64,000 nt of DNA from Acidobacteriota bacterium (lineage in GTDB: Bacteria; Acidobacteriota; Blastocatellia; Pyrinomonadales; Pyrinomonadaceae), in NCBI GenBank assembly GCA_003222975.1, contig QHXN01000031.1:1-64000 (forward strand), written 5' to 3'. Shown here in pieces: positions 1 through 64,000 of the stretch (positions within the stretch are counted from its first letter, which is position 1; the number at the start of each line of letters is the position of its first letter). A model generated the notes under the pieces. The model ran no database searches. It was not told the origin of the DNA and saw only the letters and a program-made list of their open reading frames with translations. The translations under genes were made by a program, and so were the position numbers.

Positions 1-134
1 GAGAGCGCTTCCGGCGCGAGCACGGCGTCGAGCTGGAGTACGAAGTCGAGCTGTGGGGCGCGGACGCTGAATTTAAGGATGAAGGCAGAAGGATGAAGGA
101 TGAAGACAGACGGGGAGAAGGGGAGACGGGATGA
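1..134 (+). CDS. murB: UDP-N-acetylmuramate dehydrogenase (MurB), C-terminal end only; truncated by window start
   Basis: Frame 3 reads ERFRREHGVELEYEVELWGADAEFKDEGRRMKDEDRRGEGETG* ; MurB-like C-terminus just upstream of ftsQ. Confidence 0.6.
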   Translation, partial: ERFRREHGVELEYEVELWGADAEFKDEGRRMKDEDRRGEGETG

Positions 135-240
135 CGGGGAGACTGAGAGACATGTTGAGTAGAGCGGGAGAGTCGAGCGGCCTTCACGCCGTAGCTCTTT
201 CGCCCCGTCGCCCCGTCTCCCCGTCGCCCCGTCCTTCGTC
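75..240. repeat. Inverted repeat of 7-8 nt tandem words (AAGGATG / ACGGGGAG family)
   Basis: Left arm aaggatg aaggcag aaggatg aaggatg aagacag acggggag aaggggag acgggatg acggggag; right arm cgccccgt cgccccgt ctccccgt cgccccgt. Confidence 0.85.
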
Positions 241-246
241 GGAGGT

Positions 247-1362
247 GTGGCAGTGAGGGAACAGGTAGTAACTACGCGGGCGGGACGAGTCGGCGCGGCG
301 TCGAAGGGGCGCGCGGGCGTGTCTGTGCAGCGGCCCGCCGCGCGCCGCACTAGCCCCGCCGCCGCGCGCGCCCCGCGACAGAGGAGCTTCCCGTGGAAGT
401 CGGCGCTCGCATACGTCCCCGCCGTCCTCAAGATCGCGCTGGCCGTCTCCCTGGGCGTGCTCGCCTTCGTCGGCTACCGCGCCGCCGTCTCGGCCTCCTT
501 CTTCAAGGTCAGGGCGGTGGACGTTGACGGCGCGGCGCGCGCCTCGCGCGAAGAGATTCGCGCCGACGTGCTGCGCCTGTCGAACGCGGGCGTGTGGCAG
601 GCCGACCTCGACACAATCGCCGCCGAGTTGCGCGGCCTGCCGTGGGTGCGCGAGGCGGTCGTCTCGCGCGTGCTGCCGTCGGGTTTGCGCGTGCGCGTCA
701 CGGAGCGCGTGCCGCGCATCATCGCGCGCACTGCCGCAGGCCGGCTCGTCTGGGTTGACGACGACGGCGTGATGCTCGGCGCGGCCTCGCCCGGCGAGCA
801 GGATTTCTTCGTGCGCGGCCTCGAAGAGGCCCGCACCGACGAGGCGCTCAAGGATAACCGCGAGCGCGTGAAGGCCGCGCTCGACCTTTCGTCCGAGTGG
901 GGAGGCGCGGGACTCTCGCGCCGCGTGAGCGAGGTTAACCTCGAAGACTCGCGCGACGTGCGCGTGCAGCTCGCGGGCGAGGACTCAGGCGTCGAAGTGC
1001 GCCTGGGCCGCGAAGACCTCGCCAAGCGCTTCCGCCAGGCGCTCGAAGTCCTCGACGCGCAGCGCCAGACGCCGCGCGGCCCCTTCATCACCTACGTTGA
1101 CGTGTCGCAGGGCAAGCGCGCCATCATCGGCACGGGCGCGAACGCGCGCTTCCAGTTGAACGAGCGCGGCGACGCCGAGTCGGGCGGGCCGCAGCCACAG
1201 CCGGACACGGGCGCGCGGGCCGCGACTCAGACGGGCGCGCACGCGTCGAGCGCCGCGCCGAAGGAAGGGAAGAAGGAGGCGCGGCAGCCGAAGCCGGTCG
1301 AAAAGAAGAACGACGACGCGCGCCCGCCGGACGTGGCGCTGCGCCCGCGCCGAGTCAATTGA
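247..1362 (+). CDS. ftsQ: Cell division protein FtsQ (POTRA domain)
   Basis: N-terminal TM, POTRA-like FFKVRAVDVDG...LPWVREAVVSRVLPSGLRVRVTERVP; upstream of ftsA. Confidence 0.9.
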   Translation: MAVREQVVTTRAGRVGAASKGRAGVSVQRPAARRTSPAAARAPRQRSFPWKSALAYVPAVLKIALAVSLGVLAFVGYRAAVSASFFKVRAVDVDGAARASREEIRADVLRLSNAGVWQADLDTIAAELRGLPWVREAVVSRVLPSGLRVRVTERVPRIIARTAAGRLVWVDDDGVMLGAASPGEQDFFVRGLEEARTDEALKDNRERVKAALDLSSEWGGAGLSRRVSEVNLEDSRDVRVQLAGEDSGVEVRLGREDLAKRFRQALEVLDAQRQTPRGPFITYVDVSQGKRAIIGTGANARFQLNERGDAESGGPQPQPDTGARAATQTGAHASSAAPKEGKKEARQPKPVEKKNDDARPPDVALRPRRVN

Positions 1363-1495
1363 GTCGCGGATCGGTTGCCTGTGCGAAAGGTCAGTCGCTT
1401 TTGTGGAAGGAGCGAGTCTCGATTGTCTGAAGCAGCGAGTCCCGTTTTCGCGCCGTGCGAGATGAACCCCCTGTTTGCGGAGGAGCGAAACCCGA

Positions 1496-2839
1496 ATGGC
1501 TAAACAAGTGTCGCACACCGTCGGCCTCGACATCGGGACGAGCCGCATCACCTGCATCATCGGCGAGCCGGGCGACGGCGGACTGGTGGATGTGGTCGGC
1601 ATCGGCGAGTCGGAGGCGCGCGGCCTTCGCAAAGGGGTCGTCGTTGACCCGGAGGCGGCGGTCGAAGCGATCACGCGCGCCGTCGAAGAGGCCGAGCGGA
1701 TGAGCGGCCTCGAAGCCGAGGAGGTCGCCATCAACCTCTCCGGCTCGCACATCATGAGCTTCAACGGCCAGGCCATCGTCGCCGTTTCGGGCCGCGAGCG
1801 CGAGCCTTCGCACGAGAACGGCCACGGTCGCCGCTCGTTCTACGGTCCGCCCGCGCACGTCGTCGTCGCCGGACGCGACCGCGAGATCACGCAGGACGAC
1901 GTGCGCCGCGCCATCGAGTCGGCCTCGGCCATCCAGCTCCCCGCAGGGCGAGAGATTGTTGACCGTCTGCCGCAGGAGTTCATCGTTGACGACCAGGACG
2001 GCATCAACGACCCCGTCGGCATGATCGGCGCTAGATTAGCCGTCAAAGTCCACATCGTCACCAGCCCCGTGACCGCGCGCCAGAACGTCATCAACTCGGT
2101 CAACCGCGCCGGCCTCGTCGTCGGCGAGATGGTCTTGGAACAACTGGCCGCCGCTGAAGCAACGCTCACCGACGACGACAAGGAGTTCGGCGCGGCGCTC
2201 GTGGACATCGGCGCGGAGACTACGGGGTTAATCATCTACCAGCGCGGGGCCGTGCAGCACACCGCCGTCTTCGCCCTCGGCGGCTCGCACTTCACCAACG
2301 ACATCGCGTTCGGGCTGCGCACGCCCATCCCCGAAGCCGACAAGATCAAGCGCAACGTGGGCTGCGCGTGCGGCCTGAGTCTGTCGGAGGCCGAGCGAAG
2401 CGAGCTGGTCGAAGTGCCTTCGGTCGGAGGCCGACCGCCGCGGCAGCTCTCGCGCCAGATTCTCTGCGACATCCTCCAGCCGCGCGCCGAAGAGGTTCTC
2501 TCCCACGTCGCCGACGAGATACGCGAGGCAGGCTGGGAGGGCCAGCTTTCGAGCGGCGTCGTTTTAACGGGCGGCGGCTCGCTCCTCGACGGCATGGTCG
2601 AGATCGCCGAGCAGGTCTTCGACGCGCCCGTCCGGCTCGGCTACCCGGAGCGCGACCGCTTCGGCGGACTGGTCGAAGACATACAGAATCCCGCGTGGGC
2701 CGCTGCCTCGGGGCTGTGCCTGATGGCGCAGCGCGCGAAATCAGCAGAAATGCGGGCTTCCATGGCGCGCGCGCAGGCGGGCGGGAGTTTGGGCGCGCTC
2801 GTCTCGAAATTTCGCAATCGTTTCGGTGGTATTTTCTGA
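1496..2839 (+). CDS. ftsA: Cell division protein FtsA
   Basis: [26 protein letters not shown], actin-like ATPase motifs, [13 protein letters not shown]; followed by ftsZ. Confidence 0.95.
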
Positions 2840-2928
2840 GAAGATGTTGTATGCTGCCGCGCCAGCCGGCACAAGATGTAGTCCTCAATATATTGTCGTC
2901 GTCGGCGCGCACAGCCCAAGATAACCGC

Positions 2929-4125
2929 ATGAACCCTTTCGAGGCCGCGGATGCTTCAGAAGGAGAGAGGAACTTGCAGACTATGACACCGGAAGGCCGT
3001 CCGGGCAGCGGGATCAATATTTTCATTGATGACGACCCGCCCATCACGGGTGCGCGCATCAAAGTCATCGGCGTCGGCGGCGGGGGCGGCAACGCCGTCA
3101 ACCGCATGATCGAGGCCGGAATAGAGGGCATCGAGTTCCTCGTCGCCAACACAGACCTCCAGGCCCTGAAGCGCTCGCGCGCGCCGATCAAAATCCAGCT
3201 CGGCGGCAAGCTCACGAAGGGCCTGGGCGCGGGCGCGAACCCCGACATCGGTCGCAACGCCGCGCTCGAAGACACCGAAAAGATCATCGAGGCTCTGGAA
3301 GGCGCGGACATGGTCTTCGTCACCACGGGACTGGGCGGCGGCACTGGCACGGGCGCGGCCCCCATCATCGCCTCGCTCGCCACGGAGCTGAACGCCTTGA
3401 CCGTCGCGGTCGTCACCAAGCCCTTCCACTTCGAGGGCAAGCGGCGCATGACGCAGGCCGAGGTGGGCCTGAGAGAGCTTCGCGAGTGCGTGGACACGGT
3501 GATTACGATCCCGAATGAGCGGCTGCTCCACACGGTTGACAAGACCGTCTCTCTGACCGACGCCTTCAAGATGGCCGACGACGTTCTGCGCCAGGCCGTG
3601 CAGGGCATCTCAGACCTCATCATCGTGCCCGGCCTCATCAACCTCGACTTCGCCGACGTGAAGACGATCATGCAGGGGATGGGACTGGCCCTGATGGGCG
3701 CGGGGCGCGCGTCGGGCGAGAACCGCGCCGTCGAGGCGACGCAGCAGGCCATATCCAGCCCGCTCCTGGAAGAGGCGACGATTCAGGGCGCGAAGGGCGT
3801 GCTCATCAACATCACCGGCGGCCCCGACCTGACCCTGTACGAGGTCAACGAGGCCAGCTCGATCATCCGCGAGTCGGCGGACGACGACGCCAACATCATC
3901 TTCGGCGCGGTCATTGACGAGACGCTGCGCGACGAGATGAAGATCACCGTCATCGCCACGGGCTTCGACAAGGAGTCGGCGGACGCGGGGAGGACGACGC
4001 AGGCGGGCGCGACCGCTCAGGCGCAGCGCTACACGCAGCCCGCAGACCTCCCGCCGCGCCCCGGCACGCCCGCGCGCTCCGACGACCTCGACGTTCCGAC
4101 CTTCATCCGCAAGAAGGCGGACTGA
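2929..4125 (+). CDS. ftsZ: Cell division protein FtsZ
   Basis: [27 protein letters not shown] tubulin signature, C-terminal [17 protein letters not shown] open upstream, ATG at 2929 chosen. Confidence 0.96.
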
Positions 4126-4129
4126 AAGT

Positions 4130-4247
4130 CAGTTCAAAGTTAAAAGTTTAAAGTTCAAGGTTCAAAGCCCGGTGCGGCGACTTTGAACCTTGAACTTTTT
4201 TTGCCGGGAGTTTGAACTTTGAACCTGCAACCTTGAACTTTGAACTC
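4130..4247. repeat. Inverted repeat of GTTCAAA heptads, two right arms
   Basis: gttcaaa gttaaaa gtttaaa gttcaag gttcaaa ... ctttgaaccttgaac ... tttgaactttgaac ... ccttgaactttgaac. Confidence 0.9.
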
Positions 4248-4465
4248 CGGTCATGTAGCATGTCGCGCAAAACCTGACAGGATTGAAATCATCTACGGGT
4301 AAAGACCGTTTCTCGTCTGTCTAATTCAGACCGCAGAGTGTGTGAAGACGCCAACGCGCACGCGTCGCCGTGTATTGTCTTCCGTTCGATCCTGTTCCCT
4401 TGAGGACAGCCGACGCGCCCAATTCATGCAAGCTTTTTGGCATTACTGGAGGTGAGGAAACTAAG

Positions 4466-4897
4466 GTGAACCGCAAACTCATTCGCACGACACTGGCAGA
4501 GGTCAAGGGCCGCGAGACCACCCACCCGCGGGAGCGCTCCGAGGGGGGAGCGCCGCGCCCGCCGCAGCACCGCATGGGCGGAGGCCCTTCGCAGGCGCGC
4601 GAGTCGTCTTCGGCAGCCGCGTCAGCCGCGGCCATGGGCCGCAAGAAGATTCCGCAGGCCGAGACGAACGCGGAGATTTTCTACTACAAGAAGCAGATGG
4701 ACTCGCACACACAGATGGTCATCGTGCTCGTGGACGGCGAGGAGGTCGAGGGCACCATCGAGTGGTACGACCGCAGCGCCTTGAAGATCAACCGCAGGGG
4801 CGCGCCGAACGTCATGCTCCTCAAGCACAACATCAAGTACATGTTCAAGGCCGAAGACCGCGATGGCGGCGGCGGCGGCGAGGAGTCCGGCGGCTGA
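4466..4897 (+). CDS. Hfq-like (Sm fold) RNA-binding protein with long N-terminal extension
   Basis: GTG start with upstream ggaggtgagg; [54 protein letters not shown]. Confidence 0.75.
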
Positions 4898-4908
4898 CGC
4901 CTCTGGAA

Positions 4909-4986
4909 GGGTTCAGGATTCAGAGTTCAAGCTGGAGCTTGCTTCTTCCGCCGAGAACAGCAAGCTCAAGCCTGAACTCTGAACCC
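4909..4986. repeat. Inverted repeat, GTTCAGG/ATTCAGA/GTTCAAG heptads
   Basis: gggttcaggattcagagttcaagctggagcttgc ... gcaagctcaagcctgaactctgaaccc. Confidence 0.85.
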
Positions 4987-5059
4987 CCGCCCGGCGACCT
5001 CGGCTTGGGGCGCGGCGGGAATCCCCTCATCAAACCCCACCCGGTTCGGGCTTCGAGCG

Positions 5060-6121
5060 ATGAGTGACGCTTCACCAAAGCCAGCCGAGCGCGAAATCGC
5101 CGGGCGTCGCCCGCGCGTCGGCATCACGATGGGCGACCCCGCCGGCATCGGCCCCGAAGTCGTCCTCAAGGCCGTCGCCGAGCGCGAAGTGCTCTCGGCT
5201 TGCGCGCCCGTCATCGTCGGCGACGCGCAACTCCTGGCGCACACCGCGCGCACGCTCGGCCTGCGCTGCGGCTACCAGATTGTGCGCCGCGGCGAGCCGC
5301 TCCCCGCCGACACGGACGATCCCGTCATTTATCACCTCGACAACATCGGCGTGTCGGTCGAGCCGGGCGTCGAGTCGGCTGCCGCGGGCCGGGCCGCCGC
5401 CGAGTACATCGAGGCCGCGGTCGCGCTCTGCGGCGCGGGCGCGGTCGAGGCCATCGCGACCGCGCCGATCAACAAGCGCGCCCTTTTCTTAGGCGGCTAC
5501 GGCTTCCCCGGCCACACGGAATTCCTCGCGCACCTCACGGGGACGACCGAGTGCGCGATGGCTTTCGTGGCATCGAACCTGCGCGTCGTCCTCATCTCAA
5601 CGCACGTGCCCCTGGCCGAGGCCATCCGCCTCGTGGAGAAAGATCGCATCGTCGGGGTCGTCCGTCTGACCGAGCGCGAGCTGCGACGCTGGGGCATCGC
5701 GCGCCCGCGCATCGCGGTGGCGGCCCTGAACCCGCACGGCGCAGAGGGCGGCCTGTTCGGCATCGAGGAGTCGGCGGAAATCATGCCGGCGGTCGAGGCT
5801 TGCCGCGCCGAGGGGCTTACAGTGTCGGGGCCGCACTCGGCGGACACGGTCTTCCTGCGCGCCTCGCGCGGCGAGTTCGACGCGGTGGTTTCGTGCTACC
5901 ATGACCAGGCGATGATCCCCGTCAAATGACTTTCGTTCGGCGAGGCGGTCAACGTCACCCTGGGCCTGCCGTTCATACGCACCTCGGTTGACCACGGCAC
6001 GGCCTTCGACATCGCGGGCCGCGGCGTGGCCGAGCATTCGAGCATGGTCGCCGCCATCACTCTGGCCGCGCGCCTGGCGCGCACCGACGAGAGCGGGAGT
6101 CTAGTGATGAATGCGGAATGA
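5060..6121 (+). pseudogene. pdxA: 4-hydroxythreonine-4-phosphate dehydrogenase PdxA, interrupted by in-frame TGA at 5927-5929
   Basis: RPRVGITMGDPAGIGPEVVLKA...[60 protein letters not shown] continues in the same frame to TGA 6119-6121. Confidence 0.85.
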
Positions 6122-6187
6122 TGAATGATGAATTGAAAGCAGGAACGTTCGTCTGATTCATCACTCATCATTCCGCATTCATCATTT
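6103..6187. repeat. Inverted repeat of GATGAAT heptads
   Basis: gtgatgaatgcggaatgatgaatgatgaattg ... attcatcactcatcattccgcattcatcattt. Confidence 0.9.
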
Positions 6188-6210
6188 CTGAAAACCGGAG
6201 GTTTCCGAAG

Positions 6211-6615
6211 TTGTCTGCGAATAACGAACCCTCACGACGCATACTCGTGGCCGACGACGACCCGGCGATCCTGCGCCTGGTGACGGCGATTGTGGAGAAG
6301 GAGGGGTACGAGGTCGTGCCGGCGCGCGATGGGCGCGAGGCGTACAGGCTCTTGCAGACGGACGGGGAGTTCGCCGCGTGCGTCTTCGACGTGGTGATGC
6401 CGCACATACAGGGGCCGGAACTCGTCCGCTACATGAAGACGGAGAAGAAGCTGATGAGGATTCCGGTGATGATGATGACCGCCGAGCAGAACCCGAAGCT
6501 CTCCTCCGACAGCTTCGCCGCGGGCGCGGTCGTCTTCCTGCCGAAGCCGTTCACGACCTCCCAACTCCAGGTCATGCTGCGCATGCTCATCAGCAAGTCG
6601 CAGGGCGGGCAGTGA
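6211..6615 (+). CDS. Single-domain response regulator (CheY-like)
   Basis: RRILVADDDPAILRLVTAIVEKEGYEVV...FDVVMPHIQG...FLPKPF; TTG start with upstream ggaggt. Confidence 0.88.
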   Translation: MSANNEPSRRILVADDDPAILRLVTAIVEKEGYEVVPARDGREAYRLLQTDGEFAACVFDVVMPHIQGPELVRYMKTEKKLMRIPVMMMTAEQNPKLSSDSFAAGAVVFLPKPFTTSQLQVMLRMLISKSQGGQ

Positions 6616-6682
6616 AGTCCGCCGCGGGGCGGGCAGCGCGCCGACGCACTCCCGGCGTCAAACGCGTGTGGAGGTAAGAGAG

Positions 6683-7205
6683 ATGTTAGAGCTTCAACGG
6701 CATTCGCCGCCGCGCCGCCGCGCGGGCCTGTGGCTGGTCGTCTTCGCGGCGCTCGTGTCGTTCGCTTTGTGTGCGCGGCAGGCCGCACGCGCGCAGTCGG
6801 GGCGTCACTCGCCGAAGCCGGCGGCGACGCCGACGCCCGAATCAGGGGCACGGCAACCGCAAGGAGGCGCGCGACCGCGCGAAGGCGCAGAGGGATGATT
6901 ACGTCGTCCTCTTCGAGCTGGACGCGGACGTGGGGGCGGGCAGCGCCGGCATCGGGCAGGCCGACCCGCGCTCGCTCGTCATCAAGACCTACGTCTATGC
7001 GCCGAAGACGGGCGACCTCAAGTTCACCGACACCATCTACCAGCGCCCCTACCGCGAGACGGCGAGGATCGGCGGCATTCCCCTCCCCGTGCCCACGCGC
7101 CGCATCGAGCAGTACCCGTCGCAACTCCAGTTAGAGCAGGCCGCGCGCGACGCCGCCGACCGCCTCATGTCGCGCTTCAGCGTCATCCTCCCGCCGGACA
7201 ACTGA
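6683..7205 (+). pseudogene. Secreted hypothetical protein split by a probable 1-nt frameshift near 6840
   Basis: Signal peptide in one frame (MLELQRHSPPRRRAGLWLVVFAALVSFALCARQAARAQ...), mature part in another (NQGHGNRKEARDRAKAQRDDYVVLFELDADVG...RLMSRFSVILPPDN). Confidence 0.6.
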
Positions 7206-7208
7206 AGG

Positions 7209-8285
7209 ATGAAGGCAACGTTGAAGGCAAAAGTAAAAAGGCAAAAGGCAAAAGAGAAGAGTGGAAGACATGGGCCGCGGCTCGCGCTCTTTCTTTTGCC
7301 TTTTGCCTTTTTACTCTTGCCTTATGTTTTGGCGCAGGCGCAGAAGAAGCCGAGGCCGGCCCTGAAGAAGGGCGAGGCGAAGCGCGTGGTCGCGGCGACG
7401 CCGGGTTTCAAGCTGAAGAACAGCGCGGTCAAGGTCAAAGAGGTCAGCGCGGCGGGCGCGACGCCCGTGAGCGTCGTGGCCGAGGTGACGGAGGCGCTGC
7501 GCTTCGCGCGGGTCGAAGACGAGAGCGCGCCGCAGACGACTGGCGTCTTCAAGCAGAAGCGCTGGCGCGCGGTCGAGTTTCGCACGGGCGACCGTAGCTG
7601 GGAAGAGTTCGACTTCCTCGCCGCCCCGCTCGGCGCGGAGCGACTTGAGGCCGCGCGGCACGCGCTCGAAGAACTCGTCACGGAGTTCGAGGCGCAGCAG
7701 AATGCAAACAAAGGCAAGGACGACGGCGAGAACGAAGGGAAGCAAGACGGCGACGCTAAGGGCAAGGACGAGAGCAAACGCGAGGGCAAGGGCAAGAACA
7801 AGAACAAGAGTAAGGGCAAGAGCGGCGAGCCGCTGACGCGCGGGCCGCTCACGATCAAGCAGCTCAACGCGTTGGTCTCGTCGGCTGTGGCGGAGGTCGT
7901 CGTCGAGGCGACGTTTCGTCTTGCGAAGGACGCTTCGGGGAAGTGGCGCGTCTCGGAGGTCTCCGTCGCCGACGAGTCGAGCGGAGACCTCGCGGCGCTC
8001 TGGCAGTCGGTGGACGCGCAGAAGGCCGCGCGCGCGCGCGCAGACCTTGAGGTTGTCCGCGCGGCGCTCGAAGCATTTCGGAGTGAGCGCGGCTTCTACG
8101 TCGCCGCCGAGGACTCCGCCGTCCTCATGGATCACCTCAGCCCGCGCTACATCAAACAGATCATCCGCCTCGACCCCTGGCACAACCCCTACCGCTACGC
8201 AGGCACGACCGCCAGCTACACGCTCGCCTCCGACGGCGCGGACGGCAAGCCCGGCACGGCTGACGACGTGACGCTCAGCCGCTAG
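7209..8285 (+). CDS. Secreted protein with K/G/E-rich low-complexity segment and GspG-like C-terminal region
   Basis: Signal peptide RLALFLLPFAFLLLPYVLAQAQ; C-terminus LEVVRAALEAFRSERGFYV...LDPWHNPYRYAG...SDGADGKPGTADDV resembles type II secretion major pseudopilin C-terminus. Confidence 0.65.
   Translation: MKATLKAKVKRQKAKEKSGRHGPRLALFLLPFAFLLLPYVLAQAQKKPRPALKKGEAKRVVAATPGFKLKNSAVKVKEVSAAGATPVSVVAEVTEALRFARVEDESAPQTTGVFKQKRWRAVEFRTGDRSWEEFDFLAAPLGAERLEAARHALEELVTEFEAQQNANKGKDDGENEGKQDGDAKGKDESKREGKGKNKNKSKGKSGEPLTRGPLTIKQLNALVSSAVAEVVVEATFRLAKDASGKWRVSEVSVADESSGDLAALWQSVDAQKAARARADLEVVRAALEAFRSERGFYVAAEDSAVLMDHLSPRYIKQIIRLDPWHNPYRYAGTTASYTLASDGADGKPGTADDVTLSR
7221..7323. repeat. Inverted repeat of GGCAAAA heptads, inside the 7209 ORF
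   Basis: ggcaaaagtaaaaaggcaaaaggcaaaagag ... cttttgccttttgcctttttactcttgcc. Confidence 0.9.
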
Positions 8286-8493
8286 CCGCAGCCACACCTT
8301 TATTGCCTCGGTTATCTCCACGGAAAATCAGCTTGACGGGTCGTCGGCGCGGGTGTTAGGTTTGATTTGCGGCTTTCGTAGAGGGTTTTACGCCGAAAGC
8401 CGACGCATGCCCCGCCGTCTCGTCCCCGCGCTTTCGGGCGCGTCCTTTATGCCCCCCGGACGGACGGCCCCTTCGGACAAGGAGACTCGGATT

Positions 8494-9989
8494 TTGCTTT
8501 CGGGACGCCGGAAACTGCTCCTCGCGGACGACTCGCCGACGATTCAGAAGGTCATCAGCCTCACCTTCGAGGACGAAGGGATGGAGGTCGTCGCGGTCTC
8601 GGACGGCGACGAGGCGCTGCGCATTCTCGAAGAGCAGAGGCCCGACATCCTGCTCGCGGACGTTTGGATGCCGGGTGCGAACGGCTACGAATTGTGCGAG
8701 CGCGTCCGTGCTGACGAGCGACTGCGGCACACGCCCGTCGTCCTTCTCGTCGGCGCGTTCGAACCATTCAACGAAGCGGAGGCGCGCAGAGTTGGCGCGG
8801 ACACAGTCTTGACGAAACCCTTCCAATCAATTCGCGATCTGGTCAGCAAGGTCGGCTCACTCCTCGGCGGCGGCGAGCAGAAGCAGGAAGAGCCGCCCGC
8901 CGAGCAGCCGCGGAGCGAGCAGCCCGCGGGCGAGGCGTCGGCCATGCGCGCGGAGTCTCCCGCACGGCACGCCGGGAGCGCCACGCCGGTCAGCGAGTCG
9001 TCCGACGAGCAGGGCGAGACGTTCGACTATGACCACGCGCCGCCGTTCGCAGACCTCGGAGCCGACGACGAGCTGATCGAGGCGAAGCCTGCCGAGTCGT
9101 TCGGCGGCGCGGCACGCGAAGCCCGCTCGCCGGAGCGTTGGCAGACATCCGCCGGGTCGCGCACGGCTCTTTCGCCGCCCGCGCCGCCGGCGCAGCCGCG
9201 GCGGACGACGCGCTCTTAGACCTCGGGCAGTTCGAGTCGCATGCGGCCAACGTCGCGGCGGAGGCGGACGACTTCGTCCTCGATCTCGAAGAAGACCTGT
9301 ACGCGCCGCCTCAGTCCGCCAAGCGCGACGAGGACGTGCTCGACGCCTATGCCTTCGACGAGCAGCCCGCTGCGGCCACTCACGCGGAGTCCGCAGGCGC
9401 GACCGCCGCGCAGCCCGACGCACAGAACGTCTTCGCGCAGTCCGACATGCCGAGCGCCTTCGCCGAGGCGTCGCACGGCGCGGCGGCATCGTCTTCCGAC
9501 GAGTCTGTATCTTCCTTCGACGGGCCGCAGTTCTTCGCATCGCCTTCCGTCGCGCACGAAGCCGGCTCCGCGCCGCGGAGCTTCGTCGAGCCGTCGGTCG
9601 TGCCCGCCGAAGAGCCTGTGCCGGCCACGGTCGAGAGCGAATACACTGACGGCAGCGTCGAGGGCGACGTGCCGAAAGCGCCGGTCGGCTTTGCCACGCA
9701 GCCGGTCGAAAGAGCAGCGACCGCCGCCGCGCATGAAGCGAGCGCCGCGCCCGAAACCTCCGCGCCGCCTGAGCCGCCGACCGAGGGTTACTCGGTTGGC
9801 GGCGCGCGCGCCGGGGTCGAAGAAGCCCTGCGCGCCGACCATCTCTCGCGCGAGGCGATTGACGCAATCGCCCGCCGCGTCGTCGAGATGATGTCGGACA
9901 AAGTCATCCGCGAGATCGCCTGGGAGGTCGTTCCCGAACTCGCCGAGCTGCTCATCAAGCGCAAGCTGGAAGAGGAAGGGCAGAAGTAA
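8494..9989 (+). pseudogene. Response regulator with long variable linker, split by a probable frameshift between ~9090 and ~9190
   Basis: Receiver domain KLLLADDSPTIQKVISLTFEDEG in frame 1 (ORF 8353..9219); C-terminal HLSREAIDAIARRVVEMMSDKVIREIAWEVVPELAELLIKRKLEEE in frame 3 (ORF 9138..9989). Confidence 0.65.
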
Positions 9990-10076
9990 AAGGGGCAAAA
10001 GGGTAAAAGGGCAAGAGGGGCTGAGGGGCTGAGGAGGTCTCCTTTTCCCCTCTTGCCCTTTTACCCTTTTGCCCCT
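9980..10076. repeat. Inverted repeat of GGGCAAAA/GGGTAAAA octads
   Basis: aaaaggggcaaaagggtaaaagggcaagagg ... cctcttgcccttttacccttttgcccc. Confidence 0.9.
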
Positions 10077-10116
10077 GCTTTGTGCCGGGCGCGCGGTCTT
10101 GTTACCATTGTCCCTC

Positions 10117-12806
<2,690 letters not shown>

Positions 12807-12810
<4 letters not shown>

Positions 12811-13661
12811 GCTGGCTCGACGAGGGTGCGCTCTTCTCGCAGATCGGAAACTTTCTGCAAGAGGACTTGGGGCGAGGCGACATCACGACGCAGTCAACCG
12901 TGATGCGCAGCCAGAGCGCCAAGGGGCGCTTCATCGCCAAGGAGGCGATGGTCGTCTGCGGCCTCGAAGCCGCCGAGGCCGTCTTCTCCACGCTCGACAC
13001 GCAGCAGCAGATCGAGGCGTTCGTCTCGGACGGCGACGAGATCGAGTCGGGCAAGGTCATCGCGCGCACCAGCGGGTTCGCAGACGTTCTGCTCGCGGGC
13101 GAGCGGCTCGCCTTGAACCTGATGCAGCGACTCTCCGGCGTCGCGACGCTGACGCGGCAGTTCGTCCGCGCCGTCGAGGGCACGCGCGCTCAGATCGTCG
13201 ACACGCGCAAGACCACTCCGGGCCTGCGCATGCTTGAGAAGTACGCGGTCTTGACGGGCGGCGGGCGCAACCACCGCTTCGGACTCGACGACGGAGTGCT
13301 CATCAAGGACAACCACGTCGCGCTCGCGGGCGGAGTGGCGACGGCGGTCGGGCGCGCGCGCAAATCGGTCGGCCACCTGCACAAGATCGAGGTTGAGGTC
13401 TCCAAAGAGCGCGACCTGCGCGACGCCGTCGAGGCGGGCGCGGACATACTCCTCCTGGACAATCAGACGCCGGAGGAGACGCGCCGCCTCGTCGAAGTGG
13501 CACGCTCGCTCGCGCCGAACGTGCTGCTCGAATCGTCGGGCGGTATCACGCTTGAGAACGTGCGCGCCTACGCCGAGGCGGGCGTTGACCTCATCAGCGT
13601 CGGCGCGCTCACGCACTCGGCGCGCGCGCTCGACATCAGTTTCAAGATTCAGCCGTCGTGA
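12807..13661 (+). CDS. nadC: Nicotinate-nucleotide pyrophosphorylase (carboxylating)
   Basis: FLQEDLGRGDITTQS, DTRKTTPGLRMLEKYAVLTGGGRNHRFGLDDGVLIKDNH, LLESSGGI; ATGA overlap with valS. Confidence 0.96.
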
Positions 13662-13744
13662 GCGGGGAACAACGGGCGGCGCGCGGCGTGTAAGAGTTTT
13701 GTGCGAAGCCGTTTCGGCGGCGGCCTGTCGTAAAGGGGGAAGCG

Positions 13745-14539
13745 ATGAAGAACTCAGTCGTCCGGGCGGCGCTGGCATTGTTGGCCGCCGTGTTCTTATT
13801 TTTGCCGGTCGCGCAGTCGCAGCAGCGGCGCAAGCGCACGTCGCGGCGCGTGACGCACCCCGCGCGCCCGCAGCCCGTCGAGACGCCCGCGCTCCCCGGC
13901 GAGCCGAGCGTCGTCAGCACCGCCGACGAGCAGCAGGCGTCGCCGCGCCGGACTTCCGGCGGCGCGCGGCAAGGCACGAACGTGCAGGCCGAGAACGAGC
14001 AGTTGCGCGGGACGGTCAAAGACCTCTCGTCGCAGGTCGAAAAACTCAACGGCGAGTTGAACCAGATGAAGACGGATCAGCGCGCCATGTACGACCTGGA
14101 GCGTCTGACGCGCGCCGAGCAGTTCGCCGAAGGACTACGCACACAGTTGCGCGAAGTGACCGACAGGGAGTCGCAGCTACAGGAGCGCCTGTCCGAGATC
14201 GAGTACGAGTTGCAGCCCGATGCCATCCAACTCCGCGCCGCGGGGATCGGCTCGCTCAACCCGTCCGCCGTGCGCGACGCGATCCAGAAGAGCCTGGAGC
14301 GCGAGCGCGACCGCATCCATAAGCAGTTGGATTTGCTCGCGGGCAGCCGCACGCACCTCGAAACCGCCGTCGCCAACGCCGACGCACAGGTCGAACGGCT
14401 GCGACAGCGCGCCGAGGCCGCCGATCAGCAGCAGGCCAACTCCGGCACTGGCCCGGAGACGACAAACGGCGTGAATACAAACACGAACGCGACGCCCCAG
14501 CCCAGCCCGACGCCGACCCCGGCGCAACCACCGGAATAA
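13745..14539 (+). CDS. Secreted coiled-coil hypothetical protein
   Basis: Signal peptide; ENEQLRGTVKDLSSQVEKLNGELNQMKTDQ coiled coil; P/T-rich C-terminus. Confidence 0.6.
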   Translation: MKNSVVRAALALLAAVFLFLPVAQSQQRRKRTSRRVTHPARPQPVETPALPGEPSVVSTADEQQASPRRTSGGARQGTNVQAENEQLRGTVKDLSSQVEKLNGELNQMKTDQRAMYDLERLTRAEQFAEGLRTQLREVTDRESQLQERLSEIEYELQPDAIQLRAAGIGSLNPSAVRDAIQKSLERERDRIHKQLDLLAGSRTHLETAVANADAQVERLRQRAEAADQQQANSGTGPETTNGVNTNTNATPQPSPTPTPAQPPE

Positions 14540-14542
14540 GAA

Positions 14543-14627
14543 GTGATGAATGCGGAATGATGAGTGATGAATGACAGGCGGCTCCCGCTTTTTAATTCAT
14601 CATTCCGCATTCATCACTCATCATTTC
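14543..14627. repeat. Inverted repeat of GATGAAT heptads
   Basis: gtgatgaatgcggaatgatgagtgatgaatg ... aattcatcattccgcattcatcactcatcattt. Confidence 0.9.
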
Positions 14628-14631
14628 GTAT

Positions 14632-14970
14632 ATGGCTACCATCCCGCAGCTTGAGCTTTACCACCTGATCGAAGAGGCGGGCGAGCGCGGCGAGCGCGTC
14701 GTCGTGGCGACGGTCGCGCACACGCGCGGCTCGACCCCGCAGCGGCGCGGCGCGAAGATGCTCTTCTTCGAGGGCGGCGCGGTGGCGGGCACGGTGGGCG
14801 GCGGCTGCGTCGAGGCCGAGGTCTGGGCCGAGGCGCGCGTAGCCTTGCGCACGGGACGCCCGGCGCTCCACCGCTTCAGCCTCACCGCCGATGAGGCCAG
14901 CGAGGAGGGCATGGTCTGCGGCGGGACGATGGAGATTTTCCTCGACGTGTGGAACGCGCAAAAGACGTGA
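14632..14970 (+). CDS. XdhC/CoxI family N-terminal domain protein
   Basis: HTRGSTPQRRGAKMLFFEGGAVAGTVGGGCVEAEV, EGMVCGGTMEIFLDV. Confidence 0.85.
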   Translation: MATIPQLELYHLIEEAGERGERVVVATVAHTRGSTPQRRGAKMLFFEGGAVAGTVGGGCVEAEVWAEARVALRTGRPALHRFSLTADEASEEGMVCGGTMEIFLDVWNAQKT

Positions 14971-15115
14971 ACCGTAAACCGTAAACCGTAAACCGTAAAC
15001 CGTAAACCGTAAACCGTGAATCGTAAACCGTGACAAGTGGCTTCCGCCCTGATACGGTTTGCTGCTAACTTATGACGGCTTCTTCTCGTCACGGTTCACG
15101 GTTTACGGTTTACGT
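14967..15115. repeat. Inverted repeat of GTAAACC heptads (left arm ~9.5 units)
   Basis: gtgaacc (gtaaacc)x6 gtgaatc gtaaacc gtgac ... gtcacggttcacggtttacggtttac. Confidence 0.95.
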
Positions 15116-15130
15116 CTTTCGGAGGTATCT

Positions 15131-15454
15131 ATGCCGACTTCTTTCGTTGAGAACTACAAGGCGAAGCATCAGCACCCGCTGAACCGCCTGTCGCATTCAA
15201 TCGGCATCCCGATGATCGTCGTCAGCCTGCCGCTCTTCTTCTGGAACTGGCGCTGGGCGCTGGCGCTCTTCGTCGTGGGCTGGGTCTTCCAGTTCGTCGG
15301 CCACCGGATTGAGGGCAACAGCCCCGCCTTCTTCAGCAACCCGCTCTACCTGATCGTCGGCCCCGTCTGGCTCGTGCGCCGCGCTCTCACAGCCGTCGGC
15401 GTCCTCAGAGACTCGCAGAAGACGCTCGACAAGCGTGCGCCGCGGACGAGATGA
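15131..15454 (+). CDS. DUF962/Mpo1-like membrane protein
   Basis: FVENYKAKHQHPLNRLSHSIGIPMIVVSLPLFFWNW...GHRIEGNSPAFFSNPLYLIVGPVWLVRR; ATG at 15131 after ggaggt. Confidence 0.85.
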   Translation: MPTSFVENYKAKHQHPLNRLSHSIGIPMIVVSLPLFFWNWRWALALFVVGWVFQFVGHRIEGNSPAFFSNPLYLIVGPVWLVRRALTAVGVLRDSQKTLDKRAPRTR

Positions 15455-16272
15455 GCGGCGCGGGCGACACGAACCTTTCCGCACAACTGACACGCGCGGT
15501 CGCGCGCGCGCTCGGCGACGGCGCGTCGGCGGTGCTTGCCACAATCGTGGAAGCCCCACGAGGCGTCGGCGCGAAAGTCCTGCTCGAAGAAGTGGGCGGG
15601 CGCACGGGGACGACCGGCGACGCGGCGCTCGACGACGCGCTGGCGGAACACGCGCGCGCGTTCCTCGCTTCGCACGCCGAGGCGCGGACGCTACGCGTCG
15701 GCGAGTTCGCGCCCGCGCTCGGAGAGTGGCGCGACGCGCGCGTCCTCTTCGAGCGCATCGAGCCGGAGCCGCGCGTCGTCGTCTGCGGCGCGGGGCACGT
15801 CGGCGCGGCGCTGGCGCGGCTCGCCCGCGTGGTCGGCTACCGCGTCACGCTCATAGACGACCGCGAAACCTTCGTCGCGCGCGAGCGCTTCCCCGAAACG
15901 GGCATCGAGCTGGTCGCCGCGCCGAACTGGACTGACCCGCTCAGAGAATTGATCGGCGCGGGCCGAGGCGTCTCGGTCGCGGTCGTCACGCGCGGGCACA
16001 ACGAGGACGAGGAGTGCATGAGGGCCGTGCTCGCGGCGCGCCCCGACTACGTCGGTATGATCGGCAGCCGCCGCCGCACGAACATCGTCCTCGCGCGCCT
16101 GCGCGAGTCGGGCTTCGACGAAGAGCTGTTGAGCCAGGTGCGCGCGCCCATCGGCCTCGACCTCGGCGCGGTCTCGCCCGAAGAGGTCGCGCTCTCCGTC
16201 CTCGCCGAGATCGTCGCCCAACGGCGCGGCGGCACGGGCCGGCCACTCTCCGAGTGGAGAAGGCAGAAGTAA
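15451..16272 (+). CDS. XdhC family protein with Rossmann domain
   Basis: VVVCGAGHVGAALARLARVVGYRVTLIDDRETF, RPDYVGMIGSRRRTNIVLARLRE, APIGLDLGAVSPEEVALSVLAEIV. Confidence 0.88.
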   Translation: MSGAGDTNLSAQLTRAVARALGDGASAVLATIVEAPRGVGAKVLLEEVGGRTGTTGDAALDDALAEHARAFLASHAEARTLRVGEFAPALGEWRDARVLFERIEPEPRVVVCGAGHVGAALARLARVVGYRVTLIDDRETFVARERFPETGIELVAAPNWTDPLRELIGAGRGVSVAVVTRGHNEDEECMRAVLAARPDYVGMIGSRRRTNIVLARLRESGFDEELLSQVRAPIGLDLGAVSPEEVALSVLAEIVAQRRGGTGRPLSEWRRQK

Positions 16273-16395
16273 AAAGGCAAAAGGCAAAAGAGGGAAAGAC
16301 GGGCAGCGCCACTCTCGTCAACCGCTAATGATGAGAGACGACTCGGCCCACTTGTCCCTTTCTTTTGCCCGCTGCCTTTTTCCTTTTGCTTTCTT
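16263..16395. repeat. Degenerate inverted repeat of GGCAAAA heptads
   Basis: aggcagaagtaaaaaggcaaaaggcaaaagag ... cccttttcttttgcccgctgcctttttccttttgc. Confidence 0.75.
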
Positions 16396-16557
16396 AAAAC
16401 AGTCCGGGAATGAATGCGGCGACGCGGCGCGCGTAGTCGTCGAACTGCGGGCCGAAGGTCTCGTGCAGCAGACGCTCTTCGGTGCGGACGCGCACGAGCG
16501 TGCCGAGGACGTAGGTGAAGACGGCGGCGGGTAAGGGTCGCAGTACGAGTCTCACGT
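16394..16557 (-). pseudogene. C-terminal fragment resembling isoprenylcysteine methyltransferase (ICMT/PEMT-like) family
   Basis: Minus strand reads LVLRPLPAAVFTYVLGTLVRVRTEERLLHETFGPQFDDYARRVAAFIPGLF* with no N-terminal part. Confidence 0.5.
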
Positions 16558-17343
16558 TCAGTCGTTCAGGGTGTTCAGGCCGGCGGCGCTCGCGTCGGCG
16601 CGCCCTTCGATCCTCCTGCGCCGCCCGCCCATCAGCGTGCCGTGGACGAACAGCAGGGGGGCGATGAGCCAGTAGGTCATGCCTGAGAAGAACGCGTAGC
16701 GCGAGCCGCCGAAGACCGCGACGGCGACCGAGAGCAGGCCGATGAGCATCGTCAGCGCGTTCTCTTGCAGCGAGATGCGCGTGTCGAAGGTCTCAAGCTC
16801 GCTCAGGTCGAGCGCGCGCCGCTTGCGGTAGGCGTGCAGGTAGAGCAGCGCGAAGATGAGGAAGACGGCGGCGAAGCCTATGCCATAGACGGCCAGCATT
16901 GTCGGCACCTGCTCGTTGCGGACGACCGGCTCGACCGCGCCGCCCGCGGTCTGGGATGTCGTGCCGAAGCCGAGCAGCGCGCCCACGAGGAGCGTCCAGA
17001 CGAACTTGAGCGGATAGACGTAGAAGAGCACGACGAAGAGCAGGCACGCGTTCATCCAGATTGTGAAGTTGTCGTTGAGACCATAGCGGCGGAAGAACCT
17101 GTACTGGATGAACCAGACGTGGAAGAGCATGCCGAAGGTGATGGCGAAGGGGAGGAAGCCGCGCATCGTCACCAGCAACTCGTCGAAGGTCTTCGGCACT
17201 TCGAGCGAGACGACGAGCAGCGTGACGGCGAAGGCAATGACGGCGTCGCTCAGAGCCTCGATGCGCGAGACCTCGCCCAGCCCCCGCAGCCGGAAACCGT
17301 TCTGCACCTCGGCCTCCCTCTTCATCAACGTCTCGCGGATCAT
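16558..17343 (-). CDS. TMEM175/DUF1211-like membrane protein
   Basis: RIEALSDAVIAFAVTLLVVSLEVPKTFDELL... multiple TM segments. Confidence 0.75.
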   Translation of the reverse strand: MIRETLMKREAEVQNGFRLRGLGEVSRIEALSDAVIAFAVTLLVVSLEVPKTFDELLVTMRGFLPFAITFGMLFHVWFIQYRFFRRYGLNDNFTIWMNACLLFVVLFYVYPLKFVWTLLVGALLGFGTTSQTAGGAVEPVVRNEQVPTMLAVYGIGFAAVFLIFALLYLHAYRKRRALDLSELETFDTRISLQENALTMLIGLLSVAVAVFGGSRYAFFSGMTYWLIAPLLFVHGTLMGGRRRRIEGRADASAAGLNTLND

Positions 17344-17390
17344 CGTCGCTCCTTGCGGTTTCGGCGGGCCGCAGGCATTTTAGAGTGCGC

Positions 17391-17445
17391 CGCCGCCGTC
17401 ACGTTAAAAGGGGTACGCTGCTTCGACTCGCGTGTGACGGCGGCG
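17391..17445. other. 12-bp perfect inverted repeat in divergent promoter region
   Basis: cgccgccgtcac - 31 nt - gtgacggcggcg. Confidence 0.6.
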
Positions 17446-17483
17446 AGCATTATTTCTTTTTCCGAGCACTTCTAGCAAGAGCC

Positions 17484-18734
17484 ATGGAGACGGCGCGGAC
17501 TGAAACCCGACCACCACAGACGACCCGCGCCGCGGGGATGTTCCGTGCGCTCGCCCACCGCAACTACCGCCTGTTCTGGACGGGCGCGTTCCTCTCGAAC
17601 GTGGGCACGTGGATGCAGACGGTCGCGCAGAGCCTGCTCGTCTTTCAGTTGACCCGGTCGGGGACGTGGCTCGGCGCGGACAGCTTCATGGCGACCGTGC
17701 CGGGCCTGCTTTTGACCCTGGTCGGCGGCGTCATCGCCGACACGGTTGACCGCAAGCGCCTGCTCATCTTCACGCAGGCGTGCGCCGGGCTGTCAGCGCT
17801 GGTTCTGTCAGCGTTAGTCTTCGCGGGCGTGGTGAAGGTCTGGATGATTCTGGCGCTCTCGTTCGCGACCGGCTGTTGCTGGGCCATCTCCGGCCCCTCG
17901 TACCAGGCGATCACGGTCGAGCTGGTCGAGCGCGAAGACCTCGCCAACGCCATCGCGCTCAACTCGTCGCAGTTCCAACTGGCGCGCGTCATCGGCCCGA
18001 CGCTCGCGGGCGTGACGATGCAACTGCTCGGCCTCGCCGGGTGCTTCCTCGCCAACGGACTCTCATACGCGGCCATCGTCGCGGCGCTCTCGCAGGTGCG
18101 CCTGCCGAAGAGGGACGGCGCGGGGCGCGAGCGCGCGATCTGGCGCGACCTGCTCGAAGGCTTCCATTACGTGCGCGGTCGCCCGCGCGTGGGCGTGGTG
18201 CTCCTGTGCTCGACCGTGGTGAGCCTGTTCGGCACGCCTTACCTCGTGCTCATGCCGATGTTCGCGCACAACGTTTACGGCTGGGGCGGGGCGGGGCTGT
18301 CTCTGCTGATGGGCACGGCGGGCGCGGGCGCGCTCGCGGGCGCTGTCTTTCTCGCGTACCTCGGCGACTTCCGGCGCAAGGGCCTGCTCCTTCTGGGCAC
18401 GCTCTTTTCGGGCGGCGCGTGCATCACGGCCTTCGCGTCGGTCGCCCGGCCCGCGGCGGCGCTCCCGATACTCTTCGGCGCTGGGTTCTCGATGGTCTGC
18501 TTCTTCGCCGTCGGCAACACTCTACTTCAACAACTCGTGACCGACCAGATGCGCGGGCGCGTGATGAGCATGTGGCTGCTGAGCTTCATCGGCACGATGC
18601 CGCTGGGCAGTCTCGTTTCGGGGAGGGCGGCAGACTACTTCGGCCCCAGCCACACGCGCGCCGCCTGCGGCCTCGTCATCTTCCTCTTCGCCCTCATCGT
18701 CGCCGCTCGCTACCCGCGCCTGCGGGAAATCTGA
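17484..18734 (+). CDS. MFS transporter (EntS-like)
   Basis: HRNYRLFWTGAFLSNVGTWMQTVAQSLLVFQLT..., GGVIADTVDRKRLL; ~12 TM. Confidence 0.88.
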   Translation: METARTETRPPQTTRAAGMFRALAHRNYRLFWTGAFLSNVGTWMQTVAQSLLVFQLTRSGTWLGADSFMATVPGLLLTLVGGVIADTVDRKRLLIFTQACAGLSALVLSALVFAGVVKVWMILALSFATGCCWAISGPSYQAITVELVEREDLANAIALNSSQFQLARVIGPTLAGVTMQLLGLAGCFLANGLSYAAIVAALSQVRLPKRDGAGRERAIWRDLLEGFHYVRGRPRVGVVLLCSTVVSLFGTPYLVLMPMFAHNVYGWGGAGLSLLMGTAGAGALAGAVFLAYLGDFRRKGLLLLGTLFSGGACITAFASVARPAAALPILFGAGFSMVCFFAVGNTLLQQLVTDQMRGRVMSMWLLSFIGTMPLGSLVSGRAADYFGPSHTRAACGLVIFLFALIVAARYPRLREI

Positions 18735-18741
18735 AAAGGGA

Positions 18742-18777
18742 AGGGGCCGCCCAACGCTTGTGGCGCGGGCGGCCCCT
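18742..18777. terminator. GC-rich hairpin between convergent genes
   Basis: ggggccgccc aacgcttgtggcgc gggcggcccc. Confidence 0.65.
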
Positions 18778-18803
18778 CCGTTAAAAGGCTCGGCCAGGCG
18801 GCC

Positions 18804-20882
18804 TCACCTGAATCTAAAGTTCGCGTGGTGGATGCTGCCGTCGTTCAACTGGACTACCAGTTGGCGACACGTCCCGGCCCACGCCGGGTCAGTCTTCCAG
18901 ACGTAGATGTACTGGTCGGCCCCTGGATCGTAACTGAGGCTGCTGTTGCCCGCCGTCACGGTATCCTCTAAGTTGCTCGCGGGATCGTTCGAGCTGCACG
19001 CGACCGGCCCCGAAGCGGGCGAGTTGGGGGCGAAGATGCCCAGGCCCTTGTTCCCGCTCAGGCTGAATTTGGCGGGGATGGCCCTGCCGGCCTGCACCAC
19101 GTTGAAGACCGGCGGGTTGGCAATCGGCTGGAAGAAGCCCGCGAAGTTGTAGAGCACCGTCACGTGGAAGCTGCACGTGCTAGTTAGGTGTGCAGCGTCC
19201 GTCGCCGTGGCGTTGACCGTGGTCGTGCCCACGGGGAAGACGGAGCCGGAGGCCGGGCTGCTCGCGACCGTCACGCTGGACGAGCAGCTATCGGTGGCCG
19301 ACACCGCCGGGTAGCTCACGACCATTGAGGTGGCCGTCGAATTCGGGGGCAGCGTGACGACGATGTCCGCCGGGCAGGAGATCGAGGGCGGCGTGGTGTC
19401 CACCACGTTGACGGTGCGCGTGGCCGAGGCGGAGTTAAAGCCGTCGGAGGCCGTGTAGTGGATCGTGTAAGTCCCCGGCGTGTTCGGGTCAACCGTGCCC
19501 GACGTGTTCACGGTAAGACTCCCGGCGCAGGCGTCTGTGGCCGTCGCGCCCGGGTCGGTGAACGACGTGTGGCACTCGACCGTCATGGGGTTCGCGCCGG
19601 TGACGTTGATGACGGGCGCGGTGGTGTCCACGATGTTTACTACCAAGTCGTCGGTGGCCGAGCCTCCGCCCGTGTCGGTGACGGTCAGCGTGATGGTGTG
19701 CGACCCCGTGGGCAGCGAGACGTTGAGCGGCGAGCCTGTGCCGAGCGCGTTCGCGCCCTCGCTCCAGGAGTAGGAGTTGATCGTGCCGCTGCCGGCGGTC
19801 GAGGCCGAGCCGTCGAGCGTGACGGAAGTCGTCGCGCCCGCGCACTCCAAGGTCTGGTCGGCCCCGGCGTTCGCCACGGGCGACGTGGCAGCGCCGAACT
19901 TCTCGACGCGGTCGTTGAAAGTGTCGGCGACGTAGTAATTGCCGGCTGCGTCCACCGCCACATCTTCGGGACTGCTGAACTGGCCGTCGCCACTGCCCGA
20001 GCTGCCGCAGGCTTCGATGAAGGTGCCGCTGGACGAGAACGTTTGTATGCGGTTATTGCCCGTATCGGCCACATAGACGGTACCTGCACTATCCACCGCC
20101 ACCCCTTGAGGCGAGGTGAACTGTCCGTCTGCGGTGCCGCTGGTCCCAAACTTTGCGAGGAATGTGCCGTTCGTGTCGAACTTCTGTATCCGGTCGTTGC
20201 CCGTGTCGGCCACGTAGATGTTGTCGGACGCGTCGACCGCCACCCCTTGAGGCCCTTTGAACTGCCCGTCTGCGGTGCCGTTGCTTCCCCACTTGGTTAT
20301 GAACACCCCCGCGGAGGTGAACTTCTGTATCCGGAAGTTGTTCTGATCCGCGACATACACGTTGCCGGCGGAGTCCACCGCCACCCCGCTGGCGCCGAAG
20401 AACTGGCCATTGCCGCCGCCTTGAGAGCCCCACGAATGTTGGAACACGCCACTTGAGTTAAATTTCTGCACCAGACCGGTGGTCCGGTCGGGAGACGAGT
20501 CGGTCACATAGATATTGCCTGATGAGTCGAAGGCAATTTTGTAAGCGTTGACGAAACCGCCGTTCGTCTCCCCGAGAGAACCGAACTTCGATAGGAAGTT
20601 GCCGGCGGAATCAAACTTCTGTACGCGGTTGCCGTTCGACTCTGTGACGTAGACGTTGCCGGCGCTGTCGACCGCTATGCCCCTCGGGGTTTGGAACTGC
20701 CCGTTGGCCGGACCAGTGCTCCCCCACTTCAGGAGTAAATTGCAGGAGGCCGCCGCCGCGCCCGCCCACACCAACATGGCGGTCAGCAGCGCCAGAGCGA
20801 GCGCGGCCCAGCGGTATGTCCGACGGCGCGGACTGAGCCTCGGCATTGTCGGATGACGTAAAGACGGGGGATGTAATCTCAT
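18804..20882 (-). CDS. Secreted NHL-repeat protein with HYR/DUF5011-like domains
   Basis: Repeated GVAVDSAGNVYVADTGNNRIQ; VIDTTAPVINVTGANPMTVECHTSFTDPGATATDAC. Confidence 0.85.
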   Translation of the reverse strand: MRLHPPSLRHPTMPRLSPRRRTYRWAALALALLTAMLVWAGAAAASCNLLLKWGSTGPANGQFQTPRGIAVDSAGNVYVTESNGNRVQKFDSAGNFLSKFGSLGETNGGFVNAYKIAFDSSGNIYVTDSSPDRTTGLVQKFNSSGVFQHSWGSQGGGNGQFFGASGVAVDSAGNVYVADQNNFRIQKFTSAGVFITKWGSNGTADGQFKGPQGVAVDASDNIYVADTGNDRIQKFDTNGTFLAKFGTSGTADGQFTSPQGVAVDSAGTVYVADTGNNRIQTFSSSGTFIEACGSSGSGDGQFSSPEDVAVDAAGNYYVADTFNDRVEKFGAATSPVANAGADQTLECAGATTSVTLDGSASTAGSGTINSYSWSEGANALGTGSPLNVSLPTGSHTITLTVTDTGGGSATDDLVVNIVDTTAPVINVTGANPMTVECHTSFTDPGATATDACAGSLTVNTSGTVDPNTPGTYTIHYTASDGFNSASATRTVNVVDTTPPSISCPADIVVTLPPNSTATSMVVSYPAVSATDSCSSSVTVASSPASGSVFPVGTTTVNATATDAAHLTSTCSFHVTVLYNFAGFFQPIANPPVFNVVQAGRAIPAKFSLSGNKGLGIFAPNSPASGPVACSSNDPASNLEDTVTAGNSSLSYDPGADQYIYVWKTDPAWAGTCRQLVVQLNDGSIHHANFRFR

Positions 20883-21144
20883 TTCGGTTTCCTTTCCCTT
20901 TCGGAGAGTAGGTCAGCGTAGGCGCGCAGCAGGCCGAATGCGCGAGACAGATTTTTCATGCACAGGAAGTCCGGGCTTTACCGCCTTCAACGGGGCGTGA
21001 GCCGCCGAATCCCATCCGTCGGCGTGAAGCCGGCTGAAACCCGGCAGCGATGTGCGGGTAAAGATATGCCCGCGCGCGGCTGATGTCAACGGCGAGGCCG
21101 TTCCTAATGGCCGGGCGGGCGCGGGGCGTGTGGCTCGCGGGGCG

Positions 21145-21633
21145 TCAGCGCTCCGGGTTGTCGTCTCGGAAAACTCGTTCGAGGGGAGTGAGGCCGCGTT
21201 CGTTGAACTGCGGGACTGGCGGGCGCTCCGCTTCGAGGGCGGCCCTGGCCGCCGGCTCGTTGAGGCCGAGCGGGTTCTCCGAGGCCGGGGCAACGCCGCG
21301 GCCCTCGGAGAGATTCAGAGTTGTGGCGCGGGACTGTCGGCGGCGGAGCAGGGCGGGGAAGAGGTGGAACCACTGCGCGTAGCCTATCCCCATCGCCAGC
21401 GCCCAGAAGACGAAGCGCTCCGTGACGCCGTGCGCCGCCGAGTGGAAGAGGAACATAAGAGAGTCGCCGAGCGGGAAGGAGAGCAGGAACATTAAGGCTT
21501 CGAGCACGGAGCTTGGGGCGTCGAAGTAGAACAGCGTCTCGTGGCGTGCAGGCATGATGGTGTACGTGACGAGCGCCGTCGTGCACAGCAACAGCCAGGG
21601 CTTCCGCAGGTTGGCTTGGAAAGGGTTATGCAT
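21145..21633 (-). CDS. Hypothetical membrane protein
   Basis: Hydrophobic segments; no family recognised. Confidence 0.5.
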   Translation of the reverse strand: MHNPFQANLRKPWLLLCTTALVTYTIMPARHETLFYFDAPSSVLEALMFLLSFPLGDSLMFLFHSAAHGVTERFVFWALAMGIGYAQWFHLFPALLRRRQSRATTLNLSEGRGVAPASENPLGLNEPAARAALEAERPPVPQFNERGLTPLERVFRDDNPER

Positions 21634-21856
21634 TGCCCCTCCGTTCGCGCGATAAGTCGGGACGGTTCGGACTTCCTAAACTCCGGGTCGTGGTCTTAGA
21701 CGCCGCCGCCCTCACTTTGTTCCTTTATAACCCCGGCCCCGCGCAGGCCGCAAGAAAAGTAGGGGCGGACGTTCTACCGGCAGAGAGTCGGGTTTTGAAA
21801 ACGAGGCCCGGCCAGTTCGTGTGAAACTGCGAAGAGCTTTTTGAGGAGTGAAACGA

Positions 21857-24106
21857 ATGCGAACCTTCAGAGACTTAACGTGCCTCGTCTTCGGCCTCGT
21901 GCTGCTGGCCCTCCTGACGGCGACCGCCGACGCGCAGGGCGTCATCGTCCCAGGCCCCTGCACGCGCTGCCCCGCAGCGGAGCGCCCCGTCACAATGCCC
22001 CGCGCCTTGCCCGTCAAGTCAATCACGATTGACACCAAAATCAACGCGCAGGTGGCGACCACCCACGTCGAGCAGGTCTTCCGCAACGACACCGACGCCA
22101 CGCTCGAAGGCACGTACCTCTTCCCCATCCCGGAGTCGGCCTCGGTCGCGGAGTTCGCCATCTGGGACGGCGACCGCAGGCTCGTCGGCGAGGTGCGCTC
22201 GCGCGCCGAGGCCCGACGCATCTACGACGAGATCGTCCGACGCCAGCGCGACCCCGGCCTCCTGGAATACGCCGGACTCAATCTCTTCCAGGCCAGCATC
22301 TTCCCGATCCCGCCGCACTCGGACAAGAAGCTTGAGCTGACCTACACGCAGGTTTTGAAGGCCGAAGGCGGCACGGTTGCCTACCGCTACCCGCTCGGCA
22401 CGGGCCACCAAATCGTGCCCTCCGTCGGCCTGGTCTCAGGCCGCGTCGAGATCGAGGGGCGCGAGTCGGTGCGCAACGTCTATTCGCCGAGCCACGAGAT
22501 TGAAGTGGCCCACAAGGGCGGGCACAGCGCGCGCGTCTCCTTCGAGTCGAAGCCGGGCGCGGAGCCGCAGGACTTCCAACTCTTCTACACGCTCTCGGAC
22601 GCCGACTTCGGCATGACGCTCCTGACGCACCGCGAGCCGGGCAGGCAGGGCTACTTCCTCCTGACCATCTCTCCCAAAGATGAACTCGCGGAGCAGGAGT
22701 ACGCGGCCAAAGACATCGTCTTCGTGCTCGACACCTCCGGCTCGATGGCCGAGGATGGCAAGATGGAGAAGGCGCGCGCGGCGCTCCTCTTCGGTGTGCG
22801 CTCGCTCCGTGCGGAAGACCGCTTCAACGTCATCAACTTCGCGGGCGAAGAGCACCTGATGTCCGCCGAACTCGTCCAGGCCGACGCGGCGGGCAAGGCG
22901 CGCGGCGTGGAGTTCATCAACCAGCTTCGGCCCGTCGGCGGCACGAACATAGACGGCGCGCTCCTCGCCGCCTTGAAACTGTTCGAGCGCAACGACCGCC
23001 CACGTCTGCTCGTCTTCGTGACGGACGGGCTGCCCACGGTCGGCGAGACGAACGTCGCGCGCATCATCGAGAACGCGCGGCGCGAGCGCGTGCCCGGCAC
23101 GCGGCTCTTCACGTTCGGCGTCGGCTACGACGTGAACACGGCGCTCCTGGACAAGCTCGCGGCTGAAAACGGCGGCGTCGCCGAGTACGTCGAGCCGAAG
23201 GAAGACCTTGAGGTCAAAGTCTCGAACTTCTTCACGAAGATAAATCATCCCGTGCTGACAAACCTCGCGCTCGACATGGGCGGCGTCGAGACAGACCTTC
23301 TCTACCCGCGCGAGATGCCCGACCTCTTCCGCGGCACGCAGGTCACGCTCATCGGTCGCTACGGGAATGCTTACGACATTCGCAGCGCCGTGCTCCGGCT
23401 GAAAGGGCGGATGGGCGCGAGCGAGCGCACGTTCACGTACAGCGATGTGGACTTTCCCTTGACCGAGGAGCGCAACGACTTCCTGCCGCGGCTCTGGGCG
23501 ACGCGACGCGTCGGCTGGCTGATGGAGCAGATACGCACGAACGGCGAGCAGAAGGAGTTGACCGACGAGATCGTTGACCTCGGCACGCGCTACGGCATCG
23601 TCACGCCGTACACTTCCTACCTCGCCGTCGAGTCGGGCGCAGCCGAGACCGTGACCGTCCGCAGCGAGTCGGACGTGCGGGCCTTGAGTAATCTCCCGAT
23701 GAACAGCCGCCCCGCCGTCAACGGCGGCGTCGGCTTCAACCGCGACAGTCCAGCGCCCCCGCCGAAGGAGGCCGCGAGGGCGACCACCGGCGCGCTCGCC
23801 GTCCAGCAGAGCAAGCGCGAGCGCGCGCAGCAGGAGGCCGTGCGCGTCGAAGACGACGAGGTCTTGAGGGCGCGGACGGGCGCGCAGAAGGTCGGCGACA
23901 AGACCTTCTACCTGCGCGAAGGCGTCTGGGTTGACTCGGAGTTTAAGGCGGAGGCGAAGCTGCCTGAGACGGCGCTCGCCTTCGGCAGCGACGAATACTT
24001 CGACCTGCTCAAGCGCGAGCCGCAGCTCGCACGCTTCTTCTCGCTCGGCGAGCGAGTGGTGGTCGTCTATAAGGGGCGCGTTTACAGGGTGAGCGGTAAG
24101 CCATAG
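21857..24106 (+). CDS. VIT and von Willebrand factor A domain protein
   Basis: VIT domain KSITIDTKINAQVATTHVEQVFRNDTDATLEGTYLFPIPE; MIDAS-like DIVFVLDTSGSMAEDGKME. Confidence 0.9.
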   Translation: MRTFRDLTCLVFGLVLLALLTATADAQGVIVPGPCTRCPAAERPVTMPRALPVKSITIDTKINAQVATTHVEQVFRNDTDATLEGTYLFPIPESASVAEFAIWDGDRRLVGEVRSRAEARRIYDEIVRRQRDPGLLEYAGLNLFQASIFPIPPHSDKKLELTYTQVLKAEGGTVAYRYPLGTGHQIVPSVGLVSGRVEIEGRESVRNVYSPSHEIEVAHKGGHSARVSFESKPGAEPQDFQLFYTLSDADFGMTLLTHREPGRQGYFLLTISPKDELAEQEYAAKDIVFVLDTSGSMAEDGKMEKARAALLFGVRSLRAEDRFNVINFAGEEHLMSAELVQADAAGKARGVEFINQLRPVGGTNIDGALLAALKLFERNDRPRLLVFVTDGLPTVGETNVARIIENARRERVPGTRLFTFGVGYDVNTALLDKLAAENGGVAEYVEPKEDLEVKVSNFFTKINHPVLTNLALDMGGVETDLLYPREMPDLFRGTQVTLIGRYGNAYDIRSAVLRLKGRMGASERTFTYSDVDFPLTEERNDFLPRLWATRRVGWLMEQIRTNGEQKELTDEIVDLGTRYGIVTPYTSYLAVESGAAETVTVRSESDVRALSNLPMNSRPAVNGGVGFNRDSPAPPPKEAARATTGALAVQQSKRERAQQEAVRVEDDEVLRARTGAQKVGDKTFYLREGVWVDSEFKAEAKLPETALAFGSDEYFDLLKREPQLARFFSLGERVVVVYKGRVYRVSGKP

Positions 24107-24140
24107 GCAGAACCAGAGACAGAACCGCGAGCGGGCCACG

Positions 24141-24222
24141 GAATGCGGAGCGGCGGATTTCGGATTGCGGATTGGAAGCAAGCAGTCTTCAATCCGTAAT
24201 CCGAAATCCGCCGCTCCGCAAT
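24141..24222. repeat. Inverted repeat of CGGATTT/CGGATTG heptads
   Basis: gcggagcggcggatttcggattgcggattg ... caatccgtaatccgaaatccgccgctccgc. Confidence 0.9.
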
Positions 24223-24336
24223 CGGCAGCACTTGTCTCCGTGCCGCGCGTTCATGTACAAAGAGGGCGGGCGCTGGGAAGGGTCGAGACGTTCGAGAGCT
24301 TGTTCGTGAACTCCTTCGGGCGGAGAAGATTCTGAA

Positions 24337-25329
24337 ATGAGGTCGAAAGAAATTTGCGGGGCCGCGCGCGTGACGTGCGCGGCTTTGCTATTGTCGGTCG
24401 TGTGCGCTGCGGGGGCACGGGCGCAGGGCGCGGGCTGGGTCGGCGGGCGGCAGGGACGGGCGGGCAAGGACTTGAACGCGATCTACTTCGCCGACTCGAA
24501 GCGCGGCTGGGTGGCGGGCGACGGCGGCCTCGTCCTGCACACCGAAGACGGCGGGCGCACCTGGACGCGGCAGAACATCGGGACGGACGAGAACGTTGAC
24601 GACATCTACTTCCGCGACCGTGAGGACGGCTATCTTCTCGCCGTCAACCAGATTTTCACGACCGAGGACGGCGGCCAGACCTGGAAGCTGTCGGCGCGCT
24701 TCCTCGCCGAGACCTTCGGCGGCGCGCAGCCCGAACTCTACAGCGTGCGCTTCACGGGCAAGAAGCGCGGCTGGATCGTCGGCTCTCTGAGCCGCGGCGA
24801 CACGGTCGTTGACAGCCTCGTCCTGCACACTACGGACGGCGGCGCATCCTGGCAGCGCCAGCGCGTGCCCGTCGCCGACGAGCTGATCCACCTCGACTTC
24901 GACGGCGACAAGCGCGGCTGGATCGTCGGGAGCGCGGGCCGCATACTTCACACGTCTGACGGCGGCGAGACGTGGGCGTTGCAAACTTCGGGCACGAACG
25001 CGACGCTCTACCACGTTGACTTTCAAGATGGCGACCACGGCTGGGCCGTCGGCGAGAGGGGGACGATCCTGCACACGGAGGACGGCGGCGCAACGTGGCG
25101 CGTGGCGGGCGCGCCCGTGCGCTCGACGCTTTTGAGCGTCTGGTTCGTCAACAAAGAGGAGGGCTGGGTCGCCGGTCGCGGCGGCGTCATCCTGCGCTCC
25201 GACGACGGCGGGCAGACCTGGTTGCAGCAGGAGACGAGCACGCGGCAGAACCTCTACGCGCTCTTCTTCGACAAGAAGGCGGGCTGGGCCGTCGGCGGCG
25301 ACGGGCTGGTCTTGCGGTACGAGAGATAA
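24337..25329 (+). CDS. YCF48/BNR-like repeat protein, secreted
   Basis: Repeats of TEDGGRTWTRQNIGTDENVDDIYFRDREDGYLL; GWIVGSAGRILHTSDGGETW. Confidence 0.85.
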   Translation: MRSKEICGAARVTCAALLLSVVCAAGARAQGAGWVGGRQGRAGKDLNAIYFADSKRGWVAGDGGLVLHTEDGGRTWTRQNIGTDENVDDIYFRDREDGYLLAVNQIFTTEDGGQTWKLSARFLAETFGGAQPELYSVRFTGKKRGWIVGSLSRGDTVVDSLVLHTTDGGASWQRQRVPVADELIHLDFDGDKRGWIVGSAGRILHTSDGGETWALQTSGTNATLYHVDFQDGDHGWAVGERGTILHTEDGGATWRVAGAPVRSTLLSVWFVNKEEGWVAGRGGVILRSDDGGQTWLQQETSTRQNLYALFFDKKAGWAVGGDGLVLRYER

Positions 25330-25416
25330 AAGCCGTGAACCGTAAACCGTGAACCGTGACAAGAGAAAAGCAGGTTTTCTCTTGTCACGGTTCACGGTTT
25401 ACGGTTCACGGCTTTT
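25328..25416. repeat. Inverted repeat of GTGAACC/GTAAACC heptads
   Basis: agccgtgaaccgtaaaccgtgaaccgtgacaagagaaaa ... ttttctcttgtcacggttcacggtttacggttcacggct. Confidence 0.95.
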
Positions 25417-25460
25417 TCTGAGCAACGCGGCGTCGGCGTCATCGCATCCGAAGAGACAGC

Positions 25461-25570
25461 ATAGCAGTTACCCTTCATGGCCGCGGCGGGGAACGCGGCC
25501 AAGGGGTAAAGTGGATGGTTCTCCTGTGGTTTCCGCCCGGCGTGGGGACAACGCGCCGGGCGGCTTTTTC
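25461..25570 (+). ncRNA. Candidate structured small RNA with intrinsic terminator
   Basis: TTACCC-ttcat-GGCCGCG-gcggggaa-CGCGGCC-aag-GGGTAA stem, then CCGCCCGGCG-tggggacaacg-CGCCGGGCGG-CTTTTTC; no convincing ORF. Confidence 0.45.
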
Positions 25571-25573
25571 ATT

Positions 25574-25770
25574 TGCGGAGCGGCGGATTTCGGATTGCCG
25601 ATTGAAGAAGAGCATGGCTCTGAGATTCTCTATTGGATGCGACCTGAGCTAAGAGTTGCGGCCTTCAGGCTGCCCCGCGGGCACGCTAAAGCGTGAACTC
25701 TGAACCGGTCGCACTCATACGAAAACTGCTGTATTAATCCGCATTCCGCAATCCGAAATCCGCAATCGTA
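25574..25770. repeat. Inverted repeat of CGGATTT/CGGATTG heptads, arms separated by ~125 bp
   Basis: gcggagcggcggatttcggattgccgattgaag ... ttaatccgcattccgcaatccgaaatccgcaatcg. Confidence 0.75.
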
Positions 25771-26279
25771 AAGTTCCTGCCGAGTTCGGTGATGGTGGCG
25801 AGGTGGTGGTCGTCGTGCTCGGCGACGAAGAGGGCCATGTCTATGACGCGCATCTGCTTTCCGAGGCGCGGGTGGAGCGCGGAGGCGGCGACCGCCGCCT
25901 CGCTCAAGGCTTCGAGGCGGCGGACGAAGCTCTCGCGCGCGGCGCGAAAGCGCGCGAGCAGGTCTTCGAGCGCCGCGGAGTTGTGGCCGGCCTCGTAGGT
26001 CTTTCGGTTGGTCAAATCGGCGGGGCGTAAGGTGTCGAGCCGTCGCGCGTAGTCTTCGAGGCGGCCCTCGTGCAGCTCGTCGAGGTCTATCAGGTGGCCG
26101 ACGTGCTCCTGGATTGACCAACTGTTGCCGCGCCGCGCGGTGAGGACGCGGGGCGGAAGAGAGCGCACCAACTCTTCGAGCCGCGCCGGAGTCCCGCGCA
26201 GCCGCTCGACGACGCAGGGGAAGACGCCCACGGGCAGACTGAAGTCAAACTCTCGCTCGAACCACTTTGTCCTTCTCAT
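25734..26279 (-). CDS. DinB family protein
   Basis: NSWSIQEHVGHLIDLDELHEGRL...AALEDLLARFRAARESFVRRLEAL...VAEHDDHHLATITEL. Confidence 0.85.
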   Translation of the reverse strand: MRRTKWFEREFDFSLPVGVFPCVVERLRGTPARLEELVRSLPPRVLTARRGNSWSIQEHVGHLIDLDELHEGRLEDYARRLDTLRPADLTNRKTYEAGHNSAALEDLLARFRAARESFVRRLEALSEAAVAASALHPRLGKQMRVIDMALFVAEHDDHHLATITELGRNFTIADFGLRNAD

Positions 26280-26315
26280 TGTAAAAATCTCCTCGCGGAA
26301 AACAGATCCGAAGTA

Positions 26316-26345
26316 AAAAGGGCAGCCGACTAAGCTGCCCTTTCT
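26316..26345 (-). terminator. Rho-independent terminator on minus strand (downstream of 26466..28406)
   Basis: Minus strand AAAGGGCAGCTTAGTCGGCTGCCCTTTTTAC. Confidence 0.75.
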
Positions 26346-26465
26346 TACGCCGTCGGCGTGCGAGAAGTTCTAGCCGACCTTACTTGACGCCGCTCATGAG
26401 ATTCACGCAGTCCGACCCGCGCTCCCTGAAATCGTCGGGCGAGGCGAAGGCGCGGACGGCGAGCC

Positions 26466-28406
26466 TCAGTTCGACGCGGCGCGCACCTGTTTCTTCTCGC
26501 CCTTTTCGAGCACCGTGCGGGCGATGGCGAGCGTGGCGATGGCACGCGGCGACTCGCCGTCGAAGCCGTGGGCGAGGTCTATGGCGCGTTGCAGGTCTTC
26601 GCGCGCGAGCCGGGCGAAGATATCGTTGAGGTCGAACGACTGCGCACCGTCGCTCGACCTCATCGTCATGTTCTTCGTCTCGAGGCGCGTGTTAATCCTG
26701 CCGTCCTCGCCCGTGTAGTCCTTCGCGGCGTTCGACGCCTTGACGACCTGGAGCATCACGTCCCAGGCGCGCGGGCGGTCGAGTTCGACCAACTGCGTGG
26801 CGACGGCGACGAGCGCGCTCACGCGTTCGGGCGAGGAGTCGTCAATGTGCTCCTTCGCCTCCTTGAGCGCCTCGTCGAGCAGTGCGACGGCGCGGGGCGA
26901 ATCGGACTTCGCGAGCAGGCGCGCGGCCTCCGTCAGCGCCCACGCGCGCTGGATCGAGGTCAGGCCGCTGCCGCGCGCGAGCCGCAGAACTTCGTTCACG
27001 TCCTTGTCGTCAACGGCGGCGCGCGTCGCCCGAAAGTCAACGTAAGCGCGCACGCGCTGGCGCAGGTCTGTGTCTTCGATCTTGTCCAGGAACTCCTCGA
27101 CGCGCGGGTCTTTCTTTTGGAGGGCGCTGAAGATGGCGTCAACGTAGATGGCGTCGCGCTCGTCCGAGTTCTTCGCGTGGTCGAGGCGGTTCAGGGCGTC
27201 CTGCACGTGGTCGTGGTTCGGGTCTTCGGGAACGATGCCGCGCGTCGCCACGTCGCTGCCGTCGGTCAGCTTCATCTCGTAGGGCATGTCGGGCTTGAGC
27301 GATGCCATCTTTGCGTGCAGTGCCGGGGAGCTGTCCGGCGCGAACTGGTCGAAGAGTGGCATCAGCCGCGCGATGACCATGTACCAGCCGGCGCGGCCCG
27401 TCGAGGTGCGATCCTGTTCGGGCGGCGGCGTGGGGCGTAGAAGGATCGAGGCCGCCGTGCGGAAGTAGGCCGCGCGCAGCGGCGGCGCGATGTCGGTCGG
27501 GGCGGGGAAGTCGCGCCCCCAGGAGTTCGCGCTCGAACCCCCGTCGGGGGTGAAGGTCATGTAGAGCGTGGGCGTGAAGAGGTAAGAGGCGAGCAGCGAC
27601 CCGGTGTTGGCGTCGGACGAAGGGTCGAGAGCGGCGCGGCCCACGAGCGCCGCGTAGCGCTCGTCAGCCGCCTGCGCGTTCTTCTGCCGCAGGCGCGTGA
27701 GGAATTCGAGCGCGGGCGTGGTGACCGCGCCGAGTGCGGGTTCGGCGAACTGTAGCGCGCGCTCCGCGTCGCCGTCCTGGAGGAGTTGTATGGCGAGCCT
27801 CAGACGCTTAGCAATCGCGGGCGGCGTGTCGAGCGGGTCGGGCCGGCGCTGTTCGCCCCCCGGCGCAGCGTCGGGCTGGCGGTCGCCAGAGGTGACGGCG
27901 TTCTCCGTCTCGCGCTTGCGCGACTCGTCCAACTTCGCGAGGAACTCTTCGCCGAGCGCGCGGTCGTGCTTCGCCACGAGCCGCAGGACTTCGGTGCGCA
28001 GGCTCGGCGGCAACTGAAGTGAGAAGCTCCCGCGCTCGCGCGTCTGGCGTTGCCGCTCCTCGGCCACGCGCTTGTCGGCCTCGGCGTCGGCGGTCTCAGC
28101 CTCGTCCCACGCGCGTCGGAAGAGCATGCGCGCACGCTCGCGGTCGGTGTCCCAAAGGGCGTCCGCCGCGCGGGCCTGCACGCGCGCGCGCAGCACGGGG
28201 TCGCGGAACATGCGCGCGTCGTCGGCCAGCGTGTTGACGAGCGAGACGGCGGTCGCGCGCCGCATCTCGGCCATCGGGTCTATCTCGGCGGCAGTTTTCT
28301 TCGGGGCGGTCTTCTTCGGCGGGCCGGACGACTGCTGCGCCACGACCGCCGGCGCGAGCGCCGACAGGCAGAGCGTGAAGGAGAGTAGGCGGGCGGGTCG
28401 AACCAT
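26466..28406 (-). CDS. Secreted hypothetical protein
   Basis: Signal peptide; long helical body; no family recognised. Confidence 0.6.
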   Translation of the reverse strand: MVRPARLLSFTLCLSALAPAVVAQQSSGPPKKTAPKKTAAEIDPMAEMRRATAVSLVNTLADDARMFRDPVLRARVQARAADALWDTDRERARMLFRRAWDEAETADAEADKRVAEERQRQTRERGSFSLQLPPSLRTEVLRLVAKHDRALGEEFLAKLDESRKRETENAVTSGDRQPDAAPGGEQRRPDPLDTPPAIAKRLRLAIQLLQDGDAERALQFAEPALGAVTTPALEFLTRLRQKNAQAADERYAALVGRAALDPSSDANTGSLLASYLFTPTLYMTFTPDGGSSANSWGRDFPAPTDIAPPLRAAYFRTAASILLRPTPPPEQDRTSTGRAGWYMVIARLMPLFDQFAPDSSPALHAKMASLKPDMPYEMKLTDGSDVATRGIVPEDPNHDHVQDALNRLDHAKNSDERDAIYVDAIFSALQKKDPRVEEFLDKIEDTDLRQRVRAYVDFRATRAAVDDKDVNEVLRLARGSGLTSIQRAWALTEAARLLAKSDSPRAVALLDEALKEAKEHIDDSSPERVSALVAVATQLVELDRPRAWDVMLQVVKASNAAKDYTGEDGRINTRLETKNMTMRSSDGAQSFDLNDIFARLAREDLQRAIDLAHGFDGESPRAIATLAIARTVLEKGEKKQVRAASN

Positions 28407-28631
28407 TTTTCGTCCTCAATCCGCGAACGCGGACGCGCAGGGGCGCGGTCGCGTCTTGGGATTTCTGTCGAAGGTTTGCCGGACGAGCGCGGGCAACGGA
28501 TAGAGCACGGCCCGCGCTCACTTGAGTTGGAGGTGTTAACGCCCGTCGAGGTGGGCGGGTTTCAAAAAAACTACCGACGGTCTGATTGAACTACGAACGG
28601 CGTTGAGACGAGCGAGCGCGCCGGAGCAGAC

Positions 28632-29204
28632 TTAAACCGCGACGACTTCGATGTCGGGGTCAATCTCCTGCCGGATCATGTTCTCGATTGCCATCAGCGT
28701 CCCCGAAAGCGAACTGGGGCAACTGCCGCACGCACCCTGGTAGTGGATGGTCAGCGTCTTGTCTTCGAGCGAGAGCACTTCGAGCCAGCCGCCGTCCGAG
28801 GCGAGGTACGGGCGTATGCGCTCGTCCAGCATCTCGTTGATGCGCGGCAGGCGCGGGTCGTCGCTCATCAATGCGCCGAGCGCGCCGCCGCTGCCCGCCG
28901 CCGCTGCCGCCGCATGCGCGCCGCCGTTCGACGACGCCGACTCGGCGGCGCGGATCGGCACGGCCAGTCGCGGCAGGAGGTCGTCCCAGTCGGCTTCGGC
29001 AGTCTTCTCGACCGTGACCATCTTGTCCATGTAGAAGACCGAGGCCACGTCGCCCACGGCGAACAGCGCCCCGCCGAGCGGGTCTGCCGACGCCTCCTCC
29101 GCGCTGTGAAAAGAGCGGGTCGTGCCCGACGTGACCGGCTCCTTTAAAATGAACTTGACGGCGTTCGGGTTCGGCGTTTCTTCGATGTTGTCAATCTTCG
29201 GCAT
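28632..29204 (-). CDS. Nfu-type Fe-S scaffold (Nfu N-terminal + NifU C-terminal domain)
   Basis: [19 protein letters not shown]..., [14 protein letters not shown]...[20 protein letters not shown]. Confidence 0.9.
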
Positions 29205-29503
29205 TCTCTCACTTCTCCGGCATCAATCAAGTCGTACAAAAATCCATGCGGACTTTGCGCCCGGTCGAAAATTTCGCTCATCAGACAGTCGTCTGAACAC
29301 ATTATACCTTACTTTCGCCGGAAGGCGCATTTCGGGCAGCCGCCCGACGAATCACCCGGCAAAGACGCCAGCCCCGGCGGCACGGCGAGCACCGCCGGGG
29401 TCGCCCGCGGGAGGTGCTAAGTCGTGCGGCGTTTAGGCTTCTCGTGCCGGCGGGCGAAGTCCCGGATAGTACCAATTTAATTCGGGAAACCGATGAAATT
29501 TGA

Positions 29504-29532
29504 TTGTCAAAAGGGGAAAGTAGGCGTATATT
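29504..29532 (+). promoter_or_regulatory. Sigma-70-like promoter
   Basis: TTGTCA - 17 bp - TATATT. Confidence 0.55.
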
Positions 29533-29536
29533 CAAA

Positions 29537-29620
29537 GCCCTCGCTTGTCCCCCTTTGCAGGTGAGACAAGTTGAGACGAGAGGCAGACGGTAGCGAGGGC
29601 CGGCTGCCTCTTGCTATTTT
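29537..29620 (+). ncRNA. Candidate structured leader/attenuator RNA upstream of bshA
   Basis: GCCCTCGCT(29537-29545) pairs AGCGAGGGC(29592-29600); GAGGCAG(29580-29586) pairs CTGCCTC(29604-29610), followed by TTGCTATTTT. Confidence 0.45.
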
Positions 29621-29712
29621 AGCTGTTAGCTATTAGCTGTTAGCTGTTAGCCAGAAATGGTTAACCATCATTTGTCTTAGCTAACGGCTAATAGCCTAAC
29701 AGCTATTAGCTT
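29618..29712. repeat. Inverted repeat of TTAGCTG heptads
   Basis: ttagctgttagctattagctgttagctgttagc ... gctaacggctaatagcctaacagctattagc. Confidence 0.9.
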
Positions 29713-29718
29713 CTTTTT

Positions 29719-30712
29719 ATGAACATCGGCATCACCGTCTATCCGACTTACGGCGGCAGCGGCATCGTCGGCTCGGAACTGGGCAAGGAGCTTGCGGAGC
29801 GCGGGCACACGGTTCACTTCATCTCTTCCAGCCTGCCGACGCGGCTCACGCAGTTGAGCGAGCGCGTGCGCTTCCACGAGGTCGAGATGATGTCGTACCC
29901 GCTCTTCGAGCACCAGCCCTACACGCTCGCGCTGGCGACGAAGATGGCCGACGTGGCCGAGACCGAAAACCTCGACCTCCTGCACGTCCACTACGCCATC
30001 CCGCACTCGATCAGCGCGATTCTGGCGCGCGAGTCTCTGAAGCCGCACCGGACGCTCCCCGTCATCACGACGCTGCACGGCACGGACATCACGCTCGTCG
30101 GGGCCGACCGCTCCTACCTGCCGATCACGCGCTACGGCATCGCGCAGTCGGACGGAGTCACCGCGGTCTCGAACTACCTGAAGCAGGCGACCACGGAGCT
30201 TTTCCAGTTCGACCACATCGCCGTCATCCCGAACTTCATCTGCGCGACGGACTATCAGCGCCGCCCGCGCACGGAGCTGCGCGGTGAACTCGCGCCCGGC
30301 GGCGAGTCTCTGCTCGTGCACGTCTCGAACTTCCGCCCCGTGAAGCGGCCCGTTGACTGCGTGGAGATTCTGGCGCGCGTGCGCGAGAAGGGAGTGGGCG
30401 CGCGGCTCGTGATGGTCGGCGACGGCAGCGAGCGCCCGCGTGCGGAGCACCGAGCGCGCTGCCTGAGCGTCGAGCGTCACTGCTCTTTCGTCGGCAAGCA
30501 GCCGCGCATCAGAGACTACCTCTCGGTGTCGGACGTTCTGCTCCTGCCGTCGGAGCAGGAGTCTTTCGGCCTCGCCGCGCTCGAAGCCCTCGCCTGCGAA
30601 GTGCCCGTCATCGCCTCGCGCGTAGGCGGCATCCCCGAAGTCGTTGACGACGGTGTGACGGGCTGCCTCGCCGAAGTCGGCGACATCGAGAAGATGAGTG
30701 CCGACGCGGCGC
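29719..30712 (+). CDS. bshA: BshA-like N-acetyl-alpha-D-glucosaminyl L-malate synthase (GT4); C-terminus appears lost, frame stays open to 31449
   Basis: [37 protein letters not shown]...[12 protein letters not shown]...[12 protein letters not shown]...[23 protein letters not shown]; after [14 protein letters not shown] similarity stops. Confidence 0.8.
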
Positions 30713-31444
30713 GTCGCAGAGGGGCCATCGCGAAGCGCCCCGCGCCGCACGCCCGACGCGGTCGAGTGGGCGGCCTGCGTCCTCGAAGAGAAGCCGGTCG
30801 GCTACTTCATCCAGAATCTGGAGCGCGCCTACGGAGTCCCCGAAAACAAGTGGACTGGCTGGGACGTGCTCGACATGCTCGTCTCGGTCATCCTCTCGCA
30901 GGCGACGAGCGACGCCAACAGCGACCGCACCTACGACGCGCTCAAGCAACGCTTCCCCACCTGGGACGCCGTGCTCCGCGCGCGCGAACAGACGCTCGCC
31001 GACACCATACGCCTCGGCGGACTCGCCAACCAGAAGGCCGCAGTCATCCGCGCCCTGCTCCGCCAGATCAAAGAGCGCCACGGGTCGCTCGACCTCTCCT
31101 TCGTCCGCGGGATGCCGACCGGCGAGGCCGTGCGTTATCTGTCGGCGTTCCGCGGCGTCGGCCCGAAGACCGCCGCCTGCACGCTCCTGTTCGCCTGCGG
31201 CCAAGACGTGTTCCCGCTCGACACGCACATCTTCCGCGTCCTCCGACGCGTCGGCCTCATCCCCCCGAAGTGCTCCGACGAGTTCGCGCACGAAGTCATG
31301 AACCGCCTCGTGCCCGCCGGCAAGTTCTACTCCCTCCACGTCAACCTCATACGCCACGGGCGCAAGCTCTGCCGCCCCCGCGAACCCCTGTGCGGGCGCT
31401 GCCCCGTCGTCGAATACTGCGACTACGGGCGGGAAAGGATTTGA
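30698..31444 (+). CDS. nth: Endonuclease III (HhH-GPD, 4Fe-4S); start uncertain
   Basis: [56 protein letters not shown]-terminal [17 protein letters not shown]. Confidence 0.88.
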
Positions 31445-31445
31445 A

Positions 31446-31528
31446 ATGAAATGCGGAATGATGAATGATGAATGCCCGGAGGCTCTCACCTTTCAATTCA
31501 TCATTCATCATTCCGCATTCATCATTTT
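31446..31528. repeat. Inverted repeat of GATGAAT heptads
   Basis: atgcggaatgatgaatgatgaatg ... aattcatcattcatcattccgcattcatcatt. Confidence 0.9.
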
Positions 31529-31533
31529 CTTCT

Positions 31534-32070
31534 ATGTCTTACTTAATTGACGGCAACAACGTGATGGGGCAGCGCGTGGGGTGGCACAAGGACAAGGCGG
31601 GCGCGCGGCGGCGTCTGCTGGAGGAGGTGGCGCGGTTCGCACGCGCGGCGGGCGTGACGGCGGAGGTGGTGTTCGACGGAGCGCCGGACGAGTTTTTCCC
31701 CGACGGCTCACGCTTCATGGGCGTGCGCGTCTTCTACGCGGCGCGCGGGTCGGACGCAGACACACGCATCAAGCAGTTGGTCGAGGCGTCGCGCGAGCGG
31801 CGGACGCTGAAGGTCGTCACTTCGGATCGCGCGCTCGCCGACTACGTCAGGCGTTGCGGCGTCGAGGTCATCAGGTCGGGCGAGTTCCGCCGCCGGCTCG
31901 ACGCCGTGGCGGCGGGCACGGAAGAATCAGAACAGGAAGCGCGCGCGGGCGTGAAAGAGTCGGAGCTTGCCGAGTGGATGTACTACTTCGGCGTCTCGCC
32001 CGACGACGACCAGACGCAGCCTAAGAGTGACGCGGGAGCGCGGAAGCGGCGGAGTAAGAAGAAGCGCTAG
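31534..32070 (+). CDS. NYN/YacP-like RNA-binding protein
   Basis: MSYLIDGNNVMGQ...VVFDGAPDEF...VRVFYAARGSDADTRIKQLVE...VVTSDRALADYVRRCG. Confidence 0.85.
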   Translation: MSYLIDGNNVMGQRVGWHKDKAGARRRLLEEVARFARAAGVTAEVVFDGAPDEFFPDGSRFMGVRVFYAARGSDADTRIKQLVEASRERRTLKVVTSDRALADYVRRCGVEVIRSGEFRRRLDAVAAGTEESEQEARAGVKESELAEWMYYFGVSPDDDQTQPKSDAGARKRRSKKKR

Positions 32071-32240
32071 GGGATGAAGCAGAGGGGGGAGAATGAGTCT
32101 GTGGCCGGGGCGGAGTTGCCGGGAGGCGACGACGCCGTGACAGAAGGCCGGACACTGCTCCCGTTTTTCTTTTCGGCCTTCGGGCCTACCTCTACGCCTT
32201 ACCTCAACGCAAGGGAAGCGAAGGAATCAGGAAGGTGCTT

Positions 32241-32687
32241 TTAGCTCTTTGATTTGTTCCCAATAAGTTCCACGTCGAAGATCAGCTTCTCGCCCGCGAG
32301 CGGGTGGTTGCCGTCAATGGTGACCTGCTCGTCGGTGACTTCGGTGACGACGACTTCGATCTGGTTGCCGTCCTGGAGCGGCAATCCGAAGCGCATGCCG
32401 ACCTGCGGCTCGACGGGGAACTGCGCCATCTCGCGCGAGACCGAGGTGACGAGGCCGTCGCGTCGCGGCCCGTAGGCGTCCTCCGGCTCGATCTCGATTG
32501 TCTTCGACTCGCCGACCTGCATGCCGCGCACGCCTTCATCGAAGCCTGGGATGACTTCGCCCGCGCCGACCGTGAACTCCAGCGGCTCGCCCTCGCCCTC
32601 GCGCGAGGAGTCGAAGACCTGACCGTCTTCGAGACGGCCCGTGTAGTGCACGCGCACGCGGTCGCCGTCTTTCGCCGGCTCTGTCAT
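32241..32687 (-). CDS. FKBP-type peptidyl-prolyl isomerase (SlyD-like)
   Basis: [52 protein letters not shown]...[18 protein letters not shown]. Confidence 0.93.
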   Translation of the reverse strand: [148 protein letters not shown]

Positions 32688-32886
32688 AAATGTCCTCCGC
32701 CCGCCCGATTTTTCGGGAAGCATGGCACATCCGTTTGGCAAAAGCCAGCCACGACCACGGGAGCGTCCGCGCCCGAACGCGCGCCGCTTCTGCGGTGGAT
32801 TAACGCCGAAGTTTTAGAATAGACTGTGTCGCGCGCACGCCCGCCGGAGCGCGGCAACGCGCACGCGAACTTACGGGGAGCCGAAG

Positions 32887-35172
32887 ATGAAAAGACAGCC
32901 CTCTTTAGTCACGCCGCTTCTCGTCCTTTCGCTGCTCGCGCCGGCCTTCAGCCAGACGCCGCAGAGGACGCCCGCGCCGCAAACCCCACAGCCGAGCGCC
33001 GCGGCGCAGCAGCCCGTTCCGGCGGCCACGCCCACGCCGACGCCGCAGGAGGAGTCGGACGAGGACGTTGTGCGCATCACGACGAACCTCGTGCAGTTCG
33101 ACGCCGTCGTCACGGACAAGCAGGGCCGTCCGGTGACCGACCTCCGGCCCGAAGACTTCGAAGTCTATGCCAACGGCAGGAAGCAGGAGGTCACGAACTT
33201 CTCTTACATCTCGACCGAGGCGGGCGCGCCCGCCGCCGCCCAGCCCGCCGCGCCGTCGCGACGCGCCGACAAGACGGCCCCGCCCGTCCCGCCCGCGCGC
33301 CTCCGGCCCGGACAGGTGCGCCGCACGGTCGCGCTCGTCGTGGACGACCTCGGCACCTCGTTCGAGAGCCTGCACTTCGTTCGGCAGGCGCTCAAGAAGT
33401 TCGTTGACGAGCAGATGCAGCCGGGCGACCTCGTCGCCATCATGCGGACGAGCGCCGGGATGGGCGCTTTGCAGCAGTTCACCAACGACAAGCGGATGCT
33501 CTACCGCGCCATCGAGCGCGTGCGCTGGTATCCGCAAGGGCGCTCCGGCACGAGCGCCTTCGCGCCGATGGAGGGCCTGCCGCCGAGTAGTAACGACGCC
33601 GGCAGCATGAACGTCGGCGATAGTAAAAGCGGCGGCGGTGGCGACAGCGACGGCAGCAGCTTCGGCGGAGCTGCCGACGCCTCCGCTGATATGGACGAGT
33701 TCCGCGACGAGATTTTCTCGGTCGGCACGCTCGGCGCGGTGAACTTCATCGTGCGCGGGATGATGGAGCTGCCCGGCAGAAAGTCTGTCGTCATGTTCTC
33801 CGACGGCTTCGGAATCTACAACCGCAAAGACCCTTCCAAGGGGACGCGCGTGATAGACAAACTCCGCCGCCTAGTTGACCTCGCCAACCGCGCCTCCGTA
33901 GTCATCTACGCGGTGGACGCGCGCGGCCTGCCCTGCCTGTGCCTGACGGCGGCGGACAACACCGCCGGGCGCTCGATGCAGCAGGTTCAGCAAGCGTTGG
34001 ACGACCGCAGGACGAGCTACCTGGACACGCAGTCCGGCCCGGACTTCCTCGCCGCGCAGACAGGCGGCTTCCTCGTCCACGACAACAACGACCTCAGCGG
34101 CGCAGTCCGCCGCGTGCTCGAAGACCAGAGGGGCTACTACCTCATCGGCTTCCGCCCCGACCGGAGCGTCTTCGACACGATCAGGGGACGCAGGCAATAC
34201 AACAGCCTCCAGGTGAAGCTGAAGCGACCGGGCCTGCGTGTGCGCACGCGCTCCGGCTTCATCGGCGTCACGGACGCCGAGGCCAGGCCCGTGCGCCGCA
34301 CGCGCGGCGAGCAGCTCGTCGGCGCGCTCGCGTCGCCCATCGCTTCGGGCGACTTGGCGCTGCGCCTGACCTCGCTCTTCGGCGGCGACACGGCGGGCGG
34401 CTCGTTCGTCAGCTCGCTCACGCACATAGACATGAGCAAGGTCAACTTCACGGACGAACCCGACGGCTGGCACAAGGCCGTCTTCGACGTGATCGCGCTC
34501 ACCTTCGGCGAGGAAGGGCAGGTCGTTGACCAGATAGACCGCACCGAGACCGTGCGCGTGCGCAAAGAGGCGTTCGACAACGTCCGCCGCGACGGCCTCG
34601 TCTATACGATGCAGGTTCCCATCAAGAAGCCGGGCGCGTACCAACTGCGCGTCGCCGTGCGCGACGCCGCGACCGAGAAGCTCGGCTCGGCCAGCCAGTT
34701 CATCGAAGTCCCGAACCTCAAGAAAGACCGCCTCGCGCTCTCAGGCGTCCTCATGCAGTCGGCCAGCTACAGCGCGGCGCAGTCGGCGGCGGGCGCGGTC
34801 GGCGAGGGGCAGCAGAAGGAGCAGGACGAAGCCCTCGCGCAGGGCAGCCCCGCCCTGCGCCGCTTCCGCCTGGGCGAAGAGATTGACTACTACTTCAACA
34901 TCTACAACGCTCGGCCCAGCCCCGCGGGCCGCCCGCAGTTGCAGACGCAGCTCCGCCTCTTCCGCGACAACCAGCAGGTCTATGCCGGACAGCCAACTAC
35001 CTTCGACGCGAGCAAGCAGACCGACATGAAGAACCTGCACTCAGGCACGCGCATCCGCCTCGGCGGACTCGCGCCCGGCGAGTACGTCCTTCAGGTCATC
35101 GTCACAGACCTGCTCGCGCCCGAAAAGCAGCGCACCGTGACGCAGTGGACTGACTTCGAGATAGTCAAATAG
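32887..35172 (+). CDS. Secreted VWFA-related (TIGR03436-like) protein
   Basis: FDAVVTDKQGRPVTDLRPEDFEVYANGRKQEV; VVDDLGTSFESLHFVRQALKKFVDEQM; RKSVVMFSDGF. Confidence 0.88.
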   Translation: MKRQPSLVTPLLVLSLLAPAFSQTPQRTPAPQTPQPSAAAQQPVPAATPTPTPQEESDEDVVRITTNLVQFDAVVTDKQGRPVTDLRPEDFEVYANGRKQEVTNFSYISTEAGAPAAAQPAAPSRRADKTAPPVPPARLRPGQVRRTVALVVDDLGTSFESLHFVRQALKKFVDEQMQPGDLVAIMRTSAGMGALQQFTNDKRMLYRAIERVRWYPQGRSGTSAFAPMEGLPPSSNDAGSMNVGDSKSGGGGDSDGSSFGGAADASADMDEFRDEIFSVGTLGAVNFIVRGMMELPGRKSVVMFSDGFGIYNRKDPSKGTRVIDKLRRLVDLANRASVVIYAVDARGLPCLCLTAADNTAGRSMQQVQQALDDRRTSYLDTQSGPDFLAAQTGGFLVHDNNDLSGAVRRVLEDQRGYYLIGFRPDRSVFDTIRGRRQYNSLQVKLKRPGLRVRTRSGFIGVTDAEARPVRRTRGEQLVGALASPIASGDLALRLTSLFGGDTAGGSFVSSLTHIDMSKVNFTDEPDGWHKAVFDVIALTFGEEGQVVDQIDRTETVRVRKEAFDNVRRDGLVYTMQVPIKKPGAYQLRVAVRDAATEKLGSASQFIEVPNLKKDRLALSGVLMQSASYSAAQSAAGAVGEGQQKEQDEALAQGSPALRRFRLGEEIDYYFNIYNARPSPAGRPQLQTQLRLFRDNQQVYAGQPTTFDASKQTDMKNLHSGTRIRLGGLAPGEYVLQVIVTDLLAPEKQRTVTQWTDFEIVK

Positions 35173-35249
35173 TTCAAAGTTCAAGGTTCAAAGTTCAAAG
35201 TCGAAGGCGGGCTTCCAACTTTGAACTTTGAACTTTAAACTTTGAACTC
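35171..35249. repeat. Inverted repeat of GTTCAAA heptads
   Basis: agttcaaagttcaaggttcaaagttcaaag ... aactttgaactttgaactttaaactttgaactct. Confidence 0.92.
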
Positions 35250-35250
35250 T

Positions 35251-37617
35251 ATGCCTCTGCTTTTCGCCGTCACGCTCTTTCTGAGCGCGCTGCTGCTCTT
35301 CTGGGTTCAGCCGCTCGCGGGCAAGATGGTGCTCCCCGTTCTGGGCGGGACGCCCGCGGTGTGGAACACCTGCATGCTCTTCTTCCAGGGCGTGCTGCTC
35401 GCGGGCTACGCCTACGTCCTCGCCTCGACGCGCTGGCTCTCGACGCGCGCGCAAGTCCTCCTGCACGCCGCGCTGCTTTGTGCCGCTGCGCTCTCGTTCC
35501 CCGTAGTCGTCGTCGGCGCGGCGGCGGGCATCGTGCCGACGGCAAGCCCCGTCGCGTGGCTTCTGAAGACGCTTACGTTGAGCGTCGGCCTTCCGTTCTT
35601 CGCGCTCTCGGCCAGCGCGCCGCTGCTGCAAAAGTGGTTCTCCCGGACGCGCGCCGCGTCGGCCCCCGACCCCTACTTCCTCTACGCCGCGAGCAACGCC
35701 GGGAGTCTCCTCGCGCTCCTCGCATTCCCCCTGCTCCTCGAACCGAACCTCGCGCTCCGCCAGCAGTCGCGTGCCTGGGCGCTTCTGTACTTCGCACTCG
35801 CCGCCCTCGTCCTCGCGTGCGCGGCCATTGCGTGGCGCACGCGCAAGCCCACGCGAGACGAGACGGCGCGAGACGAGACGGCACGAGCCGATGAGAATGC
35901 GGGGGCGGGACGTTTGACACTTCGGCAGCGCCTGCGCTGGGTGATGCTAGCGTTCGTGCCTTCGAGCCTCGTGCTCGGCGTGACGACTTACATCACGACC
36001 GACGTGGCCGCCGTGCCGCTGCTGTGGGTCATCCCGCTGTCGCTCTACCTTCTGAGCTTCGTGCTCGTCTTCGCGCGAAGGCAGCTCGTCCCGCGTTCTC
36101 TGCCGGCGCGTCTGCTGCCGGGCGCGGCGGTACTGCTCGCACTCGTTTACCTTTCGGGCGCGACGCAGCCGGCCTGGTTCCTCATACTCTTTCATCTCGC
36201 CTTCCTCTTCGTCGCGTCGTTGGTCTGCCACGGCCAACTCGCCGACGAGCGCCCGGCGGCGCGACACCTCGCGGAGTTCTACCTCTGGCTCGCGGCGGGC
36301 GGCGCGCTCGGAGGACTCTTCAATGCGCTCGGCGCGCCGCTTCTTTTCAACACGGTCGTCGAGTACCCGCTCGTCGTCGTGCTGGCGTGCTACCTGCGCC
36401 CGGCCTTCCGGCGCACGCGCGGTCAGTTGCTCGGACTGCGGCTCGGCGCGAAGAGGGCAGAGGGCGGAGCCGGGAAGGTCGAAAGAGGAAACGGTGTTGA
36501 AGGAAGAGTTGAGGATGAGGGCGGCGCTGTCGGGAACGAAAGTGGCGTTGTCGCGGGCGAGCCGCGGGCGAACCGACTCGACCTGCTGCTGCCCTTGGGC
36601 GTCGGCGCGCTCGCGGCTGTGCTCGTGCTCGTCGCGCCGCACATTGGAGTGAACACCGACGAGCACGTGGCGGTCGAGCGCGTCGCGGTCTCGTTGGGCA
36701 TGCCGCTGTTCCTGCTCAACTACTTCTTCGCGCCGCGACCGCTGCACTTCGCGCTCGGCTTCGGCGCGATCATGCTCGCAAGCGCCCTTTTCTCGCAGTC
36801 TTCGGGAGAGACCCTGCGCGCGTCGCGAAACTTCTTCGGAGCGCTGAGGGTCAACGCCGAGGCGTCGGGCGGGGCGCACTGGCTGCGCCACGGGAGCACA
36901 CTGCACGGCAGGCAGTACACAGACCCCGCGCGCCAGTGCCAGCCGCTCTCCTACTACCACCGCGAGGGGCCGCTCGGCTCGGTCTTCGACGCCTTCGACT
37001 CGAAGCCGGACGCCGCGCAGTCGGTCGCCGTCGTCGGCCTCGGCGCGGGCACGACCGCGGCCTACTCGCGCGCCGGCCAGTCGTGGACGTTCTACGAGAT
37101 TGACCCGGCGGTCGTGCAGGTGGCGCGCGACCCGCGCCTCTTCACATACCTGTCGAAGTGCGCCGCCGCGCCGGTCTCGGTCGCCCTCGGCGACGCGCGC
37201 CTGCGTCTGCGCGAAGCGCCCGACGCCGGATACGGCCTCATCGTCCTCGACGCCTTCAGCTCCGACGCCGTGCCCGCACACCTCCTGACGCGCGAGGCGC
37301 TGGCGCTCTACCTCTCGAAGCTCGCGCCGGGCGGGCTGCTCGCCTTCCACACGTCGAACCGCACCCTCGAACTCGAACGCGTCGTCTGCGGCATAGCAGC
37401 CGACGCGGGGCTTGTCTCGCGCGTCTTCGCTGATAGAGAATACAAGCCGGAGATCGGCAAGGACATCTCGACCTGGGTCGTCGTCGCGCGCGCCGACACA
37501 GACCTCGGCGCTCTCTCAGCGGACGCGCGCTGGCAGCCGCTCGACGAGCGCCAGCACAAGCTCGAAGTCTGGCGCGACGACTTCTCCAACGTCGTCGGCG
37601 TCTTCAAGTGGCTGTGA
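35251..37617 (+). CDS. Fused membrane / spermidine synthase-like protein
   Basis: N-terminal polytopic TM region; C-terminal SAM-binding VAVVGLGAGTTAAYSRAGQSWTFYEIDPAVVQVARD...IVLDAFSSDAVPAHLLTREALALY. Confidence 0.85.
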   Translation: MPLLFAVTLFLSALLLFWVQPLAGKMVLPVLGGTPAVWNTCMLFFQGVLLAGYAYVLASTRWLSTRAQVLLHAALLCAAALSFPVVVVGAAAGIVPTASPVAWLLKTLTLSVGLPFFALSASAPLLQKWFSRTRAASAPDPYFLYAASNAGSLLALLAFPLLLEPNLALRQQSRAWALLYFALAALVLACAAIAWRTRKPTRDETARDETARADENAGAGRLTLRQRLRWVMLAFVPSSLVLGVTTYITTDVAAVPLLWVIPLSLYLLSFVLVFARRQLVPRSLPARLLPGAAVLLALVYLSGATQPAWFLILFHLAFLFVASLVCHGQLADERPAARHLAEFYLWLAAGGALGGLFNALGAPLLFNTVVEYPLVVVLACYLRPAFRRTRGQLLGLRLGAKRAEGGAGKVERGNGVEGRVEDEGGAVGNESGVVAGEPRANRLDLLLPLGVGALAAVLVLVAPHIGVNTDEHVAVERVAVSLGMPLFLLNYFFAPRPLHFALGFGAIMLASALFSQSSGETLRASRNFFGALRVNAEASGGAHWLRHGSTLHGRQYTDPARQCQPLSYYHREGPLGSVFDAFDSKPDAAQSVAVVGLGAGTTAAYSRAGQSWTFYEIDPAVVQVARDPRLFTYLSKCAAAPVSVALGDARLRLREAPDAGYGLIVLDAFSSDAVPAHLLTREALALYLSKLAPGGLLAFHTSNRTLELERVVCGIAADAGLVSRVFADREYKPEIGKDISTWVVVARADTDLGALSADARWQPLDERQHKLEVWRDDFSNVVGVFKWL

Positions 37618-37618
37618 A

Positions 37619-37723
37619 AAGGCCGTGAACCGTAAACCGTGACAAGTGGTTTTTGCATTGGCACGGTTCGCGGTTTCCGGCTCACAGCTTTTATCTCGTC
37701 ACGGTTTACGGTTCACGGCTTTT
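37619..37723. repeat. Inverted repeat of GTGAACC/GTAAACC heptads with two right arms
   Basis: ggccgtgaaccgtaaaccgtgacaag ... gcacggttcgcggtttccggctcac ... gtcacggtttacggttcacggc. Confidence 0.9.
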
Positions 37724-39652
37724 ATGCGATCTGTAATCGTCGGCACGGCGGGGCACATTGACCACGGGAAGACGAGCTTGGTGCGCGCGCTGACGGGCGT
37801 GGACGCTGACCGCCTGCCGGAGGAAAAGCGGCGCGGCATCACGATTGACCTCGGCTTCGCGGAGCTTGATCTGGGCGAGGTGCGCGTTGGCTTCGTGGAC
37901 GTGCCCGGCCACGAGCGTTTCGTGAAGAACATGCTGGCGGGCGCGCACGGCATTGACCTCGCGGCGCTCGTCATCGCCGCGGACGAGGGCGTGATGCCGC
38001 AGACGCGCGAGCACTTCGACATCTGCCGCCTGCTCGCCGTCGCTGCGGGCCTCGTCGTCCTCACGAAGACCGACACGGTTGACGAGGAGCTGCTCGAACT
38101 CGTCCGCGCGGAGGCCGAGGAGTTGGTCGCGGGGTCGTTCCTCGAAGACGCGCCGGTCGTCGCCGTGAGCGCGCGCACGGGGGAGGGGATTGAAGAGTTG
38201 AAGGCGAAGCTGCGCGAGGCCGCGCTCGCCGCGCCCGCGCGCGACTCCGATACGGTGACGCGTTTGCCCGTTGACCGCTCGTTCACGATGCGCGGCTTCG
38301 GCGCGGTGGTGACGGGCACGCTCGTCGCGGGCGAGATCGCGGAGTGGCAGGAGTTGGAGCTACTGCCGGCGGGCGCGCGCGTCCGCGTGCGCGGCGTGCA
38401 GGTTCACGGCTCGACCGTGAAGACCGCGACGGCAGGGCAGCGCACGGCGGTCAACCTCGGCGGCGTCGAGGCGTCGGGGGTCGTGCGCGGGATGGTGCTC
38501 GCGCCGGCGGGCCGCCTCGCCGCGACGCAGATCATGGACGCGCGCGTCTCAGTTTTGAAAGACGTGCCGCGCCCTCTGAAGACCAGACAGCGCGTGCGCG
38601 TGCACCACGGCACGGCGGAAGTCCTCGCGCGCGTCGTCGTGCTCGAAGGGCCGGGCGAGCCAAGTGAGACCGTGCCGGGCGCGGCGGGGTTAGTCCAACT
38701 CCGACTCGAATCTCCGATAGTCGCGCTTCCCGGCGACCGCTTCATCCTGCGTACATACTCGCCGCAGCAGACGGTCGCGGGCGGCGAGGTTCTGGACGCG
38801 CACGCGCCGAAGCACCGCGGTCGCGAGCGCGCGGCGGCGCGTGCGCGGCTCGCATCGCTCGCGGGCGCGGACGCGGCGGCGCGGCTCGCCTTCTTCGTCG
38901 AGTCAACGGGCGAGCGCGGCCTGCGTCGCGCCGAGGCCGCGTCGCGCACGGGCTGGCGCGACGACGTGCTCGACGCCGCGCTCGCCGAGGCGCGCGGGCG
39001 CGGCGCGGTCGTCGAGGCCGAGGGCGTGCTCGCGAGCCGCGAGGTCTTCGAGCGGCTTTTGCGCGCGGCGGTCGCGGAGGTCGAGGCTCATCACGTGCGC
39101 GAGCCTCTGTCGCGCGGCCTCGCGCGCGAGACTTTGCGCGAGCGCGTGTTCGCGCGCGCCGCGCCGGAACTCTTCCGCTCGGCCTTGCAGCGCGCCGAGG
39201 CCGAAGGCGCACTCGTCTCGGAGCGCGAGCTTGTGCGCTCGCGCGGCCACAGCCTCGAACTCTCGCCCGCGGACGAGGCGCTGCGCGAACGGCTTGAGAA
39301 AGTTTATCGCGAAGCCGCGCTCGAAGCCCCGACGCTCGAAGAGGCTTTCGCGCGCGCCGACGCCGACGCCGGCAAGCGCCGCGAGCACCTGCGCAAGATT
39401 CTCCAGTTGCTGATTGACGCGGGTGCGCTCGTCCGCGTCCGCGAAGACCTCTTCTTCCACCGCGGCGCGCTCGACCGGCTGGTCGCCGCCTTGCGCGAGT
39501 ACGCCGCCGGCCGCGGGCCGGAGCGCCTGATTGACGTGGCCGCCTTCAAGGAACTCTCCGGCGTCTCGCGCAAGTACGCCATCCCGCTCCTCGAATACTT
39601 CGACCGCGAGCGCGTCACGCGCCGCGCCGGGGACAAGAGGGTGATTCTCTGA
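37724..39652 (+). CDS. selB: Selenocysteine-specific translation elongation factor SelB
   Basis: [47 protein letters not shown]...[42 protein letters not shown]; winged-helix C-terminal half. Confidence 0.95.
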
Positions 39653-39654
39653 AG

Positions 39655-39803
39655 TGAGGCAGGAGGCAGACGGCAGGGGCAGGAGGCAGGAGCAGACGGC
39701 AGGAGGCAGTGGTTGACTTCAACAGGCGTCGCGCTTTCACCTTAACCGCTCGTCGAAGATTTTTTCCTGCCTCCTGCCGTCTGCTCCTGCCTCCTGCTCC
39801 TCG
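39655..39803. repeat. Inverted repeat of GAGGCAG/ACGGCAG heptads
   Basis: gaggcaggaggcagacggcaggggcaggaggcaggagcagacggcaggaggcag ... ctgcctcctgccgtctgctcctgcctcctgctcct. Confidence 0.93.
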
Positions 39804-39972
39804 CCCCTTCAAAAACTTCCTTGCTTCCAGCGTGCGGGGGCGCTAACATAGCGGCGAATCCGAGCAGTGCAGTTTTGCACGAAGCCGCAACCGGTGAATT
39901 CTCAGGTACAAGCTTTTCCGGCTTTATCTTTAGCCGATACTTTACCAACTCAACGAACGCTGGAGGTTCAAG

Positions 39973-40188
39973 ATGAAGAGCCTAGTTGACGTTCTGCTTG
40001 GGATCGTGGGAGTGGTCGCACTCGTGTACGCGATCATCAGGTTCTATAACTTTGTGACCGGAGTGAGCACGGGCTTCACGCGCGATCTGATAATAGCGAT
40101 CATCGGCTTCGTCGTGATGTGCGTCTGCGCGCTCGCGATCTTCCTGCGCCACTCCGGGGCGGAGGAGGAGATTCACATCACGCAGTGA
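39973..40188 (+). CDS. Small membrane protein
   Basis: 71 aa, two TM segments; ggagg upstream. Confidence 0.6.
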   Translation: MKSLVDVLLGIVGVVALVYAIIRFYNFVTGVSTGFTRDLIIAIIGFVVMCVCALAIFLRHSGAEEEIHITQ

Positions 40189-40388
40189 CCGAGGGCCGCC
40201 TGGTTGCTTCTCTTTCGTGAGTCGGAGGCTCCGCGCCGGGGCGTTCAGAAGAACCGCGCGGCCACCGCACGCACGCCGACGAGTTTGCGGGCGTCGCGCG
40301 CGCCGTCACCCGACGTTCGAGGGCGCGCGCGACGCCTCTCGTTTTACGCGCGCCGGAACTCTGACCCCTTCAGGAAAGGACTCGCCCG

Positions 40389-40742
40389 ATGTCCCTGACC
40401 TTCACGCACGCGCTCTTGCAGGCCGAGCCGATGCGCATCCCCGCTTACTTCCCCTGGGTGGCCCTGGGGCTGCTCGGCCTCGGCGGCCTCGGCTGGCTGA
40501 TCGCCGCCGTGCTCGGGTTTGCGCGCGCGCGCGCCTTCGGCGACTCGCCGCGCTGGTTCGCAGTCTCCGCCGTCTGCCTCCTGCTCTACCACGTGCAGTG
40601 GTTCGTCTTCGCCATCTACGGCATGAACGAGGGGAACATAGAGAACGTAGTCGGCATGGCCGCCTTCTTCAACCTCTTCGTCGCGCTCGGCGCGCTGTGC
40701 GCCGTCGTCGGCTTCATGCGCCTCACAGCCCCGCGGGACTAA
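40389..40742 (+). CDS. Hypothetical membrane protein
   Basis: 117 aa, three predicted TM segments. Confidence 0.6.
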   Translation: MSLTFTHALLQAEPMRIPAYFPWVALGLLGLGGLGWLIAAVLGFARARAFGDSPRWFAVSAVCLLLYHVQWFVFAIYGMNEGNIENVVGMAAFFNLFVALGALCAVVGFMRLTAPRD

Positions 40743-40747
40743 AACAA

Positions 40748-40832
40748 TTGCGGAATGCGGATTTCGGATCGCAGATTAGAGAACAGCATTGTTCTCATCA
40801 ATCCGCAATCTGAAATCCGCATTCCGCAATCC
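40748..40832. repeat. Inverted repeat of GCGGATT/TCGGATC heptads
   Basis: ttgcggaatgcggatttcggatcgcagatt ... aatccgcaatctgaaatccgcattccgcaat. Confidence 0.9.
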
Positions 40833-40837
40833 CCAAG

Positions 40838-41815
40838 TCACCTATGGCTCAACTCGCGCGCGGCCTCGACGGCGTAGTAGGTAAGGATCACGTCCGCGCC
40901 CGCGCGCCGGATGCTCGTCAGCGTCTCCATCATCGCGCGCTTCTCGTCTATCCAGCCGCGCTCGGCTGCCGCCTTAATCATCGCGTACTCGCCAGAGACT
41001 TGGTAGGCGGCGAGCGGCAGGTCGAAACGCTCGCGCACCATGCGCAGGATGTCGAGGTAGGGCGTCGCGGGCTTGACCATCAGGAAGTCCGCGCCCTCGG
41101 CGTAGTCCAGCTCCGCCTCGCGCATGGCCTCGCGCGCGTTGGCCGCGTCCATCTGGTAGGCGCGGCGGTCGCCGAACGCGGGCGCGCTGTCGGCGGCCTC
41201 GCGGAACGGCCCGTAGAAGGCCGACGCGTACTTCACGGCGTAAGACATGACGGCCACGTGCTCGAATCCGCCGTCGTCGAGCGCCTCGCGGATCGCGCCG
41301 ACCTGCCCGTCCATCATCGCCGACGGCGCGACGATGTCCGCGCCCGCCTCGGCCTGGCTGACCGCCGTGCGCGCGAGCAACTCCAGCGACTCGTCGTTCA
41401 AGACCTCGCCCTCGCGCACCACGCCGCAGTGCCCGTGCGAGGTGTACTCGCACAGACACGTGTCGGCGATGACGACCATCTCCGGGACGGCGCGGCGCAC
41501 CGCACGGATGGCCTCCTGCACGACGCCGCGGCTGGCGTAAGCGCCCGACGCCGTCTCGTCCTTCGATTCGGGAAGGCCGAAGAGGATGACTGCCGGGACT
41601 CCTGCGTCGAAGGCCGCGGCGGCCTCGCGCGCGGCCTCGTCCGTCGAGAGGTTGAAGACGCCGGGCATCGAGGAGACTTCGCGCCGCACGCCCTCGCCGG
41701 GGCACGCGAACAGCGGCAGGATCAAATCCTCGCGCGCGAGCCGCGCCTCGCGCACCAGCGCCCGCACACCCTCCCGCTGCCTCAGACGCCTCGGACGATG
41801 AACAAGATTAGACAT
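40838..41815 (-). CDS. hemB: Delta-aminolevulinic acid dehydratase (porphobilinogen synthase)
   Basis: [27 protein letters not shown]...[19 protein letters not shown]...[17 protein letters not shown]...[13 protein letters not shown]...[14 protein letters not shown]. Confidence 0.96.
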
Positions 41816-41960
41816 ACAAGAAACTCTCACACCCCTACAAACCTACCGGCGTCCCTCATCATACGTTCCCCGCCCGCGCCCGCGCAAACCCGCCCCTGCA
41901 TGCCACTTGACCTTGTCCCCACCCATCCCTAATAATCGCCGCCAAGACAAACATCCCCGT

Positions 41961-42037
41961 GGCGGGGTAGCTCAGCTGGTCAGAGCGTCGGATTCATAAC
42001 CCGAAGGTCGCGTGTTCAAGCCACGCCCCCGCTACCA
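41961..42037 (+). tRNA. tRNA-Met (anticodon CAT), CCA encoded
   Basis: GGCGGGG acceptor, D arm GCTC..GAGC, anticodon loop TTCATAA, T arm GCGTG TTCAAGC CACGC, CCCCGCT ACCA. Confidence 0.93.
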
Positions 42038-42061
42038 ACCTTTCCCTTAAGCTACAGCGGT

Positions 42062-42334
42062 TTACAAGGCGGCGGACTGTTCTCCTGCCGCCGTTTCCGG
42101 GTTTGCCGAGATTGAAATGGCCTGCTCCCCGTAGAAAGCGACCAACTCCATCGCCCGCTTCATCTCATTGGGTGAGGCGTGCGTGTAGTCACCCGTCATG
42201 CTCTTCGACGAGTGTCCGAGAATGTCGCGCCGGACGTGTTCCGGCACTCCCATCTCGGCTGCCCTAAAAGGCCACGTGTGCCGGAGGTCGTGGAAGGTGA
42301 GGTTGGCGATCCCGCGTCCCCCGCAGGCGCTCAC
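42062..42334 (-). pseudogene. Tyrosine recombinase/integrase C-terminal remnant next to tRNA-Met 3' end
   Basis: LTFHDLRHTWPFRAAEMGVPEHVRRDILGHSSKSMTGDYTHAS: R, HxxR, GH and catalytic Y motifs present, N-terminal domains absent; in-frame stops immediately upstream. Confidence 0.75.
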
Positions 42335-42452
42335 GAAGTCCTTCTTGATGTCGTGTGTGCATCGGAATCATCAATTTTAGAACAGAAGGGCCGGCGCGTT
42401 CTTCGACTGCATGGCCTTGGTGGCCGGCACGCGCCACATCCGAGCGCGCGCG

Positions 42453-42842
42453 TCAGTTCGAGTCCCGCCCGGAACGGGCGGCGGCGACCCTCTCGCTGCT
42501 GATGACGGCGTACTTACCGCCCATGTCAACGCCCGACAGGAGTGTGGTGCCGTCCGCGGCTTCCAGCGTGGTGTAAACCGCCCTGTATTTACCCGCGCTC
42601 TTCACCTCGCCGGGACGTGCCGTCGTCTGCGCGACGACCTTGCCGTCCTTGAGGACTTTCAACTCCTGAGCCTGGTCGTCGAAAGTCACCTTGTAGCTGC
42701 CCTTTTTGACGAGCGTGTCGCCGACCGTCACGTCGACTTGGAAGGTCACGTTTTTGCTCTTCGTGTCGGCCAGCGCGGTCGCGCCGAGCAGCGCGCATAC
42801 TACGAGGGCGAGAGCAATCCGTTGAATATGTGTCCTCATCAT
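42453..42842 (-). CDS. Secreted hypothetical protein
   Basis: Signal peptide IALALVVCALLGATALADTKSKNVTFQVDVTVGDTLVKKGSYKVTFDD. Confidence 0.65.
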   Translation of the reverse strand: MMRTHIQRIALALVVCALLGATALADTKSKNVTFQVDVTVGDTLVKKGSYKVTFDDQAQELKVLKDGKVVAQTTARPGEVKSAGKYRAVYTTLEAADGTTLLSGVDMGGKYAVISSERVAAARSGRDSN

Positions 42843-43388
42843 GTTTCCCTTTCGTGCCCCGTGCGGGGAGTGTGTTCGTACTCCTTACCAGGCCCTGAGA
42901 TGGCATCAGCCCACTTTCTTGCGCTTGAACGCTACCACCGGTCTTGAGGTTTGAAGTATGTGATCAAGCGACATTGCGGGGGGACGGATCGGCCCTTGGG
43001 AGGGACAGGCGTGACGGCGGGCGCGGCTAGTTCGCGGGCGGGTGTCGGTGTGAGCTAGGAATGCTATCGCGGTCAGGTGGAAGAACCTGTCAGGGGCGGA
43101 AACAGGGGTCTCAACACAAGAGCGCCGCACGCCAAACTTCCATCGGCACATCAATATCTCCAGAGCGATGCTCCAGACTCTGGAATCATCGTCAGTTTCT
43201 GAAAGCCCCGGCTTCTGATTCCAGAAATTGTTACCCCGCGGGTGACAAGATTCGTCCCTCTGACGCTTCCCGCCTTCTACTTTCGGCCTTCAGCCTTGCC
43301 CTCTGGCTGACTGTCCGCCGGCCCACATACTCAGCATCGGAGAACTCTTTTCTGCCGGCGTAAAGAAGAAGTGCCAATAAAAGGCGAG

Positions 43389-43411
43389 AAGCCCGGCTAT
43401 TAACCGGGCTT
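43389..43411. terminator. Hairpin terminator candidate
   Basis: aagcccgg ctattaa ccgggctt. Confidence 0.5.
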
Positions 43412-43641
43412 CGTCAGATATGATTGTTTGGTAGGGGTGCTCGGCGGGCGGCTGGCGTAGCGGCAGGCCACGCTCAGAGAAGTGTTGGCGGCGGGGTCAC
43501 GGTTTAACTTCCTCCGTGCTTGCCACTGCTATAGAGAGCACACGGCGTGCCACTGATCGAAGCTCCGCGCACGCTGTACGGCGACCACCGCGTGAGCTGA
43601 TGGTAAGTTTACCTTCGGGCCGAGCGATAAAACCGGATACA

Positions 43642-44334
43642 ATGAAGGCCATGATGACAAGTGCACGTAGGTTCCGTACTGCATTGGTCTCGGCTTCACT
43701 CGTTCTGATGGTCGCCCTCGTCGTCGCCGGCCACGGCCAGACTCCGCGCCGGGGGACTCTGAAGCACCCGATTATCGACAGCAGGATGACCGGCCAGGAA
43801 GTCTTCGACGGATTGGACCCAAAATGCCCGGACGAGATTCGGAAGAGGCAAAAGCTGGTCACGGTCAAATATTACTCGACGGACGGACGAGTCCACCAAG
43901 GTCAGTTAGTCATTGATGAGGAATTGGTGAGTGACATCAAGAAGGTGTTTGCGCTGGCGCTCCTGGAGCGGTTCCCCATCTACTCCGTAATTCCGATCTC
44001 GGATAAACGCTTTCGCAAGGAGAATCGTTGGGACGACGAGCTATCCATGGAGGCCAATAACACCTCCGCGTTCAATTACAGGGAGGTCACCGGCGGCGGT
44101 CGGCTGTCGAATCACGCCTACGGCAGGGCGGTCGACATCAACACGTTCCTGAACCCTTATATCAAGGGGGATATAATTCTCCCCCACGGGGCGACCTACG
44201 ACCCGAAGGTTGAAGGAACCTTCACCGCCGAGAGTCCGGTCGTGCGCGAGTTCCTGCGGCTCGGCTGGGCCTGGGGCGGCACTTGGACGAGTCCCAGAGA
44301 CTATCAGCACTTTGAAAAACCGCCGAAGAAATAA
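43642..44334 (+). CDS. M15 family D-Ala-D-Ala carboxypeptidase-like protein
   Basis: SAFNYREVTGGGRLSNHAYGRAVDINTFLNPY...GWAWGGTWTSPRDYQHFEK (SxHxxGxAxD and H motifs). Confidence 0.85.
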   Translation: MKAMMTSARRFRTALVSASLVLMVALVVAGHGQTPRRGTLKHPIIDSRMTGQEVFDGLDPKCPDEIRKRQKLVTVKYYSTDGRVHQGQLVIDEELVSDIKKVFALALLERFPIYSVIPISDKRFRKENRWDDELSMEANNTSAFNYREVTGGGRLSNHAYGRAVDINTFLNPYIKGDIILPHGATYDPKVEGTFTAESPVVREFLRLGWAWGGTWTSPRDYQHFEKPPKK

Positions 44335-44637
44335 AGGCGCTTGAACGGCAAGCCACCGTAACGGTGAAGGTGTCCAGACTCCCGTCGTCCGCCCCGTCCT
44401 CGACCGCGAGCGCGCGCGACACGGAACTCGAACTCCTGCGCACGGAGGTCGAGTTGCTACAGCGCCGCCTCGCCGAAGACGAGTGCGGGCTTGTAAAGGT
44501 TGACGAGCGTACTCTGACGCAGGCCGAGCGCGAGGCGAGGCGCAAGGGCGCAGCGGGCCGGGAAGACCCCTGCCGCCTTAACATTGACGCCCCCTTGCGC
44601 CTCTCGTCCCGGCGGTGAGCTGACTCTTTTGCGCGCC

Positions 44638-45861
44638 TCACTCGTAGCGCAGCGCGTCAATCGGGTCGAGCGCCGCGGCCTTGCGCGCCGGGTAGTAGCC
44701 GAAGAAGATTCCTACGCCTGCGGAGAAGACGACCGAGCCGAGGATGGAGGCCGTCGAGACGAGCGTCGGCCAGCCGAGCATCCAGGGGACGACGACCGAG
44801 ACGAGGATGCCGAGCAGGATGCCTGCGAAGCCGCCCGTCAGGCTGAGCACGACCGACTCGATGAGAAACTGCGAGCGCACGGCTGAGGAGCGCGCGCCGA
44901 TAGCCATGCGGATGCCGATCTCGCGCGTGCGCTCCGTCACCGAGACGAGCATGATGTTCATAATCCCGATGCCGCCGACGAGGAGCGAGACGCCCGCGAT
45001 GCTCCCCAGAAGTATCGTCATGATGCTGTTGGTCTGGTTGGCGGCCTCGGCCACGTCCGACATGTTGCGGACGGTGAAGTCGTCGGGCACGCCCGCCGCG
45101 AGCTTGTGGCGCTGGCGCAGGAGGTCTCCGACCTGCTGCTGCGCCGTGTAGGTCGCTTCTGCCGAGACGGCGGAGACGTATGCGACGGAGACGCGCGTGC
45201 TGCCGAGGATTTTCTTCTGCACGGAGGTGTAAGGCGCGAACGCGGTGTCGTCCTGGTCGCGCCCCTGCGGGTCTTGGCCTTTGCGCGCCATCACGCCGAC
45301 GACGCGGAAGGGCATGTTCGAGACGCGCACGGTCTGGCCCACGGCGTCCTGCCCCGGAAAGAGGTTGTCGGCGATGGTCTGGCCGATGACGATGACGCGC
45401 CCCGCCGTGCGCACGTCCGCGTCGGTGAAGAAGTCGCCGCTCCCGACCGCCCACTTGCGTATTTCGGGGAACTGCTCGCTCACGCCCTGGACTGAAGTGC
45501 TCCAGTTCTGGTTGCCGACGACGAGTTGCGCGCGCGCGTTGATCTGCGGGCTGACCATCGCCACGCTCGGCACCTCGCGACGGATGGCGTCGAGGTCTTC
45601 GACGGTGAGCGTGTTCGTGCCGCTGTCGCCCGTGCCGCTGCGGACGCCGCCGACGTTCTGCGCGCCCGCGCTGACGAACAGAAGGTTCGTGCCCATGCTC
45701 TCGATCTGCGCCTGCACGGACGCCTGCGCGCCCTGCCCGATGCTCACCATGATGATTACAGCCGAGACGCCGATGATGATGCCGAGCATGGTCAGGGCGG
45801 CGCGCGCCTTGTTGCGCGCCAGCGCGCGGAAGGCGATGCGGATAATCATTAAGAAGTTCAT
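44638..45861 (-). CDS. MacB-like ABC transporter permease (FtsX domain)
   Basis: ALTMLGIIIGVSAVIIMVSIGQGAQASVQAQIESMGTNLLFV...GGIGIMNIMLVSVTERTREIGIRMAIGAR. Confidence 0.92.
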   Translation of the reverse strand: MNFLMIIRIAFRALARNKARAALTMLGIIIGVSAVIIMVSIGQGAQASVQAQIESMGTNLLFVSAGAQNVGGVRSGTGDSGTNTLTVEDLDAIRREVPSVAMVSPQINARAQLVVGNQNWSTSVQGVSEQFPEIRKWAVGSGDFFTDADVRTAGRVIVIGQTIADNLFPGQDAVGQTVRVSNMPFRVVGVMARKGQDPQGRDQDDTAFAPYTSVQKKILGSTRVSVAYVSAVSAEATYTAQQQVGDLLRQRHKLAAGVPDDFTVRNMSDVAEAANQTNSIMTILLGSIAGVSLLVGGIGIMNIMLVSVTERTREIGIRMAIGARSSAVRSQFLIESVVLSLTGGFAGILLGILVSVVVPWMLGWPTLVSTASILGSVVFSAGVGIFFGYYPARKAAALDPIDALRYE

Positions 45862-45898
45862 AACTGCCTTAACCTTCGTCCGAACCAAGAACACTTTC

Positions 45899-46753
45899 TC
45901 AGGCCGCGTCCGCTAACTCAGCCGCGCCCGTCTCTTCATCGTCGTCATCAACGGCGGGGAGGTTCTTCAACTCCTCGGCGGCGTCGCGCGGCGCAGTCAC
46001 CTTGTAATCCTTCTTGACACGGCCGTCCTTGAAGACGACGACGCGGTCGGCGTACTCGGCGATATCCGTCTCGTGCGTGACGAGGACGAGCGTGATCCGG
46101 CGCTCGCGGTTGAGGCGCTGGAAAATCTCCATCACCTCGACCGAGGTGCGCGAATCCAAATTGCCCGTCGGCTCGTCGGCGAGGATGAGCGCCGGGTTGT
46201 TGACGAGCGCGCGCGCCACGGCGACTCTCTGCTGCTGGCCGCCCGAAAGCTGGTTCGGGTTGTTCTGCTCGCGCCCCGCGAGGCCGACCGAATGCAGAGC
46301 CTCGACCGAGCGCCGGTGGCGCTCGGCTGCTTCAACGCCCGCGTAGAGCATCGGCAGCTCGACGTTCTCAAGCGCCGAGGTGCGCGACAGCAGGTTGAAG
46401 CCCTGGAAGACGAAGCCGAGTTTCCGGCTGCGTATGTCGGCGCGCTCGTCCTTCGAGAGTTCCGACACGTCCTGACCGTCGAGGATGTAAGTGCCGCGCG
46501 TGGGGCGGTCGAGGCAGCCGATGATGTTCATCGTCGTTGACTTGCCCGACCCGGAAGTTCCCATGATAGCGACGAACTCGCCCTCGCGGATGGTGAGCGA
46601 GACTCCGCGCAGCGCGTGAACCTCAACGTCGCCCATCGTGTAGGTCTTGTGAATCCCTTCCAACTGGATGACGGGGCGCGCTTCTTCCTCCCGCGCGAGC
46701 AGCGCGGCCCGCGCCTCGTGCCCCTGTCTGCCAACCTCTGATGTCGCTTGCAT
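45899..46753 (-). CDS. MacB/LolD-like ABC transporter ATPase
   Basis: GTSGSGKSTTMNIIGCLDRPT Walker A, LSGGQQQRVAVARAL signature, LILADEPTGNLD Walker B. Confidence 0.93.
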   Translation of the reverse strand: MQATSEVGRQGHEARAALLAREEEARPVIQLEGIHKTYTMGDVEVHALRGVSLTIREGEFVAIMGTSGSGKSTTMNIIGCLDRPTRGTYILDGQDVSELSKDERADIRSRKLGFVFQGFNLLSRTSALENVELPMLYAGVEAAERHRRSVEALHSVGLAGREQNNPNQLSGGQQQRVAVARALVNNPALILADEPTGNLDSRTSVEVMEIFQRLNRERRITLVLVTHETDIAEYADRVVVFKDGRVKKDYKVTAPRDAAEELKNLPAVDDDDEETGAAELADAA

Positions 46754-46863
46754 GACTGAAAACTCCCCTTGGGTTCGCCGTGACAGTGTTCGTTGCTGCG
46801 TGACAGCCGCCGATGCGTCGTTGTCGCCTCGGCGGCTGCCGTCGTTTGGCGCACGGGCGGCGA

Positions 46864-48618
46864 TTATCTGCCGCCGCCGCCGCGAGGCGCACCGCCTCCG
46901 CCCACGCGTGGCGCTCCGCCGAATCCGGGAGGCGCGGACTGCGTGTTGCTGCTCTGCGACTTGCTCGCGGCTGTGATGTTCTGCCCCGTGATGACTACGT
47001 CGCCTTCGTGCAGGTCGCCTTCGACGACTTCGGTCGAAGCGCCGTCGGTCAAACCGATCTTGATGCGACGCGCCTGCGGCTTGCCGTCGGGGCCGAGCAC
47101 CCAGACGCGCCTCGTCTGGCCCGGCAGCACCGGCGAGGTTGACGGCGCGAACTGCACGCGCGCGCCCTGCTGCGCCGAGCCGTCGTTGCCCGCGCCGTTT
47201 GCGCCGGCGCTGTTCGCGTCGGCTGCGCCGCCGTCTGACTGCGCGCCGCCGCCCGCGTTCGCCTGCTGGCCCGCGCCGCGCCGGGAGCCTTGGCCGTTTC
47301 TGTTTCCCGCGCCGCCCTGCGAAGTGTTGCCGCCCAGGTCGGACGACTGCGGCGTGAATCTCAGCGCCGAGTTCGGCACTTTGAGCACGTCGTTGCGCTC
47401 GTCAATCGTGACCGTCAGGTTGGCGGTCATGCCCGGCTTCAACTTCTGCTCCGGATTGCTCACGTCAATGACGACGTTGTAGGTCACGACGTTCTGAACG
47501 TTCTGCGGGTTGAGTCGCATCTGCTGGATCGTCCCCTTGAACTCCTGCCCCGGAAAGGCGTCAACCGTGAAGCTCGCGCCCTTCGCCTGCTCGACGAGGC
47601 CGATGTCGGCCTGGTCTATGTTGGCGATGACCTGCATCTGCGTCAGGTCTTGCGCGATGGTGAAGAGCGTCGGGGCCTGGAGGCTCGCGGCCACGGTCTG
47701 ACCGATGTTCACGTCGCGCGAGACGACGATGCCGTCAATCGGCGACGTGATCGTCGTGTGCTGGAGGTTGATCTGTGCGAGTTGTAAGGCAGCCGTCGCC
47801 TGCTCGACCTGCGCCTGCGCGTTCTGCACCTGCGCCGCGGCGGTCTGCACCTGACCCTGCGACTGCTGCGCCTGCGCCTGCGCCTGCTCGACCTGCGCCG
47901 AAGCCTGAGCCTGACCCGCGACGGAAGCCGACTGCGCGCTCAGCTCGGCCATCTTCAACTGCGCCTCGGCCTGGTTGTATTTGGCCTCGGCGGTCTTGTA
48001 GCTCGTCTGCGCCGTGTCGTACTCGCGCTGCGCGATGACGCCGCTCTGCAAGAGTGTCTGCTCCATCCGCAGGTAGCTCGCGGCGTCGTCCAACTGCGCC
48101 TTCAGCACGGCGACGTTGGCCTGCGCGCTCGTGACGCCGGCCTGCTGGTTCTGCGTCGTCGAGGTGGCGGCCAGAGCCTTCGCCCGCGCGTCGCTGACGC
48201 CCGCGCGCGTCACCCCGACTCCCGCGTGCGACTGCGCGACGGCGGCGCGCGCCGACTGAAGTTGCGCCTGCGCCTGCTGTAGGTTGGCGCGCGCCTGCTC
48301 GACCTGCGCCTGCGTCACCGAAGGGTCGAGCTGCGCGATGACCTGGCCCTTCTTGACCTTCGAGTTGAAGTCCGCGTACAGGGCCGAGATGGTGCCCGAC
48401 GCCTGGCTGCCGACCTGCACGGTCGTCACGGCCTGAAGCGTGCCGGTCGCCGTCACGGCGTTTCGCAGGTTTCCCCTTTCGACCTTCGCGGTCATGTAAG
48501 GCGCGGCGTTGGCATTGTTGCCCCAGAAGTAGAAGCCGGCCAGCGCGGCCAGCGCGACCGCCGCGACCACGATCACGAGGCGTTTCCTGGCGTTCCAAAT
48601 CAGCTTAATCCGTTGCAT
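46864..48618 (-). CDS. MacA/HlyD-like periplasmic adaptor with extended Ala/Gln coiled coil and low-complexity insert
   Basis: AKVERGNLRNAVTATGTLQAVTTVQVGSQASGTI...LQHTTITSPIDGIVVSRDVNIGQTVAASL. Confidence 0.9.
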   Translation of the reverse strand: MQRIKLIWNARKRLVIVVAAVALAALAGFYFWGNNANAAPYMTAKVERGNLRNAVTATGTLQAVTTVQVGSQASGTISALYADFNSKVKKGQVIAQLDPSVTQAQVEQARANLQQAQAQLQSARAAVAQSHAGVGVTRAGVSDARAKALAATSTTQNQQAGVTSAQANVAVLKAQLDDAASYLRMEQTLLQSGVIAQREYDTAQTSYKTAEAKYNQAEAQLKMAELSAQSASVAGQAQASAQVEQAQAQAQQSQGQVQTAAAQVQNAQAQVEQATAALQLAQINLQHTTITSPIDGIVVSRDVNIGQTVAASLQAPTLFTIAQDLTQMQVIANIDQADIGLVEQAKGASFTVDAFPGQEFKGTIQQMRLNPQNVQNVVTYNVVIDVSNPEQKLKPGMTANLTVTIDERNDVLKVPNSALRFTPQSSDLGGNTSQGGAGNRNGQGSRRGAGQQANAGGGAQSDGGAADANSAGANGAGNDGSAQQGARVQFAPSTSPVLPGQTRRVWVLGPDGKPQARRIKIGLTDGASTEVVEGDLHEGDVVITGQNITAASKSQSSNTQSAPPGFGGAPRVGGGGAPRGGGGR

Positions 48619-48934
48619 CGTTTTATTCCCCTGTGACGCAACCCGCGGCGCGTCAAGTTGACTTCAAAATCAAAGAAAAGCCCGTAATTCTCCCCAATTT
48701 ACTAGACACCGGCGGCGTCCATTCGGTTACACGCAGCGATGACATCTTTAACTTCGCAAGGGACATGCCAGCCGCGCCCGCCCCACGCAGGCCGCGCCGC
48801 AAGGCGGCTGAAGCGCACGCGTCCGTCGGCGGGACGTGGGTGTTGTAACCGTCCGCCTGCGCGCGGTGTCTGGAAGGATAGGAGGGCGAGTGAGGGCCTC
48901 CTGAAACATGGAATCTTTGGACAAGGGGTGAAGT

Positions 48935-49309
48935 ATGAAAAAGGTTTTAGTGGCAATCATGAGTCTCGTTCTACTGGCATCGGCGGCCATGCCGACCTGG
49001 GCGCAGACCAGCCGCGGACGCTACGTCGCGCGCCCGTCTCAGTACAGGGTGTACGACAACTCCCGGTACAGGGGTTATGACAACTCGCGTCGGGTTTATT
49101 ACGACCGCCGCTCCGACGACCGCTCTTTCGTGAATCAGCACCGCGACAAGCTGACCGTGGCGGGCGGGACGGCGGTGGGTGCTGTTCTCGGCGCGCTCGT
49201 CGGCGGAGGCCGCGGCGCGGCCATCGGCGCGCTCGTGGGCGCGGGCGGCTCGGCCCTCTACACATACAAAGTGCGCGACCGCAACAACGCATGGCGCTAT
49301 CGTCGCTAA
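48935..49309 (+). CDS. Glycine-zipper secreted protein
   Basis: Signal peptide; GGTAVGAVLGALVGGGRGAAIGALVGAGGSALYTYK. Confidence 0.75.
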   Translation: MKKVLVAIMSLVLLASAAMPTWAQTSRGRYVARPSQYRVYDNSRYRGYDNSRRVYYDRRSDDRSFVNQHRDKLTVAGGTAVGAVLGALVGGGRGAAIGALVGAGGSALYTYKVRDRNNAWRYRR

Positions 49310-49451
49310 GGTCGTCTGATATGACTGGAGTGTGTGTCACGGTCAGTTATAATCCGGCGCGGGCGCGCGGACCCAAAGGGCCTTCGAGTCCGCCGCCCGA
49401 CACCGACGCGGAGAGGGCTTTCTGCCGGGCGATTACGAAAAGGCGGCGGAC

Positions 49452-50042
49452 TTGGAGTTGGCGCGTCTTGCGCGCGGCGGCGACGAGTCCGCCTTCGCGG
49501 AGATCGTGCGCCGCTACAGCCCGCGCGTCTTCCGCGTCGCGGGCCGCTTCTTCCGCCGGCGCGAGCAGGCTGAGGAGGCCGCGCAGGAGGTCTTCCTGAA
49601 AGCGTTCACGCAGCTCGGCAGCTACGAGGGGCGCGGCTCTTTTGAAGGGTGGCTGACGCGCATCGCCACCAACACGTGCCTCAACCTGATCCGCGGCGCG
49701 AAGCGAAGGCCGGAGTTGACGGCCTCCGACCTGTCGGAGGACGAGGGCGCGTTGATTGAAAACTTACTGGCCGACGCGGCCATCGCGCGTCAGCGTTCAG
49801 TCGAGCGCGGGCTTGTCGCCGCCGACCTCGCGGGGCGCGTGTTGGAAACAATGTCGCCGGACGACCGACTCGTCCTCATGATGATGGACGGCGAGGACGC
49901 CTCGGTGAAAGAGGTGTCGGAGGCGACGGGCTGGTCTGAGTCGAACGTGAAGGTGAAGGCTTTCCGCGCGCGCCGTCGGATGCGCGCGGCGGTGGAGAAG
50001 CTCCTTTCGCGCGGCGGGGGATGGGCCGGCAAGATTTTTTAG
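49452..50042 (+). CDS. ECF-type RNA polymerase sigma factor; start uncertain
   Basis: ESAFAEIVRRYSPRVFRVAGRFFRRREQAEEAAQEVFLKAFTQLGSYEGRGSFEGWLTRIATNTCLNLIR; region 4 VKEVSEATGWSESNVKVKAFRARRRMR. Confidence 0.9.
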   Translation: MELARLARGGDESAFAEIVRRYSPRVFRVAGRFFRRREQAEEAAQEVFLKAFTQLGSYEGRGSFEGWLTRIATNTCLNLIRGAKRRPELTASDLSEDEGALIENLLADAAIARQRSVERGLVAADLAGRVLETMSPDDRLVLMMMDGEDASVKEVSEATGWSESNVKVKAFRARRRMRAAVEKLLSRGGGWAGKIF

Positions 50043-50053
50043 GCGGGGTGGGG

Positions 50054-50542
50054 ATGAGAGACGAACACATCAAAGACATGCTCGACCGCGCGCCGCTCGC
50101 GAGCCTCGGCGATGACGAGCTTGCGGCCATACACTCTCACGCCGAAGTCTGCGGCGAGTGCTCGCGCGCCTACGCGGCGGCGCGGGTCTCGGCGTCCCTG
50201 CTTGAGGCGCGGGCCTCCCGTGAGTTCGATCCATCGCCCTTCTTCCAGACGCGCGTTCTGGCCGCCTTACGCGAGCGGCAGTCGGCGGGCGAGGCCTGGT
50301 CGCTCGGTCGGCTCTGGAAGGCCGCCGGGCTACTCGTCTCCTCAATGGCGGCGACCGTCGCCGTGCTCGCGGCCTTGACCTTCGTCGCGCCGCAGGCGAC
50401 GACACAGCAGATCGCCTCCGCCGACGGCACGTACACGGCGGAGGACGTGATCCTCGGCCAAGGTGCCGTGACCGACGGGCAGGTCTCGGACGATCAGGTG
50501 CTCGCTACTCTTTACGGGACGGACGACGGCGCGGAGAAATGA
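50054..50542 (+). CDS. Zinc-finger (ZAS-like) anti-sigma factor
   Basis: HSHAEVCGECSRAY HxxxCxxC, single TM; adjacent to ECF sigma. Confidence 0.75.
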   Translation: MRDEHIKDMLDRAPLASLGDDELAAIHSHAEVCGECSRAYAAARVSASLLEARASREFDPSPFFQTRVLAALRERQSAGEAWSLGRLWKAAGLLVSSMAATVAVLAALTFVAPQATTQQIASADGTYTAEDVILGQGAVTDGQVSDDQVLATLYGTDDGAEK

Positions 50543-50925
50543 CGATGGACAGGGTTACTAAAAGCAGTTGGCAGGTGTGCACGGCGGCAGCGGTCATCTT
50601 CCTGCTCGGCTTCGCGGCGGGCGCGCTCGCCTTGAACACCTACCGCGCCTGGCGGCACACGGAAGCGCAGCCGAATCAGCAAGACCGCTTCAGGCAGATG
50701 AGCGAGCGCCTGCAACTGAGCGCGGAGCAGGAGGCGCGGGTGCGGAAGATTTTCGACGACACGCGCTCGCAGCTCGACGCGCTACGCAAAGAGTCCGAGC
50801 CACACGTCCAGGAGATACGCCGTCAGGCGGACGAACACCTGCGCCAGGCGCTCACGCCCGAGCAGTGGTTGAGGTTCCAACAGATGCGCGACGAGATGAG
50901 TCAACGCGGGCGGCGCGGCAGGTGA
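50539..50925 (+). CDS. CpxP/Spy-like periplasmic stress protein
   Basis: TM anchor then LQLSAEQEARVRKIFDDTRSQLDALRKESEPHVQEIRRQADEHLRQALTPEQWLRFQ; ATGA overlap with anti-sigma. Confidence 0.65.
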   Translation: MTMDRVTKSSWQVCTAAAVIFLLGFAAGALALNTYRAWRHTEAQPNQQDRFRQMSERLQLSAEQEARVRKIFDDTRSQLDALRKESEPHVQEIRRQADEHLRQALTPEQWLRFQQMRDEMSQRGRRGR

Positions 50926-50936
50926 AAGGAAGGCAG

Positions 50937-51722
50937 ATGATTCGGGTACAGAACCTCGTCAAGCGATTCGGCGACCTGACGGCGGTGGACGACATCTCCT
51001 TCGAGGTGCGCCGCGGTGAGGTCTTCGCCTTCCTCGGCCCCAACGGCGCGGGGAAGACCACGACGATCAAGATGCTCACGACGCTCCTCAAGCCGACGAG
51101 CGGGGTGCTCGAGTTGGACGGACTCGACCCGGCTGTCGAGCGGGACGAGGTGCGCAAGCGGTTCGGCGTGGTCTTTCAAGACCCCAGCCTCGACCAGGAC
51201 CTGACGGCGTGGGAGAACATGGAAATCCACGGCGTGCTCTACGGCGTGCCGCGCCAGGAGCGCCGCGAGCGCGCCGAGGCCCTGCTGAAGCTGTTCGAGT
51301 TGTGGGAGCGCCGCGGCGCGCTGGTGAAGACCTTCTCTGGCGGGATGCGGCGGCGGCTGGAGATCGCGCGCGGCCTTCTGCACACGCCGAAGGTGCTGTT
51401 CCTGGACGAGCCGACGCTCGGCCTCGACCCGCAGAGCCGCAACCAGATGTGGACGCACGTCAAGCGCCTGAACGAGTCGGATCAGGTGACCGTCTTCCTC
51501 ACCACGCATTACATGGACGAGGCCGACCGCGTGGCCGACCGCATCGCCGTGATAGACCACGGGCGCATCGTCGCCATCGGCTCGTCGCGCGAGTTGAAGG
51601 AGCGCACCAACACCGAGTCGCTCGAAGACGCGTTCCTCGCGCTGACCGGCACGACGATCCGAGACGAGAGCGCGAGCGCCGCCGAAGGCATGCGGCAGAT
51701 CGCGCGGATGTGGAGGCGGTAG
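50937..51722 (+). CDS. ABC transporter ATPase (DrrA/ABC-2 type)
   Basis: FLGPNGAGKTTTIKMLTTLLKPTSG, FSGGMRRRLEIARGLL, VLFLDEPTLGLDPQSR. Confidence 0.93.
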   Translation: MIRVQNLVKRFGDLTAVDDISFEVRRGEVFAFLGPNGAGKTTTIKMLTTLLKPTSGVLELDGLDPAVERDEVRKRFGVVFQDPSLDQDLTAWENMEIHGVLYGVPRQERRERAEALLKLFELWERRGALVKTFSGGMRRRLEIARGLLHTPKVLFLDEPTLGLDPQSRNQMWTHVKRLNESDQVTVFLTTHYMDEADRVADRIAVIDHGRIVAIGSSRELKERTNTESLEDAFLALTGTTIRDESASAAEGMRQIARMWRR

Positions 51723-51725
51723 GCG

Positions 51726-52472
51726 ATGAGGGTAATCTACATTCTCTGGCTTCGTGAGGTGAAGAAGTACCTGCGCTCCCGCACGCAGGTCGTCGCGTCC
51801 TTGGGGTCGCCGTTAATGTACCTCTGCGTGCTCGGCTTCGGGCTGGGGCCTGTGTTCCAGAAGGCTGGCGAGGGGAGCTACCTGCAATTCATGGCTCCGG
51901 GCGTGATCGGAATGACGGTGCTCTTCACATCCATGTTTTCGGGGATCGCCCTGCTGTGGGATCGCCAGTTCGGGTTCCTGAAGGAGACGCTGGTGGCCCC
52001 CGTGCCGCGCCTCTGGATCATGATGGGTCGGACGCTGGGCGGGGCCACCGTAGCCATGCTACAGGGGCTGCTGATCTTCGTCTTCTGTCTCGTCGCGGGC
52101 TTCCGCCCCGTCGGCCTTCTCGTGCTGCCGCTCGCCGTCTCCATAATGGCGCTAATCGCCGTCGTCTTCGCGGCGCTGGGCACGGTGATCGGCTCAAGCC
52201 TGAAGGACATGCAAGGCTTCCAGTTGGTCATGAACTTCCTGGTGATGCCGATCTTCTTCCTGTCGGGGGCGCTCTACCCACTGACGAATCTGCCGAAGCC
52301 GCTCGCGGTGCTGACGAGGGTTGACCCGCTCACTTACGGCGTGGACGGCGTGCGCGCGGCGCTGACCGGCGTGACGCATTTCGGCATCCCCTTGGACGTG
52401 GCCGTGCTGATAGCCGTCGCGATGGTGCTGATGAGCGCGGGCGCGTGGCGGTTCTCCAGGATCGAGATATAG
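51726..52472 (+). CDS. ABC-2 type permease (DrrB-like)
   Basis: Polytopic; GMTVLFTSMFSGIALLWDRQFGFLKETLVAPVPR; FLVMPIFFLSGALYPLTNLP. Confidence 0.9.
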   Translation: MRVIYILWLREVKKYLRSRTQVVASLGSPLMYLCVLGFGLGPVFQKAGEGSYLQFMAPGVIGMTVLFTSMFSGIALLWDRQFGFLKETLVAPVPRLWIMMGRTLGGATVAMLQGLLIFVFCLVAGFRPVGLLVLPLAVSIMALIAVVFAALGTVIGSSLKDMQGFQLVMNFLVMPIFFLSGALYPLTNLPKPLAVLTRVDPLTYGVDGVRAALTGVTHFGIPLDVAVLIAVAMVLMSAGAWRFSRIEI

Positions 52473-52516
52473 AAGAGGCGGTGTTGCTAGAAATTCTTTG
52501 AGACGGGAAAGACCGT

Positions 52517-52738
52517 TTAGCAGTTTCCGTTAACCGATGAATCCGACCAAGCTCGCGACCAAGAAGGCGCGACGCCCCAGACGTTGAAGAAGACGCCGCC
52601 GCCGCGCTTCGCCGCCAACTCGCGCTCGTCCCCGCCCTCCGCGTCGCAGATGATCAGGGCCTGCCGCTCGTCCGGCGTCCCGTACTGGCGTATGAAGGCG
52701 AGCCGCTGGCCGTCCGCCGAAAGGCCGAAGTGGCTGAG
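52517..52738 (-). pseudogene. TolB/PD40 beta-propeller fragment
   Basis: Minus strand FGLSADGQRLAFIRQYGTPDERQALIICDAEGGDERELAAKRGGGVFFNVWGVAPSW then stop; truncated at both ends. Confidence 0.45.
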
Positions 52739-53065
52739 GACGTGCTGCGCGATCAACTCGTCGTGCTCCAACTCGGACTCGAAAATCATACGGAGTATGA
52801 CCAGCACACCGAGGACTACTTCTACACGCTCACCGCAGACGGGCGCTACACCGAGGTGCTGGCGGCGAACGTGCTGCCGCCGATCACGTTCGAAGACTTC
52901 TGGGGCGACCAGCCGCTGCCTCCCGCGAACATTCGACAGGTGTTCGCCGAAGACCACCTCTACAACATCGAGTGGCCGCGCCGCGGCACGGTCGCGGTCG
53001 TCCGCAGCTATCCGCCGTTCAACACGAAGCCGTCTTCGCCCTCGGTTCCGTCAATGCGGGCGTAG
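52730..53065 (+). pseudogene. C-terminal fragment of a hypothetical protein
   Basis: EYDQHTEDYFYTLTADGRYTEVLAANVLPPITFEDFWGDQPLP... lacks a plausible N-terminus. Confidence 0.35.
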
Positions 53066-53120
53066 AGGAGGCACTCCGGCAGCCGGAGAAGGCTTCAAGA
53101 TCAAGACGCTTCGCCCGTCG

Positions 53121-53990
53121 CTACTGAATCCTTGCGACGCCGTTGCCGGGTTTCGGAAATTTGACGAACACCTCCGGGTCGTGGCCGGGCACGATCAAAT
53201 CCGGGCGTGAGGCGATCCGCCTCATCCGTTCCTGCGCCCTGAGATTCGAGTCGGCGTCGAAGGTCTGCGCGATGGGCGCACGTCTTTGCAGGTTCTCGTA
53301 GAGGTACACGTTGTCGGAGGCGATGACGACGGTGCCGCCCGCGGTGCGGACGCCGACGTATTGCGACGCGAAGGTGTGCCGCCCGCCGGTATAGACCCTG
53401 ATGCCGTCGATTATTTCGCGGTCGTCGCCGTCAACCAGGTTGACCTTGCCTTCCGTGTTGAGTCTCACGAGTGTCAACACGTCTTCCGGGTCTATACCTC
53501 CGTGCCGCCCGCCCGTCTGCCAGGCTGCGCCGGTGTAATAGGCGTACTCGTCCTTCTGTATCCAGACTTTCGCGTTGGGGAAGAGGTCAACGCCGTCGGC
53601 GTGATCCCAGTGCAGGTGGGAGATGATGATGTCGGTTACGTCTCCCGGCGACAGCCCGAGCTTCGCCAGTGCCTCGGTAGGTTTGATGAAGTCCTTAAGG
53701 CCCTGCCCTTTTACAAACCGCTCGTGATAACACCCGGCGTCCACGAGGACGGTCCTTCCGCCCGGCCCCTTAATCAGCCAGAACATCATCTGCGCGTCGG
53801 TTTTCCGCGTCTGGTCGGCACCGGCTACGAACGACGATGTCGGGTAGTCGGGGTAGATTGCGTAGCCAAGCGCATACACCTCATAGACTGTGTTGGCTGT
53901 GCTTTGCGACCGCCCTGAGAGTGACACCATCGGCAGAGTGAACAGCGAAAAGGCTGCTAGCACGAACGGCAGCGTCAAAATAGTCTTCAC
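53121..53990 (-). CDS. Secreted metallo-beta-lactamase fold hydrolase, N-acyl homoserine lactonase-like
   Basis: Signal peptide; IIISHLHWDHADGVDLFPNA (HxHxDH); GGRHTFASQYVGV; VPGHDPEVF. Confidence 0.8.
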   Translation of the reverse strand: MKTILTLPFVLAAFSLFTLPMVSLSGRSQSTANTVYEVYALGYAIYPDYPTSSFVAGADQTRKTDAQMMFWLIKGPGGRTVLVDAGCYHERFVKGQGLKDFIKPTEALAKLGLSPGDVTDIIISHLHWDHADGVDLFPNAKVWIQKDEYAYYTGAAWQTGGRHGGIDPEDVLTLVRLNTEGKVNLVDGDDREIIDGIRVYTGGRHTFASQYVGVRTAGGTVVIASDNVYLYENLQRRAPIAQTFDADSNLRAQERMRRIASRPDLIVPGHDPEVFVKFPKPGNGVARIQ

Positions 53991-54051
53991 CTTTCTATAA
54001 AGTATTCGACTGAAATTTTCCTTCAGCGGGGAGATGCGGCTTCAGGCGGCG

Positions 54052-55644
54052 TCATGGCCGCAACCGGTCGAGTTTCTCCTGCTCGACCTTCGACATCCAT
54101 TCTTTGTTGGCAGCGTTCAGGCTGGAATTCGCTGCTATCAGTTCAAGTGCCTGCCGAAGCGCCGCGCGTGCAGGCTCCTTTTGGCCCGCCGCGATGTAGG
54201 CGTCGGCCAGCCCGTCCTGCGCGTTGGCCGAGTCGGGGTAGGCGTAAATGACGAGGCGCATGATCCCGATGGCCTCCGGGAATCGCCCTTCGCCGATCAG
54301 CCTGTATCCGACGGCGTTGAAGACGGCCTCGTCAACGACAGGCTCGCCCGGCACCTCGCGCCGATACCGGTCAACGAGCGCGGCGGCGGCCTCAAAGCCG
54401 TGCCGAACTATCAAGTCTGCGAACTCGACGCCGGACGGCGGCGGCGTCAAGGCGTCTTCATGCTTGATCGCGCCGCCGTCGGCGCGCGCCACGTCGGCCC
54501 GCAAGCGCTCAGCGCCGATGTGGTCGCCTTTAAGCTTGCCGTCAAAAAAATCTAAGACCATTCGGCAGACGTTTTGATAGCCGCGGTCCGCCGTCTCACG
54601 CGTCCGTCCAGGGTTGACCGCTTCGGTCGGGCCGATTGGCAGGCGAAACTCGAAGGCGATCATCGCGTCCGAGTCGAAGTCGAAGTGGTTCATGTTTCTG
54701 ACGGTGACGAAGGAGCGGTCGCAGTAATGGAAGGCGTGCTCGGCGCTCAGGTTCAGCACGCTGGCCGGGTCGTCCCAGTCCCTGCGTATGTCGAGGAACG
54801 AGGCGCGCATCTTATGCGGCGCGTAGTCGGGCATGTCCGCCAGGATTTTCTCGTTGCCCTTAAAGCCGTAGGTCGCGTCGAGGCCGACTACAGCCGAGAC
54901 GTTCTCGTTGCGCATGGCGAGGATGACCGCCTCGACGCCGCCGATGCTTTTACCGAACACGCCGACTTTAGCCTCGTCCACGTTCGTCTGTCCGCGCAAC
55001 ACAGACCACGCGAACTCAAGGTCTTGCACGACTCGCTCCCTGTCCGCCGCCGTCCGTCCCTGCTCCGTGTCCTCGTTCGTGGGGCCGAGCAGCGGCACCG
55101 TCGCGACGACGTACCCATGACTCGCAAGATATTCTGCGAGGACGAAAACGGTAGTCGTCCCCGTACTGTCAAGACCGCCGGCGTAGAGGGCGAGCGGGAA
55201 ACGTCCGCCCGCAGGTGCCGCGTCGGCATAAGCGTTCACGGGCGTCCGCAACACGTCCGACCAACGGTCGCGGTAACTGCTCGCTTCTTTCTCGCGCATC
55301 TCGACGATGGTGTTCAGCTCTGCGAACTCTTTCGGCCCGGCGGGCCTGACGTAATCTGCGAACCGCATCTGCCGGGACCGCGCGCCGAGGACAGCCGGAT
55401 ACCAGATGCTGATACGGATCGGACGCCCGTTCGAGTCGGGCGAGAAGGGCTTCTCGTAACCGCGCGTCACACGCCAGGTGCGCGTGCGGTCGAACTGGTA
55501 GATGGTGCGGAAGCCCACGGCATAAGGGCCAGCGGACAGGTCGCCCCAAAGCGGCGCTCGCGATTTCTGCTGCGCGCGTGCCGGACTGACGCACGCCGCG
55601 GAAAGAAGCAGGAGGCTCAACGCCGCGAGGTAAATCTTTTTCAT
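54052..55644 (-). CDS. Dienelactone hydrolase-like alpha/beta hydrolase with C-terminal TPR-like region
   Basis: FPLALYAGGLDSTGTTTVFVLAEYLASHGYVVATVPLLG...VGVFGKSIGGVEAVILA; C-terminal AYPDSANAQDGLADAYIAAGQ. Confidence 0.75.
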   Translation of the reverse strand: MKKIYLAALSLLLLSAACVSPARAQQKSRAPLWGDLSAGPYAVGFRTIYQFDRTRTWRVTRGYEKPFSPDSNGRPIRISIWYPAVLGARSRQMRFADYVRPAGPKEFAELNTIVEMREKEASSYRDRWSDVLRTPVNAYADAAPAGGRFPLALYAGGLDSTGTTTVFVLAEYLASHGYVVATVPLLGPTNEDTEQGRTAADRERVVQDLEFAWSVLRGQTNVDEAKVGVFGKSIGGVEAVILAMRNENVSAVVGLDATYGFKGNEKILADMPDYAPHKMRASFLDIRRDWDDPASVLNLSAEHAFHYCDRSFVTVRNMNHFDFDSDAMIAFEFRLPIGPTEAVNPGRTRETADRGYQNVCRMVLDFFDGKLKGDHIGAERLRADVARADGGAIKHEDALTPPPSGVEFADLIVRHGFEAAAALVDRYRREVPGEPVVDEAVFNAVGYRLIGEGRFPEAIGIMRLVIYAYPDSANAQDGLADAYIAAGQKEPARAALRQALELIAANSSLNAANKEWMSKVEQEKLDRLRP

Positions 55645-55712
55645 CCCGTCTCCCCGGTCGCCTGCGAGTTGCGGTAAATACTCGGCTCGTCGTCGTAGCT
55701 GGCACATTCCAA

Positions 55713-56144
55713 TCACTCTCCCGATTCGAGTTTCCCTTCGACCTGCCCGCCCTCTGTTATCCAGTATTCGAGTCCGCCGATCAGTTCTTTGACGCGGAAG
55801 CCCAGTGCGGCAAGCCTGAGCGCGCCTTTGGTGGACGAGTTGCAGCCCGGCCCCCAGCAGTACGTGACCATCACCTTATCTTTCGGCAGGTGCGCGGTCG
55901 TCTCGGCGTTCATCGTGCGGTGGGGGAGGCTCACGGCGCCCGTGATGTGCCGAGCCTCGTAGTCTTCGCGGCTGCGTGTGTCTATGACGATGAAATCCGC
56001 GCGCCCGCGCTCCATGTCGGTCTTCACGTCCCAAGCGTCGGTCTCCACCGCCAGCTTTGATTGAAAATGCGACCGCGCGGTTTCGGGGCTGGCCGCCGGA
56101 GTTTCCAGTACGAAGGAGAAGTTTGCGCTAGTCATGGGCAGCAA
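55713..56144 (-). CDS. Rhodanese-like domain protein
   Basis: ADFIVIDTRSREDYEARHITGAVSLPHRTM...VMVTYCWGPGCNSSTKGALRLAALGFRVKELIGG. Confidence 0.88.
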   Translation of the reverse strand: MLPMTSANFSFVLETPAASPETARSHFQSKLAVETDAWDVKTDMERGRADFIVIDTRSREDYEARHITGAVSLPHRTMNAETTAHLPKDKVMVTYCWGPGCNSSTKGALRLAALGFRVKELIGGLEYWITEGGQVEGKLESGE

Positions 56145-56205
56145 TCATGCCCGACGGATTGGAGCTATACAAGAGCCAATTTGTGTCGCTATGATGGGGA
56201 CGATT

Positions 56206-57663
56206 ATGCTGGTCGTGACGCTCAACATGGTCAGGGTTGATCGCCGACGCCGTGAGCCTCTACAGCTTCAGCTCTACGGGCAAGTGCGGCGGGCGATCAT
56301 ATCCGGGGAACTGGCCTCGGGCGCTCGTCTTCCCTCGGCGCGTGACCTTGTCGAGCAGCTCGGCCTTTCGCGGAACACCATCGTTTACGCCTTCGAGCGG
56401 CTGGTCGCAGAAGGCTATCTGCAAAGCCGTATAGGGTCGGGTATGTTCGTGGCCCACCTCCCGGCACTCGAAAGACCACGAACCGGCAGCGGCTCTAACG
56501 CTAACGTGGCCTCAAGTGACAGAGTTCACATCGCGCGGCGTGTCGCGCCCCTGACTGAAGTTAGCGTTAATCCTGAGTATCCGACCCTGAAAGTCAGGCC
56601 TTTCCGCCCCTGCCAGCCCGCGGTCGCCGAGTTCCCGCTGAGGAGCTGGAACCGCGCGCGCTCATACGCCCTCCGACTGCAAGCAAAAGAACTCATGTGC
56701 GAAGGGGACGTGGCCGGCCTTCCGCGCCTCCGCGCCGCGCTGGCGACGTACTTGCGGGACGCGCGGGGCGTCAAATGTGGGGCCGAGCAGATCGTCATCA
56801 CCGCCGGCGCGCAAGAAGCCTTGTCACTAATATCCGCGTCACTCGTCGAAACGGGAGACGCTGTCTGGATGGAAGACCCCGGCTACCTCGGCGCGAGGGC
56901 CTCGTTTCTTCGGGCGGGCGCGAAGTTAACACCTGTGTCTGTGGACGCGGAAGGGTTGACAGTCCCGCGGTTGCGCCAGACGCCCCGACTCATTTACGTC
57001 ACGCCCTCGCGTCAATTCCCTCTCGGCACGACCATGTCACTGCCGCGCCGGCTGGCGCTTCTGGAGTTTGCCCGAACGAACGGCGTCTGGCTCGTCGAGG
57101 ACGACTACGACTCGGAGTTTCGCTATGTTGGTCGGCCCGTGCCGAGCCTGCAAGGATTGGACGAGGGCGGGCGTGTGATCTACGTCGGGTCGTTTAGCAA
57201 AGTACTCTTCGGCTCGTTGCGCTTGGGGTACGTCGTGGCGCCGCCGTCTCTGGTCGGGGCTATTCGCAAAGTGAAGGAAGTCGAATATGGCACATCGCCC
57301 GGCATCGAGCAGGCGACCGCCGCTCTTTTCATCGAGGAGGGCTACTTCGCCGCGCACGTGCGGCGGATGCGAAAGCTCTACCGCGAGCGGCGGGACAGCT
57401 TTCTTCAGGCGGCACAGAAGTACCTCTCCGGACTACTCACTTTCCCGCCGATAGACGCCGGCATGGACGCGTTGGGCTGGCTGGCGCGCGACGCCGACGA
57501 CGCGGAGCTCTCGAGACGTTTGGCCGAGGCGGGGATCGATGTCCCACCGCTGTCAGCCTACTCTCTCAAGCCTTGCCCGCCGGGCCTGCTCTTCGGGTTC
57601 ACAGCCTTTACTCCGGGCCAAATTCGGTCGGCGCTACAGGCTATCAGCGACTTCGTCCAGTAG
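56206..57663 (+). CDS. MocR/PdxR-like GntR regulator with aminotransferase domain
   Basis: LQLYGQVRRAIISGELASGARLPSARDLVEQLGLSRNTIVYAFERLVAEGYL wHTH; TPSRQFPLGTTMSLPRRLALLEFA...EDDYDSEFRYVGRPVPSLQ. Confidence 0.92.
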   Translation: MLVVTLNMVRVDRRRREPLQLQLYGQVRRAIISGELASGARLPSARDLVEQLGLSRNTIVYAFERLVAEGYLQSRIGSGMFVAHLPALERPRTGSGSNANVASSDRVHIARRVAPLTEVSVNPEYPTLKVRPFRPCQPAVAEFPLRSWNRARSYALRLQAKELMCEGDVAGLPRLRAALATYLRDARGVKCGAEQIVITAGAQEALSLISASLVETGDAVWMEDPGYLGARASFLRAGAKLTPVSVDAEGLTVPRLRQTPRLIYVTPSRQFPLGTTMSLPRRLALLEFARTNGVWLVEDDYDSEFRYVGRPVPSLQGLDEGGRVIYVGSFSKVLFGSLRLGYVVAPPSLVGAIRKVKEVEYGTSPGIEQATAALFIEEGYFAAHVRRMRKLYRERRDSFLQAAQKYLSGLLTFPPIDAGMDALGWLARDADDAELSRRLAEAGIDVPPLSAYSLKPCPPGLLFGFTAFTPGQIRSALQAISDFVQ

Positions 57664-57771
57664 GTTAAACTGCCCTCGGACCTCTTGATTAAATGCCTGT
57701 GTCAACCAGACAATCACCGCTGATATGATTTAGTAGCCGCATGTGCCAAGCACATACGAGAGGTAAGTAAA

Positions 57772-57809
57772 AAGAAGAGAGGGAGCTTACTGGCTCCCTC
57801 TCTTCTTTC
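57772..57809. terminator. Bidirectional terminator between convergent genes
   Basis: aaagaagagagggagc ttactg gctccctctcttcttt perfect hairpin. Confidence 0.8.
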
Positions 57810-57873
57810 GTTTACTTTCCCGCATAACTGTTCACTTCACCAGTGAATCGTCCCATAGTGTCAGCCGTTTGGT

Positions 57874-58314
57874 TTATCGTCTGCGGTACTTGTTCGTCGG
57901 AAGAACTTTCGTCCCTACTTCAGAGCATCCATGCCGGAGCAGCCTCTCACCACATTCATCCAGTGCATCGCAGCGGCAGTGTTGTATCCGCTCAAGCAAG
58001 CGCTGCATCGTCTTGATCTGGTCGCTTAACGCTTCGAGTTCAGCCAGCTTGCGCTGTGACATCTCCTGCCAGCGTTTGCCGGGCGGCGTACCCTGGCGAA
58101 AGCCGAAGAACAGTTCACGGATTTCATCCAGCGTGAAGCCGACAGCCCGCGCACGTTGGATGACGGCGAGCCGGTAGAGCACTGCGCTGTCGTAGCGCCT
58201 CTGCCCGCTCTTGCGTTGCGCCGGGAGAAGGATGCCGAGCTTTTCGTAATAGCGAATCGCGGACGGACGCAAGCCCACTTGGCGCGCCACCTCGGAAATG
58301 GTCAGTTGAGCCAT
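57874..58314 (-). CDS. MerR family regulator with C-terminal Cys motif
   Basis: LTISEVARQVGLRPSAIRYYEKLGILLPAQRKSGQRRYDSAVLYRLAVIQRARAVGFTLDEIRELF; HCRCDALDECGERLLRHGC. Confidence 0.92.
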   Translation of the reverse strand: MAQLTISEVARQVGLRPSAIRYYEKLGILLPAQRKSGQRRYDSAVLYRLAVIQRARAVGFTLDEIRELFFGFRQGTPPGKRWQEMSQRKLAELEALSDQIKTMQRLLERIQHCRCDALDECGERLLRHGCSEVGTKVLPTNKYRRR

Positions 58315-58411
58315 GCCCGCATTCTAAGGCATTCGACTCTCCATCTGCCACAGAGATTTCACACGATCATGCACACTGTCTGCTGTCCAATGAGTCGCCC
58401 AAAAAAAGTGC

Positions 58412-58442
58412 TTGACTTAAAGTCGACTTGAAGTTGTAGGGT
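58412..58442 (+). promoter_or_regulatory. MerR-type promoter with dyad operator
   Basis: TTGACT - 19 bp - TAGGGT; dyad ACTTAAAGTCGACTTGAAGT at 58415-58434. Confidence 0.7.
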
Positions 58443-58510
58443 CTCTGTGAGCCGCAAGAGAGGAGACAAATTTCGTGAGCATGAACATGAACAAGACGAT
58501 AGGAGAAACC

Positions 58511-58957
58511 ATGAAAGCATCAATCATTGCAGCCGCAATAGCGGTGGTGGCCTTGGGGGCGTTCGCATTTTCGCGTCTGGCCGACACGAACCCGGTAACG
58601 GCCCAACAGCAAAGCGCCTCGGCCCAAACAAAACGCGAGTCGCCGTTCGCGTGCGACACGATGGCGCTCACCCCGGAGCAGCGAAAGCGCCACTTCGAGG
58701 AGCTAGGCCCGACTCTGCGGTCGCTCAGGAAGTCCGTGCGCGAGTTGGCCGACGGGTACGAATTTGAATTCCCCACCGACCCGAAAACATTTCAGTTGGT
58801 GACGGAGTGGGCCATTCAGGAACGTTTGTGTTGCCCGTTCTTCGACATAGACGTGCGGCTGGAGCGAGAGGGCGGCTCCCTGTGGCTGCGTCTGACCGGC
58901 AGAGAGGGCACAAAGGACTTCATCAAAGTGGATGGCGCGGCGTGGATCAAACAGTGA
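58511..58957 (+). CDS. Exported protein of unknown function, divergent from merR
   Basis: Signal/TM; FACDTMALTPEQRKRHFEELGPTLRS...ERLCCPFFDIDVRLEREGGSLWLRLTGREG. Confidence 0.7.
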   Translation: MKASIIAAAIAVVALGAFAFSRLADTNPVTAQQQSASAQTKRESPFACDTMALTPEQRKRHFEELGPTLRSLRKSVRELADGYEFEFPTDPKTFQLVTEWAIQERLCCPFFDIDVRLEREGGSLWLRLTGREGTKDFIKVDGAAWIKQ

Positions 58958-59288
58958 AGCTGTTGTGGCAGACTCTGTCCCCACACAACTGGCGGACAGA
59001 GTCTGCCGCAAGCAGCCACGCGCGCCACACTCATGTCGTTCTGAGGGGCACTATAATTCATCGCTGCCGCTGCCGCTCGGCGTGACGAAGAAGGCAAGCG
59101 CCCGTGCAGAGCTTTGAACTTTGCTGCCCTTTCTAACTGAGTCGCCATCGCTTACTCTAAATGGAGCCGCCTCCTCCGCGCCGCTTGGCTTCGCACATTT
59201 ACTCAGAAGAAGCCGCCTAATTCCAGCGCATTTATTCACCCTGTCAGAAGAATTTGTGCAAAGCTGTTGGGCGTTACAGTGCGGGCGA

Positions 59289-59768
59289 TCAAGCTCGCAG
59301 CTTCAAGGCGAAATGGTGGCACTCGATGAACATCCTCTTATTCAGGTAGAACCGATGTGCATCGAACCTCTGCACTCTCGAATTCAGATGAAACTCTTCG
59401 CAGCCCTCCGCCCGCGCGTACTCGACCAGCCAGTCGAAGAGCTCCCCACCGTAGCCTTTCGATCTATCGCTGCTTTTAGCGACGAGGTCGTCCAAGTAGA
59501 GAAACTTGCCCCACGCTAAGCACTCTACGACTCTAAATCCGGCCACCGCTTTCGCCTCGCCGTCCGTCAGAAAGGCTAATTTGTAACCCGCGCTCCCGGA
59601 CTGTCTTCTGACTCTGGCGAGGAACTCCTCGGCCTGCACGTGCGGACGCAACTCCGCCATGACGGGGTAACAGCTTTGTATTTCGTGATCCTCTTGAGCC
59701 AGAATAATTCTTCCGCGCACCTCTGCCTCCGGTTCAATGCGCCAGCGGGTTGATGGTGTCTCTCTCAT
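59289..59768 (-). CDS. GNAT family acetyltransferase
   Basis: AGFRVVECLAWGKFLYLDDLVAKSSDRSKGYGGELFDWLVEYARAEGCEEFHLNSRVQRFDAHRFYLNKRM. Confidence 0.88.
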   Translation of the reverse strand: MRETPSTRWRIEPEAEVRGRIILAQEDHEIQSCYPVMAELRPHVQAEEFLARVRRQSGSAGYKLAFLTDGEAKAVAGFRVVECLAWGKFLYLDDLVAKSSDRSKGYGGELFDWLVEYARAEGCEEFHLNSRVQRFDAHRFYLNKRMFIECHHFALKLRA

Positions 59769-59905
59769 CAGGTGACGCTGATGTCGTCGAGCGCCGCCGC
59801 AGACTTCAGCACCTTCCTAGCCTGCTCGCCGCCCGCGAGGCTTTCGATGACCCAGCCGACCAGATGCTGCCCCGACAAGCACTGCGCCGCGGTCGCCACG
59901 TTCCC
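59768..59905 (-). pseudogene. C-terminal fragment of a DJ-1/PfpI-like protein
   Basis: Minus strand GNVATAAQCLSGQHLVGWVIESLAGGEQARKVLKSAAALDDISVT*. Confidence 0.5.
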
Positions 59906-60162
59906 GTCTTGGAGGCTGCGCTGCCGTCATCACCTCACGATCCAACAGTCAGGTTAGACGGAATCCGGACCGGTTCAAGAGCCACTTTCGTAAAATCAAA
60001 CGAGACCACTTCGGCAGACGGTTCGCGTCAGTCAAGTGTGACAGGTGAATTGGTACACACGCGCCGCGCATAAATGGCACTTGTGGCGGTGCCGGTATAA
60101 GGTAAGGTTTTATTTGAATGGGCCGAAGCGGTGAATCCAAGAGTCCAACGACCTGGAGGGCC

Positions 60163-60279
60163 ATAAAGTTTGGCCGCACGCTGTGCCCCGTAGAGGTCAA
60201 TCTCTTCGACGAGGCGGACAGGCACGTGGCCGTCGCCCAGGTGACGTATATGCTGCTCGGCGACATCTCTGACAGGTGA
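60163..60279 (+). pseudogene. C-terminal fragment of a PaaI-like hotdog thioesterase
   Basis: IKFGRTLCPVEVNLFDEADRHVAVAQVTYMLLGDISDR*. Confidence 0.45.
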
Positions 60280-60300
60280 CGAACCGAGAAGGTCAGAATA

Positions 60301-61524
60301 ATGAATCGAGAAACTTCGATGAGCACAGAGACCGCTAAAGAACCTGTTAATTACCCGTTCGCGCGACGGCTCGCGGGGATGGGCGTTTCGGCAATCCGTG
60401 AGATTCTGAAAGTCACGGAGCAGCCGGAGGTCATCTCGTTCGCCGGCGGCTTGCCCGCGCCGGAAGTCTTTCCCGTCGCGGCGCTCGCGCGGGCGCACGC
60501 CGAAGTCTTCGCGGAAGAAGGTGCCGAGGCTTGCCAATACAGCACGACCGAGGGCTTCGGGCCGCTGCGAGAGTGGGTCGCGAAAAGGATGGTCAAGCGC
60601 GGCATCCGGACTGCCGCGCCGGAGCGCGTGCTCGTCACGAGCGGCTCGCAGCAGGGGATTGATCTCGTCGCCAAAATCTTCCTCGATCCGGGCGACGCGG
60701 TGGTCGTCGAAAACCCATGCTACTTGGCCGCGCTGCAAGTCTTCAACGGCTTCGAGGCAAAACTCATCGCCGTCGGAAGCGACGACGACGGGATGAAAGT
60801 TGACGAAGTAGAGCAGGCGATTGAGAGCGCGGCGCAGAGGCCCAAGTTCATCTACATCGTCTCGCAGTTCCACAACCCGAAGGGCACGACGCTCTCGCAC
60901 GCGCGCAGGCGACGCCTGCTTGAAGTCGCGCGGCGCTTCGGCGTGCCCATTGTCGAGGATGATCCATACGGCGAACTACGCTACCGGGGCGCGCCGCTTG
61001 CGCCGCTCGCCGCTCTGGACGAGGACGGCCTCGTGATTTATCTCAGCACCTTCTCGAAGACATTGAGTCCGGGGATGCGCGTCGGCTGGACGCACTCTTC
61101 CGCAGAAGTCTTCGGCGCACTGGTGCGCGCCAAGCAGGCGGCAGACCTGCACACGAACACGATCCAGCAGCGCGCGGCGGCAAGACTGCTCGCCTCGTTC
61201 GACTTCGACGCGCACGTCGAGCGCATCAAGACGGTTTACGGCGCGAGGCGCGACCGGATGCTCCGAGCGCTCGAAGAATATTTTCCGCCCGCGTCGCGCT
61301 GGACGCGGCCCGACGGCGGGTTATTCCTCTGGGTGGAGTTGCCCGAAGCCACACGCGCGGAGGAGTTGTTTGAGCGGGCAATTCGAGAGCGGGTCGCTTT
61401 CGTCCCCGGCGCGCCTTTCTTCGCAGGTGACGTGCGCCGAAACTTCATGCGCCTGAACTTCTCTAACTCTCCGCCGGAGCGGATCGGAGAGGGCATCAAG
61501 CGACTCGGCCAGTTGTTAAAATAA
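60301..61524 (+). CDS. PLP-dependent aminotransferase (2-aminoadipate aminotransferase-like)
   Basis: EVISFAGGLPAPEVFPV...YSTTEGFGPLREWVAKRM...VLVTSGSQQGIDLVAKIF...YLSTFSKTLSPGMRVGW. Confidence 0.9.
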   Translation: MNRETSMSTETAKEPVNYPFARRLAGMGVSAIREILKVTEQPEVISFAGGLPAPEVFPVAALARAHAEVFAEEGAEACQYSTTEGFGPLREWVAKRMVKRGIRTAAPERVLVTSGSQQGIDLVAKIFLDPGDAVVVENPCYLAALQVFNGFEAKLIAVGSDDDGMKVDEVEQAIESAAQRPKFIYIVSQFHNPKGTTLSHARRRRLLEVARRFGVPIVEDDPYGELRYRGAPLAPLAALDEDGLVIYLSTFSKTLSPGMRVGWTHSSAEVFGALVRAKQAADLHTNTIQQRAAARLLASFDFDAHVERIKTVYGARRDRMLRALEEYFPPASRWTRPDGGLFLWVELPEATRAEELFERAIRERVAFVPGAPFFAGDVRRNFMRLNFSNSPPERIGEGIKRLGQLLK

Positions 61525-61596
61525 GGGCCGAGAGGTTCTCTCTAGAAGATTCTCCGATAATTTCTCATTAGCGTGATGATCGAGGTTGAGCAAATT

Positions 61597-62285
61597 ATGA
61601 ATAAATCAGCAATCAACCCGCTGCCCCCGAACTTCGCCAAGTATATCAATCTCGTTTCGGATATTGAGTTGGAACAAGCATTTGATGGAAGCGTGCGCCA
61701 ATTAAACGAGCTAGACAAAAATCTGCTTAACAACCTCGCCGATAAAAGATACGCGGACGGAAAGTGGACGGTAAAAGAGATTCTTCAGCACCTTGCCGAC
61801 TCGGATAGAATTATGTCTTATCAGGCATTGATGCTGGCGCGAAAAGACCCACCGTGCTGCAAGGGTTTGATGAAACTCTGCACGTTAAAAATGCGAACGC
61901 CGCAAGCCGAACAATTGATGACTTGATTGGGGAAATAAAAATTGCGCGGGCAGCGACGAAGGCTTTATTCGATGCGCTCTCCTCTCAGGGAGTCGCAGAT
62001 GTAACAGTGTTCGGTCTGGAGCGGGAAGGGGCGGAGGCGCAGATCGAGGTGCGGTCGTTTGCGCCCGCCGACGCGACGCCGGAAGACCCAGTGTGCGGCA
62101 GCGGCAACGGCTGCGTGGCGGCACTCGTGCGTCGCGAAGGGCTGCTTGCCGGCGACTCCTACGTCGCCCGGCAGGGCGGTCGCCTGGGGCGCGACGGGCG
62201 CGTCGAAATTCGGTTTGACGAAGACGGCTCGATCTGGATGGGCGGTCAGGCAGTCACCTGCGTCGAAGGCTTGCTGAACACATAG
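61597..62285 (+). pseudogene. Composite: DinB-like N-part (frameshifted near 61850) joined to C-terminal PhzF-family fragment
   Basis: YADGKWTVKEILQHLADSDRIMSYQALMLARKDP | frameshift | TVLQGFDETLHVKNANAASRTIDDLIGEIKIARAATKALFDALSSQ | GVADVTVFGLEREGAEAQIEVRSFAPADATPEDPVCGSGNGCVAALV. Confidence 0.7.
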
Positions 62286-62303
62286 TCTGGCGGCGCGTTC
62301 GGC

Positions 62304-62600
62304 TCATTGTGGAAGGTGTGCTGAGGGCACGAAGTCATCCAGGTCCAGGTATCTACAGTACGGCGGAACCCGCTCGCCCAGGAGGAGTCGCCTCGCGACG
62401 TGCCCGATCTGCCCGGCGGCGTACCGCACTTCGCTCGCCAACTGCGGATAGCCGCACAATTCTTCGCCGATCCGCACGAGCGACTTCCGCGTCCGCTCCG
62501 AAAGGCGGAGTCTCACTTCGCGCTTGATCTGGGGGTTATCACACTCTTCGATCAGGAGATCAAGTCCGTCTAGAAACTGCGCTGCATTCTCCGCCGTCAC
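62304..62600 (-). CDS. Hypothetical protein
   Basis: 98 aa helical ORF, ATG overlaps upstream ORF stop. Confidence 0.35.
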   Translation of the reverse strand: MTAENAAQFLDGLDLLIEECDNPQIKREVRLRLSERTRKSLVRIGEELCGYPQLASEVRYAAGQIGHVARRLLLGERVPPYCRYLDLDDFVPSAHLPQ

Positions 62601-62794
62601 GCCGTCTTCGAAGACTGTGACCTGCTGCTAACACGCACCTCCCTAGCCACCCAGCGTGAGTCGCAGCGAATCTGGTAGCGGGCGCGGAAGGCTGCGCCGT
62701 CTTTGGCGCGGATGATGAGGCCGTCTACCAGTACCCCTTCGGGCCGGCACGTGAGACGCAGGTGCTCTAAGCCCCGCTCCCCCAGGGCGTCCAC
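62597..62794 (-). pseudogene. Putative glycolipid-binding domain fragment
   Basis: GLEHLRLTCRPEGVLVDGLIIRAKDGAAFRARYQIRCDSRWVAREVRV; only the N-terminal third of such a domain. Confidence 0.4.
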
Positions 62795-62952
62795 ATCACG
62801 CTGCGGTGTAAATTGATGTTCGGCGTATTCACCCTCTTCTCCCGGAGGACACATCTGATATGTCCGTTGCTTCACCAACGCGCCAGGTTTAATATTCAGC
62901 GCTCTTCGGCCTTCTTGGTAAATTGTTGCGCCGCCGAGATGAATCTTCGTGT

Positions 62953-63609
62953 CTATTGCTTTTCTTGCCGTCTTTGGCGGAAGCGGCGCACTTTGGCGAT
63001 GTTGCCGCAGTCGCGCATGTCGCACCACTGCCGGCTCCGGTTGCGGCTCGCGTCGAGGAACAGCCAGCCGCAGTTCTCGCCGCCGCACTGCCGCACCCTG
63101 TTAAGCTCATCAGAAGTTAAGACTTCGGCAGCAGAACGGGCCACCGGCCACAGCACGCGGTCAAGAGAATCGTCATCAATCCACTCAAGAGAGAAGCCGT
63201 CGGCCTTCGACATTAACCTCTGGTGATCTTTCGCAAACGCCAACTCTTCGTTAATCGTCCGCAGGTCAGCTTCGTCGGATCGCTTCCCGCCCAGCCTTGA
63301 TTTGATAATGCGATAGATCGCCTCCCGTAACTTCACGGCTCGTTTCAGAACTGCCCCCGCGGTCTTCGGCCGGTCATCCGCCGCGCGGAGAAGCCGCCGC
63401 GCTTCCTTGTCGGCCAGAAGTCCGGCCCGCGCGCCCCACGCCACGAGGTCCGGGTAAGAGGTGAGCTTGTCGTCCCCTGAGAGATAATCGCCGCGCGCGC
63501 GCTTTGCGGGGGCTTCGCCGACGGCGCGCGCGTAAACGGTGTTCACGAAGTCTAAGCAGAGCCGCCCGCCGACTAATTTCAGATTTCCTGTGGCCCGCTT
63601 CATTGTCAT
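62953..63609 (-). CDS. ABATE / CGNR zinc-finger regulator
   Basis: GGRLCLDFVNTVYAR; C-terminal RVRQCGGENCGWLFLDASRNRSRQWCDMRDCGNIAKVRRFRQR. Confidence 0.9.
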   Translation of the reverse strand: MTMKRATGNLKLVGGRLCLDFVNTVYARAVGEAPAKRARGDYLSGDDKLTSYPDLVAWGARAGLLADKEARRLLRAADDRPKTAGAVLKRAVKLREAIYRIIKSRLGGKRSDEADLRTINEELAFAKDHQRLMSKADGFSLEWIDDDSLDRVLWPVARSAAEVLTSDELNRVRQCGGENCGWLFLDASRNRSRQWCDMRDCGNIAKVRRFRQRRQEKQ

Positions 63610-63657
63610 ACAGTCTCACATTCTAAAACGCCTGTAACCGCTAAAACTAACTTGACG

Positions 63658-63679
63658 GGTTACCAGATCATCAGTAACC
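63658..63679. promoter_or_regulatory. Inverted repeat upstream of CGNR regulator, candidate operator
   Basis: GGTTAC-cagatcatca-GTAACC, with further GTAACC/TGTAACC half-sites nearby. Confidence 0.4.
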
Positions 63680-63850
63680 TGTATCCACATTTTAGACAGT
63701 TACAAGAACGGTCGTCAAATTCGACTGTATTACTTCGACTGGGTGTCGGAAGAGAAGGCGGTGGTGAACGGGGCGCATAGGGTGTTTTGCCTTCGGTTAC
63801 TATGGCCGGAGCTCACGCCGCCGAGGATCGATGAGTAAAGTGGAGGCTGC

Positions 63851-64000
63851 ATGTCAGAGGTCGCAAATGTTCTCGACGAACTGAGATGGATTCACGAGGG
63901 GGACGCTTGGCACGGCGCGGCGCTGAAAGAATCTCTCTCAGGCGTGACGGCAGAACAGGCGGCGGCGCGTCCCGTCGCCGGCGCGCACAGCATTTGGGAA
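63851..64000 (+). CDS. DinB-like protein, N-terminus only (truncated by window end)
   Basis: MSEVANVLDELRWIHEGDAWHGAALKESLSGVTAEQAAARPVAGAHSIWE. Confidence 0.6.
   Translation, partial: MSEVANVLDELRWIHEGDAWHGAALKESLSGVTAEQAAARPVAGAHSIWE

What the first reader, a model, noticed from the sequence alone, without database searches (positions are those of the whole stretch)
75..40832. Family of ~18 long inverted repeats made of 7-8 nt tandem words, placed at CDS 3' ends
Seen directly: near 75, 4130, 4909, 6103, 7221, 9980, 14543, 14967, 16263, 24141, 25328, 25574, 29618, 31446, 35171, 37619, 39655 and 40748 there is a left arm of tandem words, a short loop, and a right arm with the reverse-complement words. 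The words differ by locus (GTAAACC, GTTCAAA, GATGAAT, GGCAAAA, CGGATTT, TTAGCTG, GAGGCAG, ACGGGGAG) but the 7 or 8 nt period is constant and the same word recurs at unlinked loci with different loops. Word order sometimes differs between arms, so pairing is register-shifted. Most start within ~0-35 bp of an upstream stop codon. Established knowledge: heptanucleotide tandem repeats (STRRs) are described in cyanobacteria. Inference: an expanding foldback element or mRNA 3'-end/termination/RNA-protection element whose sequence turns over while period and palindromy persist.
Basis: partly seen in the sequence, partly recalled or inferred. Interest (0 to 1): 0.85.

Follow-up and report, generated by a model that had tools for sequence, protein, structure and literature searches.

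The report
Self-renewing heptamer hairpins behind stop codons
Between its genes, usually within a few bases of a stop codon, this soil-type acidobacterium carries an estimated 700 or so DNA hairpins built from 7-letter words; sister species keep hairpins at the same gene junctions but write them with different words, and one exact 31-letter version turns up in many bacterial phyla, which suggests a widespread mobile hairpin whose mover is unknown.

Summary
All 18 sites exist: 15 are strong ungapped inverted repeats, against 1 in 20 shuffled windows, and 3 are imperfect. In 0.89 Mb of the host genome, period-7 arrays occur at 1014/Mb between genes. Period 8 reaches 97/Mb and other periods almost none. 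158 of 178 arrays have an inverted partner. The 5' arm starts a median 4 nt after a stop codon.

New results:
(1) Each word has one fixed polarity, outside to inside, in all genomes sampled.
(2) Orthologous junctions of same-genus species keep an element (odds ratio about 9), but 36 of 41 shared positions have no word in common.
(3) Elements nest inside each other.
(4) An exact 31-mer arm occurs in at least seven phyla. A shorter arm core has 122 copies here and 0-4 in congeners.
(5) Arms stay about 94% alike between loci while loops are near random.

Best explanation: a non-autonomous mobile foldback element of unknown mobiliser. New copies land on or in old ones at 3' ends, where a hairpin is tolerated or useful. 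They are not canonical terminators, and no RAYT or reverse transcriptase was found. Heptamer arrays, and an inverted-pair case in Xanthomonas, were already described as unexplained (PMC4692102, PMC6344855).

The parts
75..233 (.). composite element: outer GATGAAG/GCAGAAG array (75-105), inner ACGGGGAG 8-mer palindrome (109-139 / 203-233)
4131..4246 (.). GTTCAAA palindrome directly after ftsZ stop; sister species carry GGCAAAA or GGCAGTA palindromes here
4909..4993 (.). GTTCAG/GTTCAAG hairpin with weak 7-nt periodicity; no equivalent in sister species
6105..6184 (.). GATGAAT/GCGGAAT palindrome between pdxA and the next gene; GATGAGT or GATGAAG palindromes in sister species
7224..7323 (.). GGCAAAA palindrome
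9991..10076 (.). 8-mer (AAAAGGGG/AAAAGGGC) palindrome upstream of valS; five other word sets in relatives
14542..14618 (.). GATGAAT/GCGGAAT palindrome; GATGAAG palindrome in G003
14961..15119 (.). GTAAACC/GTGAACC palindrome with nine-unit left array
16263..16395 (.). GGCAAAA imperfect palindrome (left 16263-16290, right about 16356-16395)
24144..24220 (.). GCGGATT/TCGGATT palindrome; G003 carries a non-periodic 40-bp palindrome here
25328..25416 (.). GTGAACC/GTAAACC perfect 42-bp palindrome, starts at the upstream stop codon
25574..25767 (.). GCGGATT element with long loop, on the other side of a conserved native terminator (25533-25563)
29619..29711 (.). TTAGCTG imperfect palindrome
31450..31519 (.). 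GATGAAT/GCGGAAT palindrome
35171..35248 (.). GTTCAAA palindrome filling the gap from stop codon (35172) to start codon (35251); GTAAACC or GGTGAAT palindromes in sister species
37618..37723 (.). GTGAACC long-loop palindrome with a decayed extra right arm, flush with the stop of the upstream gene and the ATG of selB; G002 has a 16-nt gap here
39656..39801 (.). GGCAGGA/GGCAGAC palindrome after selB
40747..40830 (.). GCGGATT/GCGGAAT palindrome between convergent genes; G002 and G003 have an ordinary bidirectional terminator here

Best explanation
These are non-autonomous mobile foldback elements. Each is a 60-150 bp palindrome whose two arms are tandem 7-mers (sometimes 8-mers) of one word family, in a fixed outside-to-inside polarity, around an unconserved loop. 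Shown: copies amplify in some lineages, the same arm sequence occurs in many phyla, elements can be absent at an orthologous junction, and new ones nest inside old ones. Inferred: a new element lands on or in an older one (or on another 3'-end hairpin), and the old arms, no longer paired, decay. In this way the junction keeps a hairpin while the words change. Elements survive just behind stop codons because a folded hairpin there does not break genes or promoters and can stand in for a 3'-end hairpin (inferred). The enzyme that moves them is unknown; I expect a ssDNA-hairpin process supplied by the host or by an undescribed gene. Not shown: the enzyme, target-site duplications, or any effect on RNA.
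For: Fixed polarity in every word family: 26:0, 24:0, 23:1, 15:0 in this genome; 285:1 in class relatives and 154:0 in other phyla. 158 of 178 arrays are paired, so the palindrome is the unit. Exact 31-mer arm in Planctomycetota, Chloroflexota, Bacteroidota, Acidobacteriota, Verrucomicrobiota/Kiritimatiellota, Proteobacteria and Desulfobacteraceae, including a cultured Microbulbifer. 21-mer copies: 122 in G000, 0, 4 and 1 in congeners, 11, 5 and 2 in other genera, 0 in reversed controls. Junction conserved and words replaced: both 41, own only 48, relative only 9, neither 90; stratified odds ratio 9.2; 36 of 41 share no word. Presence/absence: 144 bp in L094:7021-7164 against none in L093:7040; gaps 67 against 9/11, 134 against 9 and 106 against 16 nt. 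Nesting: L062:4343-4484, L187:184-310, L077:17200-17325; a likely remnant of a GGCAAAA arm beside a GGCAGTA element, L094 against L093. A composite GTGAACC ancestor with a decayed extra arm was copied to 11 loci.
Against: No RAYT/Y1 transposase and no reverse transcriptase in the 92%-complete genome. No target-site duplication could be seen, and at several empty sites the native spacer is also changed, so clean insertion is not proven. Loops between copies are close to shuffled identity (0.41-0.51 against 0.38-0.45) although arms are 0.91-0.95; whole-unit copying should keep loops alike. Exact arm matches are almost absent from viral contigs. BLAST found none in plasmids or phages, but its low-complexity filter may hide such a query.
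Confidence: 0.5

Rival explanations
1. A selected 3'-end structure with fast concerted evolution. The hairpin is inherited vertically because a stable stem is needed just after the stop codon (RNA 3'-end protection, RNase III processing between cistrons, termination, or coupling of a terminating ribosome to the next start). Slippage and arm-to-arm copying rewrite the words in place.
For: Positions are conserved between species with unrelated words. The 5' arm sits a median 4 nt from the stop, and in 48 of 96 codirectional pairs both arms lie within 20 nt of the stop and of the next start. At one convergent junction the element stands where relatives have an ordinary bidirectional terminator (window 40742-40837). 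Predicted RNA folds have a median of -53 kcal/mol and z of -11.5. Arms match their own partner (0.96) slightly better than other copies (0.91-0.95). At pdxA the words of four species are one-letter variants (GATGAAT/GATGAGT/GATGAAG) with the same right boundary.
Against: In-place drift does not explain why the same exact words recur at more than 100 unlinked loci and in other phyla, nor the nested elements, nor unrelated words at one locus (GTTCAAA, GGCAAAA, GGCAGTA at ftsZ). U-tracts are rare (9 of 96), terminator scans miss the elements, and a native terminator is retained beside two elements.
Confidence: 0.27
2. A mutational by-product. Palindromes and 7-nt slippage are favoured by polymerase template switching at hairpins, and only selection against damage (gene-free, promoter-free sites) shapes their distribution.
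For: [quoted passage not shown] Divergent junctions are depleted (4 of 70) and coding regions nearly free of arrays.
Against: Local mutation would give both polarities and locus-specific words; polarity is fixed and words are shared genome-wide and between phyla. Some genomes of the same class have no detected element in the 15-20 kb sampled (G012, G015, G021, G025, G028, G029).
Confidence: 0.1
3. Uptake words: arms are preferred DNA-uptake sequences spread by natural transformation, comparable with inverted DUS/USS pairs of Neisseria and Haemophilus that lie behind genes and act as terminators (recalled knowledge, not tested).
For: Arms spread without their loops; high copy number, lineage-specific word sets, inverted pairs behind genes.
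Against: At least a dozen word families coexist in one genome, single words inside genes are not enriched as tandem arrays, and the units are long tandem palindromes rather than 9-12 bp words.
Confidence: 0.05

Closest known systems
GGGAATC heptamer repeats of Xanthomonas and GGGGA(C/T)T of Nostoc (PMC4692102)
   Same: Tandem 7-mers between genes, many as convergent inverted pairs in Xanthomonas, within 0-50 nt of stop codons, rare between divergent genes, kept between the same genes in related species with variable sequence; function unknown.
   Different: One word per genome there (G-rich, discussed as G-quadruplex); here a dozen or more word families per genome, mostly not G4-forming, almost all paired, with orthologous word replacement, nesting and cross-phylum identity.
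Intergenic tandem heptamers in prokaryotes (SPADE survey, PMC6344855) and TAACTGA repeats (PMC4679880); cyanobacterial STRRs
   Same: Period 7, intergenic, patchy across phyla; described as having no clear function.
   Different: Described as direct repeats; palindromic pairing, fixed polarity and word turnover at orthologous sites are not part of those descriptions as read here.
REP/REPIN elements with RAYT transposases (PMC3733652, PMC3116915)
   Same: High-copy palindromes downstream of genes, between codirectional and convergent genes, probably transcribed, mobile by inference.
   Different: REPs are 20-40 bp, tagged GTAG or CGTC, not tandem heptamers; GTAG REPs have RAYTs, and none was found here.
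Foldback (FB/Galileo/Tetris) transposons of Drosophila
   Same: Long inverted repeats made of tandem subrepeats around a variable loop.
   Different: Eukaryotic, far longer; Galileo and relatives have a known transposase, none is known here.

Membership tests
Heptanucleotide intergenic tandem repeats (STRR-like) | tandem units of 7 nt, intergenic | tested here: met
   1014 period-7 arrays per Mb intergenic against 24 coding
Heptanucleotide intergenic tandem repeats (STRR-like) | inverted pairs near stop codons as in Xanthomonas | tested here: met
   158 of 178 arrays paired; median 4 nt from stop
REP / REPIN | 20-40 bp palindrome with GTAG or CGTC tag at one end | tested here: not met
   Elements are 60-150 bp tandem-heptamer palindromes of many words with no common tag in the lists; definition from PMC3733652
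REP / REPIN | RAYT (Y1) transposase in the genome (GTAG type) | tested here: not met
   PF01797 gives no match in the 91.7%-complete genome; controls positive
Intrinsic (Rho-independent) terminator | GC-rich stem followed by a U-tract | tested here: not met
   TTTT within 8 nt after the 3' arm in 9 of 96 codirectional elements; scans flag almost none
Intrinsic (Rho-independent) terminator | terminates transcription in vivo | not testable with these tools
   no RNA data
MITE | terminal inverted repeats, dispersed copies | tested here: met
MITE | target-site duplication on insertion | tested here: inconclusive
   presence/absence pairs are 80-95% identical at best and show no clear duplication
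MITE | ends shared with an autonomous transposon | not tested
   no parent element was searched for by end sequence
Rfam RNA family | match above gathering score | tested here: not met
   only a tRNA is found in the window
DNA uptake sequence (DUS/USS) | one short word favoured by the uptake machinery | tested here: not met
   many word families in one genome; uptake itself not testable

The most novel reading that the evidence does not exclude
A widespread, undescribed class of genetic mobility in which the paired arms (7-mer arrays of a shared inter-phylum word set, fixed polarity) spread from site to site and between phyla while loops do not travel, with no transposase of a known hairpin-mobilising type. 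Junctions behind genes act as long-lived docking sites whose hairpin is overwritten again and again.
Probability: 0.3. Interest if true: 0.92.

Novelty: new variant of a known kind. Interest (0 to 1): 0.74.

Why it matters
A survey of 7006 prokaryotic genomes found tandem heptamers to be the commonest intergenic periodic repeat, with 'no clear clue' to function (PMC6344855). The present results give that open question a definite object: a palindromic unit with fixed polarity, a position rule, measurable gain and loss, nesting, and an exact 31-mer arm shared by unrelated phyla. If these are mobile, a hairpin-mobilising mechanism remains to be found in common environmental bacteria. If they are selected, many operons carry an unrecognised 3'-end or intercistronic RNA device. 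Either way, conserved position with replaced sequence would be missed by alignment-based searches for regulatory elements.

Tried and rejected
REP/RAYT: rejected, no Y1 transposase. Retroposition by a known reverse transcriptase: no PF00078 match. Loss of SbcCD as permissive cause: no association; SbcD scores above cut-off in element-rich G004 and G024 and element-free G021 and G028, below it in G000-G003. Phage or plasmid carriage: 7, 0 and 5 exact matches to three arm cores in viral contigs; the BLAST negatives may be due to the low-complexity filter. Canonical terminators: rejected for most copies. 'Universal stop cassette' (7 is coprime to 3, so a stop in the word reaches all frames): rejected, since several words (GTTCAAA, GGCAAAA, GCGGATT) contain no stop; the arm does hold the stop in 34 of 96 cases. 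Conserved loop or tip as the mobile core: only a weak purine-then-pyrimidine bias here (0.66 against 0.31), not seen as a shared motif in other phyla. Unpaired arrays obeying polarity relative to the nearest gene: too few (20) and mixed. Foreign words in outer flanks by automatic scan: 79 same-polarity against 44 opposite, but confounded by coding tails; only hand-checked nested cases are used. One ortholog search (L013 protein) found nothing in congeners.
Full report
WHAT WAS CHECKED. The window is part of a 4.93-Mb, 153-contig genome, 66% GC in the window. BshA and the relatives point to Acidobacteriota, class Blastocatellia; this is inferred, since the relatives are unnamed in the tool. Fifteen pass an ungapped inverted-repeat test that almost never fires on shuffled sequence: 1 hit in 20 shuffles.

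GENOME SCALE. I loaded 0.89 Mb of the genome and called genes with a codon model built from its own long ORFs. There are 154 hairpins of score 18 or more, 132 with tandem arms: 115 of period 7 and 10 of period 8. The period spectrum is sharp: 1014 period-7 arrays per Mb of intergenic DNA, 97 for period 8, and near zero for 4, 5, 6, 9, 10 and 11. 89% of period-7 arrays have an inverted partner within 300 bp, so the palindrome is the unit. Exact arm cores are counted genome-wide: CCGTGAACCGTAAACCGTGAC has 179 copies, 0 for the reversed pattern; GATGAATGCGGAATGATGAAT has 122.

POLARITY. In a palindrome a word can read outside-to-inside on either arm. Each word family uses only one reading: 26:0, 24:0, 23:1, 22:1, 15:0 and so on here, 285:1 over class relatives and 154:0 over other phyla. 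Independent local formation of palindromes would give both. Left arms are purine-rich (0.67).

POSITION. In codirectional pairs the 5' arm begins a median 4 nt after the stop (quartiles -2 and 8), 86 of 96 within 20 nt; the 3' arm ends a median 18 nt before the next start, and in 48 of 96 both ends are within 20 nt. Elements occur at 29% of convergent, 20% of codirectional and 6% of divergent junctions. In 34 of 96 the stop codon lies inside the arm. The same rule holds for elements in other phyla: median 7 nt, 44 codirectional, 11 convergent, 4 divergent.

CONSERVED PLACE, CHANGED WORDS. Junctions were compared between this genome and three congeners. Both have an element in 41, own only in 48, relative only in 9, neither in 90. 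The Mantel-Haenszel odds ratio stratified by remaining gap is 9.2. Of the 41, 36 share no word at all, although sharing (12%) exceeds random pairs (3%). In other genera of the family: 13, 16, 1, 22. Inspection shows that some 'own only' relatives still hold weak elements, so conservation is underestimated. Caveat: three of the regions were chosen because this genome has many elements there. Upstream of valS six genomes carry six different word sets, and several have none.

GAIN, LOSS AND NESTING. Congeners G002 and G003 are about 95% identical downstream of one site where G003 has a 144-bp element 3 nt from a stop codon and G002 has none. 1.9 kb away they carry GGCAAAA and GGCAGTA elements at the same junction, with what looks like a remnant of the GGCAAAA arm next to the GGCAGTA element. 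Elsewhere gaps of 67, 134, 114 and 106 nt in this genome correspond to 9-26 nt in congeners. Complete palindromes lie inside the arms of others: GGGTGCT inside GGCAGTA (L062:4343-4484; L187:184-310) and GGTAAAT inside GTGATGA (L077:17200-17325). Eleven GTGAACC elements share a loop with a decayed extra right arm: the unpaired copy decays while the paired arms stay alike.

ARMS AND LOOPS. Within a family, arms are 0.91-0.95 identical between loci and 0.95-0.96 to their own partner; loops are 0.41-0.51 against 0.38-0.45 for shuffled loops. Either arms are constrained or homogenised, or they spread without loops. This is the least understood point.

DISTRIBUTION. An exact 31-mer arm was found in genome representatives of Planctomycetota (several orders), Chloroflexota, rumen Bacteroidales, Acidobacteriota, Kiritimatiellae and Verrucomicrobia, Betaproteobacteria, Gammaproteobacteria (Thiosymbion and the cultured Microbulbifer rhizosphaerae) and Desulfobacteraceae. 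Many of these loci contain palindromes, often of further words, in the same polarity. Yet the 21-mer core is absent or rare (0, 4 and 1 copies) in the three congeners. Patchiness across phyla with bursts within a genome is what mobile DNA shows.

MECHANISM. Shown: palindromic units, polarity, amplification, presence/absence, nesting. Inferred: mobility as a single-stranded hairpin, preference for existing hairpins or 3' ends, decay of displaced arms. Unknown: the enzyme. Y1/RAYT transposases and reverse transcriptases were not found, SbcD shows no association, and viral carriage is negligible. The selected-structure reading remains open: the elements fold very stably, sit exactly where a terminating ribosome would touch the stem, and at window 40742-40837 occupy the place of an ordinary bidirectional terminator. 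But a native terminator persists between two elements at 25330-25733, and U-tracts are rare. The two readings can both be true: mobile in origin, tolerated or useful in place.

LITERATURE. Rehm and colleagues (PMC4692102) describe GGGAATC repeats in Xanthomonas as inverted pairs close to stop codons, depleted between divergent genes, mostly between the same genes in two species, function unknown. The SPADE survey (PMC6344855) found heptamers commonest between genes with no clue to function. MacGregor (PMC4679880) suspected horizontal spread of TAACTGA repeats without a mechanism. REP families (PMC3733652) share location but not structure. No paper found here describes the multi-word palindromic class, the word replacement or the cross-phylum 31-mer; the library searched is open-access only.

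Noticed in passing
window 5927-5929: pdxA has an in-frame TGA where sister species have a TGC cysteine codon, with the rest of the gene conserved and in frame. A selB gene is in the same window (37724-39652). Nonsense mutation, assembly error or selenocysteine cannot be told apart here.
   Followed up: partly
window 29719-31449 and 30698-31444: The bshA reading frame loses similarity after residue 330 and runs on out of frame over an endonuclease III-like ORF; this looks like a frameshift or sequencing error.
   Followed up: no
window 41000-64000: No heptamer palindrome in 23 kb. The stretch follows a tRNA-Met (41961-42037), has lower GC toward its end, and carries ABC-transporter, ECF sigma and regulator genes; it may be a later acquisition that has not yet collected elements.
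   Followed up: partly
L013:3640-3723, L015:11205-11292, L054:2887-2970: A second palindromic class with ACCACAGAGGCACAGAGG arms (irregular period 9-11) also dispersed in this genome; ACACGGAT/ACGCAGAT period-10 palindromes occur in other phyla (L100, L112).
   Followed up: no
L062:2395-2618, L091:12220-12769, L183:12428-12654: Non-periodic 30-45 bp palindromes (for example GGGAGCGCGGGCATCCCTGCCCGCC) in congeners at junctions where this genome has heptamer palindromes.
   Followed up: no
G003, G008, G011, G013, G015 valS loci: ValS matches split inside one long open frame, suggesting in-frame insertions of roughly 25-40 aa in several relatives.
   Followed up: no
L074:9879-9990, L069:12698-12805, L066:3198-3348: In three genera the arms flank a conserved unique stretch upstream of valS (small hairpin plus TTTACAAT-like box), so the loop is native intergenic DNA.
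   Followed up: partly
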